Under the pieces are notes generated by a model, which saw nothing but the letters and a program-made list of their open reading frames with translations, made no database searches and was not told the DNA's origin. 64,000 nt of DNA from Microbispora corallina. GTDB lineage: Bacteria > Actinomycetota > Actinomycetes > Streptosporangiales > Streptosporangiaceae. The position numbers and the translations under genes are program-made. Shown here in pieces: positions 1 to 64,000 of the stretch. The stretch spans positions 1 through 64,000 of the forward strand of contig NZ_BOOC01000001.1 of assembly GCF_016863035.1 (NCBI RefSeq), in the 5' to 3' direction. How positions within the stretch are numbered: the first letter of the stretch is position 1; each line of letters opens with the position of its first letter.

Positions 1-183
1 GCCGTCGGTCCAGAACGAATAGAAGTAGCCGTTGTTCGTGCCGGTCTGGTTGCTGGTGATCGCCGCGTGGGCGACGCCGGGCACCAGCGCCACGGCCATG
101 GCCAGCGCCACGGCGCAGGCGCGGGCGAACAGCCCGGCACGGCCGCGCCCGCGGCCTCTGCGGCGGATGGGGATGTCGTACAT
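1..183 (-). CDS. Secreted GH11 endo-1,4-beta-xylanase, N-terminal fragment cut by the window edge
   Basis: Only the first 61 codons are present. The protein starts with a basic patch ([15 protein letters not shown]), a hydrophobic signal segment rich in Ala, Val and Leu, and a likely cleavage site near GVAHA-AI. The mature start reads [19 protein letters not shown], which is the characteristic N-terminus of glycoside hydrolase family 11 xylanases. These secreted enzymes cut the beta-1,4-xylan backbone. An AGGAGGAA ribosome binding site lies about 8 nt before the ATG. The catalytic glutamates and any carbohydrate-binding module lie outside the window. The family call rests on the conserved N-terminal strand only, but that strand is distinctive. 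Confidence 0.9.
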
Positions 184-381
184 CTGCGTGTTCCTCCTGG
201 TGTGAGCCGGCTGGAGGCCGGGGGCGCGCGACGACCACGGCGGTGGCGGGCGGCCGGGTGGCGGCCGCCGCTCGCCGATGTCGTGCGGCGCGCGGGGGGT
301 GGGCCGGTCGTCGTGCGGTCGACGTCCGGGGGACCAGGTCGCGACGGAGCGATTCGGATCGACGGAGCGCCCCGTCGGCAG

Positions 382-453
382 CGAAACTATCGGTTGACTG
401 GCGAAAGTATCGGCTCGCTGTCAGGCGCTTGTCAACGGTTCTCGAAACATCCC
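382..453 (-). promoter_or_regulatory. Xylanase promoter overlapped by CGAAANTATCG-type boxes
   Basis: Reading the minus strand there is a good vegetative promoter: TTGACA (complement of 430-435), an 18-nt spacer, and GATACT (complement of 406-411). Two near-identical boxes, CGAAACTATCG (382-392) and CGAAAGTATCG (402-412), lie exactly 20 bp apart; the second covers the -10 and the first sits just past the expected start of transcription. A weaker copy, CGAAACATCCC, is at 443-453. Similar CGAAANTTTCG-like palindromes have been described upstream of Streptomyces xylanase genes. The placement suggests repression lifted by xylan breakdown products. Confidence 0.6.
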
Positions 454-564
454 GGTAACCTCACCGTGGACGGAAGATTCCCGCGCAGCTCGGTCCCCGC
501 CGCCACCTGCGCAGCCGCCATCCATGTCGATCGCCGAAGCATGCCGAAGCCGCGCCCCTGTCTC

Positions 565-575
565 CGAAAGTTTCG
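565..575. promoter_or_regulatory. Perfect CGAAAGTTTCG palindrome upstream of xylanase
   Basis: CGAAAGTTTCG, flanked by one further matching C/G pair, is the best dyad of the box family seen nearer the xylanase promoter. It lies between the divergent xylanase and DHFR-like genes, about 130 bp upstream of the xylanase -35. It could be an auxiliary operator or belong to the other direction. Confidence 0.45.
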
Positions 576-636
576 GAAACCTTCTCGGTCTCCGTCAGAC
601 GGGCTCCGACCCTCCTGATGACGTCTCCCGTCGCGG

Positions 637-663
637 TGTCGATCCGGGGACGAGTCGTTCGTA
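637..663 (+). promoter_or_regulatory. Possible ECF-sigma promoter (TGTCGA-N17-CGTA)
   Basis: TGTCGA at 637-642 followed 17 nt later by CGTA at 660-663 lies about 50 nt upstream of the DHFR-like start. ECF42 sigma factors are reported to use a TGTCGA-like -35 with a short CG-rich -10, and this operon ends with an ECF42-type gene, so this may be its autoregulated promoter. The -10 match is imperfect. Confidence 0.35.
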
Positions 664-713
664 TAGCTGGTGACGGGCCGGCGAGGGGCCGGCCGCGACG
701 TGAGGAGGTCACC

Positions 714-1310
714 GTGGGCAGGGTCGTCGTGGTCGAGAACGTGACGCTCGACGGGGTCATGCAGGCGCCGGGCGGCGCTGACGAGGACGCGCGGGGAGGC
801 TTCCGGCACGGCGGCTGGGCCCGCCCGTACGCCGATCCGGTCATCGCGGAGAAGATGGGCATGGGCAGGGCCATGAGCGGGGACGGCGGGCTGCTCTTCG
901 GCCGCCGCACCTACGAGCAGTTCCACGGCTTCTGGCCGAAGCAGACCGACGGCAACCCGTTCACCGAGGTGCTCGACCGGCGACGCAAGTACGTCGCCTC
1001 GCGAAGCCTCGTGGAGCCCCTGCCCTGGAAGAACTCGGTCCTCGTGCAGGGTGACGCGGCCGATTCCGTGGCCGCGCTCAGGCGCGACGTCGAGGGCGAC
1101 CTGGTCGTGCTCGGCAGCGGCGAGCTGGTGCGGTCACTGGCGCGGGCCGGTCTGGTCGACGTCTACACGCTGGCGATCCATCCGCTCACGCTCGGCACCG
1201 GGACGAGGCTGTTCGCCGAGGGTGAGCACGCGTACGGCACGCTGGAGCTGGTCGAGGCCTCGCCGGCCCCCAACGGCGTCATCGTCGCGACCTACCGCCC
1301 GGCCGGCTGA
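714..1310 (+). CDS. Dihydrofolate reductase family (RibD C-terminal-like) protein
   Basis: A 198-residue protein. It opens VVVVENVTLDGVMQ, the usual first strand and loop of RibD-C/DHFR-like proteins, and contains LLFGRRTYEQF, VLGSGELVRSL and HPLTLGTGTRLF, all typical of the family. These proteins bind a reduced nicotinamide and are often of unknown substrate. A longer frame exists upstream, but the GTG at 714 is preceded by GAGGAGGT at a good distance, so I chose it. The gene precedes a YCII gene and an ECF42 sigma gene in the same direction; DHFR-like and DGPF genes are common partners of that sigma group. Confidence 0.85.
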   Translation: MGRVVVVENVTLDGVMQAPGGADEDARGGFRHGGWARPYADPVIAEKMGMGRAMSGDGGLLFGRRTYEQFHGFWPKQTDGNPFTEVLDRRRKYVASRSLVEPLPWKNSVLVQGDAADSVAALRRDVEGDLVVLGSGELVRSLARAGLVDVYTLAIHPLTLGTGTRLFAEGEHAYGTLELVEASPAPNGVIVATYRPAG

Positions 1311-1324
1311 GAGGATCACGTGAC

Positions 1325-1663
1325 ATGCGGCAGTACCTGCTCAGTGTGTACCAGCCCGACGGCGAGCCCCCGCCACCGGAGGTCCTCGCCCCGATCATGG
1401 CCGACCTCGGCGTCCTCGCCGAGGAGATGAAGGCCGCCGGCGCCTGGGTCTTCTCGGTCGGTCTGCGCCCGGCGAGCAGCGCGACCGTCGTGCGCTACCG
1501 CGATGGCGAGGCGCTGCTCACGGACGGCCCGTTCACCGAGGGGAAGGAGCACCTCGGCGGCTTCACCGTCATCAACGCGCCCGACCTCGACGCCGCGCTG
1601 GAGTGGGGCGCCAGGATGTCCCGCGCCGCCACGCTGCCGGTCGAGGTGCGGCCCCTGGCATGA
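1325..1663 (+). CDS. YCII-family (DGPF domain) protein
   Basis: A 112-residue single-domain protein of the YCII/DGPF family. The hallmark TDGPF followed by [10 protein letters not shown] is present around residues 62-76, and the alpha-beta ferredoxin-like pattern begins MRQYLLSVY. The biochemical function of the family is not settled. The stop codon overlaps the next start (ATGA), so it is probably translationally coupled to the ECF sigma gene. DGPF proteins are the defining genomic neighbours of ECF42 sigma factors, which supports a functional link. Confidence 0.9.
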
Positions 1664-1722
1664 ACGGCGACATGACCGGCGACATGAACGGCGATACGAA
1701 CCGCGGTATGAACGGCGGCGAC
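1660..1722 (+). repeat. 24-bp tandem repeat at the ECF42 start
   Basis: Units begin at 1660, 1684 and 1708 (about 2.6 copies), each opening with ATGAACGGCG. They encode a Met-Asn-Gly-Asp-rich N-terminus and supply three in-frame ATG codons. Confidence 0.7.
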
Positions 1723-2922
1723 ATCGAGGGGATCTTCCGGAAGGAGTACGGCCGGGCGGTCGCCGTCCTGGTCCGCGTGTTCGGCGACATCGACCTCGCC
1801 GAGGAGGCGGTGCAGGACGCGTTCGCCTCGGCCGTGCGGCGCTGGCCGGTCGACGGGCCGCCCCCCAGCCCGGCCGGGTGGATCATCACGACGGCCCGCA
1901 ACCGGGCGATCGACCGCCTGCGCCGCGAGTCGACGCGAGCCGGCCGGCAGGCCGAGGCGCTGCTGGTGCACGCGCCCGGCGACGCACCCGATCCCGGACA
2001 GGAGGGCCCGGTGGACGACGACCGGCTCCGGCTGATCTTCACCTGCTGCCATCCGGCGCTCGCGCCCGCCGCCCGCGTGGCGCTCACGCTCCGGCTGCTC
2101 GGAGGGCTGTCCACGGCCGAGATCGCGCGTGCGTTCCTCGTGCCGGAACCGACCATGGCCCAGCGGCTCGTCCGGGCCAAGGCCAAGATCCGTGACGCCG
2201 GCATCCCGTACCGGGTGCCGCGCGACGCCGATCTGCCCGACCGCCTCCACGCGGTCCTCGCCGTCGTCTACCTGATCTTCAACGAGGGCTACACCGCGAG
2301 CTCGGGCGGCGAGCTCGCCCGCGACGACCTGAGCGCAGAGGCCGTACGGCTCGGGCGGCTGCTCGCGGCGCTGATGCCCGACGAGCCGGAGGTGCTCGGC
2401 CTGCTCGCGCTCATGCTGCTGATCGAGGCGCGGCGGCCGGCCCGCACCGGTCCGGACGGCGAGCTCGTGCGGCTCGGCGACCAGGACCGCGGGCTGTGGG
2501 ACCGCGCGCTGATCGCGGAGGGCCGCGCGCTGCTCAGGGAGTGCCTGCGCCGGGACCGGCCCGGCCCCTACCAGGTGCAGGCCGCCGTCAACGCCGTGCA
2601 CAGCGAGGCCGCCACCGCCGCCGGCACCGACTGGCGGCAGATCCTCGCCCTGTACGACCACCTGGCCGCGCTGACGCCCACGCCGGTCGTCGCGCTGCAC
2701 CGTGCGGTCGCGGTGGCCGAGGTGCACGGCCCCGCCGCCGCCCTGCCGCTCGTGGACGCCCTCCACGGCCTCGACCGCCACCACGTCCTCCACGCCGTGC
2801 GCGCCGACCTGCTCCGCCGCCTCGGCCGTACGGAGGACGCGGCGGCGGCCTACCGGCGGGCCGCCGAGCTCACCGGCAACGCCGCCGAGCGCCGCTACCT
2901 CCGCTCCCGGGCCGCCTGCTGA
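1660..2922 (+). CDS. ECF42-type sigma factor with C-terminal TPR-like extension
   Basis: A 420-residue protein. Sigma region 2 is around residues 20-90 ([19 protein letters not shown], then [19 protein letters not shown]). Region 4 is around 125-175 ([30 protein letters not shown]). A long alpha-helical extension of about 230 residues begins [13 protein letters not shown] and contains repeated helical pairs, as in ECF42 proteins. In that group the extension replaces an anti-sigma factor in controlling activity, and none is encoded here. The ATG at 1660 overlaps the YCII stop; in-frame ATGs at 1684 and 1708 lie in a 24-bp repeat and are alternative starts. GC and codon use match the neighbours. 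Confidence 0.9.
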
Positions 2923-2942
2923 ATGTGTCGGCGCGTCGGGGG

Positions 2943-4271
2943 TCACGTGCCGGGCCGGTCGACGCGCTTCGCGGCCGTCGGGCTCGCCTGGTCTCCGACT
3001 GCGGTCAGGAGGATCCGGCGTTGCCGGTCGCTGAGGTCGGCGACCTGCTCTCCGGCGCCGATGCCGGTGGCGGCGAGAAGGGTGCGGACGGACTGGGCGG
3101 TGGCGCCGGGCAGGGCGCGCAGGACGCTGCGGACGGGGGTCTGCCGGGTGACCGGATCCGTGCGCTCGAGGACCTGGGTGAGGCTGAGCCGTCCGGACCT
3201 GACCGCCCGGCTCAGCTCACTCCGGCTGAGCGGCGCGGCCGCCTCCGGCGGCTGATCAGGCAGGCGGCCATGTGCCGTTGAACCCGCCGATGAGGTGGTG
3301 TGCGAGGTCGGCGGGAGCCCTGAGGCCGGGTGGTCCTGCTGCTTGCGGCGCGGGGGCGCGGTGGGTGCGGGCGTCACCGTCATGGCCGCCTCCGCGCTGT
3401 CCAGCTCGGCGGACATCGTCCCGCCGGCGGCCTCCTCGTGACCGTCGTCGCCGTCGAGGGTGTGCGCGCCGGCCAGGAGGATGCCCGCCCCCGCCGCCGC
3501 GCCGGCGGCGATGGCGATGTGCCGCGGGGACAGGCGCCCGCTCTCCTGTCTGCCGGCGGCGAGCTTCATCCCGACGATGGCGGTGCGACAGAGCACGCCC
3601 ATGACGACGGCGAGCAGGATCGGGACGATCCGGTCCGGCAGGGGGCTGAGGGACGCGGTCAGCACGCCGACCGCCGGGCTGAGGCAGGCCACGACCAGCC
3701 AGGGGACGAGCCGCCGCCTGGCGATGTCGAGCAGCGCGGCCAGCGCCAGGCCCTCGCTGGCCGAGTGCACGACCAGGGCGATGACGACCACGACGGAGGC
3801 CGTCAGGGCGAGGGCGGCGCCCTCGATGGCCCGGTGCAGGGTGAGCGCGGCGGCGGTGCCCATGCCGCCGAAGACCGCCGCGTCCACGCCCTGTTTCACC
3901 CGCCGGTGCAGGCCGGGGGCGTGCATCCCGGCTCGGGGCGGCTGGTCGTCCGGGCAGGCGCAGCCGCGGCGGGTGAAGTAGGTGATGACGAGGAACCCGA
4001 ATCCGGCCGACAGGCCCAGCGCCCAGGGCGGGACGCCGGCCTCGGCCGCCTCCGCCCACGCGTCGGGGGCGAGGTCGACGAGAGCGGTGACCAGGATCAT
4101 CGCCGACGCGACGGCCAGCCACAGGCTCATCCGCTTCGAGTTGCGCCGGGCGAGGAACGCGCCGACGAGGGTGGAGACGCAGACGAGCAGGACCGCGCCC
4201 ACCGCCTCCGGCCGGGGCGCCTGAACGGCGGACACGGGCCCCATGGCCCACACGACGGTCCATGACGACAT
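2943..4271 (-). CDS. ZIP-family metal transporter fused to an IHF/S13-like C-terminal domain
   Basis: A 442-residue protein. The N-terminal ~250 residues form a multi-pass membrane domain with the two metal-binding helices expected of ZIP transporters: HRAIEG and HSASEG (HxxxEG pattern). A CACPDD motif sits in a cytoplasmic loop. After a variable linker (about 260-340) the last ~95 residues read like the actinobacterial integration host factor fold: SLTQVLERTD, VRSVLRALPGAT, LLAATGIG and LSDRQRRILL. That helix-two-turn-helix domain normally binds DNA. The open reading frame is continuous. It is divergent from an ArsR regulator and a CDF-like gene, so a role in metal uptake is likely. What the extra domain does on a membrane protein is unknown. 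Confidence 0.75.
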   Translation of the reverse strand: MSSWTVVWAMGPVSAVQAPRPEAVGAVLLVCVSTLVGAFLARRNSKRMSLWLAVASAMILVTALVDLAPDAWAEAAEAGVPPWALGLSAGFGFLVITYFTRRGCACPDDQPPRAGMHAPGLHRRVKQGVDAAVFGGMGTAAALTLHRAIEGAALALTASVVVVIALVVHSASEGLALAALLDIARRRLVPWLVVACLSPAVGVLTASLSPLPDRIVPILLAVVMGVLCRTAIVGMKLAAGRQESGRLSPRHIAIAAGAAAGAGILLAGAHTLDGDDGHEEAAGGTMSAELDSAEAAMTVTPAPTAPPRRKQQDHPASGLPPTSHTTSSAGSTAHGRLPDQPPEAAAPLSRSELSRAVRSGRLSLTQVLERTDPVTRQTPVRSVLRALPGATAQSVRTLLAATGIGAGEQVADLSDRQRRILLTAVGDQASPTAAKRVDRPGT

Positions 4272-4377
4272 GCGTGAGCACCTCCTTGATCTGCTGAACG
4301 GGTGGAAAGTCGTGGCCGGACCGCACGGCGGACGCCGGATGCGGCCTGTTTACTCTCCGTAGTTATCCAGTTACCTT

Positions 4378-4403
4378 CCCACTTACACATGTGAGCGAGT
4401 GGG
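4378..4403. promoter_or_regulatory. Imperfect dyad, candidate ArsR operator
   Basis: CCCACT (4378-4383) and AGTGGG (4398-4403) flank an inner CACATGTG palindrome. The dyad lies in the 180-bp gap between the divergent ZIP and ArsR genes, where a metal-responsive repressor of both would be expected to bind. Confidence 0.45.
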
Positions 4404-4451
4404 CAAGTATGGATTGCCCGTTCGTGGCGGCGGCGAGAGGGTGACAGACCG

Positions 4452-4931
4452 ATGGCCAGGCCAGGAGATGTCTTGACGGCAGGAATCGGCGGACACATAC
4501 TCCGTCGAATGAGCGAGCGTTCACATGTCGTGCCCCTGGCGCCCGACGGCTGCGCGGTCCGGGTGGTGGACGCCGAACGGGTGGCCGGTGTCCGCGAGGC
4601 GTTGCCGTCCGAGGAGACGGTCGGCGACCTGGCGCGGGTCTTCGGGCTGCTCGCCGATCCGGGGCGGCTGCGCCTGATAGCGGCGATGCTCGAAGGGGGA
4701 GAGATGTGCGTGTGCGACCTGGCGGCCGCGACCGGCCACAGCATGTCGGCCGCGTCGCACGCCCTGCGACTGCTGCGCGCCAACCGGGTGGTGAGGGTCC
4801 GCCGCAGCGGGCGGATGTCCTACTACCGGCTCGCCGACAGCCACGTCCGGATGCTGTTCGACCTGGCCCTCGTCCACGTCCGGCACGAGGGTCACGCGCG
4901 TCCGGACGACGAAAGCGAGATGAGGCGATGA
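4452..4931 (+). CDS. ArsR/SmtB-family metal-sensing repressor
   Basis: A 159-residue winged-helix regulator. The core is at about residues 55-150: LARVFGLLADPGRLRLIAAML, then CVCDLAAATGHSMSAASHALRLL for the recognition helix region, and VRVRRSGRMSYYRL for the wing. Two possible metal sites are visible: the CVC pair in alpha-3 and a DSH...H...H pattern in the C-terminal alpha-5 helix (DSHVRMLFDLALVHVRHEGH), as in SmtB-type zinc, nickel or cobalt sensors. A Met at 4509 is an alternative start. The stop overlaps the next start (ATGA). It probably represses itself, the CDF-like gene and the divergent ZIP gene. Confidence 0.9.
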   Translation: MARPGDVLTAGIGGHILRRMSERSHVVPLAPDGCAVRVVDAERVAGVREALPSEETVGDLARVFGLLADPGRLRLIAAMLEGGEMCVCDLAAATGHSMSAASHALRLLRANRVVRVRRSGRMSYYRLADSHVRMLFDLALVHVRHEGHARPDDESEMRR

Positions 4932-5656
4932 CCGAGCACCCGCCCGCCCTGCCGTCCACTCCTGCGGACACCCCGGCCTGCGCCTGCGCGGACGCCTGCT
5001 GCGGCTCCGCCGCCGCGGCGGCGGTCCCCGCCTCCGGGGCGCAGCGAGCCGGTCGCGACGAGGGCTGGGTGCGGGCGGCCCGCTGGGCCAGGGCCCTGTC
5101 ATGGGTCAGCCTGGTCTGGATGACGGTCGAAGGGGCCGCCGGCATCGCCGCGGGCGTGGCCGCCGCCTCCATCGCGCTGATCGGGTGGGCGCTGTCATCC
5201 GCCGTGGAGGGGCTGGCAAGCGTCATCGTCATCTGGCGCTTCACCGGCTCCCGCACCCTGTCGGAGACCGCCGAAGGGCGCGCCCAGAAGGCCGTCGCGG
5301 TCTCGTTCTGGCTGCTGGCCCCCTACGTGGCCGTCGAGGCCGTGCACAAGCTCGTCTCCGGGCAGGCGGCCGAGTCCAGCGTGCCCGGCATCGTCCTCAC
5401 CGCGCTCAGCCTCGTCCTCATGCCGCTGCTCGGCATCGCCAAGCACCGGCTCGGCGCCCGGCTCGGCTCCGGCGCCACCGCCGGGGAGGGCACCCAGAAT
5501 CTCCTGTGCGCCTATCTGGCCGGCGCGGTCCTGGCCGGTCTGGCCGCCAACGCGTGGCTCGGCTGGTGGTGGCTGGATCCCCTGATCGGCCTGGCCGTCG
5601 CCGCCGTCGCCGTCACGGAGGGACGCGACGCGTGGCGCGGTGAGGAGTGCTGCTGA
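4928..5656 (+). CDS. CDF-like cation transporter with Cys-rich N-terminus
   Basis: A 242-residue membrane protein with about five or six hydrophobic segments in the pattern of the cation diffusion facilitator transmembrane domain. The N-terminus carries a cysteine cluster (CACADACCG) and the protein ends EECC, both plausible metal ligands. The membrane acidic site usually seen as HxxxD or DxxxD is not clear: the equivalent stretch reads GWALSSAVEGLASV. The cytoplasmic C-terminal domain of classical CDF proteins is missing. It is translationally coupled to the ArsR gene, so metal export or sequestration under ArsR control is the likely role. Confidence 0.7.
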   Translation: MTEHPPALPSTPADTPACACADACCGSAAAAAVPASGAQRAGRDEGWVRAARWARALSWVSLVWMTVEGAAGIAAGVAAASIALIGWALSSAVEGLASVIVIWRFTGSRTLSETAEGRAQKAVAVSFWLLAPYVAVEAVHKLVSGQAAESSVPGIVLTALSLVLMPLLGIAKHRLGARLGSGATAGEGTQNLLCAYLAGAVLAGLAANAWLGWWWLDPLIGLAVAAVAVTEGRDAWRGEECC

Positions 5657-5785
5657 CGGCGCCACGAGCTGTATCGCGAGTCGGACTCATACCTTTACGG
5701 GCCTTCACGGATTCTCCAACTGCGGCTAGTTTTCCCGATCAGTACGTATCGGGGACCCCTGTCATTGGACCCGGAGGAGAGCCCA

Positions 5786-7336
5786 ATGCGCATCGCCCTC
5801 GGCACGAGAGTGGGCGCCGCCACCGCGGCCGCCGCCCTCATGCTTCCGCTCGTACCGGCCTCGCCGGCGAGCGCCGACCCCGACCCCGCGCAGATCGCGC
5901 AGTCGGTGGCCGTGTCCGGCATCAAGAAGCACCTGCAGAAACTGCAGGAGATCGCCAACGCCAACGGCGGCACCCGCGCCGCCGGGACGCCCGGTTTCGA
6001 CGCCTCTCGCGACTATGTGGCGAGCCAGCTCAAGAAGGCCGGCTACGCCGTCACCGTCCAGCCGTTCCAGTTCCCGTACTTCCGGGAGAACTCCACAGCG
6101 GTGCTCCAGCGGACCGCGCCCTCCCCCAAGACGTACGCCCCCACCCCGCCCGACGGCAGCAGTGTGGGCGACTTCGCCACGATGACCTACTCGGGGTCCG
6201 GCGACGTCACAGCCTCCGTGCAGAACGTCGACCTGATGCTGCCGCCCGGCCCCACGCCGAGCAGCTCGACCTCCGGGTGCGAGGCCGCCGACTTCGCCGG
6301 GTTCACGCCGGGCGGCATCGCGCTGCTCCAGCGCGGCACCTGCACCTTCCAGGTCAAGGCGGAGAACGCGCAGGCCGCGGGCGCGTCCGGGGCGATCATC
6401 ATGAACGAGGGCCAGCCGGGGCGCACCGACACGCTCCAGGGCACGCTGGGCGAGCCGACCGTGCACATCCCCGTGGTCGGCGTCAGCTTCGCCGTCGGCC
6501 AGGAGCTCTCCACCGCCGGGACCGCGGTGCGCGTGAAGACCGACACCACGAGCGAGATCCGCACGACCCAGAACGTCATCGCCGACTCCAAGTGGGGCGA
6601 CCCGGCCAAGGTGGTCCAGCTCGGAGCGCACCTCGACAGCGTGCCGGCGGGACCGGGAATCAACGACAACGGCTCGGGCAGCGCCACGATCCTGGAGATC
6701 GCCTCGAAGCTCGGCAGGATCCCGACGCGCAACAAGCTGCGTTTCTCCTTCTGGAGCGCGGAGGAGCTGGGCCTGCTCGGGTCCGAGCACTACGTCGCGA
6801 GCCTGTCGCCGGCCGACCTGGCCAAGATCAGGCTGTACCTGAACTTCGACATGGTCGCCTCCCCCAACTACGCGCTGAAGATCTACGACGGTGACGACTC
6901 GGACGCGGTGGGCTCGCCCGCCGGTCCCCCCGGATCCGACGAGATCGAGAAGCTCTTCGAGAAGTACTTCGACACCATCCGTCAGGGCCACGTGGGCACC
7001 GACTTCGACGGCCGGTCCGACTACGGCCCGTTCATCGCGGCCGGCATCCCGGCGGGCGGGCTGTTCACCGGCGCCGAGGGCGTCAAGACCCCCGAGGAGC
7101 AGGCGTTGTTCGGCGGCACCGCCGGCCAGGCCTACGACTCCTGCTACCACCAGGCCTGCGACACGATCGCCAACATCAACGACAAGGCCCTGCTGCTGAA
7201 CGCCGGCGCCATCGCCACCGCGACCGTGGTGTACGCGTTCAGCCGCGACCTGCCCGGCCCGGACACGCGTACCACCGCGCGGACCGCGGCGGCTCGATCC
7301 GCCCAGACCGGCCTCCGCGGGCGGGCCGCCGAGTAA
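5786..7336 (+). CDS. Secreted M28-family zinc aminopeptidase with PA domain
   Basis: A 516-residue exported peptidase. A signal peptide (MRIALGTRVG, hydrophobic stretch, cut near ASADP) is followed by a PA insertion domain (about residues 165-250, including GIALLQRGTCTF). The M28 catalytic core shows GAHLDSVPAGPGINDNGSG with metal-binding His and Asp, SAEELGLLGSEHY with the catalytic and metal Glu, NFDMVASPN and a final HQACDTIANIND. This is the layout of Streptomyces griseus-type aminopeptidases, which remove N-terminal hydrophobic residues. The ATG at 5786 follows GGAGGAG and starts the signal peptide, so I preferred it to the ATG at 5765. Confidence 0.92.
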   Translation: MRIALGTRVGAATAAAALMLPLVPASPASADPDPAQIAQSVAVSGIKKHLQKLQEIANANGGTRAAGTPGFDASRDYVASQLKKAGYAVTVQPFQFPYFRENSTAVLQRTAPSPKTYAPTPPDGSSVGDFATMTYSGSGDVTASVQNVDLMLPPGPTPSSSTSGCEAADFAGFTPGGIALLQRGTCTFQVKAENAQAAGASGAIIMNEGQPGRTDTLQGTLGEPTVHIPVVGVSFAVGQELSTAGTAVRVKTDTTSEIRTTQNVIADSKWGDPAKVVQLGAHLDSVPAGPGINDNGSGSATILEIASKLGRIPTRNKLRFSFWSAEELGLLGSEHYVASLSPADLAKIRLYLNFDMVASPNYALKIYDGDDSDAVGSPAGPPGSDEIEKLFEKYFDTIRQGHVGTDFDGRSDYGPFIAAGIPAGGLFTGAEGVKTPEEQALFGGTAGQAYDSCYHQACDTIANINDKALLLNAGAIATATVVYAFSRDLPGPDTRTTARTAAARSAQTGLRGRAAE

Positions 7337-7380
7337 CAGGACAGACCCGGCCGTGGCGTGGCCGTGACCGCGTCGAAGGA

Positions 7381-7447
7381 CCCGGCCGGCGGCCCGCCGG
7401 CCGGGCCCAGGCGTCCGGCGATCCCCGAGATCCTGATCGCCGGACGC
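7381..7447. terminator. Two strong hairpins between convergent genes
   Basis: CCCGGCCGGCGG (7381-7392) pairs with CCGCCGGCCGGG (7394-7405), and GCGTCCGGCGAT (7411-7422) pairs with ATCGCCGGACGC (7436-7447). Both have perfect 12-bp arms and lie between the convergent aminopeptidase and propeller genes, so they probably terminate both. Confidence 0.75.
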
Positions 7448-7540
7448 CTTCCCGTCGTCACGGTTGTGACAGAGCGGCCCGGTCCGTTCCGCCAGTGACA
7501 GTGGCCGGCGGGCCCCGGGTACCGGACCTGCTCGACGGGG

Positions 7541-8737
7541 TCAGCCGGCTTCCAGTGGCGCCCAGTCGCTCCAGCCGCCGTTCTTCGCGGTCTGCCAGAT
7601 GTGGTACGGCTGACCGTCGCCGCGGGTGGCGACCACCTCGAGCCTGCCGTCCTTGTTGCGGCCCACGCCGAGCCCTGAGCGGGTGAAGCCGGTGAACGTG
7701 CCGAGCCTGTCCCAGCCGCTCCAGCCGCCGTTCTTCGCGGTCTGCCACATGTGCTGGATGACGCCGTCGACGCGAACCGTGAACGCCTCGATGCGTCCGT
7801 CATCGTTGTTGGCGATCGCCACCGGGGCCGTCGTGTCGATCTCGCCGTTGCCGCGGTTGTCGAAGCCGGACCAGCCGCCGGTGCTCAGCTGCCACATGTG
7901 GCAGAAGTCTCCCCGGTACACGTTGTTGGTCGGCATGATCGCGACGAGCTCGAGTCGTCCGTCCTCGTTCTTGGCGGCGGCTATCGTCGCCAGAGTGGTC
8001 TCGTTGCAGTGCTCCATCGGCGCCCAGCCGCTCCAGGCGCCACCGGGAGCGAGCTGCCACTTGTGGTAGATCGCCGGAATGCCGCAACCGTATGGGCTCG
8101 CTATGCCGCACCCCACGGCGAACGCCTCCAGCCGCCCGCCGTCGTTCTGCGCGGAGGCCACCGGGCCGTTGATCAGGAACGTGGTGGTCGGCCTGCCGAG
8201 GTTGAGCGACGACCAGGAGGTTCCCGGCGTGGCCGAGGTCTGGAAGACCGACCACAGGTCGGCGCCGTCCGAGAGGAGCACCTCGATGCGGCCGTCCTTG
8301 TTGGTGGTCACCGAGAGACCGGTCATCAGGTTCCACTTGCCGAGCTGCGCCCAGCCGCTCCAGCCGCCGTTCGCTGCGAGCTGCCACATGTGGTAAAGCC
8401 TGCCGTCGGCCGTCCCGGCGAACACCTCCATGCGGCCGTCCTTGTTCGACCTGACGATCGGCCCCTGGGTAACGACACCGTCGGGAATTCGGGCGCGGGC
8501 CTGCCAGCCGTTCCAGCCGCCGCTGGGAAGCTGGAAGTTCGCGTAGAGAGTGTCATCGAGACCGAACGCGAAGACTTCCAGTCGCCCGTCCTCATTTGTA
8601 CCGACGACCGTGCCCCACAGGGCGGGTGCCGCCGACGCCGGTATCGCCGTCGAGACACCCAACGCCGTCAGCATGACCGCGACGACGGACAGCCCCATGA
8701 ATCGCTTCATGAGCCGTCTCAAACTCTTGTCCGGCAT
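7541..8737 (-). CDS. Secreted PLL-like seven-bladed beta-propeller (lectin-like) protein
   Basis: A 398-residue protein with a signal peptide (basic start, hydrophobic helix, cut near ASAAPALW) followed by seven repeats of about 45-55 residues. Each repeat carries a version of NKDGRLEVFA followed by YHMWQ and GGWSGW. The variants include NEDGRLEVFAFG in repeat 1, NKDGRMEVFAG in repeat 2 and NKDGRLEVVATRGDG in repeat 7. This is the PLL/PHL-type propeller seen in fucose-binding lectins. Exactly seven units predicts a closed ring. A GGAGGG site lies just before the ATG. The gene converges with an exported aminopeptidase. Sugar binding is inferred from the family, not shown. Confidence 0.85.
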   Translation of the reverse strand: MPDKSLRRLMKRFMGLSVVAVMLTALGVSTAIPASAAPALWGTVVGTNEDGRLEVFAFGLDDTLYANFQLPSGGWNGWQARARIPDGVVTQGPIVRSNKDGRMEVFAGTADGRLYHMWQLAANGGWSGWAQLGKWNLMTGLSVTTNKDGRIEVLLSDGADLWSVFQTSATPGTSWSSLNLGRPTTTFLINGPVASAQNDGGRLEAFAVGCGIASPYGCGIPAIYHKWQLAPGGAWSGWAPMEHCNETTLATIAAAKNEDGRLELVAIMPTNNVYRGDFCHMWQLSTGGWSGFDNRGNGEIDTTAPVAIANNDDGRIEAFTVRVDGVIQHMWQTAKNGGWSGWDRLGTFTGFTRSGLGVGRNKDGRLEVVATRGDGQPYHIWQTAKNGGWSDWAPLEAG

Positions 8738-8863
8738 CCAGCCCTCCAGTTCCGCGAGCCGGGAATCGGCTCGGGGTGAGGGTCGGACACGCGGTATAGG
8801 TCCGATATAGCCCCTGGTAGGCCGCCATTTCCTACCCGGGGTCGGCTCGGCCCGCCGCGCGAA

Positions 8864-9298
8864 TCAGGGGCGCGGGAGAACGAGCTCGGCGCCGAGCTGG
8901 GCGTACAGTTCGAGCTGGTCGTAGAAGACGCAGTGGACGGCGATGCGATCGCCGTCCATGGTGCGCAGGGAGCACCCCCGCACGTTGACGCACCGGCCGG
9001 TGGCCTCGATGATCTCGCCGTTCGGCATCGAGAACGGGCCGTGGTGAGTGCCGGTGATGACCCACTGCGTGATCAGGACGTTGCCGCAGACGACGACCCT
9101 GCTCCAGGGAGTCCAGCGGACGTCGGGGAAGGCGGTGAGGAACGCGCCCAGGAACGAGGCGATCTCGTCGCGGCCCTCACCCACGCCGACCGGCGAGACG
9201 TAGACCGCTCCTTCGGTGTAGCACCGCAGGGCGCCGTCCAGGTCGTGCCTGTTCATCGCGTTGATCAGGTCGTCCGAAAGGCCGGTCAGGTTCGACAT
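8864..9298 (-). CDS. SnoaL/NTF2-like protein
   Basis: A 144-residue NTF2-fold protein of the SnoaL-like group: an N-terminal helix (LINAMNRHDLDGALRCYTEGAVYVSP), DEIASFLGAFLTAFPDVRW, and an FYDQLELYAQLG end. It resembles the gene at 9548-9991 along its whole length, so the two are paralogues from duplication. The start at 9298 has a GAGGGGGA site; an upstream in-frame start would add 11 unlikely residues. Substrate and reaction are unknown; such proteins range from polyketide cyclases to ester hydrolases and binding proteins. Confidence 0.8.
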   Translation of the reverse strand: MSNLTGLSDDLINAMNRHDLDGALRCYTEGAVYVSPVGVGEGRDEIASFLGAFLTAFPDVRWTPWSRVVVCGNVLITQWVITGTHHGPFSMPNGEIIEATGRCVNVRGCSLRTMDGDRIAVHCVFYDQLELYAQLGAELVLPRP

Positions 9299-9547
9299 GC
9301 GCGAGTCCCCCTCGTCGCGGTCTCCACCCATCCACCACGCTATCCGGACGTGGGGAACCGTCTCAGCCCGAGGGTGCTCATCGAGCGAACGGCCACTCAG
9401 GCCCGAGCAGGCGACTCGGCGTCACGGGCCGCGGCGCTCAGCTTGGCCAGGGCGTCCTGGGAGGGACCCCCGGGCTCCGCCCTGGCGATGGGAAGACGCC
9501 GGCCGGTGGCACGTGGACGTGACCTTCCAGGGCCTCCCCCGTGAACG

Positions 9548-9991
9548 CTATGCGGACGCCGGATCGTCCTTCGCCAGGTGCAGGCCGAGCTGTGTGTACA
9601 GCTCCAACTGATCGAAGTACTCCCGGTGCGTGACGACCCTTCCGTTCTCGATGAACGAGGCGCAGGTCCCGCGCAGCGTGATGCGGCGGCCTGTCGGCTC
9701 CAGTTCCCGCCCGTCGGGCAGCAGGAACGGCCCGGTTTGCGTGCCGGTCCCCGTCCATTCGACCACCAGGGGATTGTCGGTGCCGGTGGCCTCGTACCAC
9801 ACCGTCAGGTGGAGGTCCGGAAAGCCCTTGAAGAACTGCTCGAAGATCCAAGCGATCTGTTCGCGTCCCTCTGCCAGTCCTACGGGCGAGACGAAGACGG
9901 CGTTCTCAGTGAACAAATCGAGCATTCGGGGCACGTCGTGGTCGTTGATCGCGTCGGCCAGCCTGCGCTTGATCTCCCACTTGTCAGCCAT
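9548..9991 (-). CDS. SnoaL/NTF2-like protein, paralogue of the neighbour
   Basis: A 147-residue protein with the same plan as the gene 250 bp downstream: LADAINDHDVPRMLDLFTENAVFVSPVG, EQFFKGFPDLHLTVW, GRRITLRGTC and YFDQLELYTQLGLHL. GGAGGAG precedes the ATG at 9991. The pair probably arose by local duplication. The 249 bp between them (9299-9547) show no gene that I can support. Confidence 0.8.
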   Translation of the reverse strand: MADKWEIKRRLADAINDHDVPRMLDLFTENAVFVSPVGLAEGREQIAWIFEQFFKGFPDLHLTVWYEATGTDNPLVVEWTGTGTQTGPFLLPDGRELEPTGRRITLRGTCASFIENGRVVTHREYFDQLELYTQLGLHLAKDDPASA

Positions 9992-10174
9992 GGCCGTGGC
10001 TCCTCCGTGGTCGGATGTCAACCCATGATCACACTACCGAGAGTGAGGTCGATCACGAACCACGAGGCCGTCGCGGACACGCCAGGGAATGCCGGGCAAT
10101 CTCCCAGTCGGGGCAAATGGGTGTATACCCGCGCCGCACCGCCGTTTCGAGCGGACAGCCCGTCCTGCCCTCGA

Positions 10175-10573
10175 TCATGCAGGTGGACGGTACAGGGTGC
10201 GCAGGACGTCGAACTCGTTGCCCTCGGGGTCGGCCATGACCACCCAGCTCCGGCCGGCACCCTGTCCCACGTCCACCTTGACGGCGCCGAGGCCGAGCAG
10301 CCTGGCCACCTCGTCGTCGGTGCTGCCGTCGATCGGGCTGACATCGAGGTGGAGCCGGTTCTTCACGGTCTTGCCCTCGGGCACCCGGATGAACGTCAGG
10401 GTGGGCGGCATCTGGCGGGCCCGGACCTCCTCGACGGTCGGCTCCCAGGAGCCGATCTCGACCTTGCCCTCGGTCCGGTCGATCACCGTGAAGTCCAGGA
10501 CCGCGCACCAGAAGGCCGCGAGCCGCTCCGGATCGTGGCAGTCGACGACCAATTCAGTGAACCTACTGGTCAT
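10175..10573 (-). CDS. VOC-family (glyoxalase-like) protein
   Basis: A 132-residue protein of the vicinal oxygen chelate superfamily. It starts FTELVVDCHDPERLAAFWCAVLDF, has RLHLDVSPIDGS in the middle, and ends WVVMADPEGNEFDVLRTL; the His, Glu and Asp positions match the bleomycin-resistance/glyoxalase-like group. Enzyme or binding role cannot be told from sequence. The gene stands alone, with short gaps on both sides. Confidence 0.85.
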   Translation of the reverse strand: MTSRFTELVVDCHDPERLAAFWCAVLDFTVIDRTEGKVEIGSWEPTVEEVRARQMPPTLTFIRVPEGKTVKNRLHLDVSPIDGSTDDEVARLLGLGAVKVDVGQGAGRSWVVMADPEGNEFDVLRTLYRPPA

Positions 10574-10684
10574 GACTCCCTCAGACGGTACGGACGGGGG
10601 CTCAGTCTACGGGGGCCGCACCGCCCGTCCGGTACGTCCGGGTAGGCCAGGGCCAACCCTCGGGAATCGATCGCCTGAGGCATG

Positions 10685-10906
10685 TCATCCGCCCGCGACG
10701 TCCTCGGCCTCCCAGCGCAGCAGGTCGCCCGGCTGGCACTGGAGCACCTCGCAGAGCGCGGCGAGCGTCGCGAAGCGCACCGCCTTGGCGCGGCCGTTCT
10801 TGAGCACCGCCAGGTTGGCGGGCGTGATCCCCACCCGGTCCGCGAGCTCGCCCACGGACATCTTCCGCCTGGCCAGCATCACGTCGATGTCGACGGCGAT
10901 CGGCAT
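10685..10906 (-). CDS. Small XRE/HTH_26-family transcriptional regulator
   Basis: A 73-residue Cro/CI-type helix-turn-helix protein (YozG-like): MPIAVDIDVMLARRKMSVGELADRVGIT-type helices, then NLAVLKNGRAKAVRF and ALCEVLQCQPGDLLRW. It is too small to be seen as a separate frame start because the reading frame continues upstream. Its ATG overlaps the stop of the DUF2975 gene (TGATG), so the two are coupled. DUF2975 membrane proteins with this kind of HTH partner are a common module; the regulator probably controls its own operon. Confidence 0.85.
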   Translation of the reverse strand: MPIAVDIDVMLARRKMSVGELADRVGITPANLAVLKNGRAKAVRFATLAALCEVLQCQPGDLLRWEAEDVAGG

Positions 10907-11391
10907 CAGATCACCTCGTCCAGCTCGGCCTGCATCTGCGCCGCCTCGACGTCGCGCGCGACGGCCTGGGCGAGCAGCATCCGCAGCACGAGCACGATGA
11001 GCGCGACCCCGAGGATGCCCACGCCGACCCCGCCCATGATCAGGGTGACGCCCGGGTCGTCCCGCTGGCCCGGCGCGTTGACGATCGTGACCGCGAACCA
11101 CACGAGAGCGGCCGCCACGATCGCACCGATCACGCCGTCCACGTACCGGAAGGCGGCGTGGGAGAACACGGTTCCACGTCGCACCATCGACACCAGCCGC
11201 AGTACGCAGACCAGGGCGACCTGGACCGACACCATGCCCAGGATCGTGATCACGCGCAGCGGGGTCAGCGGGAGCGACCCGTCCTCCGGATCGGTGGCCA
11301 ACGCCCACACCATCGATACCTGTATCAACACCGTGCCGGCGAGCACCACCAGGAGCACGGCACGCAGCGCATGCACTGTCAGCTTTCCCAC
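10906..11391 (-). CDS. DUF2975-like membrane protein
   Basis: A 161-residue protein with four hydrophobic segments: ALRAVLLVVLAGTVLIQVSM, LRVITILGMVSVQVALVCVL, GVIGAIVAAALVWFAVTIV and a C-terminal GVGVGILGVALIVLVLRMLL, followed by a charged tail. This matches the DUF2975 family. It is the first gene of a two-gene operon with the HTH regulator. A perfect inverted repeat lies about 30-50 bp upstream of its start. Function unknown. Confidence 0.8.
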   Translation of the reverse strand: MGKLTVHALRAVLLVVLAGTVLIQVSMVWALATDPEDGSLPLTPLRVITILGMVSVQVALVCVLRLVSMVRRGTVFSHAAFRYVDGVIGAIVAAALVWFAVTIVNAPGQRDDPGVTLIMGGVGVGILGVALIVLVLRMLLAQAVARDVEAAQMQAELDEVI

Positions 11392-11421
11392 GGCCTATCC
11401 TTCCATCGAGTCACGATAGGA

Positions 11422-11442
11422 ATCTATCGAATGTCGATAGAT
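11422..11442. promoter_or_regulatory. Perfect 9-bp inverted repeat upstream of the DUF2975-HTH pair
   Basis: ATCTATCGA (11422-11430) and TCGATAGAT (11434-11442) flank a 3-bp spacer, 31 bp upstream of the DUF2975 start. The position suits an operator of the small HTH regulator or of another repressor. Confidence 0.55.
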
Positions 11443-11559
11443 GACGCAAGGTCGAAGCCGGCCTCACCGGAGCTGAAAGACCTGATGGCCAGTATGGGCC
11501 CGCAGACGGCAGAGGGCCGGCGACGGCAGGTACGGCGCCCCCGCCGGAGGCGGCGGCCA

Positions 11560-12090
11560 TCACATGGCCGCGGGCCGCAGGCCCAGCCACTGCTCGGCGT
11601 CCCAGGCCTGGAACCGCTCGACCTCGGTGAACCCCAGCTTTGCCGCGAGGCGCATCGAGCCGACGTTGGCGCTCTGGGTGGTGAGCACCACCGGCTCGCC
11701 GGGAAGGACGCCGTCGAACCAGTCGAGTGCCGCCGCGCACGCCTCGGCGGCGTACCCGTGCCCCCAGGCTCTCGGAAGGAACAGGTAACCGAGATCGGCC
11801 TTCCCCACGGCAGCCGGGCGACGGTGCCCGGCCGCTCTCCTGAGCAGGATCTGGCCGATCATCGCCCCGTCGAGCTCGACGACGAAACTCCCCGGCCATC
11901 GCTCCGGCACCTCCGGCATCTCACGCTCAAGCTCGTCACGTGGGCGGGGACCGCCGAGGTAGGTGTGCACCTCCGGCGAGGCGAGCAGCTCGACGAACGT
12001 TGTACGGTCCCGCGCCTCGGGCTCACGGAGCACGAGCCGCTCGGTCCGGATCAGCTCAGGCGGCCAAGCCACATGTCCTAGATCTGACAT
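11560..12090 (-). CDS. GNAT acetyltransferase (RimJ/RimL-like)
   Basis: A 176-residue acetyltransferase of the RimJ/RimL type: LIRTERLVLREPEARDRTTF at the start, a central beta-bulge region GYLFLPRAWGHGYAAEAC matching the acetyl-CoA pyrophosphate loop, and SMRLAAKLGFTEVERF near the end. Substrate unknown; members acetylate ribosomal protein N-termini, antibiotics or small amines. Confidence 0.87.
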   Translation of the reverse strand: MSDLGHVAWPPELIRTERLVLREPEARDRTTFVELLASPEVHTYLGGPRPRDELEREMPEVPERWPGSFVVELDGAMIGQILLRRAAGHRRPAAVGKADLGYLFLPRAWGHGYAAEACAAALDWFDGVLPGEPVVLTTQSANVGSMRLAAKLGFTEVERFQAWDAEQWLGLRPAAM

Positions 12091-12281
12091 GCGCGCACGC
12101 TAACAACCCTCTAGAACGACGTTCAACTCGGGGATGAACGCATGGCTCACCGGCCGAGCCATGGGCGCGGCCGGGTGAACAATCCCGGCTCGGGTGTTTC
12201 GTGATGCCCGCCGTGGCGGTGCAGTTCGCGGACGAGCACAGGCATGGGTCAGCGCGTCAGCCTCGATGGGCCACAAGATCG

Positions 12282-12773
12282 TCATGCAGGCCGATGCGCC
12301 CGATCTTGCCGCTCTTGGGATGAGGCCATCGTCGTGATCGCGCGGTCCGAGATTGGGCTGGAGTAGACGACGCTGGTCATGACGGAGCCGAGTCCGGCGA
12401 TTCGGCCCGTCGTTGTTTCGAGGTGGCGCATGGAAGCGGCGAGGACCTTGAGCACGAAGCAGTCTTCGCCTGTGACGTGGTGGGCTTCTATGATTTCAGG
12501 TGTGGTCGCAACCAGATCATGGAACGGTTTGTAGTTGCCCGTGGGGTAGCGGAGGCGCACGAAGGCCAGGATGCCGAGTCCCAGCTGTTGCGGGTCCACC
12601 ACTGCCGAGTACCCGCGGATCACACCGCTTTCTTCCAGCCGCCGCACCCGCTCGCTGACAGCACTGGCCGACATGGACACGATCCGTGCTAGCTCGGCGT
12701 AACTGGCCCGTCCGTTCTCCTGCAGGGCTTCCAGGATGCGCATGTCGGTCTGGTCGATGAAATCGGCGGCCAT
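12282..12773 (-). CDS. Lrp/AsnC-family transcriptional regulator
   Basis: A 163-residue regulator. The N-terminal HTH reads IDQTDMRILEALQENGRASYAELARIV and SAVSERVRRLEESGVIRGYSAVV, and the C-terminal RAM domain contains FVRLRYPTG, EAHHVTGEDCFVLKV and GLGSVMTSVVYSS. Lrp-type proteins respond to amino acids or related ligands as octamers. The gene is divergent from a rhodanese gene, the typical arrangement of a local Lrp regulator and its target. I chose the ATG at 12773; a TTG at 12782 would add three residues. Confidence 0.9.
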   Translation of the reverse strand: MAADFIDQTDMRILEALQENGRASYAELARIVSMSASAVSERVRRLEESGVIRGYSAVVDPQQLGLGILAFVRLRYPTGNYKPFHDLVATTPEIIEAHHVTGEDCFVLKVLAASMRHLETTTGRIAGLGSVMTSVVYSSPISDRAITTMASSQERQDRAHRPA

Positions 12774-12807
12774 AGACAACAAATACCATTAGATCCCCGG
12801 TCGCAGC

Positions 12808-12859
12808 CCGGAACAGCCGGGGATCGCCTGTTCCGGTGTGTGGTGACACTTCGTAGTGT
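12808..12859 (+). promoter_or_regulatory. Rhodanese promoter with perfect inverted repeat (candidate Lrp site)
   Basis: CCGGAACAG (12808-12816) and CTGTTCCGG (12828-12836) form a perfect 9-bp inverted repeat with an 11-bp spacer. The right arm falls where the -35 should be. TAGTGT at 12854-12859 is a -10 placed exactly 7 nt before the ATG, indicating a leaderless transcript. A second dyad (GTGA...TCAC with inner CACT/AGTG, 12843-12864) overlaps the -10. Confidence 0.55.
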
Positions 12860-12866
12860 TTCACGC

Positions 12867-13340
12867 ATGAACAACCCTGCTGCAAGCCCTGCACTGCGCG
12901 TGCCGCCCGCGCCTCCCATCGAAGCCGCCGCCTTCTTTACCGCACGCCTCACCTTCCAGGCGGACGTCTCCGACGTCCGCGCCTCACTCGACTCTGACAA
13001 CCCGGGCTTCGTTCTGGTCGATTCGCGGGGGAGTGCCGGCTGGCAGCAAGGTCATGTGCCGGGCGCGGTTCACCTGCCCACCGCCGACATCCCGACCCGG
13101 GCCACAAGCCTGCTCGACCCCAAGGTCCCGGTCATCACCTACTGCTGGGGGCCTGGCTGCGACGGCGCCACCCGCGCGGCGCTCGCCCTCAGCCAGCTCG
13201 GCTACCGGGTCAAGGAAATGATCGGTGGTATCGAGTACTGGATCCGCGAGGGCTTCCCGGTTGTATCTCCGACCGGTACCGAGCAGCGTGAGGCGGACCC
13301 GTTGACCGCTCCCATCGGCTCCATCACCTGCGCATGCTGA
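12867..13340 (+). CDS. Rhodanese-like sulfurtransferase domain protein
   Basis: A 157-residue protein with a C-terminal rhodanese domain: VLVDSRGSAGWQQGHVPGAVHLP, TYCWGPGCDGATRAALALSQLGY and MIGGIEYWIREGF. The first Cys of the CWGPGC loop is the likely catalytic residue that carries the persulfide. The ATG at 12867 fits a leaderless start. The gene overlaps the following GNAT gene and is divergent from an Lrp regulator, suggesting regulation by a sulfur compound or amino acid. Substrate unknown. Confidence 0.85.
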   Translation: MNNPAASPALRVPPAPPIEAAAFFTARLTFQADVSDVRASLDSDNPGFVLVDSRGSAGWQQGHVPGAVHLPTADIPTRATSLLDPKVPVITYCWGPGCDGATRAALALSQLGYRVKEMIGGIEYWIREGFPVVSPTGTEQREADPLTAPIGSITCAC

Positions 13341-13804
13341 TGGACACCACACGGCTGGGCGGCACGGTCCGCCCAGCCGTGCCGGCCGACCTGCCTACAG
13401 TGGCGAGACTGTGCGCCGCCCATGCCACGTTCGAGCGCGCCGAACCTCTCCCTGACGATCTCGCGGCTCGCCTGGAGTCCGCCTTGTTCTCGGCACATCC
13501 GAGGGCGTGGTGTTTCGTGGCCGATCACAAGGGAGAACTGATCGGCTACGCAACATGCTCACTTGAGTTCTCCACCTGGCAGGCGGCCGACTACCTCCAC
13601 CTGGACTGCCTGTTCATCACCGAGCCACACCGAGGGGAAGGCTGGGGGCGCAAACTGCTCGACGCCGTGAAGCGCACAGCAGCGGCCCTCGGCGCGGTGC
13701 AGGTGCAATGGCAGACGCCCGACTGGAACGCCGACGCCATCCGCTTCTATGACCGGGCAGGAGCCCAGGCATCCTCAAAGGTCAGGTTCTCGCTCCGCGT
13801 CTAG
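13334..13804 (+). CDS. GNAT acetyltransferase coupled to the rhodanese gene
   Basis: A 156-residue acetyltransferase: VRPAVPADLPTVARLCAAHA at the start, LHLDCLFITEPHRGEGWGRKLLDAVKRTA as the acetyl-CoA-binding motif, and NADAIRFYDRAGAQ at the end. Its ATG lies before the rhodanese stop (7-bp overlap), so the two are coupled. The region from here to about 14.8 kb looks less GC-rich by eye than the flanks. Substrate unknown. Confidence 0.87.
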   Translation: MLMDTTRLGGTVRPAVPADLPTVARLCAAHATFERAEPLPDDLAARLESALFSAHPRAWCFVADHKGELIGYATCSLEFSTWQAADYLHLDCLFITEPHRGEGWGRKLLDAVKRTAAALGAVQVQWQTPDWNADAIRFYDRAGAQASSKVRFSLRV

Positions 13805-14022
13805 CCAACCGGTATGGGACTCCGGGTGGCGCCACGCTACAGATCACACGTCGTAGTTCTGATTAGTCCTTGATCCCCGCGCTGTCAGCTTGTCGCCGTT
13901 TGTTCTGGCACGCATCTGGCACGCGGTTCAGCCTGCGTAGCTGTCACTCGGGCGCTGAGCGCGCCGCCGGAGCTTGGGCTCCTCTCAGAGAGTCCAGCTT
14001 CGCCCGTGAGAGGATTGCTGTC

Positions 14023-14559
14023 ATGACAGGTAAAGTGACTCCGGGCCGCGAGGTTGTGCTCGAGACGAGTCGCCTGCTGCTCAGACCTTGGCGGGTAGCC
14101 GAGGCTGTCGTCCAGCGTGAGCTGTGGACAGAACGGGATCCACGAGTGCCGCCACACCGCCGAATCGACGCGGATGGACACCCCACGGTCGCAGAGCTCG
14201 AGGATTCGATCCGCGCCAACCAGCCATCGTCGATCGGGTTGCTGGCGGTCGAGCGGAAGGCCGCTCGTGACGTTATCGGCTACTGCGGGCTGGTCGACAG
14301 CGGACGAGGATCGGAAGGGGAACCGGAACTGGCGTTCGAGCTGCTACGCCGAGTCTGGCGTCAGGGATACACGACCGAGGCCTCGTTGGCGGTTCTGGAC
14401 TGGGCAAGATCGTCCGGGTACGAACGTCTGTGGGCCACGGTCTGGGAGTGGAACACCGCTTCTCGCCGTGTACTGGCCAAGGTCGGGTTCACCGAGACCG
14501 AGCGGAAGGAAGTGGACGCGGTCTACGGGACCACCCTGTTCACCACGAGAAGGCTCTGA
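14023..14559 (+). CDS. GNAT acetyltransferase
   Basis: A 178-residue RimJ-like acetyltransferase: LETSRLLLRPWRVAEA, FELLRRVWRQGYTTEASLAVLD and NTASRRVLAKVGFTETERKE. GAGAGGA lies before the ATG at 14023; the longer frame from 13870 has no such site and a non-typical N-terminus. Downstream of its TGA the same frame continues into a tyrosine-recombinase remnant, so the gene's 3' end may mark a recombination junction. The 218 bp upstream (13805-14022) hold a short direct repeat, CTGGCACGC twice, and no gene. Confidence 0.87.
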   Translation: MTGKVTPGREVVLETSRLLLRPWRVAEAVVQRELWTERDPRVPPHRRIDADGHPTVAELEDSIRANQPSSIGLLAVERKAARDVIGYCGLVDSGRGSEGEPELAFELLRRVWRQGYTTEASLAVLDWARSSGYERLWATVWEWNTASRRVLAKVGFTETERKEVDAVYGTTLFTTRRL

Positions 14560-14799
14560 CGGTCGGCGTGGCTCGGTGCCGGGGTCGGCATTCGTACGGT
14601 CGCCGAGTACCTCGGTCACGCCGACCCTGGGTTCACGCTCCGGACGGACACCCACCTGATGCCGAACGCAGCGGATCGGGCGCGCAGGGCCATGGACGCG
14701 TTCTTCACGCAAGAGCAGACCGGGTCGAGTGCCCTGGTTGTGCCCTCAGGAAGATCAATACTGGCAGACGCGGGGTGCCCTTACTTCCACTGGAAGTAG
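14560..14799 (+). pseudogene. C-terminal remnant of a tyrosine recombinase (phage-type integrase)
   Basis: There is no start codon. In the frame of the preceding GNAT gene, directly after its stop, the translation reads GVGIRTVAEYLGHADPGF, then TLRTDTHLMPNAADRARRAMD. The LGH box and the THLMP segment are the C-terminal catalytic block of actinobacterial phage and AICE integrases; the active-site Tyr, usually YTHLMP, reads DTHLMP here. The rest of the integrase is absent. The frame runs to a TAG at 14797-14799 inside the 3' end of the Smr gene. This is a decayed end of an integrated element. Confidence 0.75.
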
Positions 14800-15035
14800 A
14801 CGAACAGGCGGCCGTGGTTCTTGGCGTCCTTGTCGATCCGGTGGTAGAGGGCCTTGATCTCCTTCTGCTCCAGGAAGCGCAGCACCTTCTTCTTGAGCTG
14901 CCCCGACCCCTTGCCGGGGATGATCTCCACCTGTGTCGCCTTCTTCCGGACGGCCTCCTGGATGATGCCGTGCAGCGCGCGGTCGATCTCGCTGCCCTTG
15001 TTGTAGATGTCGTGGAGATCCAGCTTGAGCTTCAC
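14781..15035 (-). CDS. Small Smr-domain protein
   Basis: An 84-residue single Smr domain: LKLDLHDIYNKGSEIDRALHGII, then VEIIPGKGSGQLKKKVLRFL and NHGRLFVYFQWK. LDLH and the GKGSG loop are the family signature; Smr domains act as nucleases or nucleic-acid-binding modules. A GTG at 15035 begins the conserved domain; an ATG further upstream would add 13 Arg-rich residues. The 3' end overlaps the integrase remnant on the other strand and contains a perfect palindrome. Confidence 0.8.
   Translation of the reverse strand: MKLKLDLHDIYNKGSEIDRALHGIIQEAVRKKATQVEIIPGKGSGQLKKKVLRFLEQKEIKALYHRIDKDAKNHGRLFVYFQWK
14782..14798. repeat. Perfect palindrome TACTTCCA-C-TGGAAGTA
   Basis: An 8-bp perfect inverted repeat around one base, covering the last codons and stop of the Smr gene and the end of the integrase remnant. 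It could be a small terminator hairpin or a recombination core. Either reading is speculative. Confidence 0.6.
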
Positions 15036-15092
15036 GACCCCGAGTCTAGGACGACGCCCCCTCCCCCGTCTCACCCGAAAATCCCATGAAAA

Positions 15093-15110
15093 ATCGTTCT
15101 ATAGAACGAT
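15093..15110. promoter_or_regulatory. Perfect 18-bp palindrome, candidate operator
   Basis: ATCGTTCTATAGAACGAT is fully self-complementary. It lies in the 247-bp gap between the divergent Smr and subtilase genes, 58 bp from the Smr start. The form resembles operators of TetR-type repressors. No cognate regulator is adjacent. Confidence 0.6.
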
Positions 15111-15282
15111 CTAGTCTGCAAAATGGTCGCCAGTTAGACTCCCTGTCAGGTTCGGCCACCCGGCACGGGTGGCCGTTCGCTCGTCGCCCACGGGGAGGGC
15201 CGCCGTCCTCCCGCGTCTTCCGGGCGGCGCGCACCCTCCTGCCGCCGGACGGCGAGGCCGCACCGGTTACAGGGAGGGTGTC

Positions 15283-18200
15283 GTGTCAAGGAAGCCCCCG
15301 CCTCGCTACTTACGCGCGGCCGCCGTCGTCGGCGGCCTCGGCCTGATCGCCGCGACGATCCCCGCGGGCTCCGCCGCGGCGGACCCGAGCCCCACCCCCT
15401 CGCGGTCGTGGACCGCGACGGCGCTGACGGGCGCCGAGCGGACACAGGGCGCCAAGTCCCCCAGCGGCCAGCTCGCCAAGAGCGACGAGGGCCTGTTGAG
15501 GTCCACCTCCGCAGACCAGACGACCGTCATGGTCAAGCTCGACTACGACTCCCTGGCCGCGTACAAGGGCGGGCTGTCGGGCCTGCCGGCGACGAGCCCC
15601 TCGGTCACCGGCCGCCCGCTCGACCTCAAGAGCGCCGACACGACCAAGTACGCCAAGCACATCGAGGGCATCGAGAACACCTTCCTCGGCGAGCTGGGCA
15701 AGAAGATCTCCGGCGCGCGCGTGGGGCAGAAGCTCCGCACGGTGTACGGCGGCGTGGCGCTCACCCTGCCCGCCAACAAGGCGGCCGACCTGCTGAAGCT
15801 GCCCGGTGTGGCGGCCGTCCAGGAGGACCGCAGGGAGCAGCCGCTGACCGACTCCAGCCCCGAGTTCATCGGCGCGCCCACGATCTACAACCGCCTGGGC
15901 GGGGCGAACTCCTCGGGCAAGGGCGTGATCGTCGGCATCCTCGACTCGGGCGTGTGGCCGGAGCATCCGCAGTTCAACGACCCGGGGACGCTGCCAGCTC
16001 CCCCGCCCAAGGCGGACGGCACGCCCCGGACCTGCAACTTCGGGGACAACCCGCTCACCCAGGCGAACGACGTCTTCCCGTGCAACCACAAGCTGATCTC
16101 GGGCCAGCCGTTCCTCGCGACGTACAACGCGCTGGTGGGCGGCGACATGTACCCCGACAGCGCCCGCGACTCCAACGGGCACGGCACGCACACGGCCACG
16201 ACCTCGGCCGGCGGCCCGGCCGACCACGCCAACCCGCTCGGCATCGACCGCGGCCCGATCCACGGCATCGCCCCCGCCGCACACGTCGCCGTCTACAAGG
16301 TCTGCGGCGCGGAGGGCTGCTACCAGTCCGACTCGGTCGCGGCGGTCGCCCAGGCCATCGCGGACGGCGTACGGGTGATCAACTTCTCGATCTCCGGCGG
16401 CGCCGACCCGTACAGCGACCCGGTGGAGCTGGCGTTCCTCGACGCGTACGCCGCGGGCGTGTTCGTGTCGGCCTCGGCCGGCAACTCGGGCCCGGGCGCC
16501 GGTACGACCGACCACCGCGGCCCCTGGGTCACCACGGTAGCGGCCTCCACGCAGTCGCGGACGTTCCAGTCGACGATCACGCTGACCGGCGGGCCGTCGA
16601 TCAAGGGGGCGTCGATCACGCAGGGGATCTCGACGCCGCTGCCCGTGGTGCTCGCCTCCGACCCGCCGTACAGCGACCCGCTGTGCGTCAACACGCCGCC
16701 GGCCGGGCTGTTCGCCGGCAAGATCGTCGCCTGCCAGCGCGGCCCCAACCGGGTGCTCAAGGGCGCGCAGGTCAAGAAGGGCGGCGCGGCGGGCATGATC
16801 CTGTACAACGCCACGCCGCTCGACATCATGACCGACAACCACTGGCTGCCGGCCGTGCACATCGACAAGCCGGAGACCGACGTCCTGCTGAGCTTCCTCG
16901 CCTCCCACCCGGGCGCGACGGCCACGTTCACGCAGGGCGAGAAGGCGACCTGGCAGGGCGACGTGATGACCACGTTCTCCTCCCGGGGGCCGGGCGGCGA
17001 CTTCCTCAAGCCGGACGTCACGGCGCCCGGCCTGCACATCCTCGCCGGCCAGACCCCGACACCGGAGTCCGAGCTGGAGGGCCCGCCGGGGAACCTGTAC
17101 CAGGCCATCGCGGGCACCTCGATGTCGTCGCCGCACGTCGCCGGCGCCGCCGCGCTGCTGTTCGCGCTGCACCCGTCGTGGACGCCCGGCCAGGTGAAGT
17201 CGGCGCTGGAGACGACCGCCACGACCAAGGTCGTCAAGCCCGACCGCACCACCCCGGCCGACCCGTTCGACTACGGCGGCGGGCGGATCGACCTGTCCAA
17301 GGCCGGGGACGCGGGGCTGACCCTCGACGAGACGGCCGCGCACTACGCGGCCTCGGCGGCCGACCCGCTCAACCGGATCGATCTGAACGTCCCGTCGGTG
17401 AACGCCCCGATCATGCCGGGCGTGATCAGCGCGAAGCGCACGTTCGTCAACACGACCAGCGGTTCGCTCACGTACGCGGCGACCGGGACGACCGTCAGCG
17501 GCGCGAACATCACCGTGCTGCCGCCGCTGTTCACGGTGAAGCCCGGCAAGAGCGTCACGGTCTCGGTCGTGATCACCGCCCCCGACCTGCCGGAGGGGCA
17601 GTACTTCGGCCAGGTCGACCTCAAGCAGGTCGGCGGCTCGCGTCAGCAGCACCTGCCGGTGGCGTTCTACCGGCGTGAGGGCGCGGTGCCGATCGACCAG
17701 ACCTGCACGCCGACGACGATCGCCCGCAACACCGGCCAGTCCACCTGCACGGTGAACGTCCAGAACACCACCCTGGAGGACGCCGACGTCACCGCGGCGA
17801 CCGTGCTCGACACCAGGCTCCGGGCGACCGCGGCCACCGGGGCGACCCGGGTCGGCACCCAGCTCGTGACGGCGCGCAAGACCCTCGCCGCGCGGCAGCC
17901 GGACAAGCCGTCGATCGCGCCGGGCGCCAACCCGGCCGGCGGGTGGCTCTCGCTGGCGGACTTCGGCATCGCGCCGACGCCCATCGGGGACGAGGAGGCG
18001 CTCAACTACAACGTCCCGGCGTTCACCTACGCGGGCGGCACGTTCACCAGGATCGGCGTCGTCTCCGACGGCTACACGGTGGCCGGCGGCACCAACGGCA
18101 ACGCCGACATCCAGTTCGCGCCGCAGACGCTGCCCGACGCGGCGCCGCCGAACGGCGTCCTCGCGACGTACTGGACCGACCTGAACGGCACCGGCGCGCC

Positions 18201-18615
18201 CGGCGTCTACGTCGGCACCCTGAGCGACGGGGTGAACCGCTGGCTCGTCGTCGAGTGGCACGTCTACCTGTACGGCACCAGCGACCTGAAGGTCTTCCAG
18301 CAGTGGATCGGTCTCAACGGCGCCGAGGACATCTCGTACGCCTACGATCCCGGCCACCTGCCGGGCGACCCAGGGGCGGCGTACGGCCTGACGGTCGGCG
18401 CCGAGAACGCCGAGGGCACCGCCGGCAGCCAGATCAGCGGCCCGCCGACGCAGGACTACCGGATCGCCAGCACGCCGGGCGCCCCCGGCGGCACGCTCAG
18501 CTACTCCTTCACGGTGAAGGGCGCGTCCCCGGGCACCGGCACGGTCACGACCGGCACCTCCACCCCCCAGGTGAAGGGCATCACGGTCGAGGTCGACCGG
18601 ATCACCGTCCAGTAG
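15283..18615 (+). CDS. Secreted S8 (subtilisin-like) serine protease with PA domain
   Basis: A 1110-residue exported protease. A signal peptide ([18 protein letters not shown], cut near SAAADP) is followed by an inhibitor-like propeptide region (about 75-190). The S8 catalytic triad is Asp in [13 protein letters not shown] (about 217), His in [10 protein letters not shown] (about 300) and Ser in [11 protein letters not shown] (about 615). A PA domain is inserted between His and Ser ([20 protein letters not shown]). The C-terminal third is beta-rich and Fn3-like, resembling plant-type subtilases. GTG at 15283 follows AGGGAGGG and begins a clear signal peptide. No sortase motif or C-terminal anchor is seen, so it is probably released. 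Confidence 0.93.
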
Positions 18616-18626
18616 ACGGCGCGCGA

Positions 18627-18656
18627 GGGGCCCGGCGGGTTCGCCCGCCGGGCCCC
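18627..18656. terminator. Strong rho-independent-type hairpin
   Basis: GGGGCCCGGCGGG (18627-18639) pairs perfectly with CCCGCCGGGCCCC (18644-18656) around a TTCG tetraloop. It lies between the convergent subtilase and CBS genes and probably serves both. Confidence 0.85.
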
Positions 18657-18669
18657 TTCTCGCCGCCGG

Positions 18670-19098
18670 TCAGCCGTGGAGGTAGCCGACCAGGGCCTCC
18701 TTCTCGGTCTCCAGTTCCTCGATCGCGCTCTTCACCACGTCGCCGATGCTGACGATGCCCACCAGGCGGCCGTCCCTGACGACGGGCACGTGCCTGACCC
18801 GGTGGTTCGTCATCGTGCGGCGCAGTTCCTCGACGTTCGCGTCCGGGGAGCAGGTCCGCACCTCGGAGGTCATGATCGAGGACACCGGCTCGTTCAGGAC
18901 GCGGGCGCCGCGCTCGTGCAGCCGCCGCACCACGTCGCGCTCGGACACGATGCCGTCGATGGTCAGCCCGTCCTCCGACACCACCACCGCGCCGATGTTG
19001 AGCTCGGCCAGCGCGGCGAGGAGCTGGGTCACCGTCGCGTGCGGGCGCACGGTCGCCACGCCGGTTCCCTTGTTCTGCAAGATCGTACCGATGAGCAT
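18670..19098 (-). CDS. Two-CBS-domain protein
   Basis: A 142-residue protein made of two CBS motifs: TVRPHATVTQLLAALAELNIGAVVVSED with GIVSERDVVRRL, and TCSPDANVEELRRTMTNHRVRHVPVV with LVGIVSIGDVVKSAI. CBS pairs bind adenosine nucleotides and act as energy or redox sensors. It stands alone without a fused enzyme. ATG at 19098 with GGAAGGCGG upstream marks the start; the frame upstream is unlikely to be coding. Confidence 0.9.
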   Translation of the reverse strand: MLIGTILQNKGTGVATVRPHATVTQLLAALAELNIGAVVVSEDGLTIDGIVSERDVVRRLHERGARVLNEPVSSIMTSEVRTCSPDANVEELRRTMTNHRVRHVPVVRDGRLVGIVSIGDVVKSAIEELETEKEALVGYLHG

Positions 19099-19267
19099 CG
19101 ACACCGCCTTCCAGGGGCACCCGGGGGAGATCCCCGTCTCCCGCTCCGGCCGGCCGGCTGGAGCGGCATAAGCCTGTTTCCCCAGGCAACAGCGGTCGTC
19201 GTGGCCCGTCAAGGGCCTCGCCCCTAGCATGTGAAATAACGCTGCAGCCTTGGGAACGGGATGGCCG

Positions 19268-20662
19268 ATGACGGAGAAGCTGAACACCGGGAGTCACGAT
19301 CTGCCGATCAGCGACGAGCTCGCGGAGTTCATGCGCACCGGCTGGGGTGCCGCGGCGGGGGCCGATCCCGAGCCGCTCCCCGTCGCCCCGTACGCGGCCA
19401 AGCGGCGGGCCCGGCTCGCCGAGCGCTTCCCCGGCGAGCGGCTCGTCGTCCCCTCCGGCGTCCTGGTGGCCCGCAGCAACGACGACGACCACCGCTTCCG
19501 GGCGCACAGCGCGTTCGCCCACCTCACCGGCGGACAGCAGCCTGACTGCGTGCTCGTGATCGAGCCCTCCGGCGCCGCCCGGCTGTTCCTGCGTCCCCGC
19601 CCGCCCCGTTCCGAGGGGCAGGAGTTCTACCGCGACCGCCGGTACGGCGAGTTCTGGGTGGGGCACCGCCCCGACCTGGCCGAGGCCGAGGCCCTGCACC
19701 AGATCGAGTGCGTCCACATCGACCGGCTGCCCGACGCGCTGACCGGCCCGGCCCGGGTGCTGCGCGGCGTCGACCCCTCGGTCGACGCGCTGGTGCCCCC
19801 GTCCGGAACGGCCGACGCCGAGCTCGCCGCGGCCCTGTCGGAGCTGCGGCTGGTCAAGGACGAGTGGGAGGTCGCGGAGCTGCAGCGCGCCGTCGACGCC
19901 ACCGTCCGCGGCTTCGAGGACGTCGTGCGGGCGCTGCCCGCCGCGCTCGCCCACCCGCGGGGCGAGCGGTACGTCGAGGGGGTCTTCGGGCTGCGCTCCC
20001 GCCTGGAGGGCAACGCGGTCGGCTACCAGTCGATCGTGGCCTCCGGCGCGCACGCCTGCGTGCTGCACTGGATCCGCAACGACGGCCCGCTCGACGCCGC
20101 CGACCTCCTGCTGCTGGACGCCGGGGTGGAGGGCGACAACCTCTACACGGCCGACGTGACGCGCACGCTGCCGCTGTCCGGCGCGTACTCCCCGGTGCAG
20201 CGGCAGGTCTACGAGCTGGTGTACGAGGCGCAGAGCGCCGCCATCGGCGTCCTGCGGCCGGGGGCGCGCTTCCGGGAGTTCCACGAGACCGCCATGCGGG
20301 TCATCGGCGACGGCCTGGTCGACTGGGGGCTGCTGACCCGGGCTCAGGCGGACGCGGGCCTCCACCGCCGCTACACCCTGTGCAGCAGCGGCCACATGCT
20401 CGGCCTCGACGTGCACGACTGCGCCCGGGCGCGCGCCGGGACGTACCTCGACGGCGTGCTGGAGGAGGGGCAGGTGCTCACCGTGGAGCCGGGCCTGTAC
20501 CTCCAGCCCGACGACCTGACGCTCCCGCCTGAGCTGCGCGGGATCGGCGTGCGCATCGAGGACGACCTGGTGGTCACGGCCGACGGCGCCCGCCTCATGT
20601 CGTCCGGGCTCCCCCGCCACCCGGACGAGGTCGAGTCCTGGATGGCCGCCCTCACCGGCTGA
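19268..20662 (+). CDS. pepP: Xaa-Pro aminopeptidase (M24B, PepP-like)
   Basis: A 464-residue M24B peptidase. The N-terminal creatinase-like domain includes FLRPRPPRSEGQEFYRDRRYGE. The C-terminal pita-bread domain includes LLLLDAGVEGDNLYTADVTRTLP with two metal Asp residues, SSGHMLGLDVHD with a metal His, TVEPGLYLQPDD with a metal Glu and GIGVRIEDDLVVT with the last Glu. It should remove N-terminal residues preceding proline, using two metal ions in the cytoplasm. The ATG at 19268 follows GGGAACGGG. Confidence 0.92.
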   Translation: MTEKLNTGSHDLPISDELAEFMRTGWGAAAGADPEPLPVAPYAAKRRARLAERFPGERLVVPSGVLVARSNDDDHRFRAHSAFAHLTGGQQPDCVLVIEPSGAARLFLRPRPPRSEGQEFYRDRRYGEFWVGHRPDLAEAEALHQIECVHIDRLPDALTGPARVLRGVDPSVDALVPPSGTADAELAAALSELRLVKDEWEVAELQRAVDATVRGFEDVVRALPAALAHPRGERYVEGVFGLRSRLEGNAVGYQSIVASGAHACVLHWIRNDGPLDAADLLLLDAGVEGDNLYTADVTRTLPLSGAYSPVQRQVYELVYEAQSAAIGVLRPGARFREFHETAMRVIGDGLVDWGLLTRAQADAGLHRRYTLCSSGHMLGLDVHDCARARAGTYLDGVLEEGQVLTVEPGLYLQPDDLTLPPELRGIGVRIEDDLVVTADGARLMSSGLPRHPDEVESWMAALTG

Positions 20663-20730
20663 CCCGCGACGGGCCCGGACGAGGCCCGGCTCGGCGGGGG
20701 GCAGTTCACTTGATCGTCACATCGCTCCCC

Positions 20731-20736
20731 TATCGT
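20731..20736 (+). promoter_or_regulatory. -10 element of a leaderless promoter (PPTase)
   Basis: TATCGT lies exactly 7 nt before the GTG at 20744, and no ribosome binding site is present. TTGATC at 20710-20715 is a possible -35 with a short 15-nt spacer. Confidence 0.5.
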
Positions 20737-20743
20737 GGGCAGC

Positions 20744-21391
20744 GTGCGCCCCCCGCTCGCCGTGGCCGGCTACACCGACGAGGTGCTCGACGTCGTCGGC
20801 GGCACGCTCACCGAGGAGGAGCACCGGCGGGCCGAGCGGTTCACCCGCAAGCGGGACCGCCTCGACTTCGTCGCCGCGCACCTCCTCGTACGACACTGCG
20901 CCGCCGAGCTCCTCGGCTCGCGGGCGTGCGTGCTGACCGTGGTGCAGCGGTGCGAGCGGTGCGGCCAGGGCCACGGGCGGCCGTGGCTGGCCGAGGCGCC
21001 CGAGGTGTCGATCAGCCTCGCCCACACCTCCGGATACGTGTGCGCGGTCGCCGGGGCCGGGCGGGTCGGGGTCGACGCCGAGCACGCCACCAGCGGCCCG
21101 GCCGACCACAACCTGAAGACGCTCGCGCTGACCCCGGCCGAGGCGACGCTGGTGGGCGACGACAACAGCAGGCTGATCCGCCAGTGGGTCCGCAAGGAGG
21201 CGCTGGTGAAGCGGGGCGAGCTCACGCTCGACCGGCTGCGCGAGGCGGACCTGTCCGCGCTCCCCCTGGGCGGCGCGCCGGCGGGGACGCTGGAGTGGGA
21301 GGGCCGCCACTTCACCGAGTGGGCGGCCGGCACGGTCATCGCCACCGCCGTCACCGACGAGCCGGCCGAGCTACGCCTCCTTGGCGGGTGA
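20744..21391 (+). CDS. 4'-phosphopantetheinyl transferase, Sfp/Gsp superfamily
   Basis: A 215-residue protein with the paired motifs of the Sfp-type superfamily: GRVGVDAEHA (magnesium-binding GVDxE) and WVRKEALVKRG (WxxKEA). An additional CERCGQGHGRPWL motif upstream is typical of actinobacterial members. It transfers phosphopantetheine from CoA to a carrier-protein serine, so it could activate the acyl carrier protein encoded at 39.1 kb. The GTG at 20744 fits a leaderless start; a GTG at 20735 is the alternative. Its end overlaps the convergent CDF gene by 21 bp. Confidence 0.88.
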   Translation: MRPPLAVAGYTDEVLDVVGGTLTEEEHRRAERFTRKRDRLDFVAAHLLVRHCAAELLGSRACVLTVVQRCERCGQGHGRPWLAEAPEVSISLAHTSGYVCAVAGAGRVGVDAEHATSGPADHNLKTLALTPAEATLVGDDNSRLIRQWVRKEALVKRGELTLDRLREADLSALPLGGAPAGTLEWEGRHFTEWAAGTVIATAVTDEPAELRLLGG

Positions 21392-22312
21392 CCGGCCCGG
21401 GGTCGGGTCGAGGAACACCTGCTTGATCTCGGGGAACCGCTCCGTCAGGCGCCGCTCCACCTGGTCGGAGGCGAGCTCCAGCCGCTCGCCGGTCGTCTCG
21501 TCCATGAAGTCGATCTTTGCGGCGACCATGACCTGGCCGGGGCCCATCATGACCGTGACGAGGTCGACCACGCCCTCGACCTCCGGCTGCCCGTTGAGCT
21601 CGGCGAGGATCTCCTCCTCAAGGATCTTCGGCGCGGCCTGGCCGATCAGCAGCGACGCGTTGGTCCTGATCAGGCTGAGGGCCACCCCGAGCAGCAGCAG
21701 GCCGATGACGATCGAGGCCGCGCCGTCCCACGCCGCCGAGCCGGTGAGCTGGGACAGGACGAGCCCGAGGGCCGCGACGGCGATGCCGGCGAGGGCCGCG
21801 ACGTCCTCCAGCACGACCGCCTTGAGCATGGTGTCGGACGTCCGGGCGAGCAGGTCGCGCGAGCTGACCTGCCACCGGCGGGCCTCGCCGCGCAGCTGCG
21901 ACAGGCCCTTCCAGAGGGAGACCGACTCGATCGCGAACGACACCGCCAGCACGATGTAGGAGACCAGGATGTCGCCCAGCTCCTCGCCGTGGACGATGGT
22001 CTGCCAGCCGTGCGTGAGCGAGAACCCGGCGCCCACGACGAGCGTGAAGCAGGCGGCCACGATCGCCCATAAGTAGCTGGCCCGGCCGTGCCCCAGGGGG
22101 TGCCGCCGGTCGGCGGGCCGCTCGCCCTGCCGGATCGCGGTGAACAGCAGCACCTCGGTCGCGGTGTCGGCCGCCGAGTGGGCGGCCTCCGAGAGCATCG
22201 CCGACGACGAGCTGAGCAGGCCCGCGACCAGCTTGGCCAGGGCGATCAGGAGGTTGGCCGCACCCGCGACCACCACAGTGCCGACGCTCTCGCCGCCTTC
22301 GTCCGCGCTCAT
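21371..22312 (-). CDS. Cation diffusion facilitator (CDF) metal exporter
   Basis: A 313-residue CDF transporter with about six membrane helices. SSAMLSEAAHSAADTATE holds the first HxxxD metal site and DVAALAGIAVAALG lies in the fifth-helix region. The cytoplasmic domain (EEILAELNGQPEVEGVVDLVT and MVAAKIDFMDETTGE) is the ferredoxin-like dimerisation domain. It probably exports zinc, iron or manganese against the proton gradient. The ATG at 22312 has GGGAG just upstream. It diverges from a MarR regulator 51 bp away, which may control it. Confidence 0.9.
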   Translation of the reverse strand: MSADEGGESVGTVVVAGAANLLIALAKLVAGLLSSSSAMLSEAAHSAADTATEVLLFTAIRQGERPADRRHPLGHGRASYLWAIVAACFTLVVGAGFSLTHGWQTIVHGEELGDILVSYIVLAVSFAIESVSLWKGLSQLRGEARRWQVSSRDLLARTSDTMLKAVVLEDVAALAGIAVAALGLVLSQLTGSAAWDGAASIVIGLLLLGVALSLIRTNASLLIGQAAPKILEEEILAELNGQPEVEGVVDLVTVMMGPGQVMVAAKIDFMDETTGERLELASDQVERRLTERFPEIKQVFLDPTPGRSPAKEA

Positions 22313-22350
22313 CGGCACTCCCGTCCGCTCCGCCCCGCCTCGTGCGATCT

Positions 22351-22356
22351 TATGCT
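22351..22356 (+). promoter_or_regulatory. -10 element of a leaderless promoter (MarR)
   Basis: TATGCT lies 7 nt before the ATG at 22364. This supports that codon as the start over the in-frame ATG at 22352, which overlaps the -10. Confidence 0.5.
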
Positions 22357-22363
22357 GGTCGTC

Positions 22364-22831
22364 ATGGAAGACCCCCGCTGGCTAAGCCCGCAGGAGCAGC
22401 GCGCGTGGAGGGCGCACCTCGCCGCGCACCGGCTGCTCTTCTATCAGCTCGACCGCGACCTGCAGGGCAGCGGCCTGTCCCTCAACGACTACGAGATCCT
22501 GGTGAACCTCTCGGAGAGCCCGGAACACCGGATGCGGATGAGCGAGCTGGCCGACGCCACCATCCAGTCCCGCAGCAGGCTGTCCCACCAGATCTCGCGC
22601 ATGGAGGCGGCCGGCCTGGTCGTGCGGGAGAACTGCGAGGACGACAGGCGCGGCACCTTCGCCGTCCTCACCGGCCGCGGCTGGGAGATCATCCAGAAGG
22701 TGGCTCCCGACCACGTGGTCAGCGTCCGCCGGCATTTCATCGACCTCCTCACGCCCGAGCAGATTGCCCTGCTCGACGAGATCTACACTCCCGTGGTGAA
22801 CCACCTCCAGTCCGTACGCTCGCCGCGCTGA
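22364..22831 (+). CDS. MarR-family transcriptional regulator
   Basis: A 155-residue winged-helix regulator: LSLNDYEILVNLSESPEHRMRMSEL, the recognition segment ATIQSRSRLSHQISRMEAAGLV, the wing ENCEDDRRGTFAVLTGRG, and a C-terminal dimerisation helix (LLTPEQIALLDEIYTPVV). MarR proteins usually repress efflux or oxidative-stress genes and release DNA on ligand binding. The closest candidate target is the divergent CDF gene. Confidence 0.9.
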   Translation: MEDPRWLSPQEQRAWRAHLAAHRLLFYQLDRDLQGSGLSLNDYEILVNLSESPEHRMRMSELADATIQSRSRLSHQISRMEAAGLVVRENCEDDRRGTFAVLTGRGWEIIQKVAPDHVVSVRRHFIDLLTPEQIALLDEIYTPVVNHLQSVRSPR

Positions 22832-22955
22832 GCGCCGGGACGAACGGGCGCGCGGCCACTGGCCGCGTGGCGCGACGTGCCGGGGCGGCCCGCGGCCCCT
22901 CAGAAGGGGGCCGAACCGATACGCATGGATCCGCGTGCCTGTCGGGGCCGCTCGC

Positions 22956-22961
22956 TACGAT
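22956..22961 (+). promoter_or_regulatory. -10 element of a leaderless promoter (LprG-like)
   Basis: TACGAT lies 7 nt before the GTG at 22969, with no Shine-Dalgarno sequence, predicting a leaderless mRNA for the lipoprotein-exporter operon. Confidence 0.5.
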
Positions 22962-22968
22962 CCGCCAT

Positions 22969-23625
22969 GTGAGAACAATCGCCGGGCTGGTCGCAGCCGC
23001 CCTCCTGCTCCTGACGGCCTGCACCTCGACCGGCGGGGCGACCCTCCCCAGCGGGCCTGACCTGCTGAAGAAGTCGGCCGACGCGATGCGGGCGGTGAAG
23101 ACCGTCGCCTTCACCATCGACACCAAGGACCGGCCCGCCGTCCCCGTCCGCCACGCCGAGGGCAGTCTCACCCGTGCGGGCGACGCCAAGGGCACGCTGC
23201 AGATCGAGATCGCCGGCCTGCAGGAGTTCGAGTTCGTGGTGTCCGGCGACACGGTGCGGTTCAAGGGCCCGACCGGCGGTTTCCAGACGATGACCCGGCA
23301 GCAGCTGACCGCGCTGTACGACCCGTCGGCCGTGCTGACCGGCGTGCCGGAGCTGCTGGCGACCGCGAAGGACGCCCGCACCGAGGGCGTGGAGAAGGTG
23401 GGCGGGTCCGACGCGTACCGGGTGGCGGTCACGCTGGCCCAGCAGACGCTGGCGAAGCTCATCCCCGGCGTGCAGCAGGGCGTCAACGGGACGCTCTGGG
23501 TCGACAAGGCCACCAGCCGGCTGCTCAAGATCGACCTTCCCCTCAGCGGCGGCTCTGTCGTCGTGACCCTGGGCGACTACGACGCGCCCGTGACCATCGC
23601 CGTCCCCTCCTCCAGCCCGTCGTGA
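22969..23625 (+). CDS. LppX/LprAFG-family lipoprotein (LprG-like)
   Basis: A 218-residue lipoprotein. The signal peptide [18 protein letters not shown] ends in a lipobox (LTAC), with Cys as the lipidated residue. The rest matches the LppX/LprAFG fold: [35 protein letters not shown] and [19 protein letters not shown]. In mycobacteria LprG binds triacylated lipids and works with the exporter P55, encoded next to it. Here too an MFS gene follows with a GTGA overlap, so the arrangement is conserved. It probably carries a lipid or hydrophobic product outside the membrane. Confidence 0.88.
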
Positions 23626-25160
23626 CCGCCTCGCTCGGCAGGAGGGTCGCGCTCGGCGCCGGCGGCGCGGCCGTGCTGCTGGCCGCGCTCGACGCGTACG
23701 TCGTCGTCACCGTGCTCGTCGACGTCGCGCAGGACGTGGGCGTCCCGCTCAACCACCTCGAACGCGCCACGCCCGTCGTCACCGGGTTCCTGCTCGGATA
23801 CGTGGCCGCGATGCCGCTGCTCGGCCGCCTGTCCGACCGCTACGGCAGGAGGCCGCTGATCCACGCGTGCCTGGCCGGGTTCGCCGCGGGGTCGCTCGTC
23901 ACCGCGCTGGCCGGGAGCGTCCCCGCGCTGGTGGCCGGCCGTACGCTCCAGGGGATCGCCGGAGGGGCGCTGCTGCCGATCACGATGGCGCTCGTGGGCG
24001 ACCTGTGGGACGAGCGCGCCCGTCCGGTGGCGCTCGGCGCGGTCGGCGCCGCCCAGGAGCTCGGCAGCGTACTCGGCCCGCTGTACGGCGCGGGGATCGC
24101 CGCCGTCGCCGGCTGGCGCGGCATCTTCTGGATCAACCTGCCGCTCGCCCTCGCCGCCGCCGTGGCCGTCCAGTGGGCCGTCCCCCGCGAACGAGACGCC
24201 GCGACGGGCGGCGGAGGCGCCGCGCGCAACGGGGTGGACCTCGGCGGCGGCGTGCTGCTCGCGCTCGCCCTCGGCCTGCTCGTGGCCGGGCTGTACAACC
24301 CCTCGCCCGACCGCGCCGTGCTGCCGGCCTGGGGACCGCCCTGCCTCGTCGCGGGGGTCGTCGCGGGGATCCTGTTCGCGGTGTGGGAGGTCCGCTCGCC
24401 GGTGCGCCTGCTCGACCTGACCGGCGTCCCCCGGCGGCCGCTGCTCGGGACGCTCGCGGTGAGCCTGGTCGCCGGGGCGGCCCTGCTGGTCACGCTGGTC
24501 GACGTGCAGCTGGCCGCGCAGACGCTCATGGGGAAGGACGCCGTCGGCGGCGCCCTGGTCCTCACCCGCTTCCTCCTGGCGCTCGCCGTGGCGGCGTTCC
24601 TGGGCGGGGTGGCGGCCCGGCGGTTCGGGGAGCGGGCGGTCGCCGTGGCCGGCATGGCCGTGGCCGCCGCCGGCTATCTGATGATCTCGCGCTGGCCGCT
24701 CGACCCGGCGTCGGCCGGCCTGCGGATGGACCTCGACCTCGTCGTCGCCGGGCTCGGGCTGGGCCTTGTCGTCGCCCCGGTCTCGTCGGCGGCCCTGCGG
24801 GTCGTGCCCGCCGCCCAGCACGGCGTGGCCTCCGCGGCGGTCGTGGTGGCGCGGATGATGGGCATGCTGCTCGGCGTGTCCGCGCTGTCGGCCTGGGGGT
24901 TCCATCGGTTCCAGTCGCTCACCGCCCACCTCGACACGCCGCTGCCGTTCGGCGTGGACGCGGCCGAGTACGCCCGGCGGCTCGCCGCGTACACACGGCA
25001 GGTCACGGCGGCCCTGCACAGCGAGTACACCGAGATCTTCCTGATCACCTCGGTCCTGTGCCTGGTGGGAGCCGCGGCGGCCCTCACGCTCCCGGCGGCC
25101 CGGGGCGTGACCCGCGGGGTCCCGGCCTCCGCGCGGGTGGCCGAACACGACGGCGTCTGA
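23622..25160 (+). CDS. MFS exporter, P55-like, coupled to the LprG-like gene
   Basis: A 512-residue major facilitator of the drug/proton antiporter type with about 14 hydrophobic segments. The N-terminus has the DHA motif [15 protein letters not shown] and the loop motif [13 protein letters not shown], with [14 protein letters not shown] in helix 4. In mycobacterial LprG-P55 pairs the MFS protein moves triacylglycerides and confers drug tolerance. The GTG start overlaps the lipoprotein stop, implying coupled translation and a joint function. Confidence 0.88.
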
Positions 25161-25180
25161 GCGCCGGCGGGGCGGGCGGC

Positions 25181-25217
25181 GTCACCGCAGGGACGGCGTC
25201 GCCGTCCCTGCGGTGAC
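25181..25217. terminator. Perfect 18-bp hairpin between convergent genes
   Basis: GTCACCGCAGGGACGGCG (25181-25198) pairs with its exact complement at 25200-25217 around a single T. It lies between the MFS exporter and the convergent response-regulator gene. Confidence 0.85.
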
Positions 25218-25259
25218 CGGAGCGACAGGGGGCGGCAACCGGCCCCGGCGCCTGAACGG

Positions 25260-25907
25260 TCAGGAGCGCAGGTAGGCCAGCACGGCCAGGACCCGGCGGT
25301 GCTGGTCGCCGTCCTCGGCGTGCAGCCCGAGCTTGGCGAAGATGCTGCGGATGTGCTTTTCGACCGCGCCCTCGGTGACGACGAGGCGGCGGCCGATCGC
25401 CGGGTTCGACCGGCCCTCGGCCATGAGCCCGAGCACCTCCCGCTCGCGCGGGGTCAGCGACGCGAGCGGGTCGTCCCGCCGCCGGCGGACCATGAGCTGC
25501 GCCACGACCTGGGGGTCGAACACGGTCCCGCCGCCCGAGACCCGGCGCAGCCCCTCCATGAACTCCTCGACGTCCACCACGCGGTCCTTGAGCAGGTACC
25601 CCACCGCGCCGCGGGCGTCCGCCAGCAGGTCGTCGGCGTAGGAGACCTCGACGTACTGCGAGAGGATCAGCACGGGCGCGCCCGGGACCTTCTCCCTGGC
25701 CTCGACCGCGGCCCGCAGGCCCTCGTCGGTGAACGTGGGCGGCATCCGCACGTCGACCACGGACACGTCCGGCCGGTGCGCGACGACGGCGTCGACCAGG
25801 GCGTCCCCGGTGCCGGCCGTGGCCACGACCTCGCAGCCGAACTCCTCCAGCAGGCGGACGAGGCCCTCCCGGATCAGGACGGCGTCGTCGGCCACCACTA
25901 CGCGCAC
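25260..25907 (-). CDS. NarL/FixJ-family response regulator
   Basis: A 215-residue regulator. The receiver domain has the acidic pocket VVVADD, the phospho-acceptor Asp in VSVVDVRMPP, and the conserved Lys in YLLKDRV. The C-terminal LuxR-type HTH is SLTPREREVLGLMAEGRSN with VEKHIRSIFAKLGL. It starts with GTG and overlaps the upstream kinase gene by 10 bp, forming a two-component pair. Targets are not evident; a hairpin separates it from the LprG-P55 operon, which it faces. Confidence 0.92.
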   Translation of the reverse strand: MRVVVADDAVLIREGLVRLLEEFGCEVVATAGTGDALVDAVVAHRPDVSVVDVRMPPTFTDEGLRAAVEAREKVPGAPVLILSQYVEVSYADDLLADARGAVGYLLKDRVVDVEEFMEGLRRVSGGGTVFDPQVVAQLMVRRRRDDPLASLTPREREVLGLMAEGRSNPAIGRRLVVTEGAVEKHIRSIFAKLGLHAEDGDQHRRVLAVLAYLRS

Positions 25908-27145
25908 GGAACCTCCGCCGTGATCATCGTGGGCCCGCCCGACGGCGAGCTCACCGTCAGCTCCCCCTCGACCGCCCGCAGCCGGTCGGCGAGGCCGGAG
26001 AGCCCGTGTCCCTTGGCGACGTGCGCGCCGCCGACTCCATCATCCCCGATCGTCAGCAGCAGGCTGTCGCCGATCCTGGTGAGCGTGACCCAGCAGGACG
26101 TGGCCCGGCTGTGCTTGGCGACGTTGGTCAGCGCCTCGGCCGTCACGAAGTACACGGTGTTCTCGATCAGGGCGGGGTAGCGCTCGGCGGTCTGGACGTC
26201 CAGCTCGACCGGGACCGTGCAGCGGCCCGCGAGCGCGGCCAGGGCGGGGGCGAGGCCGCGGTCGGCCAGGATGGGTGGCGCGATGCCGCGCGACAGCGCC
26301 CGCAGCTCGTCCAGCGTCTCCCGGGTCGCGGTGATGGCCTGCCCGATCGTGGCGTGCGCCGCGGAGGCGTCCCGCTCCAGCTCGCGCTGGGCCCGCGACA
26401 GCTCCATGGCGAGGTGCACCAGCCGCTGCTGGGGCCCGTCGTGGATGTCGCGCTCCAGCCGGCGCAGGGCGTTGGCCTCGGCGTGGGCGGCGGCGTTGCG
26501 GCCCTCGGTCAGGTCCTCGATGCGCTCCTGAAGCTGGGCCACGCCGGTCAGCAGCGCCTTGCCCAGCGACGCCTGCAGCACCGCGCAGGCCCGGACGACC
26601 GGGTAGAGCGTGAGCGCGGCCACCACGCCCATCGCGACGTAGAAGACGCTGTCGATCAGGTACCCCCGGCCGAGCCCGAGCAGCTCGGGCAGGCCGTGGT
26701 TGCCGGGGATGTTCGAGAAGATCCAGCCGTACAGGGGGTAGGTCAGCGCGGAGACGGTCGTCGCCCACCAGGTCACGGCCACGCAGAACGTGGCGACCGC
26801 GACGGGGAAGACCACCAGGGCGTGCAGGGCGTCGAGCCAGGGCTGCCCCCCGGCCAGCGGCGTGAGCATCCGCCGGAACCACCTCGCGCCGTCCGGGGAC
26901 CGCGGGTACCGTGGCCGGACCGTGTCGACGCCGAGGACGGCGCGGATGCGGGCCCGCTCCACCTCGCCCATGCCCCGCGCGACGAGCAGGGTGAGGGCGA
27001 GGATCGGCACGCCGACCCAGACGACCAGCGTCCCGGCGCCCGCCGACAGGCCGGCCACGACGAGGCAGAACGTGACGGTCGCCAGGGGGAACCCGACGAG
27101 CAGGTAGGCCGTGTCACCGGCCAGGCGGGGCAGCAGTCGTCTCAT
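25898..27145 (-). CDS. Sensor histidine kinase (HisKA_3, DesK-like)
   Basis: A 415-residue membrane kinase. The N-terminal half has four or more hydrophobic segments in two pairs, typical of the sensor domain found with NarL-type partners. The phospho-acceptor His is in ERDIHDGPQQRLVHLAMEL (HisKA_3), and the ATP-binding domain shows EALTNVAKHS (N-box) and IGDDGVGGA (G1), with GHGLSGLADRL. It should autophosphorylate and pass the phosphate to the co-transcribed regulator. The signal is unknown. Confidence 0.9.
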   Translation of the reverse strand: MRRLLPRLAGDTAYLLVGFPLATVTFCLVVAGLSAGAGTLVVWVGVPILALTLLVARGMGEVERARIRAVLGVDTVRPRYPRSPDGARWFRRMLTPLAGGQPWLDALHALVVFPVAVATFCVAVTWWATTVSALTYPLYGWIFSNIPGNHGLPELLGLGRGYLIDSVFYVAMGVVAALTLYPVVRACAVLQASLGKALLTGVAQLQERIEDLTEGRNAAAHAEANALRRLERDIHDGPQQRLVHLAMELSRAQRELERDASAAHATIGQAITATRETLDELRALSRGIAPPILADRGLAPALAALAGRCTVPVELDVQTAERYPALIENTVYFVTAEALTNVAKHSRATSCWVTLTRIGDSLLLTIGDDGVGGAHVAKGHGLSGLADRLRAVEGELTVSSPSGGPTMITAEVPCA

Positions 27146-27235
27146 GTCGTCCACGGTATTGAGCGGCGGCCCGCCGATCGATCCCGCCGACGGCAGTCCC
27201 GGTGGTAGGGCAGGCCCTACCACCGGGTCCGTCCG

Positions 27236-28666
27236 CTACTTCTTCTTGCGCTTCTCGCGGATCTTCATGGTGACCTCGATCGGCGATCCGGCGAAGCCGA
27301 ACTCCTCGCGGATCCGCCGCTCGATGAAGCGCCGGTAGGTCTCCTCCAGGAAGCCCGAGGTGAACAGCACGAACTTGGGCGGCTCGACCGACGCCTCGGT
27401 GGCGAAAAGGATCTTGGGCTGCCTGCCGCCGCGCACCGGCGGCGGGGTGGCCTGCACCAGCTCGGTGAAGAACTGGTTGAGCCGGGACGTCGGCACCCGG
27501 GTGCCCCACGACTCCAGGGCCCGCTCGATCGCCGGGGCCAGCTTCTCGACGTGGCGCCCGGTCTTGGCGGAGATGTTGACGCGCAGCGCCCACGGCGTGC
27601 GGACGAGCTGGCGGTCGATCTCCTTCTCCAGGTAGTGGCGCCGGTCCTCGTCGACCAGGTCCCACTTGTTGAACGCCACGACCATGGCCCGGCCGGACTC
27701 GATGACCAGGCCGATGATCCGCAGGTCCTGCTCGGTCAGCACCTCGGAGGCGTCGATCAGCACGACCGCGACCTCCGACCGCTCCAGCGCCGCGCGGGTG
27801 CGCATGGCGGCGTAGAAGTCGGCGCCCTTCAGCTCCCGGTCGCGGCGGCGGATGCCGGCCGTGTCGACGAAGCGGTACGTCCGGCCGCCCAGGTCGATCA
27901 GCTCGTCGACCGGGTCGCGGGTGGTGCCCGCCACCGGGTCCACGAGCACCCGCTCCTCCCCCGCCAGCCGGTTGAGCAGCGACGACTTGCCCACGTTGGG
28001 CTTGCCCAGCAGGGCGATCCTGCGGGGGCCGCCACGCGCGCCGAACGTCTGCGGCGGCGTCTCGGGCAGCGCGTCCAGCACGATGTCGAGCAGGTCGCCG
28101 CTGGCCCGGCCGTGCAGGGCGGAGACGGGGTACGGCTCGCCCAGCCCGAGGGACCACAGCCCGGTCGCCTCCAGCTCCATCTGCTGGTTGTCGACCTTGT
28201 TGGCGGCCAGCACCACCGGCTTGCCGGCCCGGCGCAGCACGGCGCCCACGGCCTCGTCGGAGTCGGTCACGCCGACGCTCGCGTCGACCACGAAAAGGAT
28301 CACGTCGGCCAGCTCGGCCGCGATCTGCGCCTGCTCGGCGATGCGCAGCGCCATCCCGGTGGCGTCCGGGTCCCACCCGCCGGTGTCGACCAGCGTGAAC
28401 CGGCGGCCCCGCCAGGTGGCCTCGTAGGTGACGCGGTCGCGGGTCACGCCCGGGACGTCCTCGACGACCGCCTCGCGGCGGCCGATGATCCGGTTCACCA
28501 GCGTCGACTTGCCCACGTTGGGGCGCCCGACCACCGCGACGACCGGGAGCGGCCCCGCGTCGGGCTCCTGCTCGGCCTCGTCGCCGCCCAGATCCGCGAG
28601 CTCGGCCTCGATCCAGCCCGCGTCGTCGTCGTCGTAGTCCCCCGCCACGTCCACACCCTGCCTCAT
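27236..28666 (-). CDS. der: Ribosome-assembly GTPase Der (EngA)
   Basis: A 476-residue protein with two tandem GTPase domains, which is unique to Der. The P-loops are [16 protein letters not shown] (about residue 47) and [16 protein letters not shown] (about 220), with DTGGW and DTAGIRRR switch II motifs and NKVD and NKWD specificity motifs. A KH-like domain and a basic KRKKK tail follow. It acts in maturation of the 50S ribosomal subunit. The acidic N-terminal extension ([17 protein letters not shown]) is normal for actinobacteria. AGAGGAAG precedes the ATG. It lies downstream of cmk, as usual. Confidence 0.96.
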
Positions 28667-28769
28667 CGGCTGCTTCCTCTTTCCCGGCGTCCCGCCGGTC
28701 TCCCGGCGCCGGTCGGCCGTCCCGCTGGTCCGCGGGCCCGCCGGCGCCCTGGCCGTACGCCCGGAGGCG

Positions 28770-29438
28770 TCAGGTCCGCTCCTTCACCAGCCGCAGCACC
28801 TCGGCGATCACCTCGTCGAGGTCGAGCGGGGTGGTGTCCAGCTCCACGGCGTCGGCCGCCTTGGCGAGGGGATCGATCGTGCGGGTCGAGTCGAGGGCGT
28901 CGCGCCGCGCCATCGCGGCCCGCTGCGCCTCAACCGTGGTCCCGGCGAGCTCGGCCGTACGGCGGACGGCGCGGGCCTCGGCGCTGGCCGTCAGGTACAC
29001 CTTCACCGGCGCGTCCGGGGCGACCACGGTGCCGATGTCGCGTCCCTCCACGACGATCCCCCCGGACGGGAGGGCCGCGGCGATGATCTCGCGCTGGAGG
29101 TCCACGAGCCGCCTGCGCACCTCGGGGACCGCGCTCACCGCGGAGACGGCGCCGGTCACCTCCGAGCCGCGGATGGGTCCGGAGACGTCGGCGCCGTCGA
29201 CGGCGATGCCCGGGGAGTCGGGGTCGGTGCCCACCGTGAGCGCCGGCTCACCCGCCCGCGCCGCGATCGTCGCGGCGTCGGCGAGGTCGACGCCCCGCTG
29301 GAGCATCCACCACGTCACGGCGCGGTACATCGCGCCCGTGTCGAGGTATCGCAGGCCGAGCGCCCGGGCGACGCCGCGCGACGCGCTCGACTTGCCCGAC
29401 CCCGAGGGACCGTCCATGGCGACGACCAGACCTGACAC
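28770..29438 (-). CDS. cmk: Cytidylate kinase
   Basis: A 222-residue CMP kinase. The P-loop [17 protein letters not shown] is followed by [16 protein letters not shown], the CMP-binding loop, and [32 protein letters not shown]. It phosphorylates CMP and dCMP with ATP in pyrimidine salvage. A GTG start follows GAAGGAG. In many actinobacteria tyrA lies just upstream of cmk; here more than 25 kb of other genes separate the two. Confidence 0.95.
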
Positions 29439-29539
29439 CGGCTGTCTCCTTCTCCCTGCGCGCCCGCCTTCGAGCTGTCGCCCTTGAGGCTACCGGGAGT
29501 CGGGACGCGGCCGGGCATCGGCGGCCGGGCCGGGGACGG

Positions 29540-31006
29540 TCAGGAGAAGATCCCCGGCCCGGGGGTCAGGATGCGGCCGGGGTCGTACCTGGCCTTGCGG
29601 CGCAGCAGGTCGGGCCACCGCTCGCCGTACTGGGCCCGCCAGTCGTCCCCGGTGAAGTCGAGGGAGCCGATGGGGTAGCGGGTGCCGCCGAGCGCCCTGG
29701 CCTTGTCGTACAGGCGCCGGTTGCGGTCGAGCATCTCGGCGGCGAAGGCGGGGTCGGGCCCGGGGGCCGGGGAGGAGGTGAGGACGTCGAACAGGTAGAC
29801 GAACTCGCTGTTCCCCGGCGGGATGCGGAAGAAGGGCCGGGTCAGCTTCGACCGCCGCTGGGGGAAGACGAAGCCGATGCCGGTGGGCGGGCCGAAGTCG
29901 CGGGCCGTGAGCGTCGGCACCACCTCGGAGACGTACCCCTGGGCCGTCTCGCCCGGGAGGATCACGTCGAACCAGGGCTTGAGCAGGTCGTCCCAGGCGT
30001 ACTGCCGCCGCCAGCCGTCGATGACCCGGTCGTACCGCTCCACCCACTCCAGGTAGGTGGAGTCGACCACGGCGGCCGAGGAGGCGGGCGCGCTCAGCCC
30101 GCGCAGCAGGCGCCCGTCGTCCGGCGCCCGGCCGTCGTCGTAGAAGACGACGCCGTTGAGCTGGTAGACGACCGTCTTGCCGTCGGGCGCGAACATCAGG
30201 ATGTAGGCGCCGTCGAGCTCCCGCCGCTCCAGCAGCACGTGCAGGTCGGCCCAGACGCGGGCGGTGTCGGTGGTCGGGTACTGCAGCAGGTAGTTGCGGG
30301 CCCGCCCGCGGGCGGGCACCAGGTCGATCGTGGCCCGGGTGATCACGCCGCACTGGCCGAGGCCGCCCAGCATCACCTCGAACAGGTCGCGCTCCCTGTC
30401 GGGGGAGCATCGGTGAAGCCGGCCGTCGCCCGTGACCACGTCCAGCTCGCGGACGTGGTCGATCTGCAGGCCGAGCTCGTTCTGCGCGGGGAAGCCGCCG
30501 ACCGACAGCGTGCCGCCGACCGACAGGCCGACGTACGTCGTGAACAGCGGCGGCGTGAGCCCGCGGGCGGCGGCCGCGTGGGCCGCCTCCCGCCACAGCA
30601 CGCCGGAGTCGACGCTGATGGAGTCGGCGCCGACCGAGTGGATCGCGGCCAGCGACCGGTTCTCGATGATGAGGCCGTCGGTGAGGCCCTGACCGTGGGT
30701 GGAGTGCCCCTGGCCGCGGGTGGCCACCGGGATGCGGTGCTCGCGGCAGAAGGCGATCATCTTCTGCACGTCGCGGACGGAGCCGGGCCGCAGCACCGCG
30801 CGCGGCAGGCGCCTGACGATCCTGCCGAGGTCGCGGCCGTCGGCCTGCCGGGTGGGGAGGTCGGTGAGCAGGACGCCGTCCAGGTGGGGGATCCGCTGGA
30901 CGCTCCGGGAGCCGGTGCTGGTCGCCCAGGCCCGGGTGGTGGGGTCGAAGCCGACAATGAGGGCGCTCGCCCCGAGAGTGCCGAGAAATCGTCGTCGTGT
31001 AACCAC
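29540..31006 (-). CDS. Tat-exported FAD-dependent oxidoreductase (cytokinin-dehydrogenase-like)
   Basis: A 488-residue flavoprotein. The N-terminus TRRRFLGTLGASALIVGF is a twin-arginine signal. The FAD-binding domain of the p-cresol methylhydroxylase/BBE fold includes ATRGQGHSTHGQGLTDG, where the His is the likely covalent FAD attachment, and SVGGTLSVGGFPAQN. The C-terminal half (WFDVILPG, GFVFPQRRS, YDPGRILTPGPG) resembles the cytokinin-binding substrate domain. The GTG at 31006 has a TAGCGT -10 seven bases upstream on its strand, fitting a leaderless start. It follows accA, so it may oxidise the product of this locus outside the cell. Substrate unknown. Confidence 0.85.
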   Translation of the reverse strand: MVTRRRFLGTLGASALIVGFDPTTRAWATSTGSRSVQRIPHLDGVLLTDLPTRQADGRDLGRIVRRLPRAVLRPGSVRDVQKMIAFCREHRIPVATRGQGHSTHGQGLTDGLIIENRSLAAIHSVGADSISVDSGVLWREAAHAAAARGLTPPLFTTYVGLSVGGTLSVGGFPAQNELGLQIDHVRELDVVTGDGRLHRCSPDRERDLFEVMLGGLGQCGVITRATIDLVPARGRARNYLLQYPTTDTARVWADLHVLLERRELDGAYILMFAPDGKTVVYQLNGVVFYDDGRAPDDGRLLRGLSAPASSAAVVDSTYLEWVERYDRVIDGWRRQYAWDDLLKPWFDVILPGETAQGYVSEVVPTLTARDFGPPTGIGFVFPQRRSKLTRPFFRIPPGNSEFVYLFDVLTSSPAPGPDPAFAAEMLDRNRRLYDKARALGGTRYPIGSLDFTGDDWRAQYGERWPDLLRRKARYDPGRILTPGPGIFS

Positions 31007-31013
31007 GTCTGGG

Positions 31014-31019
31014 ACGCTA
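31014..31019 (-). promoter_or_regulatory. -10 element of a leaderless promoter (FAD oxidase)
   Basis: On the minus strand TAGCGT lies exactly 7 nt before the GTG start at 31006, within the 60-bp gap after accA. Confidence 0.45.
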
Positions 31020-31066
31020 GTGATCGCCCCGAAGCCGGAACAACGCGCCTTTCGTGACATTGCGGA

Positions 31067-32821
31067 TCACACGTCCAGCGTGCACAGGACCTCGCCGTTG
31101 GCGACGGCCTGGCCCACCTTCACGGCCAGCCCCGCGACCCGGCCCGCCCGGTGCGCGAACATCGGCTGCTCCATCTTCATGGCCTCCAGGACGAACAGCA
31201 GCTCCCCCTCCTCGGCCGCCTCGCCGTCCTCCTTGAGGATCTTCACGATCGTGCCCTGCATGGGGCTCACGACCGCGCCCTCGGCCGCCGGGGCCCCGCG
31301 GCCCCCGCCGCCCCGCCGGGACGTCCTCCGCGCGGCGGGGGCCCTCCCCGCGGGCGCGGGCGCGGCGGCGCCGAGGCCCGCCGGCAGCACGACCTCCACC
31401 CGGCGCCCGTCCACCTCCAGCACGACGGTCTCGGTGCCGGCGACGGCGCCGGCCTCCCCCGGCGGCCCGGCGAACGGCTCGATCCCGCCGGCGAACTCCG
31501 TCTCGATCCACTGGGTGTGGACCTCCAGGTCGAAGGCGAACGCCGGGTCGTCCACCACGGCCCGGTGGAACGGCAGCGTGGTCGGCAGCCCGCCGATCTC
31601 GAACTCGGCGAGCGCGCGGCGGGCCCGGGCGAGGGCCTGCTCCCGGTCGCGCCCGGTCACGATCAGCTTGGCCAGCAGCGAGTCGAACGCCTGGCCGACG
31701 GTCGTGCCCTCCACGACTCCGGAGTCCAGGCGGACCCCCGGGCCGGCCGGCGGCCGCCAGCGGGTCACCGTGCCCGGGGACGGCAGGAAGTTCCGCCCCG
31801 GGTCCTCGCCGTTGAGCCGGAACTCGATCGAGTGGCCGCGCACCTCGGGGTCGCCGTAGCCGAGCCGCTCCCCCGCCGCGATCCGGAACATCTCCCGGAC
31901 CAGGTCGATGCCGGTGACCTCCTCGCTCACCGGGTGCTCCACCTGGAGGCGGGTGTTGACCTCCAGGAACGACACCAGGCCGTCCCGGGCCACGAGGAAC
32001 TCGCAGGTGCCGGCCCCGACGTACCCGGCCTCGCGCAGGATGGCCTTGGAGCTGTCGTACAGGACGCGCAGCTGGCCGGGGGTGAGGAACGGCGCGGGGG
32101 CCTCCTCGACCAGCTTCTGGTGGCGACGCTGCAGCGAGCAGTCGCGGGTGGAGACCACGACGACCTCGCCGTGCGCGTCGGCCAGGCACTGGGTCTCGAC
32201 GTGCCGGGGACGGTCGAGGTACCGCTCGGCGAAGCACTCCCCCCTCCCGAAGGCGGCGACCGCCTCCCGCACGGCGCTCTCGTACAGCTCCGGGATCTCC
32301 TCCAGCGTGCGGGCGACCTTGAGGCCCCGGCCGCCGCCGCCGTACGCGGCCTTGATGGCGACGGGCAGGCCGTGCCGCTCGGCGAAGGCCACCACCTCAG
32401 CGGCGCCGGAGACCGGGCCGGGGGTGCCCGGGGCGAGCGGCGCGCCCACCCGCGTGGCGATCCGCCGCGCCGACACCTTGTCGCCCAGCTCCATGATCAC
32501 GGCGGGCGGCGGGCCGATCCAGGTCAGCCCCGCGTCGATCACCGCCTGGGCGAAGTCGGCGTTCTCCGACAGGAACCCCCAGCCCGGATGGACGGCGTCC
32601 GCGCCCGACTTCAGCGCCGCGTCGAGCACCTTCCCCACGTCGAGGTAGCTGGTGGCGGGGGTGTCCCCGCCCAGGGCGAACGCCTCCCCCGCCAGTCGCA
32701 CGTGGGGAGCGCCGGCGTCCGGCGCCGCGTACACGGCGACGCTGTCGAGCCCCGCGTCCCGGCAGCCCCGGACCAGCCGGACCGCCACCTCGCCCCGGTT
32801 GGCGATCAGCACCTTGCGCAC
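31067..32821 (-). CDS. Acyl-CoA carboxylase alpha subunit (biotin carboxylase + BCCP)
   Basis: A 584-residue subunit. The biotin carboxylase domain starts [17 protein letters not shown] and has ATP-grasp motifs [13 protein letters not shown] and [15 protein letters not shown]. The biotin carrier domain is at the C-terminus, with EAMKMEQP holding the biotinylated Lys about 35 residues before its end. Such AccA-type proteins pair with a carboxyltransferase beta subunit and a small epsilon subunit to make malonyl-CoA or methylmalonyl-CoA. Here all three lie in one operon. GAGAGGAG precedes the GTG start. An Ala/Pro/Arg-rich linker joins the two domains. Confidence 0.95.
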
Positions 32822-32867
32822 CGCGTCTCCTCTCGGGTCTCCCCCTCGGACCGCCCGGTGACGGCGG

Positions 32868-33092
32868 TCACCACCACGTCTCCCGGTCCAGCCGCCAGCC
32901 GGCCTCCACCGACCAGCGGGGGCGGGGAGCGGGCCGCTCGGGCTCCCGGCCCTCCCGCGCCCGCCCGGACGCGGCCAGCACGGCCAGGACGGCGGCCAGC
33001 TGCTCGTCGGTCGGGGCGCCGCGCACGACCGCCGCAGGCTCGCGCACGACCGGCACGGGCTCGCGCCCGTCCGGCGCCGTCGCCGCGCTCAT
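32868..33092 (-). CDS. Acyl-CoA carboxylase epsilon subunit
   Basis: A 74-residue protein. Its start overlaps the accB stop (ATGA) and it precedes accA, the usual place for epsilon subunits. The sequence matches the pattern of AccE/PccE proteins: a variable N-terminus, then [15 protein letters not shown], and a C-terminal [15 protein letters not shown] with conserved Trp residues. These small subunits strengthen the alpha-beta complex in actinobacteria. Confidence 0.88.
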
Positions 33093-34684
33093 GCCGGGGG
33101 GTTGGCGTGCTTGCGGTGCGGCAGCACGGCCTGCTTGCCCCGGAGCGTGGCGAGGGCGCCGGCCAGCACCCTCCGGGTGTCCCTCGGGTCGATCACGTCG
33201 TCCACCAGGCCGCGCTCGACCGCGTAGTACGGGTGCATGAGCTCGGCCCGGTACTCGTCGATCAACTTGGCCCGGGTGGTCTCCGGCTCGGCCGCGGCGG
33301 CGATCTCCTTCCGGAAGATCACGTTCGCGGCGGCGTCCGCGCCCATGACCGCGATCTCGTTGGTCGGCCACGCGAACGACAGGTCGGCGCCGATCGAGCG
33401 GGAGTCCATGACGATGTACGCCCCGCCGTACGCCTTGCGGACGATCATCTGGATCCGCGGGACGGTGGCGGCGCAGTAGGCGTGCAGCAGCTTGGCGCCG
33501 TGCCGGATGACCCCGCCGTGCTCCTGGTCCGTGCCCGGCAGGAAGCCCGGCACGTCGACGAACGTCACCAGCGGGATGTTGAACGCGTCGCACATCTGCA
33601 CGAACCGCGCCGCCTTCTCCGAGGCGTGGATGTCGAGCACACCGGCCATCGACATCGGCTGGTTGGCGATGACGCCCACCACGTGCCCGTCGATCCGGGC
33701 CAGCGCGCAGATCACGTTGGCGGCCCACCGCTCGGAGAACTCCAGGAACTCGCCGTCGTCGACGATCTCCCCGACGACCTCGCGCATGTCGTACGGACGG
33801 CCGGCCTCGGCGGGCACGATGTCGAGCAGGGCCTCGCAGCGCCGGTCGGGCGGGTCGAGCGTCGGCGCGACCGGGGGGCTCTCCAGGTTGCTGGCGGGCA
33901 GCAGCGAGACGAGATACCGCACGTCCTCCAGGCAGCTCGTCTCGTCGTCGTGGACGAACGTGGCAACGCCCGAGCGGGTGGCGTGCACGTCGGCGCCGCC
34001 CAGGCCGTCCTGGCTGATCCGCTCGCCGGTGACCGCCTCCACCACGTCGGGGCCGGTGATGAACATCTGCGAGGTCTCGCGGACCATGAACACCACGTCG
34101 GTGAGCGCCGGGGCGTAGGACGCGCCGCCCGCGCATGGGCCGAGCATCACGCTGATCTGCGGGATCACGCCGGAGGCGCGGACGGTCCGCTGGAAGATGC
34201 CGCCGTAGCCCGCCAGGCCGGTCACGCCCTCCTGGATGCGGGCGCCGGCGCCGTCGTTGAGGCTGATGAGGGGGGCCCGGGCGGCGTACGCCAGGTCCAT
34301 CACCTTGTGGATCTTCTGGGCGTGCGCCTCCCCGAGGGAGCCGCCGAACACGCGGAAGTCGTGGGCGTAGACGAACACCCTGCGCCCGTCGATCGTGCCC
34401 CACCCGGTGACGACGCCGTCGCCGTACGGGCGGCGCTGCTCCATGCCGAACCCGGTCGCCCGGTGCCGGCGGAAGCCCTCGATCTCGGTGAACGAGCCGG
34501 GGTCGAGCAGGATCTCCAGGCGTTCGTGCACGGTGAGCTTCCCCCGTGCGTGCTGCGCCTCCGTCGCCCGCGCGCCCGGCCCATCGGCCAGCCGCCCGCG
34601 CATCCGGTCCAGCTCGGCGACCCGGCCCCGCATGGACGCGGGCGGGTCTTCGGCCACGACTTTCCTGTCGTCGAGCAGTGTCAT
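33089..34684 (-). CDS. Acyl-CoA carboxylase carboxyltransferase (beta) subunit
   Basis: A 531-residue carboxyltransferase with the N- and C-terminal crotonase-like halves of the AccB/PccB family. Visible motifs are GKLTVHERLEILLDPGSF at the N-terminus, GGIFQRTVRASGVIPQIS with the acyl-CoA oxyanion glycines, and VPGFLPGTDQEHGGVIRHGAKLLHA with KAYGGAYIVMDS in the second half. It moves the carboxyl group from biotin to the acyl-CoA. A residue that sets acetyl versus propionyl preference lies near 420 and cannot be judged safely here. It diverges from the luciferase-like gene. Confidence 0.95.
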   Translation of the reverse strand: MTLLDDRKVVAEDPPASMRGRVAELDRMRGRLADGPGARATEAQHARGKLTVHERLEILLDPGSFTEIEGFRRHRATGFGMEQRRPYGDGVVTGWGTIDGRRVFVYAHDFRVFGGSLGEAHAQKIHKVMDLAYAARAPLISLNDGAGARIQEGVTGLAGYGGIFQRTVRASGVIPQISVMLGPCAGGASYAPALTDVVFMVRETSQMFITGPDVVEAVTGERISQDGLGGADVHATRSGVATFVHDDETSCLEDVRYLVSLLPASNLESPPVAPTLDPPDRRCEALLDIVPAEAGRPYDMREVVGEIVDDGEFLEFSERWAANVICALARIDGHVVGVIANQPMSMAGVLDIHASEKAARFVQMCDAFNIPLVTFVDVPGFLPGTDQEHGGVIRHGAKLLHAYCAATVPRIQMIVRKAYGGAYIVMDSRSIGADLSFAWPTNEIAVMGADAAANVIFRKEIAAAAEPETTRAKLIDEYRAELMHPYYAVERGLVDDVIDPRDTRRVLAGALATLRGKQAVLPHRKHANPPA

Positions 34685-34759
34685 TCGCGAAGGCCTTTCG
34701 ACAATTCATCCGGGCATTCGCTGGAATGATTTCAAGAAGGGCCGCCGGGGCAAAGGAGA

Positions 34760-34797
34760 GTCACCCCTAGGAGGCATGCGCATATGTCTTAGGTGAC
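34760..34797. promoter_or_regulatory. Inverted repeat in the accB / LLM divergent promoter
   Basis: GTCACC (34760-34765) and GGTGAC (34792-34797) enclose a segment holding GCATGC and CATATG. It lies in the 188-bp gap between divergent accB and the luciferase-like gene and may bind a shared regulator. Confidence 0.35.
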
Positions 34798-34872
34798 ATG
34801 GCCCGCGACTCCGCGGAATGATGGGATCGACGCTGTGGAGAACACTGCCCGCAATACAGGAGGAGCCCCGTC

Positions 34873-35898
34873 GTGAGGATCGACTTCCACGGTGTCACCG
34901 TCGGGCCGGACGTCTTCGAGAATTGGTCGGCGCAGGCCGAGAAAATGGGCTACGGCGCCGTGTGGATGTCCGAGACCCAGCACGACCCGTTCGTGAGCCT
35001 CGCCGCCGCCGCACTGCGGACCGAGCAGGTGGACATACGGACCGGAATAGCGGTGGTGTTCGCCCGGAACCCCATGTCCACCGCGATCCTGGCGAACGAC
35101 CTCCAGTTGCTGTCGCGCGGCCGGTTCGCCCTCGGGATCGGGTCGCAGTTGCAGAGCCACATCACCCGGCGGTTCTCGATGCCGTGGTCCCGGCCGGCCG
35201 CCCGCATGCGGGAGTACGTGCTGGCCCTGCACGCCATCTGGGACTGCTTCGAGGACGGCGGCCGGCTGCGGTTCCGGGGGGAGTTCTACCGCCACACCGT
35301 CATGAGCCCGTTCTTCAACCCCGGGCCCAACCCGTACGGACGGCCGCGCGTGCTGGTCGCCGGCGTGGGCGAGAAGATGACCGAGCTGGCCGGCGAGCTG
35401 TCCGACGGCTTCCTGGCGCACATCATCGCCACCCGGAAGGTCCTCGACGAGGCGACGATGCCGCTGCTGCGCGCCGCCCGAGAGCGGGCCGGGCGCACCA
35501 TGGACGGCTTCGAGCTGCACGTCACCCCCATCGTGGCGACCGGGGCCGACGAGCGGGAGTACGAGACGGCCGTCGCCCGGGCCCGGTCCACCATCGCGTA
35601 CTACGCCTCGATCCCGAGCTACGCGCCGGTCTTCGACCTGCACGGCCTGAGCGGCCTGTGCGAGGAGCTCTACCGGCTCGCGGCGAGCGGGCGGTCGTCG
35701 GAGATGCCCGGCCTGGTCGACGACGAGGTGCTCGACACGTTCGCGGTCACGGGCGAGCCGAAGGAGGCCGCCCGCAAGATCCACGAACGGTTCGCCGATC
35801 TCGCGACCAGCGTCGCGTTCTTCCAGCGCGACGACGAGAAGGCCCCCGAGGGGTGGCAGCCCCTCTACGACGAGCTGCGGCACCTGCTCGGGGCTTGA
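34873..35898 (+). CDS. Luciferase-like (LLM) F420- or flavin-dependent oxidoreductase
   Basis: A 341-residue TIM-barrel oxidoreductase of the bacterial luciferase-like class: MRIDFHGVTVGPDVFENWSA, GYGAVWMSETQHDPFVSLAA, TGIAVVFARNPMSTAILANDL, LQLLSRGRFALGIGSQ and VAGVGEKMTELAGELSDGFL. In actinobacteria most of these use F420 as hydride donor. The GTG start has a strong GGAGGAG site. It diverges from the carboxylase operon and could act as a reductase or dehydrogenase on the polyketide or butenolide product. Cofactor and substrate are inferred only from the family. Confidence 0.85.
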   Translation: MRIDFHGVTVGPDVFENWSAQAEKMGYGAVWMSETQHDPFVSLAAAALRTEQVDIRTGIAVVFARNPMSTAILANDLQLLSRGRFALGIGSQLQSHITRRFSMPWSRPAARMREYVLALHAIWDCFEDGGRLRFRGEFYRHTVMSPFFNPGPNPYGRPRVLVAGVGEKMTELAGELSDGFLAHIIATRKVLDEATMPLLRAARERAGRTMDGFELHVTPIVATGADEREYETAVARARSTIAYYASIPSYAPVFDLHGLSGLCEELYRLAASGRSSEMPGLVDDEVLDTFAVTGEPKEAARKIHERFADLATSVAFFQRDDEKAPEGWQPLYDELRHLLGA

Positions 35899-35910
35899 GG
35901 GGAAACACGA

Positions 35911-35939
35911 GAGGGGCTCCGGCGATCCCGGGGCCCCTC
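35911..35939 (+). terminator. Hairpin after the LLM gene
   Basis: GAGGGGCTCCGG (from 35911) pairs with CCGGGGCCCCTC (ending 35939) with one mismatch, starting 13 nt after the stop codon. Confidence 0.65.
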
Positions 35940-35977
35940 GTTCCGTCTCCGGCCCCTGTTCCGAGAGGCCCGCGTCT

Positions 35978-36016
35978 GGAGCCCGGACGCCGAGGAGCCC
36001 GGACGCCGAGGAGCCC
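35978..36016. repeat. 16-bp tandem repeat (GGAGCCCGGACGCCGA), about 2.4 copies
   Basis: Units start at 35978 and 35994, with a partial third at 36010 that runs into the terminator hairpin. It lies between convergent genes and looks like slippage of terminator sequence. Confidence 0.7.
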
Positions 36017-36040
36017 GGTCCCCGTACGGGACCGGGCTCC
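36010..36040. terminator. Strong bidirectional hairpin
   Basis: GGAGCCCGGTCCC (36010-36022) pairs perfectly with GGGACCGGGCTCC (36028-36040) around CGTAC, between the LLM gene and the convergent afsA-type operon. Confidence 0.85.
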
Positions 36041-36062
36041 TCTGTGGGTGGGGTGCGGCGGA

Positions 36063-36566
36063 TCAGGCCTGGGCCTCGGCGGCGTCGGCCGGGGTCACGT
36101 GCTCGGGGGCGAACAGGCCCAGCTCGCGCAGCAGGGTGAGCTCGTCCCTGGCCCCCCAGTGCTCGACGGCCTGGCCGTTCTCCACCCGGTAGAAGTGCAG
36201 GTGCTGGATCTCGAACTCCTTGCCCGTGGGCGGCACCCCCAGGAAGTCGCCGGTGTGGCGTCCGCTGAACGTCACCCGGCAGGCGAACTTGTCGCCCTCG
36301 GAGATGAAGTCGTCCACCTGCCAGCGCGCGTCGGAGAACGCCGAGCGCATGTACCGGGCGGTCGCCAGGTACCCCTCGGGGCCGCCGCCGACACCCTCCG
36401 ACGCCTCGTGGTCGACGAAGTCCGGCGCGATGTAGCGGTGCGCCGCCTCCTCGTCGAGCTCGCCGAAGACCTTGGCGATGCCGATCGCCACCTCGAGGAC
36501 CTGCTGCGCGGCGTCCGGCGGGCGCTCCTCGAGCGGCGCCAGCATCTCCTGGACCTCGTCAGCCAT
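36063..36566 (-). CDS. SnoaL-like ester cyclase/NTF2-fold protein
   Basis: A 167-residue SnoaL-like protein: AHRYIAPDFVDHEASEGVG, WQVDDFISEGDKFACRVTFSGRHTGDFLGVPPTGKEFEI and LHFYRVENGQAVEHWG. The VDH and EHWG motifs are those of the SnoaL ester cyclase family, which catalyses aldol-type ring closure in polyketide pathways, though many members act elsewhere. It is the last gene of the afsA-HAD-reductase operon, 47 bp after the reductase stop. It is not closely similar to the two SnoaL-like proteins at 8.9-10 kb. Confidence 0.82.
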   Translation of the reverse strand: MADEVQEMLAPLEERPPDAAQQVLEVAIGIAKVFGELDEEAAHRYIAPDFVDHEASEGVGGGPEGYLATARYMRSAFSDARWQVDDFISEGDKFACRVTFSGRHTGDFLGVPPTGKEFEIQHLHFYRVENGQAVEHWGARDELTLLRELGLFAPEHVTPADAAEAQA

Positions 36567-36580
36567 GCTCGTCCCTCTCT

Positions 36581-36600
36581 TCGCAGTCGTTCGCAGTCGT
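36581..36600 (-). repeat. Perfect 10-bp tandem duplication (TCGCAGTCGT x2)
   Basis: Two adjacent copies lie in the 47-bp gap between the reductase gene and the SnoaL-like gene, just upstream of its ribosome binding site. Confidence 0.75.
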
Positions 36601-36613
36601 TTCTGAGGCGCTC

Positions 36614-37318
36614 TCAGTGACCCAGTCCCTGGCCGCCGCTGACCGGGACGAGGGCGCCGGTGATGAAGCTCGCCTCGTCGCTCGCGAGGAAGCGCACCAC
36701 CGGCGCGACCTCCTCCGGCCGGCCCGACCTGCGCAGCGCGGTGATCCCGTGCAGGTACGCCCGGTGCTGGTCGGTGAGGCCCGACACCATGTCGGTCTCG
36801 ATGAGACCGGGGTAGACGACGTTCACGGTGATCTTGCGGGGGCCGAGCTCCCAGGCCAGCGTGCGGGCGAAGCCCATGAGCGCCGCCTTGGACGCCGAGT
36901 AGTTGGTGACGCCGGGCGAGCCCCAGAACGCGGTGGTCGAACCGATCATGATGATCCGCCCCCAGCGGGCCTTCACCATGTCGTGGACGGCGCAGCGGGC
37001 GGCCCGCACCGTGCCCATGAGGTTCGTGTCGATCACCGCGGCGAAGTCCTCCTCGGACATCGCCAGGAAGAGGTTGTCCCTGGTCGTGCCGGCGTTGGCC
37101 ACCAGCACCTCGACCGGCCCCTGCTGGGCCCTGACCTCCTCGAAGGCCCGCTCCACCGAGGCCGAGTCGGTCACGTCGCAGCGGACGCCGAACAATCCCT
37201 CCGGGGGCTCGCCCGACCGGTAGGTGATCGCGACCTTGTCGCCGTTGTCGGCGAACGCGCGGGCGATCGCGAGGCCGATGCCCCGGTTCCCGCCCGTGAC
37301 CAGAACAGAACGGGTCAT
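36614..37318 (-). CDS. SDR-family 3-oxoacyl reductase (FabG-like)
   Basis: A 234-residue short-chain dehydrogenase. The NADPH-binding GGNRGIGLA (about 9-17), NAG, the catalytic Ser in MIGSTTAFWG, and YSASKAALMGFARTLAWE with Tyr and Lys are all present, as is NVVYPGLIETDM. The closest family by eye is FabG. It overlaps the HAD gene (ATGA). Two roles are possible: ketoreductase of the polyketide synthase opposite, or the ketone reductase that finishes a gamma-butyrolactone (ScbB/BarS1-like). The FabG-like sequence favours the first. Confidence 0.9.
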   Translation of the reverse strand: MTRSVLVTGGNRGIGLAIARAFADNGDKVAITYRSGEPPEGLFGVRCDVTDSASVERAFEEVRAQQGPVEVLVANAGTTRDNLFLAMSEEDFAAVIDTNLMGTVRAARCAVHDMVKARWGRIIMIGSTTAFWGSPGVTNYSASKAALMGFARTLAWELGPRKITVNVVYPGLIETDMVSGLTDQHRAYLHGITALRRSGRPEEVAPVVRFLASDEASFITGALVPVSGGQGLGH

Positions 37319-37965
37319 ATGGCCACTCCTAGGTGCTCGTTGAGGGCGGCGACGGCCTCGGCCGTACCGGTGAAGTGGACGGCCCGCCACCCGGCGGCGC
37401 GGGCGCCGTCGCAGTTCTTCGGCAGGTCGTCGACGAACAGGGACAGCCCGGCCGGGACGCCGGAGCGCTCCACGGCCAGGTCGAAGATGCGCCGGTCGGG
37501 CTTGCGGCAGCCGACCTCGAAGGACAGCACGACGTCGTCGAACAGCTCCGCCGGGTCGACCATCCGCCGCCAGTGCAGGTCCCAGGCGGGGACCATGTTG
37601 GACAGCATCCCGACGAACAGCCCGCGCTCCCGCAGGCCGCGCAGCGCGGCGACCCACTCGGCGTTGGCCTCGCGGCCGTCGAACCACGCGTCGGCGAGGG
37701 TCGTCAGGCGCATCTCGACGCCGTGGTCGGCCCGCAGCACCTCGCCGATCTGCGCGACCCACTCCGGCTCGCTCACGAGGGGGGTGTCGATCGGCAGCAT
37801 GATGTCGTCGGTGCCGTACGACGCGGTGACCTTGAGGATGGCGTCGATGAGCGCCTCCTGCGGCAGGTCGTGCGCGGCGCAGAACCGGGCCATCGTCACG
37901 CTGATGGGCGGGGTGAGCACCCCGCCGAAGTCGGTCCAGACCGCCGCCACCGGCTCCGCCGTCAT
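37315..37965 (-). CDS. HAD-superfamily phosphatase, likely butenolide-phosphate phosphatase
   Basis: A 216-residue HAD hydrolase. Motif I is AVWTDFGGVLTPP with the nucleophile Asp, motif II is MLSNM, motif III is the Lys in VGCRKPDRRIFDLAVERSG, and motif IV is LFVDDLPKNCDGARAAG. It lies between an AfsA-type synthase and a reductase with stop-start overlaps on both sides. In methylenomycin furan and gamma-butyrolactone pathways a phosphatase removes the phosphate left by dihydroxyacetone phosphate (MmfP in the furan pathway is HAD-type). That role is inferred from context. Confidence 0.85.
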   Translation of the reverse strand: MTAEPVAAVWTDFGGVLTPPISVTMARFCAAHDLPQEALIDAILKVTASYGTDDIMLPIDTPLVSEPEWVAQIGEVLRADHGVEMRLTTLADAWFDGREANAEWVAALRGLRERGLFVGMLSNMVPAWDLHWRRMVDPAELFDDVVLSFEVGCRKPDRRIFDLAVERSGVPAGLSLFVDDLPKNCDGARAAGWRAVHFTGTAEAVAALNEHLGVAI

Positions 37966-38918
37966 CGCCCCGCCTCCCCGCTCAGCCGCAGCCGCATCTC
38001 GGCCACGATCCCGTCGCCCTGCGCGAACCTGACCTCGACCGCGCCGCCGGGCCCGGCCTCCGCCTCCGCGACGCAGGGCAGGTCCAGCTCGGCGAAGCGC
38101 AGGAAGCGCCCCGACACCTCGTACGGCACGGCCTCGTCGCCGGCCAGGACGACGGCGAGCTGGCGGGCCGCCTCGGCCAGGGTGGTGGCGGGCAGGTGGT
38201 CGTACTCGTGGTCGAACAGCGACCGGTTGGCGAACGAGGGCGCGACCAGCGCCCGCGCCCGTCGCGGTGCGCGCTCCACGTCCGCGACGACGACGTTCAG
38301 CGGGTTGCTGCGGCCCACCTCGTGGGGCAGCGCGCGCGACACGCCCTCCGGGTCGCCCAGGTCGCGGGTGGACGGCGCGGGCGTGCCCCGCATGAGCCGC
38401 CGCAGGGCCTCGTGCTCGCCCGGCGTGACGACGTTGACCTCCATCGTGTGCACGCCGGCCGGCTCGCCGTCCAGGACGAGGTCCTGGGTGACCGAGCCGG
38501 TCCGCACCCGGCCGCCGCGCGTCCTGCGGGCGTCGAACCGGTTGTCGATGCGCAGCTCGCCGGGCAGGTGCCCGGCGAGGAGCGGGCCGTCGAGCGTGAT
38601 CGTGAAGCTCGCGACCATCATCATCGCCCGGGGCGGCAGGCCCAGCAGGTGCGCGCCCGCGATGCCGGCCTGCCGGCCGGCCTCCAGCACCAGCAACGGG
38701 TCGAACACAGCGGGCCGCGCGGTGTGGTCGCTGTAGTAGCCGTGGCTGAGCGGAAGCTGCGCCGCGGCCAGGAACCGGGCCTCGCCGGCCGGGCGGATAT
38801 CGGTCACGAAGACCTCGGCGACCGAGGCGCGGTGCACCAGAGCGCGGTCGATCGTGCGACCGAAACTCAGCTCCACCGGCTCGGCGAGATCGGCGACGGC
38901 TTCCGTTGTGGCCGCCAT
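37962..38918 (-). CDS. AfsA-family butenolide / gamma-butyrolactone synthase
   Basis: A 318-residue protein with two AfsA hot-dog repeats. The first reads LVHRASVAEVFVTD, RFLAAAQLPLSHGYYSDH and FDPLLVLEAGRQAGIAGAHLLGLP. The second reads ANRSLFDHEYDHLPATTLAEAARQ. AfsA-type enzymes (AfsA, ScbA, BarX, MmfL) condense a beta-ketoacyl thioester with dihydroxyacetone phosphate, the committed step to butyrolactone and furan signals. I chose the ATG at 38918 after GGGGGG. It is the first gene of a four-gene operon (HAD, SDR, SnoaL follow) and diverges from the ACP-ketosynthase operon. No ArpA-type receptor gene is visible in the window. Confidence 0.92.
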   Translation of the reverse strand: MAATTEAVADLAEPVELSFGRTIDRALVHRASVAEVFVTDIRPAGEARFLAAAQLPLSHGYYSDHTARPAVFDPLLVLEAGRQAGIAGAHLLGLPPRAMMMVASFTITLDGPLLAGHLPGELRIDNRFDARRTRGGRVRTGSVTQDLVLDGEPAGVHTMEVNVVTPGEHEALRRLMRGTPAPSTRDLGDPEGVSRALPHEVGRSNPLNVVVADVERAPRRARALVAPSFANRSLFDHEYDHLPATTLAEAARQLAVVLAGDEAVPYEVSGRFLRFAELDLPCVAEAEAGPGGAVEVRFAQGDGIVAEMRLRLSGEAGR

Positions 38919-38948
38919 CGTCACCCCCCTGGATAGACGGTTGTGGCA

Positions 38949-39014
38949 TCACTTTCGCAGCCGCCGATGAAAGGCCGCTAAATTCGCGATAAAAGCGGCG
39001 CGATGTCACTTTCG
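38949..39014. promoter_or_regulatory. Divergent afsA / ACP promoter region with direct and inverted repeats
   Basis: TCACTTTCG occurs twice as a direct repeat (38949-38957 and 39006-39014). Between them GCCGCT (38974-38979) and AGCGGC (38994-38999) form a dyad centred near TCGCGA. SARP activators bind direct repeats, so the two operons could be activated from here. No experimentally known consensus is matched. Confidence 0.4.
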
Positions 39015-39097
39015 ATCCGTTCCCTTGTTCCTCGGGAGGGCCGGTGGTTAACGTCGTCGGCGAGAAACGGTCGGATATTGAGAAGGGGAATCCGCGA

Positions 39098-39364
39098 ATG
39101 ACTGTTGATGTCAGCGCCCTGCAGGAGAAGATTCGCGACATCATCGAGCAGGAACTCGAGCTGGAGCCCGGCGAGCTCACCGGGTCGGGTCATTTCATCG
39201 ACGAATACGACGCGGACTCGCTGTCGCTCATCACGATTCTCGCCCGGATCGAGAAGGAGCTCGGCGTCGCGGTTCCGCAGGACGAGCTGCCGAACATGCC
39301 GAACCTGGACGGCGTCTACGCCGTGGTCACGAAGGTCGCCGGCCGGGAGCCCCAGAATGCCTGA
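39098..39364 (+). CDS. Acyl carrier protein
   Basis: An 88-residue carrier protein with the phosphopantetheine site YDADSLSLITILARIEKELGV (Ser41), preceded by LQEKIRDIIEQELELEPGEL. It is acidic, as expected. GAAGGGG lies before the ATG at 39098; an upstream start in frame would add 18 residues that do not fit. It overlaps the ketosynthase by 8 bp. As the first gene of the ACP-KS-KS-like-HadA-HadB operon it is the dedicated carrier of a type II synthase. Confidence 0.93.
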   Translation: MTVDVSALQEKIRDIIEQELELEPGELTGSGHFIDEYDADSLSLITILARIEKELGVAVPQDELPNMPNLDGVYAVVTKVAGREPQNA

Positions 39365-40571
39365 CCGGCGCGTCGCCGTTACCGGCCTGGGGGCGGTGAG
39401 CTGCATCGGCACCGGTGTCGAGGCGTTCACCGCCGCCATCCGGGAAGGGAGGAACGGCGCCTCCGAGATCTCGAGCTTCGACACGGACGGCTTCCCCTAC
39501 ACGGTGGCCTGCGAGGTCAAGGACTTCGAGCCGGAACGGCTGCTGCGGCGGATCGACACCGCCCGGTGGGGCCGCAGCGCGCTGTTCGCGGCCGCGGCCG
39601 CCCGGCTCGCGGTGGAGGACTCCGGCCTCGACCCCGGCGACCTGTCGGCCGCGCGGACCGGGTCCATCATGGGCACCACGGCCGGCGAGTCGCAGGTGCT
39701 CATGGAGGTCGTCGACCAGTGGATGAGCCAGGGCCTCAAGGCCGTGGACCCCCGCCTGGTGCCGATGGCCCCGGCCAGCCAGATCGCCAACGCGGTCAGC
39801 GCCGAGCTGCACCTGACCGGGGACTCGCAGACGATCCCCACGGCCTGCTCCGCGAGCAACATGGCCCTCGGCTACGCGTACGACCTCGTGCGGACCGGGC
39901 AGGCCGACTTCATGCTGGCGGGCGGCGCCGACGCGGTGAACCGCTCGTGCCACGCCGGGTTCTACCGGCTTGGCGCGCTCGCCGAGAAGGTCTGCCGGCC
40001 GTTCGACGTGAACCGCTCCGGCATCCTCACCGGTGAGGGCGGCGCCGTCCTCGTGCTGGAGCCCCTGGAGCACGCCCAGGCCCGCGGCGCGCGGATCTAC
40101 GGCGAGGTGCTCGGCTACGGCGTCAACTGCGACGCAAAGCACATGGTGAACCCGGACGCGTCCAGCTTCGCCGAGTGCATCCGCATCGCCCACCGGTTCG
40201 CCGGGGTCGAGGCCTCCCAGGTCGGTTACATCTCGGCCCACGGCACCGGGACGCGGACCAACGACATCACCGAGGTCACCGCGGTCCGGGAGGCGTTCGG
40301 CGATCACATCCCGCCGATCAGCTCGGTCAAGTCCATGATCGGGCACACGATGGGCGCGGCCAGCGCCTTCGGCGCCATCGCCTGCCTCAAGGCGATCCAG
40401 GAGGGCTTCCTGCCCCCCACCGCCAACCTGGAGGAGCTGGACCCGGCCCTCGGCCCCGGCCTGGACGTCGTGCCGAACGTGGCCCGGCCCGGCCGGGTCG
40501 ACGTCGCGCAGAACCAGGGACTCGCCTTCGGAGGCAACAACGTGGTGACCGTCTTCGGGAGGGTGGCATGA
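39357..40571 (+). CDS. Beta-ketoacyl-ACP synthase (KS-alpha / FabF-like)
   Basis: A 404-residue condensing enzyme. The catalytic Cys lies in TIPTACSASNMALGYAYDL (about residue 164) and the two His in SAHGTGTRTNDITEV (about 295) and SMIGHTMGAASAFGAI (about 330). The end VAQNQGLAFGGNNVVTVF is the conserved FGGxNxxxxF. All catalytic residues are intact, so it should carry out decarboxylative condensation with malonyl-ACP. The partner gene that follows is a dead ketosynthase, the KS/CLF pattern of type II polyketide synthases. Confidence 0.94.
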   Translation: MPDRRVAVTGLGAVSCIGTGVEAFTAAIREGRNGASEISSFDTDGFPYTVACEVKDFEPERLLRRIDTARWGRSALFAAAAARLAVEDSGLDPGDLSAARTGSIMGTTAGESQVLMEVVDQWMSQGLKAVDPRLVPMAPASQIANAVSAELHLTGDSQTIPTACSASNMALGYAYDLVRTGQADFMLAGGADAVNRSCHAGFYRLGALAEKVCRPFDVNRSGILTGEGGAVLVLEPLEHAQARGARIYGEVLGYGVNCDAKHMVNPDASSFAECIRIAHRFAGVEASQVGYISAHGTGTRTNDITEVTAVREAFGDHIPPISSVKSMIGHTMGAASAFGAIACLKAIQEGFLPPTANLEELDPALGPGLDVVPNVARPGRVDVAQNQGLAFGGNNVVTVFGRVA

Positions 40572-41683
40572 CGGCCGGCGCGGCGGTGGCCGCGCCGGTC
40601 CGGCCGCTCCTCGTCACCGGGTGCGGGGTGGTCTCCCCCGCGGGCGTGGGGCTGGCCCCGCTGGCCGGGGCGCTGGAGAGCGGCCCCGCCGCCCCGGGCG
40701 CCCCGGAGGACTCGCCCGACGGGTACCCCCCGCAGCCGCTGTGGGCGCTGCCCGAGCTCCCGGTCGCCGAGCACCTCGGCACCAAGGGGCTGCGCCACGT
40801 CGACCGGTTCACGCTCATGGCCCTGATCGCCTGCCGGTCGGCGCTGCGGCAGGCGGGCGCCGAGGGCGACGGCGCGGACATCGGCGTGGTCGTCGCCACC
40901 AGCACGGGCAGCCTGCGGACGCTCTCGGAGGTCGCCTGCGACACCGTGCTGCAGGAGAAGCCGTACATGGTCAACCCGGGGAACTTCCCCAACGTGGTCA
41001 TGAACGCCTGCGGCGGCCAGATCGCGATCAAGAACGGCCTGCGGGCCGTCAACTCCACGATCTCCGGCGGCCAGGTGTCGAGCCTGGCGGCCGTCCGGTT
41101 CGCCCGTACGGCGATCGAGGGCGGCCGCGCCTCCCGCGTGCTCGTCGGCGGCGTGGAGGAACTGGTGCCGATCTCGGCCTGGGGCTGGCACCTGTCGCAG
41201 GCCCTGGACGCGGAGGCGCCGATCGGCGAGGGCACGGCCATGTTCCTCCTCGAGGACGCCGAGGCGGCCCGGGAGGCCGGCCGCACCGGGCTGGCCGAGG
41301 TGCTGGCCTGCGAGGTCGGCTACCACGGCGTGGACGACGCCGACGGCAGGGCCCGCGGCCTGGCCGCGTGCGTCGGGCGGGCGCTGTCGCGCAGTGGAGT
41401 CCTCCCCGACGAGGTGGACGTGGTCTCCGTGGGCGCGGCGGGGCACCGGGACATGGAGGCCGTCGAGGAGCGGGCGCTGCGCGCCGCGCTGGGCCGCGAC
41501 GTCCCCCTGATCCGGGCCGCCACCGCCGTGGGCGAGTGCTACAGCGCCAGCGGCGCCCTGCAGCTGGCCGCGCTGCTCGCCTCCTGGCAGGAGGCCCCGG
41601 ACGGCGACCCCCGCACCGGCCTCGTGACCAGCGTGGGCGACGACGGCAACGTGGGCTGCCTGGTGGTGCGCCGATGGCTCTGA
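40568..41683 (+). CDS. Catalytically inactive ketosynthase-like partner (chain-length-factor-like)
   Basis: A 371-residue thiolase-fold protein coupled to the KS (ATGA overlap). The N-terminus LLVTGCGVVSPAGVGL and the fold pattern match ketosynthases, but the active Cys position reads NSTISGGQ. The HGTGT motif is replaced by GAAGHRDMEA and the GHTxGA motif by GECYSASGA, so all three catalytic residues are altered. In aromatic type II systems the partner CLF has lost the Cys and sets chain length. This protein probably does likewise. It is shorter than typical CLFs and quite diverged. Confidence 0.82.
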   Translation: MTAGAAVAAPVRPLLVTGCGVVSPAGVGLAPLAGALESGPAAPGAPEDSPDGYPPQPLWALPELPVAEHLGTKGLRHVDRFTLMALIACRSALRQAGAEGDGADIGVVVATSTGSLRTLSEVACDTVLQEKPYMVNPGNFPNVVMNACGGQIAIKNGLRAVNSTISGGQVSSLAAVRFARTAIEGGRASRVLVGGVEELVPISAWGWHLSQALDAEAPIGEGTAMFLLEDAEAAREAGRTGLAEVLACEVGYHGVDDADGRARGLAACVGRALSRSGVLPDEVDVVSVGAAGHRDMEAVEERALRAALGRDVPLIRAATAVGECYSASGALQLAALLASWQEAPDGDPRTGLVTSVGDDGNVGCLVVRRWL

Positions 41684-42144
41684 ACGTCGCGTGCGTCGGC
41701 AAGAGCTACCCGCCCAGCGAGCCGTACGAGGTGGGGCGGGAGAAGATCTGGGAGTTCGCGAACGCGATCCGCGACCCCAACCCCGTCTACCGGGACCCGG
41801 AGGCGGCGCGGGCGCACGGCCACCCGGACGTCATCGCCCCGCCGAGCTTCCCCATGGTGATCTCGCTGGAGGCCGAGCGCCAGGTCGTGTACGACCCGGA
41901 GCTCGGCGCCCGGAACCAGGTGCGGTTCGTCCACCGGGAGCAGCGGTTCGCCTACCGGCGGCCGATCCGCGCCGGGGACGTCCTCACCGTGACGGTCTCC
42001 ATCGCGGCCATCGACATCATCGGTGACAACGACGTCATCACGTTCGAGAGCCGGATCGACGCCGGGGGCGACGAGCACGTGTGCACGGCGAAGTCGACGT
42101 TCGTCATGTTCGATCCCGAGAGGAAGGGCGAGCCCGCACCATGA
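41674..42144 (+). CDS. HadA-like MaoC N-terminal dehydratase subunit (first copy)
   Basis: A 156-residue hot-dog protein: VGKSYPPSEPYEVGREKIWEFANAI, DVIAPPSFPMVISLEA and VHREQRFAYRRPIRAGDVLTV. It matches the non-catalytic, substrate-binding subunit (MaoC_dehydrat_N) of the (R)-3-hydroxyacyl dehydratase HadAB of mycobacteria and relatives. The start overlaps the KS-like stop by 10 bp and the end overlaps the HadB-like start. It probably dehydrates beta-hydroxyacyl-ACP in the polyketide cycle. Confidence 0.9.
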   Translation: MALNVACVGKSYPPSEPYEVGREKIWEFANAIRDPNPVYRDPEAARAHGHPDVIAPPSFPMVISLEAERQVVYDPELGARNQVRFVHREQRFAYRRPIRAGDVLTVTVSIAAIDIIGDNDVITFESRIDAGGDEHVCTAKSTFVMFDPERKGEPAP

Positions 42145-42593
42145 CCACGGTCATCACCCGTCCGGCGCCGGCCAGGCGCCGCTACGACGACGTGGAGCCC
42201 GGCACGAGGCTCCCGGGCCGCACCGTCACGGTCCAGCGCGGGGACCTCGTCCGGTACGGCGGGGCCTCGTGCGACTACAACACGATCCACTGGGACGAGC
42301 GGACGGCCGAGGCCATCGGCCTGCCGCACCCCATCGCACACGGCATGTTCACCATGGCCCTCGCCCTGTCCGTGGTCTCGGACTGGGCGGGCGACCCGGC
42401 GGCCGTCGTCGACTTCGGCGGCCGCTTCCCCCGGCTGGTCCCCGTGCCCAACGACGGGAAGGGCGTCCTGCTGGAGGTCGAGGCCGTCGTGGTGGAGAAG
42501 CTCGAGGCCCCGAACGTGCGGGTCAGCGTCGCCGTCCGCCTGGACGGCGCGAAGGTGCTCACGATGCCGCGGACGATCGTAGCCCTGGCATAG
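42141..42593 (+). CDS. HadB-like MaoC dehydratase, catalytic subunit (first copy)
   Basis: A 150-residue hydratase-2-type protein. The catalytic Asp and His are in GGASCDYNTIHWDE, followed by GLPHPIAHGMFTMALALSVV. Paired with the preceding HadA-like protein it should remove water from (R)-3-hydroxyacyl-ACP to give a trans double bond. It ends the five-gene operon that starts with the ACP. Its last 35 bp overlap the convergent SARP gene. Confidence 0.91.
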   Translation: MTTVITRPAPARRRYDDVEPGTRLPGRTVTVQRGDLVRYGGASCDYNTIHWDERTAEAIGLPHPIAHGMFTMALALSVVSDWAGDPAAVVDFGGRFPRLVPVPNDGKGVLLEVEAVVVEKLEAPNVRVSVAVRLDGAKVLTMPRTIVALA

Positions 42594-43344
42594 GGCGCGT
42601 CCCCACCTCGAGGATCTCCCGCTGCAGGCGGCGCACCTCGGGCGAGGGCTCCAGCCCCAGCTCCCGGTCGAGCACCCTGCGCAGGTCGTGGAAGGCGGTC
42701 AGCGCCTCCCCCCGCCGGCCCACCCTGTGCAGGGTCTCGATCAGCCGGGCGTGGAACCACTCGTTCAGCGGATTGGCCGCCACCAGGCCCCGCAGCTCGC
42801 CCACCAGCTCCCGGTGGCGGCCCAGCCGCATGTCGGCCTCGATCCGCAGCTCGAGCGCCCTGATCCGCGCCTCCTCCAGCTGGGCGAGGTGGCGGGTCAG
42901 GACGGGGCCGCAGGCCACGTTGCCGAGCGGCCTGCCCCGCCACAGGGCGAGCGCCTCGCGCAGGACGGCCGCCCCCTCGGCCGTCTCCCCCCGGGCGACC
43001 CCGGCCGCCCCGCGCTCCGCGAGCCGCCGGAACCGCTCGGCGTCGACCTGCTCCCCCGCCACCTGCAGCACATATCCGGTGGGCTCGGTCAGCAGCGGCG
43101 CCGGAGGGTCGCCGTCGGCCCCCAGAAGCCGGCGCAGCCGGTAGACGTGCGTGTGCAGCGACTGCAGGGCCGTCCGCGGCGGCGCGTCCTCCCACAGCTC
43201 CTCGACCAGCGTCTCCACCGGGACGACCTGGCCCGGCCGCATCAGCAGCAGGGCGAGGACCTGACGGACCTTGGGCCCCGGCGGTATCACCACGCGGTTT
43301 CCTGAACGTATCGCCAACGAGCCGAGAACAGTGAAAATACGCAT
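42559..43344 (-). CDS. SARP-family pathway activator
   Basis: A 261-residue regulator with the two SARP domains: an OmpR-type DNA-binding N-terminus (FTVLGSLAIRSGNRVVIPPGPKV, LWEDAPPRTALQSLHTHVYRLRRLL) and a bacterial transcriptional activation domain (HLAQLEEARIRALELRIEADMRLG, NEWFHARLIETLHRVGRRGEAL). SARPs are pathway-specific activators of antibiotic and signal clusters. The ATG at 43344 follows GGGAG; that site sits in the loop of a potential CCAATT/AATTGG hairpin. It lies between the two HadAB pairs, facing the first. Confidence 0.94.
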   Translation of the reverse strand: MRIFTVLGSLAIRSGNRVVIPPGPKVRQVLALLLMRPGQVVPVETLVEELWEDAPPRTALQSLHTHVYRLRRLLGADGDPPAPLLTEPTGYVLQVAGEQVDAERFRRLAERGAAGVARGETAEGAAVLREALALWRGRPLGNVACGPVLTRHLAQLEEARIRALELRIEADMRLGRHRELVGELRGLVAANPLNEWFHARLIETLHRVGRRGEALTAFHDLRRVLDRELGLEPSPEVRRLQREILEVGTRPMPGLRSSAAS

Positions 43345-43583
43345 TTCCAATTTCTCCCGAATAATTGGGATCGTATGGTGCCTGGTCCTCGGTGTTCGAT
43401 CCGAACGTAATCAGGAGCCCCCACCTGGCTGCAACGCCGGGACCCTCAAGTGCCGCCAAAGACGCAGCACCATGCGCCTTTCGGGGCATCGATTACCTCC
43501 CAAGTGACATCCCGTCAGCCTCGAAGAGAAGTCCATATCCCGATAAAGTCGGAAACCGGTCTGCCATCTCGAAAGGAAGCCCG

Positions 43584-44012
43584 ATGCCGCTGAATCCGGC
43601 GTTCAAGGGCCGGGTCTACCCGCCGACCGAGCCGTACGAGGTCGGCCGCGAGAAGATCCGCGAGTTCGCCGAGGCGATCGGCGAGCCCGACCCCGCCGCG
43701 GACCCGGACGGCCCGGTGGTCGCGCCCCCGACGTTCGCGATCGTGCTCACGATGCGGGCCGAGCGGCAGGCGGTGTTCGACCCCGAGCTCGGGCTCGACC
43801 TGTCCCGCCTGCTCCACCGGGAGCAGCGGTTCGACTACACCCGCCCGATCGTGGCCGGCGACCGGCTCACGGTCACCGTGCGGGTCGAGGACGTGGGCGG
43901 CGCCGGTCCCGCCGACGTGCTGACCCTGTCCAGCGCCGTGACCACGACGGGCGGCGAGCACGTCTGCACGGCCACCGCCACGCTCGTGACCATGGGAGAC
44001 GAGGATGCCTGA
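43584..44012 (+). CDS. HadA-like MaoC N-terminal dehydratase subunit (second copy)
   Basis: A 142-residue protein: FKGRVYPPTEPYEVGREKI, VVAPPTFAIVLTMRAERQAVFDPEL and LHREQRFDYTRPIVAGDRL. It is clearly similar to the protein at 41.7-42.1 kb and has the same order of a HadA-like then a HadB-like gene. GAAAGGAAG lies before the ATG. The stop lies inside the following HadB-like gene. The 239 bp upstream hold the divergent SARP promoter. Confidence 0.9.
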   Translation: MPLNPAFKGRVYPPTEPYEVGREKIREFAEAIGEPDPAADPDGPVVAPPTFAIVLTMRAERQAVFDPELGLDLSRLLHREQRFDYTRPIVAGDRLTVTVRVEDVGGAGPADVLTLSSAVTTTGGEHVCTATATLVTMGDEDA

Positions 44013-44436
44013 CGTCCCGCGCTACTCGGCCGTCCGGGTCGGGGACCGGCTGCCCCGCCTCACCCACCCGATCCGCCGCTACGACCTGGTCCGCTACGCC
44101 GGCGCCTCGGGAGACTTCAACCCCATCCACTGGAGCGAGAGCGCGGCCGAGGGGGCCGGGCTGCCCGGCCTCGTCGCCCACGGCATGCTCACCTTCGGCG
44201 TGGCGATGCGCCTGGTGAACGAGTGGGCGGGCCGCCCCGGGCGGGTGAGCGGCTGCGGCGCCCGGTTCACCCGGCCCGTCGTCGTGCCCGACGGGTACGA
44301 CGGCACCGAGGTGGTGGTGGAGGGGGTCGTGGCCGAGAAGCTGCCCGGCTCCCGGGTGCGGATCGACCTGACCGTGCGGCACGGCGGCGAGAAGGTGCTC
44401 GCCCGCCCGCGCGCCGTGGTCGCGCTCGACGACTGA
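44005..44436 (+). CDS. HadB-like MaoC dehydratase, catalytic subunit (second copy)
   Basis: A 143-residue hydratase-2-type protein with catalytic Asp and His in GASGDFNPIHWSES, and GLVAHGMLTFGVAMRLVNEWAG. It overlaps the HadA-like gene by 8 bp. Together they form a second complete dehydratase. Two dehydratases in one pathway suggest different chain lengths or different double-bond positions. A 66-bp gap leads to the lactonase gene. Confidence 0.91.
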   Translation: MPDVPRYSAVRVGDRLPRLTHPIRRYDLVRYAGASGDFNPIHWSESAAEGAGLPGLVAHGMLTFGVAMRLVNEWAGRPGRVSGCGARFTRPVVVPDGYDGTEVVVEGVVAEKLPGSRVRIDLTVRHGGEKVLARPRAVVALDD

Positions 44437-44502
44437 CGACCCGACCGGCGGGCCCGAGCGGCGGGCCCGGCCGAGAGCGACGACGAGGAAGGCCCGGCTG
44501 CA

Positions 44503-45555
44503 ATGCGACTGTTCGTCGGCGGATACTCCTGGACCGAGACCCTCGCCAGGGGCGTGCGCGTCGTGATGACCGATCCCGCGACCGGCGGGCTGGTGCTCAC
44601 CGGCTCGTTCACCGACATCCCCAACCCCTTCCACCTGCTGCCGTCCCCTTCGGGGCGGACGCTCTACGTGGCCGCCAACGTGCCGGACGGCCGGGTGCAC
44701 GTCCTCGGCGTCGGGCGGCACGGCTCGCTGGAGCACCGGGGCGAGCGCCCGGCCCTCGGCGCCGGCACCGTCCACCTGTCCCTGCACCCGTCGGGACGGC
44801 ACCTGCTCGCGGTCAACCACGACTCGGGCGAGGTCGTCGTCTTCCCCGTGGAGGACGACGAGCTGCTCGGCCCGGCCGTGGACGTCGTGCGCCACGACGG
44901 GAAGGGCCCCGACCCGGTCAATCAGGCCGGGCCCCACCCGCACATGACCGCGACCGACCACACCGGGACGTTCGTCCTCGTGCCGGACAAGGGCGACGAC
45001 CACGTCCACGTGTACCGGTTCTCCGCGTCCAGCGGGCACCTGTCGGCCCTCGGACGGACCCACCTCGGCGAGGGCGTCGGCCCGCGCCACCTCGTCTTCC
45101 ACCCCTCGGGCCGGTACGTCTACGTCGTCGGCGAGCTCCAGCCGGTCATCGTGGTGTGCGGCTTCGACACGTCCGGGGCCCTGTGGCCGCTGGGCTCGGT
45201 GCGCACGGTGCCCGACGAGGCGGACGGCTGGATCGCGCCCTCCGCCATCGTGATCTCGGCCGACGGGCGGTACGTCTACGCGGCCAACCGGGGCCACGAG
45301 AGCGTGGCCGTCTTCGAGGTGGCCGCCGGGGGCGCGGTGCTGAAGCGGACCGGGGAGCACCGGTTCGGCGACCCGTTCACCACCATGCCGTGGGACCTGC
45401 TCGTCGATCCCTCGGGCACGGTCGTGTACGTGGCCAACCAGATGGCGGGGACGGTCGCCGCGCTGTCCGTCGACCCGGAGACGGGCCTGCTGGGGGCGCT
45501 GGGCGCGCCGGTGGCGGTGCCCGACGCGGCCTGCCTGGTGGCCGCGCCCGCCTGA
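44503..45555 (+). CDS. Beta-propeller lactonase family protein (6-phosphogluconolactonase-like)
   Basis: A 350-residue seven-bladed propeller of the lactonase family: MRLFVGGYSW, PSGRTLYVAANV, LHPSGRHLLAVNHDSGEV, VNQAGPHPHMTATD, VGPRHLVFHPSGRYVYVVGEL, ADGRYVYAANRGHESVAVFE and DPSGTVVYVANQMAGTVAAL. The His-rich GPHPHM and the blade repeats are typical. Members hydrolyse 6-phosphogluconolactone or act as carboxylactone hydrolases, and many have unknown substrates. Its place downstream of an AfsA-type locus makes hydrolysis of a lactone signal or product possible, but this is inference. No signal peptide is seen. Confidence 0.87.
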   Translation: MRLFVGGYSWTETLARGVRVVMTDPATGGLVLTGSFTDIPNPFHLLPSPSGRTLYVAANVPDGRVHVLGVGRHGSLEHRGERPALGAGTVHLSLHPSGRHLLAVNHDSGEVVVFPVEDDELLGPAVDVVRHDGKGPDPVNQAGPHPHMTATDHTGTFVLVPDKGDDHVHVYRFSASSGHLSALGRTHLGEGVGPRHLVFHPSGRYVYVVGELQPVIVVCGFDTSGALWPLGSVRTVPDEADGWIAPSAIVISADGRYVYAANRGHESVAVFEVAAGGAVLKRTGEHRFGDPFTTMPWDLLVDPSGTVVYVANQMAGTVAALSVDPETGLLGALGAPVAVPDAACLVAAPA

Positions 45556-45587
45556 TCCCCGCCCGGTGTCCCGGGCCTGCGAGCGAA

Positions 45588-45619
45588 CGAAGCCCTCCGG
45601 CCGGCGCCGGAGGGCTTCG
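45588..45619. terminator. Perfect 14-bp hairpin between convergent genes
   Basis: CGAAGCCCTCCGGC (45588-45601) pairs with GCCGGAGGGCTTCG (45606-45619) around CGGC, between the lactonase and the convergent MerR gene. Confidence 0.9.
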
Positions 45620-45634
45620 CGCGTGCGGGGAGTC

Positions 45635-46264
45635 TCAGAAGTCGCCGAAGAGGCGGGTCGACTCGGCCTCGTGGGCCAGCCGGCGCAGCGACGCGAGGAT
45701 CGTGTCGCCCATGGCGGTCCAGATGACGACGCCCTCGACGATGCTGTCGAGATCGCCGCGGTGCAGCAGCGTCTTCACCTCGTCGGCGGCCACGCGCTCG
45801 GCGGCGTCGGCGTAGGAGCCGAGGACCTTGGCGAAGTCGTCCTGGCCGAGCCGCCGCATGGTGGCGAGCGCGTCGGCCAGCGTGCGGCGGGCGGGGTTGG
45901 TGGGCTTGACCTGCCAGCCGCGTTCCTCCAGCAGCCGGTCGACCTCGGCGACGGCCTCCTGCCACGCCTCGTCCTCGGTGTAGTCGCGCGGCGCGGTCAT
46001 CACGTACTGCGCCTTACCGATGGTGTCGAGCTGGGAGACGCCGGTGGAGAACATCAGGGAGAGCACCTCGCGGGCCGAGGCGATGGACAGGCCGCCCACC
46101 TCGACGAGGGCGCGCGCCAGCTTGAGGCGGCGCACGTGCGCCTCGCCGTACTGGGCCTGGTTGGGCCCGGTCCGCTCCCCCGGCGGGAGCAGCCCCTCCC
46201 GCGTGTAGTACTTGATCGTGGGGATGGGAACGCCGGTGCGCCTGCTCAGCTCAGCGATCCTCAT
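45635..46264 (-). CDS. MerR-family transcriptional regulator
   Basis: A 209-residue regulator with an N-terminal MerR HTH (MRIAELSRRTGVPIPTIKYYTREGLL, then LKLARALVEVGGLSIASAREVL). A variable helical C-terminus of about 130 residues probably binds an effector. GGGAGAGA precedes the ATG at 46264. It lies 94 bp downstream of the MFS gene in the same direction and may be co-transcribed. Control of the MFS and divergent MMPL exporters is plausible. Confidence 0.88.
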   Translation of the reverse strand: MRIAELSRRTGVPIPTIKYYTREGLLPPGERTGPNQAQYGEAHVRRLKLARALVEVGGLSIASAREVLSLMFSTGVSQLDTIGKAQYVMTAPRDYTEDEAWQEAVAEVDRLLEERGWQVKPTNPARRTLADALATMRRLGQDDFAKVLGSYADAAERVAADEVKTLLHRGDLDSIVEGVVIWTAMGDTILASLRRLAHEAESTRLFGDF

Positions 46265-46358
46265 GGTGTCTCTCCCTGTCGCCGCCTCCAAGGATAGATC
46301 CTGGTCGCGTCCGGCGTACCACGCCCGATTGCGCGGCACACCGGACGCCGTCAGGCGC

Positions 46359-47771
46359 TCAGGCGCTGACCTCGCGCACCGGCGCCGGCTCGGCGGGCCG
46401 CTCGCGCGGCGGGGACGGAGGGACGAGCGCGGCGCACAGTGTGGCCGCGGCGACCATCGCGGCGCCGCCCCACAGCGCCGCCCGCAGGCCCGAGGTGAAC
46501 GACGCCGCCGTCGCGTAGCCGCCCGTCACCGCGAACACCTCGGCCAGCACGGCCACGCCGAGGACCACCCCGACCTGGCGCAGCGCGTTGTTGACGCCCG
46601 ACGCGAGGCCCTCCTCCGAAGGGGACGCGAAGTCGAGGGTCTGCCGGGCGCTCAGCGCGAAGAACAGGCCCATGCCGGCCCCGGCGACCACCATGGCCGG
46701 CAGCAGCAGGAGATAGGACACGCCGGGCTCGGCCACGACGGCGAGCCACCCGAGCGAGGCGGCCTGCAGGGCGCATCCCGCGATCATGAGCCGCCGCACG
46801 CCGAGGCGTTCGCCGAAGATCCCGGCGAGCGGCGCCACGAGCAGCGGCATGGCGGTCCACGGCAGCGTGCGCAACCCGGCCTGCACGGGCGAGTAGGCGA
46901 GCACGTTCTGCAGGTACTGCGTCAGCAGGAAGACCGCGCCGAACATGCCGCCCTGGACGAGCAGGGCGACGGCGTTCGACAGCGTGAAGCCGCGCCGCCG
47001 GAACAGGTGCGGCGGCAGCACGGGATGGGGCGCCCGCCTCTCCCACGCCACGGTGGCCGCCAGCAGCGCCGCCCCGGCGGCCAGCGAACCCACCACCTGC
47101 GCGTCGCCCCACCCGAGCGCCGAGCTGCGCACCAGCCCGTAGACGACGCCGAGCAGGCCGCCGGTGACGAGCAGCGTGCCGCGGACGTCGAGCCGCGCGT
47201 ACGGGCCGTGGCTCTCGGCCAGGCGGGCGAGGGCGAGCGGCAGCAGCAGCACGCCGATCGGGACGTTCAGCCAGAAGACCCAGTGCCAGTCGCCGAGCTG
47301 GACGATCATGCCGCCGACCCACGGGCCGAGGGCGATGGCGAGTCCGCTCATCCCGCTCAGGCCGGCGATGGCGATGCCGCGGCGCCTCTCGCCGACGGCC
47401 GTGACGACGAGCGTCAGCGACAGCGGGAAGATGACCGACCCGCCGACGCCCTGGAGCACCCGGGCGGCCACGAGCATCCCGGCGGTGCCGGACAGGGCGG
47501 CGGCCGCGGACGCGACGGTGAACAGCGCGACGCCCGCGACGAAGACGGTCCTGCGGCCGAAGCGGTCGCCCAGGATGGCCGCGCCCAGCAGCAGGATCGC
47601 GAACGACAGGGTGTAGGCGTTGACCGTCCACTCCAGGCTCTCGAGCGAGGCGTGCAGGTCGCGCCGGATCGTCGGCAACGCGGTGGTGACGATCAGGTTG
47701 TCGAGCGACGCCATGAACGCCGCGGTCCCCGTGATCAGAAAGGTGGCTAAGGCTCCGCCACGAACGCTCAT
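46359..47771 (-). CDS. MFS drug exporter, DHA2 (EmrB/QacA) type
   Basis: A 470-residue transporter with about 14 hydrophobic segments. MASLDNLIVTTALPTIRRDL is the DHA2 helix 1 motif, GDRFGRRTVFVAG the helix 2-3 loop, ARVLQGVGGSVIFP helix 4 and GPWVGGMIVQ motif C. It uses the proton gradient to expel hydrophobic compounds. It diverges from an MMPL gene across a region with several GATAGT half-sites. The cluster context suggests product export or resistance. Confidence 0.92.
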   Translation of the reverse strand: MSVRGGALATFLITGTAAFMASLDNLIVTTALPTIRRDLHASLESLEWTVNAYTLSFAILLLGAAILGDRFGRRTVFVAGVALFTVASAAAALSGTAGMLVAARVLQGVGGSVIFPLSLTLVVTAVGERRRGIAIAGLSGMSGLAIALGPWVGGMIVQLGDWHWVFWLNVPIGVLLLPLALARLAESHGPYARLDVRGTLLVTGGLLGVVYGLVRSSALGWGDAQVVGSLAAGAALLAATVAWERRAPHPVLPPHLFRRRGFTLSNAVALLVQGGMFGAVFLLTQYLQNVLAYSPVQAGLRTLPWTAMPLLVAPLAGIFGERLGVRRLMIAGCALQAASLGWLAVVAEPGVSYLLLLPAMVVAGAGMGLFFALSARQTLDFASPSEEGLASGVNNALRQVGVVLGVAVLAEVFAVTGGYATAASFTSGLRAALWGGAAMVAAATLCAALVPPSPPRERPAEPAPVREVSA

Positions 47772-47810
47772 CGTCCGGCCTCCAGTGATGACCTCTTGCC
47801 CCCCAACTTA

Positions 47811-47850
47811 GATAGTGGATAGTATCACTATCGATAATTAGATGGATAGT
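47811..47850. promoter_or_regulatory. GATAGT-NNN-ACTATC operator cluster in the MFS / MMPL divergent promoter
   Basis: A perfect dyad GATAGT-ATC-ACTATC (47818-47832) is flanked by further GATAGT half-sites at 47811-47816 and 47845-47850. The identical architecture (GATAGT, 3 bp, ACTATC) recurs at 53104-53118. The region is AT-rich compared with its surroundings and probably holds both promoters. Confidence 0.65.
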
Positions 47851-47882
47851 AATGCTCACCGCTATCTACGGTGGAGGCGTAC

Positions 47883-50045
47883 ATGTTCCGCACACTCGGC
47901 CGCTTCGCCATCCGAAGCCGCCGCTGGATCATGCTCGGGACCCTGCTGTTCGTCGTGTTCGCCGCCGTCTGGGGCACGGGCGTGTTCGGCCGCCTCGGCG
48001 GCGGCGCCGGGTTCGACGACCCCGGCAGCCCGTCGGTGCACGCCGACAACGTGCTGGCCGGCCCCCTCGGCCGGTACGCCAACGACGTCGTCGTCCTCTA
48101 TGAGAGCGACCACCTCACCGTCGACGACCCCGCCTTCGCCGAGCCGGTGAAGCGGGCCCTGGCCGCCGTGCCGCGCGGTGACGTGACGCGGCTCGACTCG
48201 TACTGGTCGACCGGCTCCGCCGGCTACGTCTCGAAGGACCGGCACGCCACGTACGCGGCGGTGCAGCTGCGCTCGCCCGACGACCAGGTCCGCGTGCAGC
48301 AGCTGCGCAAGATCCAGGACAGCTTCGCGGTGCCCGGGCTGACCGTGAGGTTCGGCGGCACCACCTCGATGACCGACCAGGTCAACCGGCTCACGCTGCG
48401 CGACCTCGGCCTCGCCGAGGCGATCTCGACGCCGATCCTGCTGATCCTGCTGATCGTGGTGTTCCGCAGCGTCCTGGCCGCCACGCTGCCGCTGGTCATC
48501 GGCTTCACGGCGGCGCTGGGCTCGCTCGCGCTGCTGCGCTTCGTGACGCTGTTCGCCGACATCTCGACGTTCGCCATCCAGGTGATCAGCATCCTCGGCC
48601 TGGGCCTGGCGATCGACTACGCGCTGCTGGCCGTGACCCGGTTCCGCGAGGAGCTGTCGTCCGGCGCGTCCGTGGACGCCGCGGTCGAGCGGACGATGGC
48701 GACGGCGGGGCGGACGATCACGTTCTCCGGCGTCGTGGTGGCCATGTCGTTCGCCGGCCTCACGCTCTTCCCCTCGCGGTTCCTGCTGTCGATGGGCTAC
48801 GCGGGCGCGGGCACCGTGGTCGTGGCCGTCGTGGCCTCGCTGACCGTGCTCCCGGCGCTGCTGAAGATCATGGGCACCCGGCTCAACCCGGCGCGGGTGC
48901 GCGTGATCGACCCCACGACCGGCCGGTGGTACCGGGTCGCCCACGCCGTCATGCGCCGCCCGCTGGCGAGCACGCTCGGCATCGTCGTCGTCCTGGTCGC
49001 CCTCGGCCTGCCGTTCCTCGGGGTGAACTGGGCGCGGCCCGGCGACTGGGTGCTCCCGGCGAACGCTGACGCCCGCGCCGTCACCCAGGAGGTGGGACAG
49101 CGCTTCGCGGCCGATCCCGGCAAGCTCGTGACGGCCGTCGTCGAGTCGCCCCGCGCGCTCGACAGAGGCGCCCTGGACGCCTACGCCGCCCGCCTCGACG
49201 CGGTCCCGGGCGTGAACGGCGCCAGGGTCACCGGCGCCGCCGGCGACCAGGCCCGGCTCACGCTCGGCTACGCCATGGACCCGATGTCCCGCGACGCCCG
49301 CCGGATGGTGGACGGCCTGCGGGCCGTCGCCCCGCCCCCCGGGACCACGGCCGCGTTCACCGGCATGCCCGCCTCCCGGGTGGACATCGTCGACATGGTC
49401 ACCTCCCGGATGCCGTGGATGGCGCTGTTCGTGACCGTCGTGTCGTTCGTCGTGCTGTTCCTGGCCTTCGGGTCCGTGGTGCTGCCGGTGAAGTCGGTGC
49501 TGCTCAACCTGCTGTCGCTGTCGGCCTCCTTCGGCGCGATCAAGCTGATCTTCCAGGACGGCTGGCTCGACGGCGTGCTCAACTTCGTCCCGGTCGGCGC
49601 GGTGGACGTGAACTTCCCCGTGCTCATCGTGGCCATCGCCTTCGGCCTGGCCATGGACTACGAGGTGTTCCTGCTGTCGCGGGTCCGCGAGGAGTACGAG
49701 CGCACGGGCGACGTCGCCGAGTCGATGGCCCGGGGGCTGCAGCGGACGGCCCGCGTCATCACGAGCGCGGCCCTGCTGGTGGCCGTGGTCGTGGGCGGGT
49801 TCGTCCTGTCCGGGATCACGTTCATGAAGATGGCCGGCGTCGGCCTGGTGATCGCCGTCGCCGTCGACGCCACGATCGTGCGCGGCCTGCTCGTCCCGGC
49901 GACGATGCGGCTGCTCGGCCGGTGGGCCTGGTGGGCCCCGGCTCCGCTGGCCGCCTGGTGGCGCCGCCACGGCGTGCCCGAGCACGGGCACGGGCACGAC
50001 GCCGCCCCCGCCGCGCCCGCCGAGGTCGCGCCGCGGCCCGCCTGA
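47883..50045 (+). CDS. MMPL/RND-family membrane exporter
   Basis: A 720-residue transporter with the MMPL layout: one N-terminal helix, an outer domain, a block of helices (ILLILLIVVFRSVLAATLPLVIG, GLGLAIDYALLAVTRFREEL), then a repeat of the same plan with VTVVSFVVLFLAFGSVVLPVKS and FGLAMDYEVFLLSRVREEYERTG. The DY pairs in helices 4 and 10 are the proton relay. MMPL proteins export lipids, polyketides and glycolipids in actinobacteria. The ATG at 47883 follows GGTGGAGG, preferred over the GTG at 47871. The C-terminus is rich in His, Ala and Pro. Confidence 0.93.
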   Translation: MFRTLGRFAIRSRRWIMLGTLLFVVFAAVWGTGVFGRLGGGAGFDDPGSPSVHADNVLAGPLGRYANDVVVLYESDHLTVDDPAFAEPVKRALAAVPRGDVTRLDSYWSTGSAGYVSKDRHATYAAVQLRSPDDQVRVQQLRKIQDSFAVPGLTVRFGGTTSMTDQVNRLTLRDLGLAEAISTPILLILLIVVFRSVLAATLPLVIGFTAALGSLALLRFVTLFADISTFAIQVISILGLGLAIDYALLAVTRFREELSSGASVDAAVERTMATAGRTITFSGVVVAMSFAGLTLFPSRFLLSMGYAGAGTVVVAVVASLTVLPALLKIMGTRLNPARVRVIDPTTGRWYRVAHAVMRRPLASTLGIVVVLVALGLPFLGVNWARPGDWVLPANADARAVTQEVGQRFAADPGKLVTAVVESPRALDRGALDAYAARLDAVPGVNGARVTGAAGDQARLTLGYAMDPMSRDARRMVDGLRAVAPPPGTTAAFTGMPASRVDIVDMVTSRMPWMALFVTVVSFVVLFLAFGSVVLPVKSVLLNLLSLSASFGAIKLIFQDGWLDGVLNFVPVGAVDVNFPVLIVAIAFGLAMDYEVFLLSRVREEYERTGDVAESMARGLQRTARVITSAALLVAVVVGGFVLSGITFMKMAGVGLVIAVAVDATIVRGLLVPATMRLLGRWAWWAPAPLAAWWRRHGVPEHGHGHDAAPAAPAEVAPRPA

Positions 50046-50068
50046 CCCCCGACACTCAGGGAGATCAC

Positions 50069-51097
50069 ATGCAGTACGAAGTGCTCGGCCGCACCGGGGT
50101 GACGGTGAGCCGGCTGTGCCTTGGAGCGATGATGTTCGGGTCGTGGGGCAATCCCGACCACGACGACTCGATAAAGATCATCCACCACGCCCTCGAGAAC
50201 GGCGTCAACTTCATCGACACCTCCGACAACTACTCGGCCGGGGAGTCGGAGGAGATCGTCGGCAAGGCCCTCGCGCAGGCGGGGGCCCGGGACCGGGTGG
50301 TCCTCGCGACCAAGTGCCACTTCCCCATGGGCGCCGACCCCAACATGCGGGGCAACTCCCGCCGCTGGATCACGCAGGAGGTGGACAACAGCCTGCGCCG
50401 GCTCGGCACGGACTGGATCGACCTCTACCAGATCCACCGTCCCGACCCCTCCACGGACATCGACGAGACGCTGAGCGCGCTGACCGACCTGGTTCGGGCC
50501 GGCAAGATCCGCTACTTCGGCACCTCGACGTTCCCGGCCCACCTCATCGTGGAGGCGCAGCTCGTGGCCGCCCGCGGGTTCCGCGAGCGGTTCTCCGCCG
50601 AGCAGGCGCCGTACTCGATCCTCGTTCGAGGGATCGAGCGCGACGTGCTCCCGGTCTGCCGGCAGTACCGGGTGGGCGTGCTGACCTGGAGCCCGCTCGC
50701 CGGCGGCTGGCTCACCGGCCGGTACCGCAAGGACCAGGAGGTCCCGTTCAGCATGCGCAGCTTCGTCGTGCCCGGCAGGTACGACATGGAGCTGCCCGCC
50801 AACCAGCGCAAGCTGGAGATCGTCGAGGAGCTGGCCCTGCTGGCCGAGCGCGCCGGGATCAGTCTCATCGACCTCGCCCTGGCCTTCACGCTCCGCCATC
50901 CCTCGGTCACCTCGGTTATCATCGGCCCGCGTACCACAGAGCACCTTGACAGTCAGCTCGGAGCGGTGTCGGTCGAGCTGACCGGCGACGTGCTCGACGA
51001 GATCGACCGGATCGTCCCGCCAGGCACCACGCTCAATCCGCACGACGAGGGCTGGCAGCACCCTGAGCTGGCCGACCCCGCTCTGCGGCGGAGATAG
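50069..51097 (+). CDS. Aldo/keto reductase
   Basis: A 342-residue AKR of the YghZ/Kv-beta-like type: VLGRTGVTVSRLCLGAMMFG, NFIDTSDNYSAGESEEIVGKAL with catalytic Asp and Tyr, VLATKCHFPMGADPN with Lys, DLYQIHRPDP with His, and TSVIIGPRTTEHLDSQL near the NADPH-binding C-terminus. AGGGAGA precedes the ATG, 23 nt after the MMPL stop, so it is probably in the same operon. It could reduce a carbonyl in the exported product. Substrate unknown. Confidence 0.92.
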   Translation: MQYEVLGRTGVTVSRLCLGAMMFGSWGNPDHDDSIKIIHHALENGVNFIDTSDNYSAGESEEIVGKALAQAGARDRVVLATKCHFPMGADPNMRGNSRRWITQEVDNSLRRLGTDWIDLYQIHRPDPSTDIDETLSALTDLVRAGKIRYFGTSTFPAHLIVEAQLVAARGFRERFSAEQAPYSILVRGIERDVLPVCRQYRVGVLTWSPLAGGWLTGRYRKDQEVPFSMRSFVVPGRYDMELPANQRKLEIVEELALLAERAGISLIDLALAFTLRHPSVTSVIIGPRTTEHLDSQLGAVSVELTGDVLDEIDRIVPPGTTLNPHDEGWQHPELADPALRRR

Positions 51098-51349
51098 TAC
51101 AGAATTACACGAATAAAAATCTCTTTACACGGGATTAACATGACCTGATTCTCAACACGCTTCTCTACTATCCGTCATGAACGCAGAAACCCCTCCCCTG
51201 CCCATTGCCGAGAAACGCTCGATTTCTAGATAATTGTGGCGATCGATGCCTGCGGAATCGCGGGCCAGCACCATGTGACGGTCGTAACGCGGACCCCCCT
51301 TCTGGTCCGTGGCCAAAGTCGGGGGCGAACAAGGTGCAGGGGATCGGAT
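51098..51349 (+). promoter_or_regulatory. AT-rich leader upstream of the soluble histidine kinase
   Basis: This 252-bp gap begins with a conspicuously AT-rich stretch (about 51095-51240) containing ATAAAAATCTC and TTTACACGGGATTAAC-type sequence. It is very unlike the flanking genes. No gene is seen. It probably holds the promoter of the kinase/regulator operon. Confidence 0.5.
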
Positions 51350-52384
51350 ATGGCGGAAAGCACGTCGCCGGAGGTGCTCGTACGGAGCCCGGCGTTACTG
51401 CAGGTGTACGAATCCCGCCTGCGTGAGCTGGCGAGTCCCGTGGTCCAGGACCCCCTGGTCTGGCGGGAGTGGCGCAGGCAGACGGAGAGTCTCCTGGAGC
51501 TCTGCGCGGAGTCCGGCGGGGGCCGGCCCGCGCGGGCGGCGATCGAGCCGCCGAGCCCGGCCGTACGCGCGGTCGGGCTCGTGGCGGCCAGCGCCGCCTG
51601 GGCGGAGCTGTTCCAGGCGGTGGCCGACCACCTGGCCGGGACGGCCTGGGACCCCGTGGAACGGGAACGGCCGCGCGACCACGTGCTGCCGGCGCTGAAC
51701 CGGGCGATCCTCACGCTCGTGGGCGCCTTCGGCGCCGAGGCCGAGGCGGAGACGCTCGACCGGATCGGCGCCGAGCAGGAGCGGATCCGGATGGTCGTCG
51801 CCCGGGACGTGCACGACTGGGTGGGCAGCAGCATCAGCCTGGCCATGCGCCGGCTCGACCTCTACGAGCTGCGCCGCGGGACGCCCGAGGCGCAGGACGA
51901 CCTGCGTCAGGTGCGCCAGGCGCTGAACGAGGCCTGGGAGACCGTACGGCGGCTGGTGAAGGGCCTGCGGCCCTGGCCGCCCAGGATCGGCCTGGAGGGC
52001 TCGCTGCGCGCGTTCGCCGAGGCGGTGAAGCCGCCGGGCGTGGGCCTGGAGGTGTCCGTGCGCGGCGAGGAGTCGTCCCTGCCCGTGGACGTGCGCGCCG
52101 AACTGCTGGCCATCATCAGGGAGGCCCTGCGCAACGCGCTCGCCCACGCCGGGGCCGGCGGCGTCAGCGCCCACGCCGAGATCCTGCCGGGGAAGGTGGT
52201 GGCCGTCGTCCAGGACGACGGCGCCGGGCTCGACCCCGGCCGGGCCTGGCACGGGGCCGGCCTCGCCTCCATGCGGGAGCGCACCGAGCTCCTCGCGGGC
52301 GAGTTCCGCATGAGCAGCCATCCGTCCGGTGGGACGAGGATCGACATCTCCGTGCCTCTCGGAGGGCGCCCGCATGAGCATTGA
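51350..52384 (+). CDS. Soluble histidine kinase (HisKA_3)
   Basis: A 344-residue kinase without any obvious membrane helix. The N-terminal ~170 residues are helical and resemble no domain I recognise. The phospho-acceptor is in VVARDVHDWVGSSISLAMRRLDL (HisKA_3-like), and the ATP domain has IIREALRNALAHAGAG (N-box), VVQDDGAGLDPGRAWHGAGLASMRERTELL (G1/G2) and RIDISVPLG. AGGGGATC precedes the ATG at 51350. It should sense an intracellular signal. It overlaps the response-regulator gene by 11 bp. Confidence 0.9.
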   Translation: MAESTSPEVLVRSPALLQVYESRLRELASPVVQDPLVWREWRRQTESLLELCAESGGGRPARAAIEPPSPAVRAVGLVAASAAWAELFQAVADHLAGTAWDPVERERPRDHVLPALNRAILTLVGAFGAEAEAETLDRIGAEQERIRMVVARDVHDWVGSSISLAMRRLDLYELRRGTPEAQDDLRQVRQALNEAWETVRRLVKGLRPWPPRIGLEGSLRAFAEAVKPPGVGLEVSVRGEESSLPVDVRAELLAIIREALRNALAHAGAGGVSAHAEILPGKVVAVVQDDGAGLDPGRAWHGAGLASMRERTELLAGEFRMSSHPSGGTRIDISVPLGGRPHEH

Positions 52385-53108
52385 GCATCCCATCCGCATC
52401 GTCGTGGCCGACGACCACACGCTCCTGCGCGAGGCGCTCTGCGAGCTCCTGCGCTCCGAGCCCGACTTCCGCGTCGCCGGCCAGGCCGGGGACGGCCGCG
52501 CCGTCGTCTCCACGGTCGCCGCGGTCCGTCCCGACATCGTTCTTCTGGACGTCGAGATGCCGGGCCACCCGCCCGCGTACACGCTGAACCAGATCGCGCA
52601 CGTGTCGCCGCACAGCACGGTCGTCGTGCTGACGATGCACGACGACCCGCACCTGGTGCAGGAGATGCTGTCGGCGGGCGCCCGGGGCTACCTGCACAAG
52701 GGCGTGAGCTGGCAGGACCTGACGGCGGCCCTGCGCAGCGTGCACCGCAGCTCCCACCGGGTCATCGTCTCCCCGCGCCCGCCGAGGACCATCGCGCAGT
52801 CGGCCCCGCGGGCCCTGCTGACCGAGCGGGAGGAGGAGGTGCTGGCTCTGGTCGCCCGCGCGCTCAGCAACCGGCAGATCGCCGTCCAGCTGTCGATCAC
52901 CGAGGGCACGGTCAAACGGCACCTGCGCAACATCTTCGGCAAACTCGGCGCCGTGTCGCGGCTCGACGCCGTGAACCGGGCGAAGGTCTCCGCGCCGGCC
53001 TTCACCTCGCCCGTCCCGGCGCCGGCCCTCCCGCCCGTACGGATCGAGCGGATGCCGTCCACCTCTTGCGAACCGGTCGGCCAGAATGGATCCTGGAGCT
53101 ATCGATAG
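52374..53108 (+). CDS. NarL-family response regulator
   Basis: A 244-residue regulator: IRIVVADDHTLLREALCELL, the phospho-acceptor Asp in VLLDVEMPGHPPAY, GARGYLHKG, and a LuxR-type HTH (LLTEREEEVLALVARALSN, GTVKRHLRNIFGKLGA). A ~40-residue Pro-rich tail is longer than usual. The kinase and regulator form a pair placed at the edge of the biosynthetic island, so they may control export or tailoring genes. A GATAGT-type operator begins within the last codons. Confidence 0.92.
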   Translation: MSIEHPIRIVVADDHTLLREALCELLRSEPDFRVAGQAGDGRAVVSTVAAVRPDIVLLDVEMPGHPPAYTLNQIAHVSPHSTVVVLTMHDDPHLVQEMLSAGARGYLHKGVSWQDLTAALRSVHRSSHRVIVSPRPPRTIAQSAPRALLTEREEEVLALVARALSNRQIAVQLSITEGTVKRHLRNIFGKLGAVSRLDAVNRAKVSAPAFTSPVPAPALPPVRIERMPSTSCEPVGQNGSWSYR

Positions 53109-53118
53109 TTGAACTATC
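53104..53118. promoter_or_regulatory. GATAGT-TGA-ACTATC operator
   Basis: A perfect dyad with the same arms and 3-bp spacer as the site at 47818-47832. It lies 16 bp upstream of the membrane-protein gene at 53135, overlapping the end of the response-regulator gene. Confidence 0.6.
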
Positions 53119-53134
53119 CATAGGAGGATTGGCC

Positions 53135-54103
53135 ATGCCGCTCCGATGGCATCGCCCGCTGATGCTCTTCTGCGGCGCGCTCGGCGTGCTCGCCGTCGTC
53201 TGCGTGGCCGGGCTGGCGTTCGACGACCGGGTGCTGATGGGCGAGCCGATCTGGCTCAAGCCGCTCAAGTTCTGCCTGTCGTTCATCGCCTTCGGCACCG
53301 TGATCGCCTGGATACTCCCGCTGATGCGCCGCACCCCGGGCCTGGCCCGGCTGGCCGGCAACCTCCTCGTGACGGCCGGGATCATCGAGATCGTGCTGAT
53401 CGTCACCCAGGTCCTCCGGGGCCGGCGCAGCCACTTCAACGAGTCGACGCCGCTCGACGCCGCGATCTTCGGGGTGATGGGCCTCACCATCACGTTCCTC
53501 TGGATCACCAGCATCGGGATCGGCGTGCTCGCCCTGCGGCAGCGGCTCGCGGACCGGCCGACGACCACCGCGCTGCGGCTCGCGCTGGTGCTGTCGGTCA
53601 TCGGCATGGCGGTCGCCTTCCTGATGGTCGGACCCACTCCGGAACAGTCGCAGGCGCTGGCGGACGGCACGTTCGACGGCGTCATGGGGGCCCACAGCGT
53701 CGGCGTGCCTGACGGCGGCCCCGGCATGCCGCTCACCGACTGGAGCACCACGGGCGGGGATCTGCGCGTCCCGCACGCGGTGGGCCTGCACGCGCTGCAG
53801 GCGATCCCACTCGTGGCGGTCATCCTGTCCCTGGCGGGCCGGTGGGTGCCGGCGCTGCGCGACGAGGGCGTCCGGGTGGGCCTGATCCGGGTGGCCGCCG
53901 CGGGCTACCTGGCGCTGGTGGCGCTGCTGACCTGGCAGGCCCTGCGCGGGCAGCCGCTGGTCCGGCCGGACGCCGCGGTCCTCGGCGGGCTGGCCCTGAT
54001 CGCGGCCGCGGTGGCGGCCGGGTCCCTGGCCGTGGTCCTGGCCCGGCGCAGGCGGCCGGTCGCCCCGGTCCTCACCCCGGTGCCCGAGGCGGGCGTGCGA
54101 TGA
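53135..54103 (+). CDS. Multi-pass membrane protein of unknown function
   Basis: A 322-residue protein with about eight hydrophobic segments. Conserved-looking polar positions include WLKPLKFCLSFIAFG, GRRSHFNESTPLD and RVPHAVGLHALQAIPL, with His residues that could bind a cofactor. I do not recognise a named family. TAGGAGGA precedes the ATG. It overlaps the following ABA4-like gene (ATGA), so the two act together. The upstream operator matches the MFS/MMPL one. Confidence 0.75.
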   Translation: MPLRWHRPLMLFCGALGVLAVVCVAGLAFDDRVLMGEPIWLKPLKFCLSFIAFGTVIAWILPLMRRTPGLARLAGNLLVTAGIIEIVLIVTQVLRGRRSHFNESTPLDAAIFGVMGLTITFLWITSIGIGVLALRQRLADRPTTTALRLALVLSVIGMAVAFLMVGPTPEQSQALADGTFDGVMGAHSVGVPDGGPGMPLTDWSTTGGDLRVPHAVGLHALQAIPLVAVILSLAGRWVPALRDEGVRVGLIRVAAAGYLALVALLTWQALRGQPLVRPDAAVLGGLALIAAAVAAGSLAVVLARRRRPVAPVLTPVPEAGVR

Positions 54104-54555
54104 CCCAGGCGCTGTTCCAGCTCACGTTCCCGCTCGCCGTGCCGTTCTGGGCCCTGATGATCTTCGCTCCGGGCTGGTCGTGGACCCGAAGGATCGTGTC
54201 CTCGCCCCTGATCGTCGTGCCGCCGCTGCTCGTCTACCTGGCGCTCGTGATCCCGGACTTCGGCGGCCTGTGGGCCGCCGTGAGCCGCCCGGACCTGCGC
54301 GTCCTCGGCGACTTCTTCGGCAGCCCGGAGGGCGCGGCCGCCCTGTGGGCGCACCTCATCGGGTTCGACCTGTTCGTGGGCCGCTGGATGTACCTCGACT
54401 CCCGCGAACGGGGCGTCCCGCCGCTGGTGACGAGCCCCATCCTGGTGGTGACGATCCTGCTGTCCCCCATCGGGACGCTGCTCTACCTGGCCGCCCGCCT
54501 GCTCGCCCCGGCCCGCGCCGACCGGGCGCGGGTGGTGAGCCTCCAGCGCGGCTGA
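54100..54555 (+). CDS. ABA4-like (DUF4281) membrane protein
   Basis: A 151-residue membrane protein with about four hydrophobic segments. The signature GFDLFVGRWMYLDSRERGVPPLV matches the ABA4 family. Plant ABA4 is needed for neoxanthin synthesis; in bacteria the role is unknown. FQLTFPLAVPFWALMIFAPG, PPLLVYLALVIPDFGGLW and LLSPIGTLLYLAARLL are its membrane parts. It is the last gene before the tyrA block, which is convergent. Confidence 0.85.
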   Translation: MTQALFQLTFPLAVPFWALMIFAPGWSWTRRIVSSPLIVVPPLLVYLALVIPDFGGLWAAVSRPDLRVLGDFFGSPEGAAALWAHLIGFDLFVGRWMYLDSRERGVPPLVTSPILVVTILLSPIGTLLYLAARLLAPARADRARVVSLQRG

Positions 54556-54679
54556 CCTCCCGCCGGGCCCGGCCACGTCGTCGCGGGCGTGACCGGGCCC
54601 GGACGGGCCGCTGCGGCATCGGATCGGGTCGCGGCTCGCGCCACCGGCCCAGCGGCAGAGACGGCAGGAGGCCCTGGCG

Positions 54680-55777
54680 TCAGCTGGTGGGCACCTGCCA
54701 GCCGCGCTCGCGCAGCCCCTCGGTGAGGGCCGCGGCCGCCTCCGGCTGGACGTACAGCTCGGCGGCGCCGACCGGCAGCCCGGGGGCGTGCTCCAGCCGG
54801 ATGTCCTCGATGTTGACGCCGGTCTCGCCCGCGGCCTGGACGAGGCGGGCCAGCTCTCCCGGCCGGTCGCCGATGACCACCTGCACCACGGCGTACGTGC
54901 GGGCCGGGCCGCCGTGCTTGCCGGGGATCCGGCTGGTGCCGGCGACGCCCCGGGACAGCAGGTCGGTGACGTCCCCGACGGCGTTGCCGTCGCCGGCGAG
55001 CGCCCGCAGCGCCCGGGCCGCGGCGGACAGGTCGGCCACGACGGCCTCCAGCACCTCGGCGACCGGGATCGCGTTGCCGGACAGGATCCCGGTCCACAGC
55101 GCCGGGTCGCTCGCCGCGATCCGGGTGACGTCCCGCACCCCCTGGCCGGACAGGCCGAGCGCGGCGTCCGGCGCCTCCGCGAGCCGGGCCGCGACGGCGG
55201 CGGCGGTGACGTGCGGCGCGTGGGAGACCACCGCCACCGCGCGGTCGTGCTCGCCGGCGTCCACCCGCACGGCGTTGCCGCCGCACAGCGCGATCAGCCC
55301 CTCGACGGCCGCGACAGCCTCAGGGGCCGCCTCCGGCGTGGGGCAGTACGCCCAGGGACGCCCCAGGAACAGGTCGGCGCGGGCCGCGGCCGGCCCCGAC
55401 CGCTCGCGCCCCGCCAGGGGGTGTCCCGCCACGTACGCCGTCAGGTCGCAGCCCAGCTGGGCCGCCTGGGCGAGCGGCAGCACCTTGACGCTGGCCACGT
55501 CGGTGTAGACCCGGGCGGCGTCCCTCTTCTGCAGGTCGAGCAGTTGCTGGGCGACGAACTGCGGGGGCACCGCGACGACGGCGAGGTCCGCCCTGCTGTC
55601 GCCCGTCCAGTCCTCCCCCGCGCCCAGCTCCCGGGCGAGCCGCACGGCCGCCGGGTCGCGGTCGGCCAGGAACACGCGCACGTCCCGCTGGCGCAGCGCC
55701 AGCGCGATCGAGGTGCCGATCAGGCCCGTGCCGACAACGACCACGCTGCCGATGGCGGCGTCCTCGATGGGAGTCAT
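54680..55777 (-). CDS. tyrA: Prephenate dehydrogenase
   Basis: A 365-residue TyrA. The NAD-binding Rossmann motif is VVVVGTGLIGTSIALALRQR (about 12-31), with DVASVK and VAGHPLAGRERSGPAAA around the active site and DRAVAVVSHAPHV for the catalytic His region. A C-terminal ACT domain (VVIGDRPGELARLVQAAGE, then NIEDIRLEHAPG) provides tyrosine feedback. It oxidises prephenate to 4-hydroxyphenylpyruvate in tyrosine biosynthesis. It lies downstream of aroH. Confidence 0.93.
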   Translation of the reverse strand: MTPIEDAAIGSVVVVGTGLIGTSIALALRQRDVRVFLADRDPAAVRLARELGAGEDWTGDSRADLAVVAVPPQFVAQQLLDLQKRDAARVYTDVASVKVLPLAQAAQLGCDLTAYVAGHPLAGRERSGPAAARADLFLGRPWAYCPTPEAAPEAVAAVEGLIALCGGNAVRVDAGEHDRAVAVVSHAPHVTAAAVAARLAEAPDAALGLSGQGVRDVTRIAASDPALWTGILSGNAIPVAEVLEAVVADLSAAARALRALAGDGNAVGDVTDLLSRGVAGTSRIPGKHGGPARTYAVVQVVIGDRPGELARLVQAAGETGVNIEDIRLEHAPGLPVGAAELYVQPEAAAALTEGLRERGWQVPTS

Positions 55778-55874
55778 CGTGCTCTTCCTACATGCCGTAC
55801 GGAGGCCGGCGCGGGACCGGCCCTGGTCGATGTGTCCCCCCGTCCCGCCGGGCGCCGGCCCGGCGGGGGCCGCC

Positions 55875-56234
55875 CTACTGGGCGATGTCCACGCGCAGCG
55901 CCACGGCGCCCCGCAGGTACACGTGCTGGATGTCCTGCCGCGGCTTGCCGGTCCACACGTGGGCCATCAGGCGGACCACGCGCGGCAGCGCGCCGGGAAC
56001 GTCGATCTCCGACGCGCACAGCAGCGGGACGTCGTGGAAGCCCAGCTTGCGCGCGGCGAGCGCGGGGAACTCCGCGGTGAGGTCGGGGGTCGCGGTGAAG
56101 ATGACGCTGATGACGTCGTCCGTGGTGAGGCCGTTGCGCTCCATCACCTCGGTCACCAGCTCGGTCGTCCCGGCCAGGATCGACTCCCGATCATTGCCGT
56201 CGACCTGGATCGCCCCTCGGATCGCCCGCACCAT
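55875..56234 (-). CDS. aroH: Chorismate mutase, AroH type
   Basis: A 119-residue AroH-class mutase: MVRAIRGAIQVDGNDRESIL, ISVIFTATPDLTAEFPALAARKLG, VPLLCASEIDVPGALPRVVRLMAH and HVYLRGAVALRVD, with the conserved Arg, Cys and Glu of the trimeric enzyme. It turns chorismate to prephenate, feeding the next gene, tyrA. GAGAGGGGA precedes the ATG; an upstream start would add 21 residues. Confidence 0.95.
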   Translation of the reverse strand: MVRAIRGAIQVDGNDRESILAGTTELVTEVMERNGLTTDDVISVIFTATPDLTAEFPALAARKLGFHDVPLLCASEIDVPGALPRVVRLMAHVWTGKPRQDIQHVYLRGAVALRVDIAQ

Positions 56235-56345
56235 GTCGTTCCCCTCTCGCCCTCTGGCAGGGGACGGGCGGAACCGCACCCGTCCCCTATCGCGCATATG
56301 AGCAATTGTCCCCGGCTTGCGCGTTTCGCCTGCCAGGCGGCAAGG

Positions 56346-58235
56346 CTACAGGCCGACGGCCGAGTACAGATCGCCGACTTCCTGCACCGTCAGCGTCCTG
56401 ACGGTCCCCGGCTTGAGCCTGCCGAGCTTGACGGGCCCGAACTCGATGCGCGCCAGGTCGATCACCCGGTGGCCGACCGCCTCCATCATCCGCCGGACGA
56501 TGTGCTTGCGCCCCTCGTGCAGGACGATCTCGACCAGCGCCTGCTGGCCGTGCTCCTGCACGATGCGGAACTCGTCGACCTTGGCCAGGCCGTCCTCCAG
56601 CTCCACGCCCTTGCGCAGGACGCGGTGCAGGTCGCGCGGGATCGGGCCGGGCACCTTGGCCCAGTACTTCTTCTGCACGCCGTAGCTCGGGTGCGTCAGC
56701 CGGTGGGCGAGCTCGCCGTCGTTGGTGAACAGCAGCAGGCCCTCGGTCTCGGTGTCGAGCCGGCCGACGTGGAACAGCCGCGGCGCCAGGTCCTGGACGT
56801 AGTCGTGCAGGCACGGGCGGCCCTCGGGGTCGTCCATGGTGCTGACCACGCCGATCGGCTTGTTCAGCGCGTAGTACACGGTCTCCGAGGACGTCGGGAC
56901 GCGCTTGCCGTCCACCCGGATGACCTGCTTCACGGGGTCGACGCGGGCGCCGAAGCGGCGGACCACCTGGCCGTCGACCGTGACCCGGCCGTCGCCGATC
57001 ATCTCCTCGCAGGCCCGGCGGCTGGCGATGCCCGCCGCCGCGAGGACCTTCTGCAGCCGCTCGCCGCCCGGCACCTCGGTGGTGTCGCGCTCGTCGGTGT
57101 AGTTCTCGTCGTAGAAGTCGGGGTCGCGCAGCGGCTGGCGCGCGCTCTTGAACGGGTTGCCGCCCTGGGCACCCCGGCCCTGCCGGGTCCCGGCGCCGGA
57201 ACGGCCGCCGGCCGCGGACGAGCGCCGCGGGCCGTCCGAGCCGAAACGGCCGCGGGAGGCGCCTGCGCCGCCGATCGTCTGCACCTCGTCGCGGTCGCTC
57301 CCGGTCCGGGCGCCGCCGCGCGCCGCGCGGAGGCCCGGTGCGCCCTCGCGGTCGCCCGCGGTACGCCCGTAGCGGCCGCGCGTGCCGCCGCCCTCGCCGC
57401 GGAAGGAGGCGCGCTCCCGATCTCCACGGCCCGCGGCGTCCCGGCCGCCGTCACGGCCGAAGTCGCGACCTCGCCCGGAATCGCGCCCGGCGTCACGGCC
57501 GGAGTCGCGGTCGCGGCCACCGGAACGGCCGGGCTCACGGTCGCTGGACCGGCCGAAGTCGCGGTCACGGTCGCGCCCGCCGCCCGTACGGCCCGCGTCA
57601 CGGTCACGGCCGAAGTCCCGGCCACGGCCGGAATCGCGTCCGGACTCGCGGTCACTGGAACGGCCGAAGTCGCGATCACGCTCGCGCCCGCCGCCCGTAC
57701 GGCCGGACTCGCGGTCACGGCCGAAGTCCCGGTCGCGTCCGCCGCCCGTACGGCCCGAGTCACGGTCACGGCCGAAGTCGCGGTCGCGGCCGGACTCACG
57801 GAAGGAGTCGCGGGAGCCGTCGCGGTCGCCTTCTGGGCGGCCGTAGCGGCCCCGGGAGCCGCCGCGCTCGGCCCGGAAGGCGGCGCGGTCGTCGCCGCGG
57901 GAGAACGCGCCGGAGAAGCCGCGCGACGGGCGGCCCTCGTCGCGCCGGTCGCCCCCGCTCCGGGGGCCCCGGTCGGCGTCGCGGTAGCGGTCGCCCCGCG
58001 CGCCGCCGTCGTCGCCCCTCGACGGGCGGGACGGCCTGGAGTCGGCCCGGAAGGGCCGGGAGTCGGAACCGTGTCCGGATCGGGAACCCGTGCCGCGGGA
58101 GCCGCCCCGCCGGTCGCCCTGGGAGCGGAACTCGCTCCCGGACCCGCCGCGGGATCCGCGGGGTCCCTCCTGCCGACCGGTGTTCCGGCTCCGACCGCGT
58201 CCCTCACCGGACGGGGTGCCACGCCTGCTGTTCAC
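56346..58235 (-). CDS. rluB: RluB-type rRNA pseudouridine synthase with a very long RG/RD-rich N-terminus
   Basis: A 629-residue protein. The catalytic part (from about residue 390) has an S4 RNA-binding domain (ERLQKVLAAAGIASRRACEEMI) and the pseudouridine synthase motif HVGRLDTETEGLLLFTNDG with the catalytic Asp, then HEGRKHIVRRMM. It modifies 23S rRNA. The first ~370 residues are low-complexity Arg, Gly, Asp, Ser, with repeats of RDRDFGRDRDSGRTGGG type. Most RluB proteins have a far shorter extension. The GTG start overlaps the scpB stop (GTGA). Confidence 0.93.
   Translation of the reverse strand: MNSRRGTPSGEGRGRSRNTGRQEGPRGSRGGSGSEFRSQGDRRGGSRGTGSRSGHGSDSRPFRADSRPSRPSRGDDGGARGDRYRDADRGPRSGGDRRDEGRPSRGFSGAFSRGDDRAAFRAERGGSRGRYGRPEGDRDGSRDSFRESGRDRDFGRDRDSGRTGGGRDRDFGRDRESGRTGGGRERDRDFGRSSDRESGRDSGRGRDFGRDRDAGRTGGGRDRDRDFGRSSDREPGRSGGRDRDSGRDAGRDSGRGRDFGRDGGRDAAGRGDRERASFRGEGGGTRGRYGRTAGDREGAPGLRAARGGARTGSDRDEVQTIGGAGASRGRFGSDGPRRSSAAGGRSGAGTRQGRGAQGGNPFKSARQPLRDPDFYDENYTDERDTTEVPGGERLQKVLAAAGIASRRACEEMIGDGRVTVDGQVVRRFGARVDPVKQVIRVDGKRVPTSSETVYYALNKPIGVVSTMDDPEGRPCLHDYVQDLAPRLFHVGRLDTETEGLLLFTNDGELAHRLTHPSYGVQKKYWAKVPGPIPRDLHRVLRKGVELEDGLAKVDEFRIVQEHGQQALVEIVLHEGRKHIVRRMMEAVGHRVIDLARIEFGPVKLGRLKPGTVRTLTVQEVGDLYSAVGL
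57440..57830 (-). repeat. Degenerate tandem repeats in the rluB N-terminal region
   Basis: Imperfect units built on GGCCGAAGTCGCGG and GCCGCCCGTACGGCC recur through this stretch and encode the RDRDFGRD and GRTGGG peptide repeats. They are coding repeats of rluB, not a CRISPR array. Confidence 0.8.
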
Positions 58236-58954
58236 TGCTTCTCCTCAAGGGTTTCCACGTCGTCCGGGAGGAACGGGGCGAGCTCGGGAAGCTCGTCGAG
58301 GCTCTTGAGCCCCAGTTTCTCCAGGAAGTAACTCGTCGTCCGGTAGAGCACGGCCTGGCTCTCCGGGTCGGTGCCGGCCTCCTCGACCAGCCCGCGCGCG
58401 ACCAGCGTCCGCATGACGCCGTCGCTGTTCACACCGCGTACCGCCGCCACCCGGGCCCGGCTGACCGGCTGCCGGTAGGCGACCACGGCGAGGGTCTCCA
58501 GCGCGGCCTGCGTGAGCCGCGCCTGCTGGCCGTCCCTGACGAACCGCTCCACCAGCGGGGCGCACTCCGCCCGCGTGTAGAAGCGCCAGCCTCCGGCCAC
58601 CTCTCGAAGGTCGAAACCCCGTCCGGCGGCCGTGTATTCCGCCGACAGTTCGCGCAGGGCCTTCGCGATCTCGCCCGTGGGCCGTTCCAGGACCTGGGCG
58701 AGGGTGATCTCGGCCACCGGTTCGTCCACGACCATGAGGACGGCCTCCAGGGCCGCCCGCAGGCTCTGGACGCCGTCGGGACGCTCGCCGGAGGCCGCCG
58801 AGTCGTCCCCGGAGGCTGGGGCGTCGTCGGGGCTCGGGACGTCCGGCACGTCCACGGGGACGCCGGGGGATCCCGCGGCCGGGCCGGCCGCCGGGTCGTC
58901 CCGGTCGTCCGTACGGGCGGGGCCGGCCTCGCCGGTTCCCTCGCTGCGTTCCAT
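58232..58954 (-). CDS. scpB: Segregation and condensation protein ScpB
   Basis: A 240-residue protein. After an acidic, Pro/Asp-rich N-terminus (about 60 residues) come the paired winged helices of ScpB: SLRAALEAVLMVVDEPVAEITLA, ALRELSAEYTAAGRGFDLREVAGGWRFYTR, and TQAALETLAVVAYRQPVSRARVAAVRGVNSDGV. With ScpA it forms the kleisin complex of SMC in chromosome condensation. The ATG at 58954 has a GCGAGGAG site. It overlaps rluB. Confidence 0.95.
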   Translation of the reverse strand: MERSEGTGEAGPARTDDRDDPAAGPAAGSPGVPVDVPDVPSPDDAPASGDDSAASGERPDGVQSLRAALEAVLMVVDEPVAEITLAQVLERPTGEIAKALRELSAEYTAAGRGFDLREVAGGWRFYTRAECAPLVERFVRDGQQARLTQAALETLAVVAYRQPVSRARVAAVRGVNSDGVMRTLVARGLVEEAGTDPESQAVLYRTTSYFLEKLGLKSLDELPELAPFLPDDVETLEEKQ

Positions 58955-59041
58955 CGCTCCTCGCTCGTCCTCGACAGGCGACCCGGGGCGGCGTGCGCCC
59001 CGCCGCGGCCCGGTCACCGGAATCCGTCCCGCCGGCCCCAG

Positions 59042-59944
59042 TCAGGAGCCCGGACGGGCGTCGCCGGGGGCGGGGTCGCCGCCGTCGTCACCGTCCGCGG
59101 GCCCGTCCCCGCCGGGCCGGCCGCCGCCCTCGTCGTAGTCGTCGCCGACCGTCACGTCGCCGTCCGCGGCGCCCGTCCAGGAGACGTACAGGTCGCCGAG
59201 CGGTTCGAGCTGCTCGAACGCGACGGCGGACTCCCTGAACAGCTCGAGGACGGCCAGGAAGCGGGCGACGACCTCGTACGTGCCCCCGCAGTCGGCGGTC
59301 AGCGCCCGGAAGGTCGCCTTCTGGAGCCGCCGCAGCCGCTCGACAAGGATAGCGGCTTGCTCGCGGACGCTGGCGAGCGGTTGGTAGATGTGGGAGACCG
59401 ACACGGCCGGCGGGGCCTTCGGCGTGAACGCCCTCGCGGCGATCTTGGCGAGCTGCTCGGGGCCGATGCCCAGCACGAGCTCCGGCAGCAGGTCGGCGAA
59501 CCGCTTCTCCATCGGCACCGAACGGGGGAAGCGCAGCGCCTCCTCGGCCATCCGGGCCGTGAAGATCTTGCCGACCTCCTTGTACGCCCGATATTGCAGG
59601 AGCCGGGCGAACAGCAGGTCGCGGGCCTCCAGCAGGGCGAGGTCCTCCTCGTCCTCCACCTCGCCGGTGGGCAGCAGCCGGGCCGCCTTGAGGTCGAGGA
59701 GGGTGGCGGCGACGAGCAGGAAGTGGCTGGTCTGGTCGAGGTCCCACTCGGGGCCGCGGGAGCGGATGTAGGCGATGAACTCGTCGGTGACCTTGTGCAG
59801 GGACACCTCGGTGATGTCCAGCTTGTGCTTGGAGATCAGGCCGAGCAGCAGGTCGAAGGGGCCCTCGAAGACATCCAGGTGGACCTGGAAGCCGCCCTGG
59901 GCACCCGGCTCCTGCTCGGTCGCCTGATCCGTCACGCCTGCCAT
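59042..59944 (-). CDS. scpA: Segregation and condensation protein ScpA
   Basis: A 300-residue kleisin: FQVHLDVFEGPFDLLLGLISKHKLDITEV, FLLVAATLLDLKAARLLP and a C-terminal winged helix (TFRALTADCGGTYEVVARFLAVLELFRESAVAFEQ). It bridges SMC heads. A Gly/Asp-rich tail of about 45 residues follows the core. It lies between parA and scpB in the usual order. Confidence 0.95.
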   Translation of the reverse strand: MAGVTDQATEQEPGAQGGFQVHLDVFEGPFDLLLGLISKHKLDITEVSLHKVTDEFIAYIRSRGPEWDLDQTSHFLLVAATLLDLKAARLLPTGEVEDEEDLALLEARDLLFARLLQYRAYKEVGKIFTARMAEEALRFPRSVPMEKRFADLLPELVLGIGPEQLAKIAARAFTPKAPPAVSVSHIYQPLASVREQAAILVERLRRLQKATFRALTADCGGTYEVVARFLAVLELFRESAVAFEQLEPLGDLYVSWTGAADGDVTVGDDYDEGGGRPGGDGPADGDDGGDPAPGDARPGS

Positions 59945-59965
59945 TCTCGCTCACCCGCCGGGCCC

Positions 59966-59987
59966 GGCCGCCGCCCCGGCGGCGGCC
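59966..59987 (-). terminator. GC-rich hairpin downstream of parA
   Basis: GGCCGCCGCC pairs with GGCGGCGGCC around CC, between the parA stop and the scpA start on the minus strand. It could attenuate rather than end transcription into scpA. Confidence 0.5.
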
Positions 59988-60029
59988 GAACGGGACCGGG
60001 CCGGGACGGAGACGGGGGCGCTCCGGTGG

Positions 60030-60923
60030 TCAGACTCGGGCGGGCCACCGGGCGAGCAGCTCGCGGGCCAGCTCGCGGTAGGCCGTGGCGCCCATCGACG
60101 CCGGGTCGAACTGCGTGATCGGCTCCCCGGCCAGGGTGGCGTCGGGGAAGCGGACCGTGCGGTTGATGACCGTGTGGAAGACCTTGTCGCCGAAGCCCTG
60201 CATGATCGTCTGGAGCACTTCCCGGGCGTGCAGCGTGCGCGGGTCGTACATGGTAGCCAGCAGGCCGTCGATCTCCAGGCTCTTGTTCAGCCGCTCCTGG
60301 ACCTTGGTGATCGACTCCATGAGGAGCGCGACGCCGCGCAGCGCGAAGAACTCGCACTCCAGCGGGATGATCACGCTGTGCGCGCAGGTGAGGGCGTTGA
60401 CCGTGAGCAGGCCGAGGGACGGCTGGCAGTCGATCAGGCAGATGTCGTAGTGCGGCAGGAGGGGCTCCAGCACCCGCTGCAGCGCGTACTCCCTGGCCAC
60501 CTCGTTGACGAGCCTGATCTCCGCGCCGGACAGGAAGATGTTACTCGGCAGCAGCTGCATGCCGTCGACCGTGGTGTCGAGCAGGACATCCTCCAGGGTG
60601 ACGTCCGGCTCCTCCATGAGCAGGTCGTAGACCGTGGCCTCGAGCGGCCGGGGGTCGATGCCGAGGCCGACCGAGAGCGCGCCCTGGGGGTCGAAGTCGA
60701 CGAGCAGGACCCGCTGGCCCACCTCGGCCAGCGCGGCGCCGAGGTTGATCGTGGTCGTCGTCTTGCCGACGCCGCCCTTCTGGTTGACCATGGCGACGAT
60801 GCGCGCGGGCCCGTGGGTCTGCGGAGGTGTGGGATCGGGGAACACCGGGCGGGGACGGCCGGTGGGCCCGATCGCGCCGGCGGCGGCGCCCGCGGTCCAC
60901 GTCCCCTCTGTGGTGGCAGTCAC
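60030..60923 (-). CDS. ParA/Soj-family ATPase of the pyrG-scpA cluster
   Basis: A 297-residue deviant Walker ATPase: IVAMVNQKGGVGKTTTTINLGAAL (Walker A with signature Lys), VLLVDFDPQGALSVGLG, ICLIDCQPSLGLLTVNALTC and MESITKVQERLN. It is the ParA paralogue found next to scpAB in actinobacteria, and not the chromosomal parA of the origin region, because no parB is near. GTG at 60923 follows AGGGAGGA; the frame upstream is non-coding in style. Confidence 0.92.
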   Translation of the reverse strand: MTATTEGTWTAGAAAGAIGPTGRPRPVFPDPTPPQTHGPARIVAMVNQKGGVGKTTTTINLGAALAEVGQRVLLVDFDPQGALSVGLGIDPRPLEATVYDLLMEEPDVTLEDVLLDTTVDGMQLLPSNIFLSGAEIRLVNEVAREYALQRVLEPLLPHYDICLIDCQPSLGLLTVNALTCAHSVIIPLECEFFALRGVALLMESITKVQERLNKSLEIDGLLATMYDPRTLHAREVLQTIMQGFGDKVFHTVINRTVRFPDATLAGEPITQFDPASMGATAYRELARELLARWPARV

Positions 60924-61043
60924 CTGTTGGTCCTCCCTGACGGCGTCGAACCTGATCGAATCTAAAGGGTCGGCACCCGTGCGGCAAGGCGGCGCGCCCA
61001 TGCCGCGGCGATCGGGGCCGGTCCGGGGGCGGCGCGCGCCGCC

Positions 61044-62030
61044 TCAGTGCAGCGCGCGGGGGTGGGCCGCCGCGTAGACCTCCCTGAGCCTGTCGACCGT
61101 GACCAGGGTGTACACCTGCGTGGTGGTCACCGAGGCGTGGCCGAGCAACTCCTGGACAACCCTAACGTCGGCGCCGCCGTCCAGGAGGTGTGTTGCGAAC
61201 GAATGCCGCAACATATGCGGTGAAACCCCAGAAAGTCCGGCCCGTTCCGCGGCCGCCTGGAGCACCTCCCAGGCGCCCTGCCGGGTCAGCCTGCCGCCCC
61301 GCGCGTTGAGGAACAGGGCGGGCGTACCCCGGCCGTGCGCGGCGAGCAGGGGACGGGCCCGGACGAGGTACGCGTCGAGCGCGCGGCGGGCGAAGCGGCC
61401 GAGCGGCACGATCCGGGTCCGGCCGCCCTTGCCGCGCAGGCGCACCTGGTCCTGGTCGGCGTCCCGCTCGCGTGGGGACGAAATGAACGACGGCACCGGC
61501 CAGTCCGGCGAGCCGGACGACGGGAGCGACGTGCCGGACGAGGTGGGCACGTCGTCCACGGCCAGCCCGACGGCCTCGGAGATCCGGGCGCCCGTCCCGT
61601 ACAGGACCTCCAGCAGCGCGCGGTTGCGCAGGGCGAGAGGGGAGTCCGCCGGGCCGCACGCGGCGATGAGCCGCTCGACCTCGGCGACCGTGATGGCCTT
61701 GGGCAGCCGCCGCAGCTGCCGCGGCGGCCGCACCTCGTGCGCGGGGTCGTGCCCGGACACGCCCTCCCGCAGGGCGAACCGGTGCAGGCCGCGCACGGCG
61801 GACACGGCGCGCGCGGCCGAGCTGGCCACCAGGGCCGGGTGGTCGTCGTCCCCCTCGCGCAGAGCGGCGAGGAAGGCGACGACGTCCGACTCGGCGACCT
61901 GGGAGAGCGTGTCCAGCCCCCGGGCCCGGAGATGGTCGAGGTATCGACGCAGGTCACGGCGGTAGGACGCGAGCGTGTTGGCAGACAGCCCCCGCTCCAC
62001 CGCCAGATGGGCGAGGTAGCTGGACAGCAC
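61044..62030 (-). CDS. xerD: Tyrosine recombinase XerD with an insertion
   Basis: A 328-residue recombinase. The N-terminal core-binding domain starts [25 protein letters not shown]. Catalytic residues are Arg in [10 protein letters not shown], Lys in [15 protein letters not shown], His and Arg in [14 protein letters not shown], His in [16 protein letters not shown] and the Tyr in the same block. It acts with XerC at dif to resolve chromosome dimers. A Ser/Pro-rich insertion of about 30 residues ([20 protein letters not shown] region) sits just before the Lys hairpin. The GTG at 62030 is the only plausible start, since a stop lies a little upstream. Confidence 0.93.
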
Positions 62031-62065
62031 CGCCTCGGCCTCGCTCAGGACGTCCCCCTACGGAC

Positions 62066-62689
62066 TCATGCCTCCGGCGCGTCGGCGGGACGAAGGCCCT
62101 TGAAACCGTCGGCGGAAGCGGCGTACGCGGCGAGGATACCGGCGACGGCCGGAGAATTGTGGATCATTCCGTTCAGGGCGCGGTCGACCGCCGCTCCCAG
62201 GGGAATCCACTCCACCGGCATGTCGGTCTCCTCGTGCTGGCGGACGAACCCGTTCTCCTCGTCGGGGATCGGCTCGAGGTCACGCGCGAGGAAGACCCTG
62301 ATCCGCTCGTTCGACATCCCGGGCGAGGTGTAGAGGTCCACCAGCGTGTGCCACGTCCGGGCGCGGTAGGACGCCTCCTCGGCCAGCTCGCGGGCGGCGC
62401 AGGAGACCAGGGGCTCGCCCGGCACGTCGCGGATCCCGGCCGGGAGCTCCCACAGCAGGCGCCGGCAGGGGTGGCGGTACTGCCGCAGCAGCAGCACCCG
62501 GTCCTCCCCGTCCAGCGCCAGCACCGCGACCGAGCCGGGGTGGACGACGTAGTCGCGGTCGGCCGTCACCGCGCCCGGCATCACCACGGTGTCGGTCCGT
62601 ACGGTGATGACCCGCCCGGCGAACCGGTCGGCGGAGGCGACGACCGGCCACGACTCCTCGGTGTCCTGGATGTTCACCTCGGGGTTCAC
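62066..62689 (-). CDS. NUDIX hydrolase, ADP-ribose pyrophosphatase-like
   Basis: A 207-residue NUDIX protein. The box reads [18 protein letters not shown] (Gx5Ex7REUxEE-type, with one shift), preceded by [22 protein letters not shown]. The strand and motif arrangement match ADP-ribose pyrophosphatase. It is encoded between pyrG and xerD, as in other actinobacteria. GTG overlaps the pyrG stop (GTGA); a second GTG four codons further on is an alternative. Confidence 0.92.
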
Positions 62690-64000
62690 TTGGCCCGGCC
62701 CGCCTTCGCGGAGGTCTCCCGGGCGTCGGCGTACACCAGGGCGGCCTGGATCAGCCCCTTGAACAGGGGATGCGCCCGCGTCGGCCGCGACCGGAACTCG
62801 GGGTGGGCCTGGGTGCCGACGAAGAACGGGTGCTGCTCGGCCGCCAGCTCCGCGTACTCGACGAGCCGGCCGTCGGGCGACAGGCCGGAGAAGACCATGC
62901 CGACCTTCTCCAGCCGCTCCCGGAAGGAGTTGTTCACCTCGTACCGGTGGCGGTGCCGCTCCTCCACCTTGGCCTTGCCGTACAGCTGGCGGGCGAGGGT
63001 GCCCTCGGCCAGCTTGGCCGGGTAGAGGCCGAGGCGCATGGTGCCGCCCATGTCGCGCTCGCCCGCGACGACGTCCTCCTGGTCGGCCATCGTGGAGATC
63101 ACCGGGTCGGGGGTCTTCGGGTCGAACTCGGTGCTGTCGGCGTCCGGGATGCCGGCCAGGTTGCGGGCCGCCTCGATCACCATGCACTGCATGCCGAGGC
63201 AGATGCCGAGCAGCGGCACCTTCCGCTCGCGGGCGTGCCGGACGGCGCCGACCTTGCCCTCGATGCCGCGCACGCCGAACCCGCCGGGGATCAGCACGCC
63301 GTCGACGCCGTCCAGCTCGCGGTCCGCGCCCTCGGGGGTCTCGCAGTCGTCGCTCTTGACCCACCGGATGTTGACCCGGGCGTCGTTGGCGAAGCCGCCC
63401 GCGCGCAGGGCCTCGGTGACCGACAGGTACGCGTCGGGCAGGTCGATGTACTTGCCGACCAGCGCGATCGTGACCTCGGTGGCCGGGCGGTGCACGCGGC
63501 GCAGGACCTGGTCCCACTCGGTCCAGTCCACGTCGCGGAACGGCAGGCCGAGCCGCCTGACGACGTACGCGTCGAGGCCCTCGGCGTGCAGCACCTTGGG
63601 GATGTCGTAGATCGAGGCGGCGTCGACGGCGGACACGACGGCGTCCTCGTCCACGTCGCACATCAGGCTGATCTTGCGCTTCAGCGACGTCGTGATCGGC
63701 CGGTCGGAGCGGCAGACGATGGCGTCGGGCTGGATGCCGATGCTGCGCAGCGCGGCCACCGAGTGCTGGGTCGGCTTGGTCTTCAGCTCGCCGCTCGGGC
63801 CGATGTACGGCAGCAGCGACACGTGCAGGAAGAACACGTTGTCACGGCCGACCTCGTGGCGGACCTGCCGGACAGCCTCCAGGAACGGCAGCGACTCGAT
63901 GTCGCCGACGGTGCCGCCCACCTCGGTGATCACGACGTCGACCTCGGGACCCGCCATGCCGCGGATCCGGTCCTTGATCTCGTTGGTGATGTGCGGGATC
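62686..64000 (-). CDS. pyrG: CTP synthase, 5' end cut by the window
   Basis: A partial protein of about 437 residues lacking the first ~115. The visible part starts [14 protein letters not shown], has [20 protein letters not shown] in the synthase domain and [10 protein letters not shown], then a glutamine amidotransferase domain with the catalytic Cys in [16 protein letters not shown] and the His and Glu in [19 protein letters not shown]. It makes CTP from UTP, ATP and glutamine. The start lies beyond 64000. Confidence 0.97.

Follow-up and report, generated by a model that had tools for sequence, protein, structure and literature searches.

A discrete AfsA-type enzyme encoded with a type II polyketide synthase in Microbispora corallina, a probable chain-release step towards butenolide-type products

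In the window analysed here, a stretch of 64,000 nucleotides from Microbispora corallina, the interval 31067-45555 contains accB-accE-accA, an ACP-KS-CLF-HadA-HadB run, a divergent AfsA-HAD-FabG-SnoaL run, a gene for a SARP regulator (42559..43344, minus strand; Pfam BTAD 158 bits) and a second HadAB pair, and Pfam, NCBIfam and the coordinates confirm every gene that the original prediction for this interval had named. Synteny with related loci carries the cluster on to about 50,045, and as genes for a MerR regulator (45635..46264, minus strand), an MFS transporter (46359..47771, minus strand) and an MMPL-family exporter, MmpL (47871..50045, plus strand), all recognized by Pfam, hold their positions in syntenic loci, the cluster is larger than had been predicted. 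Streptosporangium saharense and Nonomuraea jabiensis are among the type-A strains that bear the syntenic locus. Besides these three, the SnoaL-like protein, an F420-type LLM oxidoreductase and a 7-bladed beta-propeller lactonase family protein (44503..45555, plus strand; Pfam; present in 4/6 type-A loci) had gone unmentioned. The gene for a FAD oxidase (29540-31060), close behind accA in the window, was rejected as a conserved cluster member, as the three other accA-bearing syntenic loci showed no match (E 1e-3) over the 4.4-4.8 kb that follow accA, and neither did the other syntenic and related loci compared.

The minus-strand acc genes encode a biotin carboxylase plus biotin carboxyl carrier (accA, 31067..32821; Pfam Biotin_carb_N/C, CPSase_L_D2 and Biotin_lipoyl), an acyl-CoA carboxylase epsilon subunit (accE, 32868..33092; Pfam ACC_epsilon 36.6 bits, cut-off 25; no match in an NCBIfam search) and a carboxyltransferase (accB, 33089..34684; Pfam Carboxyl_trans 642 bits), with a 4-bp overlap between accB and accE. 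According to excerpts of PMC7835884, the residue at position 422 of PccB tells the substrate type of such carboxylases. At the position of PccB Asp422 the cluster AccB has Ile (GGAYIVM), and a PccB-like paralogue of the host reads GGAYDVM, so that a propionyl-only type was rejected; the residue marks AccB as a putative acetyl-CoA-accepting carboxyltransferase and is consistent with the predicted malonyl-CoA supply of the cluster's own. Since the Ile-type enzyme of S. coelicolor is described in the same excerpts as accepting acetyl-, propionyl- and butyryl-CoA (PMC7835884), the cluster carboxylase might also supply methylmalonyl units.

On the plus strand follow a dedicated ACP with a DSL phosphopantetheine motif (39098..39364; Pfam PP-binding 44 bits), a KS (39357..40571; Pfam ketoacyl-synt N 138 and C 112 bits), a second KS-like protein with weak Pfam matches (40568..41683; 55 and 29 bits) and a first dehydratase pair, HadA (41674..42144; Pfam FAS1_DH_region) and HadB (42141..42593; Pfam MaoC), their reading frames overlapping by 8, 4, 10 and 4 bp in this order. 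The KS keeps the catalytic Cys-His-His and Lys (C164, H295, H330, K325). The second KS-like protein is, judged by its residues, a non-catalytic chain-length factor (CLF), in which Gln stands in the Cys column while Gly and Glu replace the two His; among 23 aligned CLF rows, none has Cys in the former column or His in the latter two. Among solved structures, the KS is nearest to the ishigamide enzyme Iga11 (379 bits; FabF at most 287 bits) and the CLF to chain 6kxd_B (138 bits). That the KS is a primary FabF was rejected, with an NCBIfam fabF score of 376 under the cut-off of 494 and 31-34% identity to the two FabF-like KSs of the host, which in the KS tree lie on a long, separate branch; bit scores, identity and phylogeny thus bear out the prediction of a dedicated PKS apart from these host enzymes. 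Several features expected of a highly reducing type II PKS are found here, a catalytic KS with an inactive CLF and the cluster's own ACP, ketoreductase and dehydratase.

The second dehydratase pair (HadA, 43584..44012; HadB, 44005..44436; both plus strand, with Pfam FAS1_DH_region and MaoC) retains the motif SGDFNPIHW in its HadB, while the flanking motif is altered to SCDYNTIHW in that of the first pair; Asp and His are kept in both pairs. The HadA proteins score 101 and 94.6 bits and the HadB proteins 70.7 and 80.3 bits with these families. A Pfam scan of the 20 genes at 31067-50045 yielded no plain thioesterase, in line with the predicted absence of one, the sole borderline case being HadA with hotdog family 4HBT_2 (25.5 bits, equal to the cut-off of 25.5). 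Likewise, neither a dedicated enoyl reductase nor an adenylating starter enzyme was seen among the scanned cluster genes. The FabG-like 3-oxoacyl-ACP reductase (36614..37318, minus strand; Pfam adh_short_C2 194 bits; mycolic_FabG1 323 bits, cut-off 420) is 61% identical to a FabG encoded elsewhere in the host. That the cluster holds the host's sole HadAB or FabG was rejected, as a separate HadAB lies at C5:159.7-160.3 kb and a FabG at C28.

The AfsA-type enzyme (37962..38918, minus strand), a presumed phosphorylated-butenolide synthase, is matched by Pfam AfsA in two stretches (103.5 bits, cut-off 24) and has two hotdog repeats with the residues common to the AfsA family; an alternative start at 38924 is possible. 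Its gene overlaps by 4 bp that of a HAD-superfamily hydrolase, a presumed butenolide-phosphate phosphatase (37315..37965, minus strand; Pfam HAD Hydrolase 43.8 bits), which in turn overlaps the FabG gene by 4 bp. With the NCBIfam model ScbA_BarX_GamBu the AfsA-type protein scores 167.2 bits, below the cut-off of 200, and is not assigned to that family. The predicted structure (pLDDT 88) suggests two strand-helix-strand halves, and a sequence search for solved relatives gave none (best E 0.43). The SnoaL-like protein at the end of the run (36063..36566, minus strand; Pfam SnoaL 121 bits) is a candidate aldol (ring-closing) cyclase, and the F420-type LLM oxidoreductase (34873..35898, plus strand; TIGR03617 415 bits, cut-off 278) a candidate enoate or butenolide reductase.

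Genome comparisons agree with the predicted co-occurrence of AfsA and KS-CLF. A sample of 297 genomes from the order gave 58 AfsA matches. The 18 that score 188 bits or more each have a CLF match no further than 1.9 kb away, whereas 0/40 of the remaining ones come within 6 kb of any of the 42 top-scoring CLF matches. In a class sample of 394 genomes with 70 AfsA matches, the best five (at least 196 bits) adjoin CLF and none of the other 65 is near any of 24 CLF matches, adjacency being judged by eye in this sample. In the AfsA tree, 32 PKS-linked rows fall on one side of a branch and 30 others on the other (SH-aLRT 98), the placement being less certain for L163, L171 and L179, which sit on a long branch (1.8). 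Co-location and this tree both indicate that this AfsA group is strongly coupled to KS-CLF-ACP and that the link has been conserved. The AfsA-linked KSs all belong to one clade of 43 rows in the KS tree (support 99), and the label of AfsA linkage changes 5 times on this tree versus 25 in shuffles. As 11/47 AfsA-free KSs also fall within this clade, three of their loci (L113, L117, L164) being truncated by contig ends, AfsA is not a requirement of this KS type.

For gene content, 31 AfsA-containing and 48 AfsA-free loci were compared, which were collected by CLF similarity and not at random, with flanks of up to about 10 kb and some short contigs. The predicted HAD partner is found in 30/31 loci with AfsA versus 1/48 without it, and SDR genes, the counterparts of the FabG-like reductase, in 31/31 versus 37/48. 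Layouts vary from divergent runs to an AfsA run downstream on the opposite strand and to a colinear ACP-KS-CLF-AfsA order, with a constant core; in two colinear loci that were scanned, a HAD of a different Pfam family (PF12710) directly follows AfsA. By these gene counts, the association of AfsA, KS-CLF, HAD and SDR is conserved across genera. Less constant are the SnoaL-like protein (16/31 AfsA-PKS loci), KAS III-like genes (11/31) and the F420-type oxidoreductase (6/31). HadAB is present in 12/31 and absent from 19/31 of these loci, so that the shared core is ACP-KS-CLF-AfsA-HAD-SDR without the dehydratase and a full reducing cycle is not a trait common to the family. The label highly reducing is therefore plausible for the window cluster, with its two intact HadAB pairs, but would not extend to AfsA-PKS loci in general.

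The idea that the enzyme is a signal synthase fared worse. No ScbR-family receptor over the cut-off was found in the genome of the window (best 89 bits, cut-off 150), and within the same 13 genomes a ScbR-type receptor lies within 3 kb of 0/13 PKS-linked AfsAs versus 16/22 other AfsAs (Fisher p 1.9e-5). The receptor expected of a GBL signalling system was thus not found near AfsA or in the genome, and the cluster would more probably yield an end product than a hormone sensed by ScbR.

From the original interpretation there remain the dedicated PKS, its coupling to AfsA, the HAD, the AccB-type residue and the lack of a plain thioesterase, while the signal label finds no support and the highly reducing character stands in part. 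It appears rather likely that a type II PKS of the cluster's own builds the chain of a butenolide-type natural product, and from the gene set AfsA probably frees the PKS chain with dihydroxyacetone phosphate (DHAP), followed by dephosphorylation by the HAD. AccABE would provide malonyl-CoA, with which KS-CLF, working on the ACP, would elongate a starter drawn from primary metabolism, and over several rounds FabG and HadAB would reduce and dehydrate to give an alkenyl or polyenyl chain. The last condensation would be left unreduced, and DHAP would attack the resulting beta-ketoacyl-ACP on AfsA, freeing the chain as a phosphorylated ester or 2-acyl-butenolide. SnoaL may help ring closure by intramolecular aldol reaction, the HAD would act as the phosphatase, the F420-type oxidoreductase may saturate a double bond, and MFS and MmpL would export the product. 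That a HAD, of one of two Pfam families, accompanies AfsA so consistently speaks for an intermediate carrying phosphate.

An unlikely reading, which still deserves weight, is that KS-CLF extends a fatty-acid starter, or one derived from KAS III, just once or a few times without reduction and hands the beta-ketoacyl-ACP to AfsA. The SDR would follow AfsA in the pathway, as SabD, a ketoreductase, does for SAB, and HadAB would act elsewhere or in this sub-type only. The KAS III-like genes and the scarcity of HadAB among the 31 loci would suit this reading, as would the position of FabG, which lies outside the KS-CLF run and is joined by overlaps through the HAD to AfsA; the near-universal core of HAD, SDR and AfsA resembles SabA/SabP/SabD as outlined in excerpts of PMC7756379, and AmcF-AmcG of cispentacin performs a single C2 extension (PMC10698177). 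However, in the window HadAB overlaps the KS-CLF reading frames and occurs in two pairs with Asp and His, FabG is of the fatty-acid synthase FabG type by its sub-cut-off mycolic FabG1 score, and of all solved chains those of the Iga pair, which makes polyenes, come closest to KS and CLF.

It is highly improbable that two separate pathways merely adjoin, AfsA-HAD-FabG making a gamma-butyrolactone hormone from fatty-acid chains that activates an unrelated polyene PKS. AfsA genes beside PKS clusters are often regulatory, these three genes form a divergent run of their own and a SARP is present, but the receptor data, the single group formed by PKS-linked AfsAs and the colinear layout, with AfsA behind ACP-KS-CLF on the same strand, all speak against it. 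Finally, as the ScbA/BarX score is below the cut-off and the PKS-linked AfsA group has residues of its own beside the C-terminal hotdog motif (N231, Y239, A244 and A276, with N231 in 32/32 and His in 16/17 others), the enzyme might use another nucleophile or carry out another thioester reaction such as dehydration, isomerisation or hydrolysis. Such a loss of DHAP joining is hardly to be expected, given that the cluster AfsA retains all 18 residues that are invariant or nearly so in both groups, and that the steady HAD partner points to a phosphorylated intermediate.

Taking release by AfsA with DHAP as the preferred reading, the KS-CLF-ACP loci that share their own AfsA group, a HAD phosphatase and an SDR in several layouts would, on balance, represent a distinct Actinomycetota type II PKS class in which chains are neither hydrolysed off nor left to cyclise spontaneously but freed by a discrete phosphorylated-butenolide synthase, to yield alkenyl or polyenyl butenolides or furans without ScbR-type reading. 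With a release enzyme that is conserved and has a gene of its own, there would be a route beside thioesterases and spontaneous release that adds a butenolide, and a hormone enzyme family would be tied to other chemistry; the gene set ACP-KS-CLF-AfsA-HAD-SDR offers a practical handle for genome mining. Chain release by type II PKSs is called poorly understood in an excerpt of PMC7492732, and a literature search of titles and abstract openings found no description of AfsA release for them. The mechanism itself is not new, since according to excerpts of PMC7756379 and PMC7756420 an AfsA-family enzyme replaces the thioesterase domain in the modular PKSs for gladiostatin and gladiofungin of Burkholderia gladioli and frees the beta-ketothioester with the C3 unit DHAP, phosphatases being proposed to follow; the gladiostatin domain released 3-ketothioesters with DHAP in vitro (PMC7756379). 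There, AfsA is a domain of a modular trans-AT line, whereas in the window a discrete AfsA accompanies a type II KS-CLF-ACP.

The A-factor/SCB, MMF and SAB/SRB pathways of Streptomyces (AfsA, ScbA, MmfL, SabA-SabP-SabD) also combine AfsA, phosphatase and reductase (for SAB, excerpts of PMC7756379), but the ordinary AfsAs compared above differ from the PKS-linked ones in the nearby receptor. In the ishigamide-type system (6KXD), KS-CLF-ACP likewise act with ketoreductase and dehydratase; the window cluster has a HadAB (MaoC-type) dehydratase and adds the AfsA and HAD release genes, the Iga sequence comparison covered KS and CLF, and the KS tree places Iga11 apart from the AfsA-linked clade, at the end of a long branch. 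The Streptomyces signal pathways named above are taken to draw their chains from primary metabolism. The spt cluster for salinipostin and cyclipostin has the AfsA homologue Spt9, and KS and ACP genes are said to be present. The KS-CYF pair of cispentacin and coronafacic acid (AmcF-AmcG) also joins a KS to an inactive partner outside aromatic type II PKSs, but is linked to one extension and cyclisation, and the window KS scores 188 bits with the AmcF model (cut-off 325), less than with fabF models.

Gene starts in the window were picked from reading frames and then checked against Pfam and NCBIfam. A gene for an F420-type oxidoreductase (LLM; 34873-35898, forward strand) lies between an accB-accE-accA run (34684-31067, reverse strand) and an AfsA-HAD-FabG-SnoaL run (38918-36063, reverse strand). 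Divergent from AfsA are encoded ACP, KS, a second KS-like protein (CLF) and the dehydratase subunits HadA and HadB (39098-42593, forward strand), followed by a SARP on the reverse strand, a second HadA-HadB pair (43584-44436, forward strand) and lactonase, MerR, MFS and MmpL genes extending to 50045. Most genes inside a run overlap by 4-10 bases. A cytokinin-dehydrogenase-like FAD-linked oxidase with a twin-arginine-like N-terminus (29540-31060, reverse strand) starts 6 bases behind accA, or 60 bases with the next start, and no match to it was found behind accA in three syntenic loci. An LppX/LprG-type lipoprotein gene with an MFS transporter gene directly after it occupies 22969-25160 (forward strand), and the region is flanked by two sensor kinase/LuxR-type response regulator pairs (25260-27154, reverse strand; 51440-53108, forward strand).

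The layout of the window (type-A) was compared with those of Planotetraspora (G176), a genome of the window's genus (G070), Streptosporangium carneum (G210), Nonomuraea jabiensis (G291) and S. saharense (G195). LLM, SnoaL-FabG-HAD-AfsA, ACP-KS-CLF-HadA-HadB, SARP and HadA2-HadB2 are common to all six loci; MerR, MFS and MmpL occur in five, the contig of the sixth coming to an end, and accA/accB and the lactonase in four each. Among the 14 other same-genus genomes listed only G070 has the locus, and its distribution is therefore patchy. The original prediction had proposed a search for co-occurrence of AfsA with KS-CLF-ACP-HadAB. AfsA and CLF do occur together. Across the order (297 genomes), the 58 AfsA matches split into two sets: all 18 with at least 188 bits are within 1.9 kb of a CLF match, whereas none of the 40 weaker ones is within 6 kb of any of the 42 best CLF matches, those used for the comparison. 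Conversely, 18 of the 27 CLF matches above 200 bits have AfsA within 6 kb, three are second copies in AfsA clusters (7.1-8.4 kb off) and six, including one that borders a contig end, are without AfsA. In a class sample of 394 genomes, the five best of 70 AfsA matches, and only these, adjoin a CLF match.

When a species-genome collection was scanned with the CLF alignment and the best 80 of 150 matches were kept, 78 loci resulted, of which 30 contain AfsA; these 30 come from Streptosporangiaceae, Thermomonospora, Kutzneria, Goodfellowiella, Amycolatopsis, Nocardia, Nocardiopsis and relatives, Streptomyces and Streptacidiphilus. Gene content was determined by BLAST at 1e-5 within 10.5 kb of CLF, several contigs being shorter, and with the added locus L064 there were 31 AfsA-containing loci. 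ACP, KS, CLF and FabG are present in all 31 and HAD in 30, the exception (L130) ending just after AfsA; SnoaL was detected in 16, HadAB in 12 and a KAS III-like protein in 11. The 48 AfsA-free loci have HAD once, HadAB never and FabG 37 times. In the two colinear loci scanned (L127, L142), a HAD of another Pfam family (PF12710) is nevertheless directly after AfsA, which makes it seem that a phosphatase was recruited on more than one occasion. In L163, L171 and L179 (Streptomyces/Streptacidiphilus) the layout is ACP-KS-CLF-AfsA-HAD-SDR, and L163 has an acyltransferase as well. Six AfsA-PKS loci have a PQQ-type beta-propeller gene (e.g. L103, 3715-5304; L107, 3298-4953), which adjoins SnoaL in mapped loci; in the window, the space between SnoaL and LLM is too small to hold it.

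Alignment shows that C164, H295, K325 and H330 are all kept in the KS, whose closest solved structure is the ishigamide KS (6kxd_A, 379 bits), followed by 9s5h_B (346) and FabF proteins (287 or less). In the CLF, Gln, Gly and Glu stand at the columns of Cys164, His295 and His330, and all 23 aligned CLF rows are without the catalytic residue at each of these positions. The nearest solved chain is 6kxd_B (138 bits). Judged by its sequence, the second KS is a chain-length factor rather than a KS that has decayed. KS and AfsA trees were built by a quick method with SH-aLRT as the only support measure, after removal of repeats of one gene and proteins below 250 aa. In the KS tree (86 rows), the two FabF-like KSs encoded elsewhere in the host genome sit on a long separate branch, and the window's KS falls with 31 AfsA-linked and 11 AfsA-free KSs into one 43-row clade (99). 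AfsA linkage changes 5 times on this tree versus a shuffled mean of 25. L080-L085 are close KS-CLF relatives without AfsA, several of them beside another carboxylase set. Some AfsA-PKS clusters have a second FabG-ACP-KS-CLF set (L068, 13.1-16.5 kb; L070, 3.6-6.4 kb; L073, 2.8-5.4 kb) with CLF identity of 42-44% and KSs outside the AfsA-linked clade. In the unrooted AfsA tree (62 rows), 32 PKS-linked proteins form one side of a branch (98), three of them (L163, L171, L179) on a long branch, and 28 other AfsAs the other side, together with second AfsAs from L163 and L171. N231, Y239 and A276 occur in all 32 and are group-specific relative to 17 other AfsAs. Kutzneria (Pseudonocardiaceae) groups with Streptosporangiaceae in both trees, a sign that the cluster may have been transferred as a whole.

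In the salinipostin (spt) cluster, the AfsA homologue Spt9 is said to lie beside KS/ACP genes. The best explanation for the present loci would be that AfsA frees the type II PKS chain with DHAP and that HAD then dephosphorylates the product; SnoaL might act as aldol cyclase and LLM as reductase, both guesses from family chemistry. Each half of this route has published precedent: highly reducing type II PKSs with KS-CLF, KR and DH (PMC10698177), and an AfsA-like domain that uses DHAP to release 3-ketothioesters from a PKS, with later dephosphorylation (PMC7756379, PMC7756420). The AfsA-dependent signal SAB is described as requiring AfsA, phosphatase and ketoreductase, the same trio as in the window's divergent AfsA run (PMC7756379). 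Among the matches listed in the literature searched, which takes in few subscription papers, none was seen to describe AfsA with a type II KS-CLF, and the main text of two type II PKS overviews (PMC12664062, PMC10132072) contains neither AfsA nor butenolide or butyrolactone. The main doubt on the route concerns the degree of chain reduction, because the family core is without HadAB; of the predicted highly reducing PKS coupled to AfsA, the coupling is better supported than the term "highly reducing". Asp and His are conserved in the HadB of either pair, the motif being altered in pair 1: in type-A clusters the first HadB (window 42141-42593, L064, L103) has SCDYNTIHW or ARDYNPIHW in place of SGDFNPIHW and is perhaps a specialised dehydratase. 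Elsewhere in its genome the host has separate copies of HadAB and FabG, 48-52% and 61% identical, respectively, to their counterparts in the cluster.

Classical AfsAs are often found beside a ScbR-type receptor. In 13 genomes with both AfsA and receptor searches, such a receptor (E at most 1e-35) is within 3 kb of 0/13 PKS-linked AfsAs (1/13 within 10 kb) versus 16/22 other AfsAs. Three further genomes, left out of this count since each was present under two handles, have no ScbR-type receptor, and adding them gives 0/16 versus 16/24 (p 1.2e-5). The receptor is absent from four of the five other type-A genomes and on another contig in G176, and the window's genome has none over the cut-off (best 89 bits versus 150). 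These counts argue against the predicted role as a "signal" synthase, though an unrelated receptor might still serve.

The cluster had also been predicted to have its own malonyl-CoA supply. Its carboxyltransferase aligns Ile with PccB Asp422; the Ile-type enzyme of S. coelicolor takes acetyl-, propionyl- and butyryl-CoA (PMC7835884), and for this reason supply of malonyl-CoA by the cluster carboxylase is rated as plausible. The host genome encodes another Ile-type carboxyltransferase paralogue (L205).
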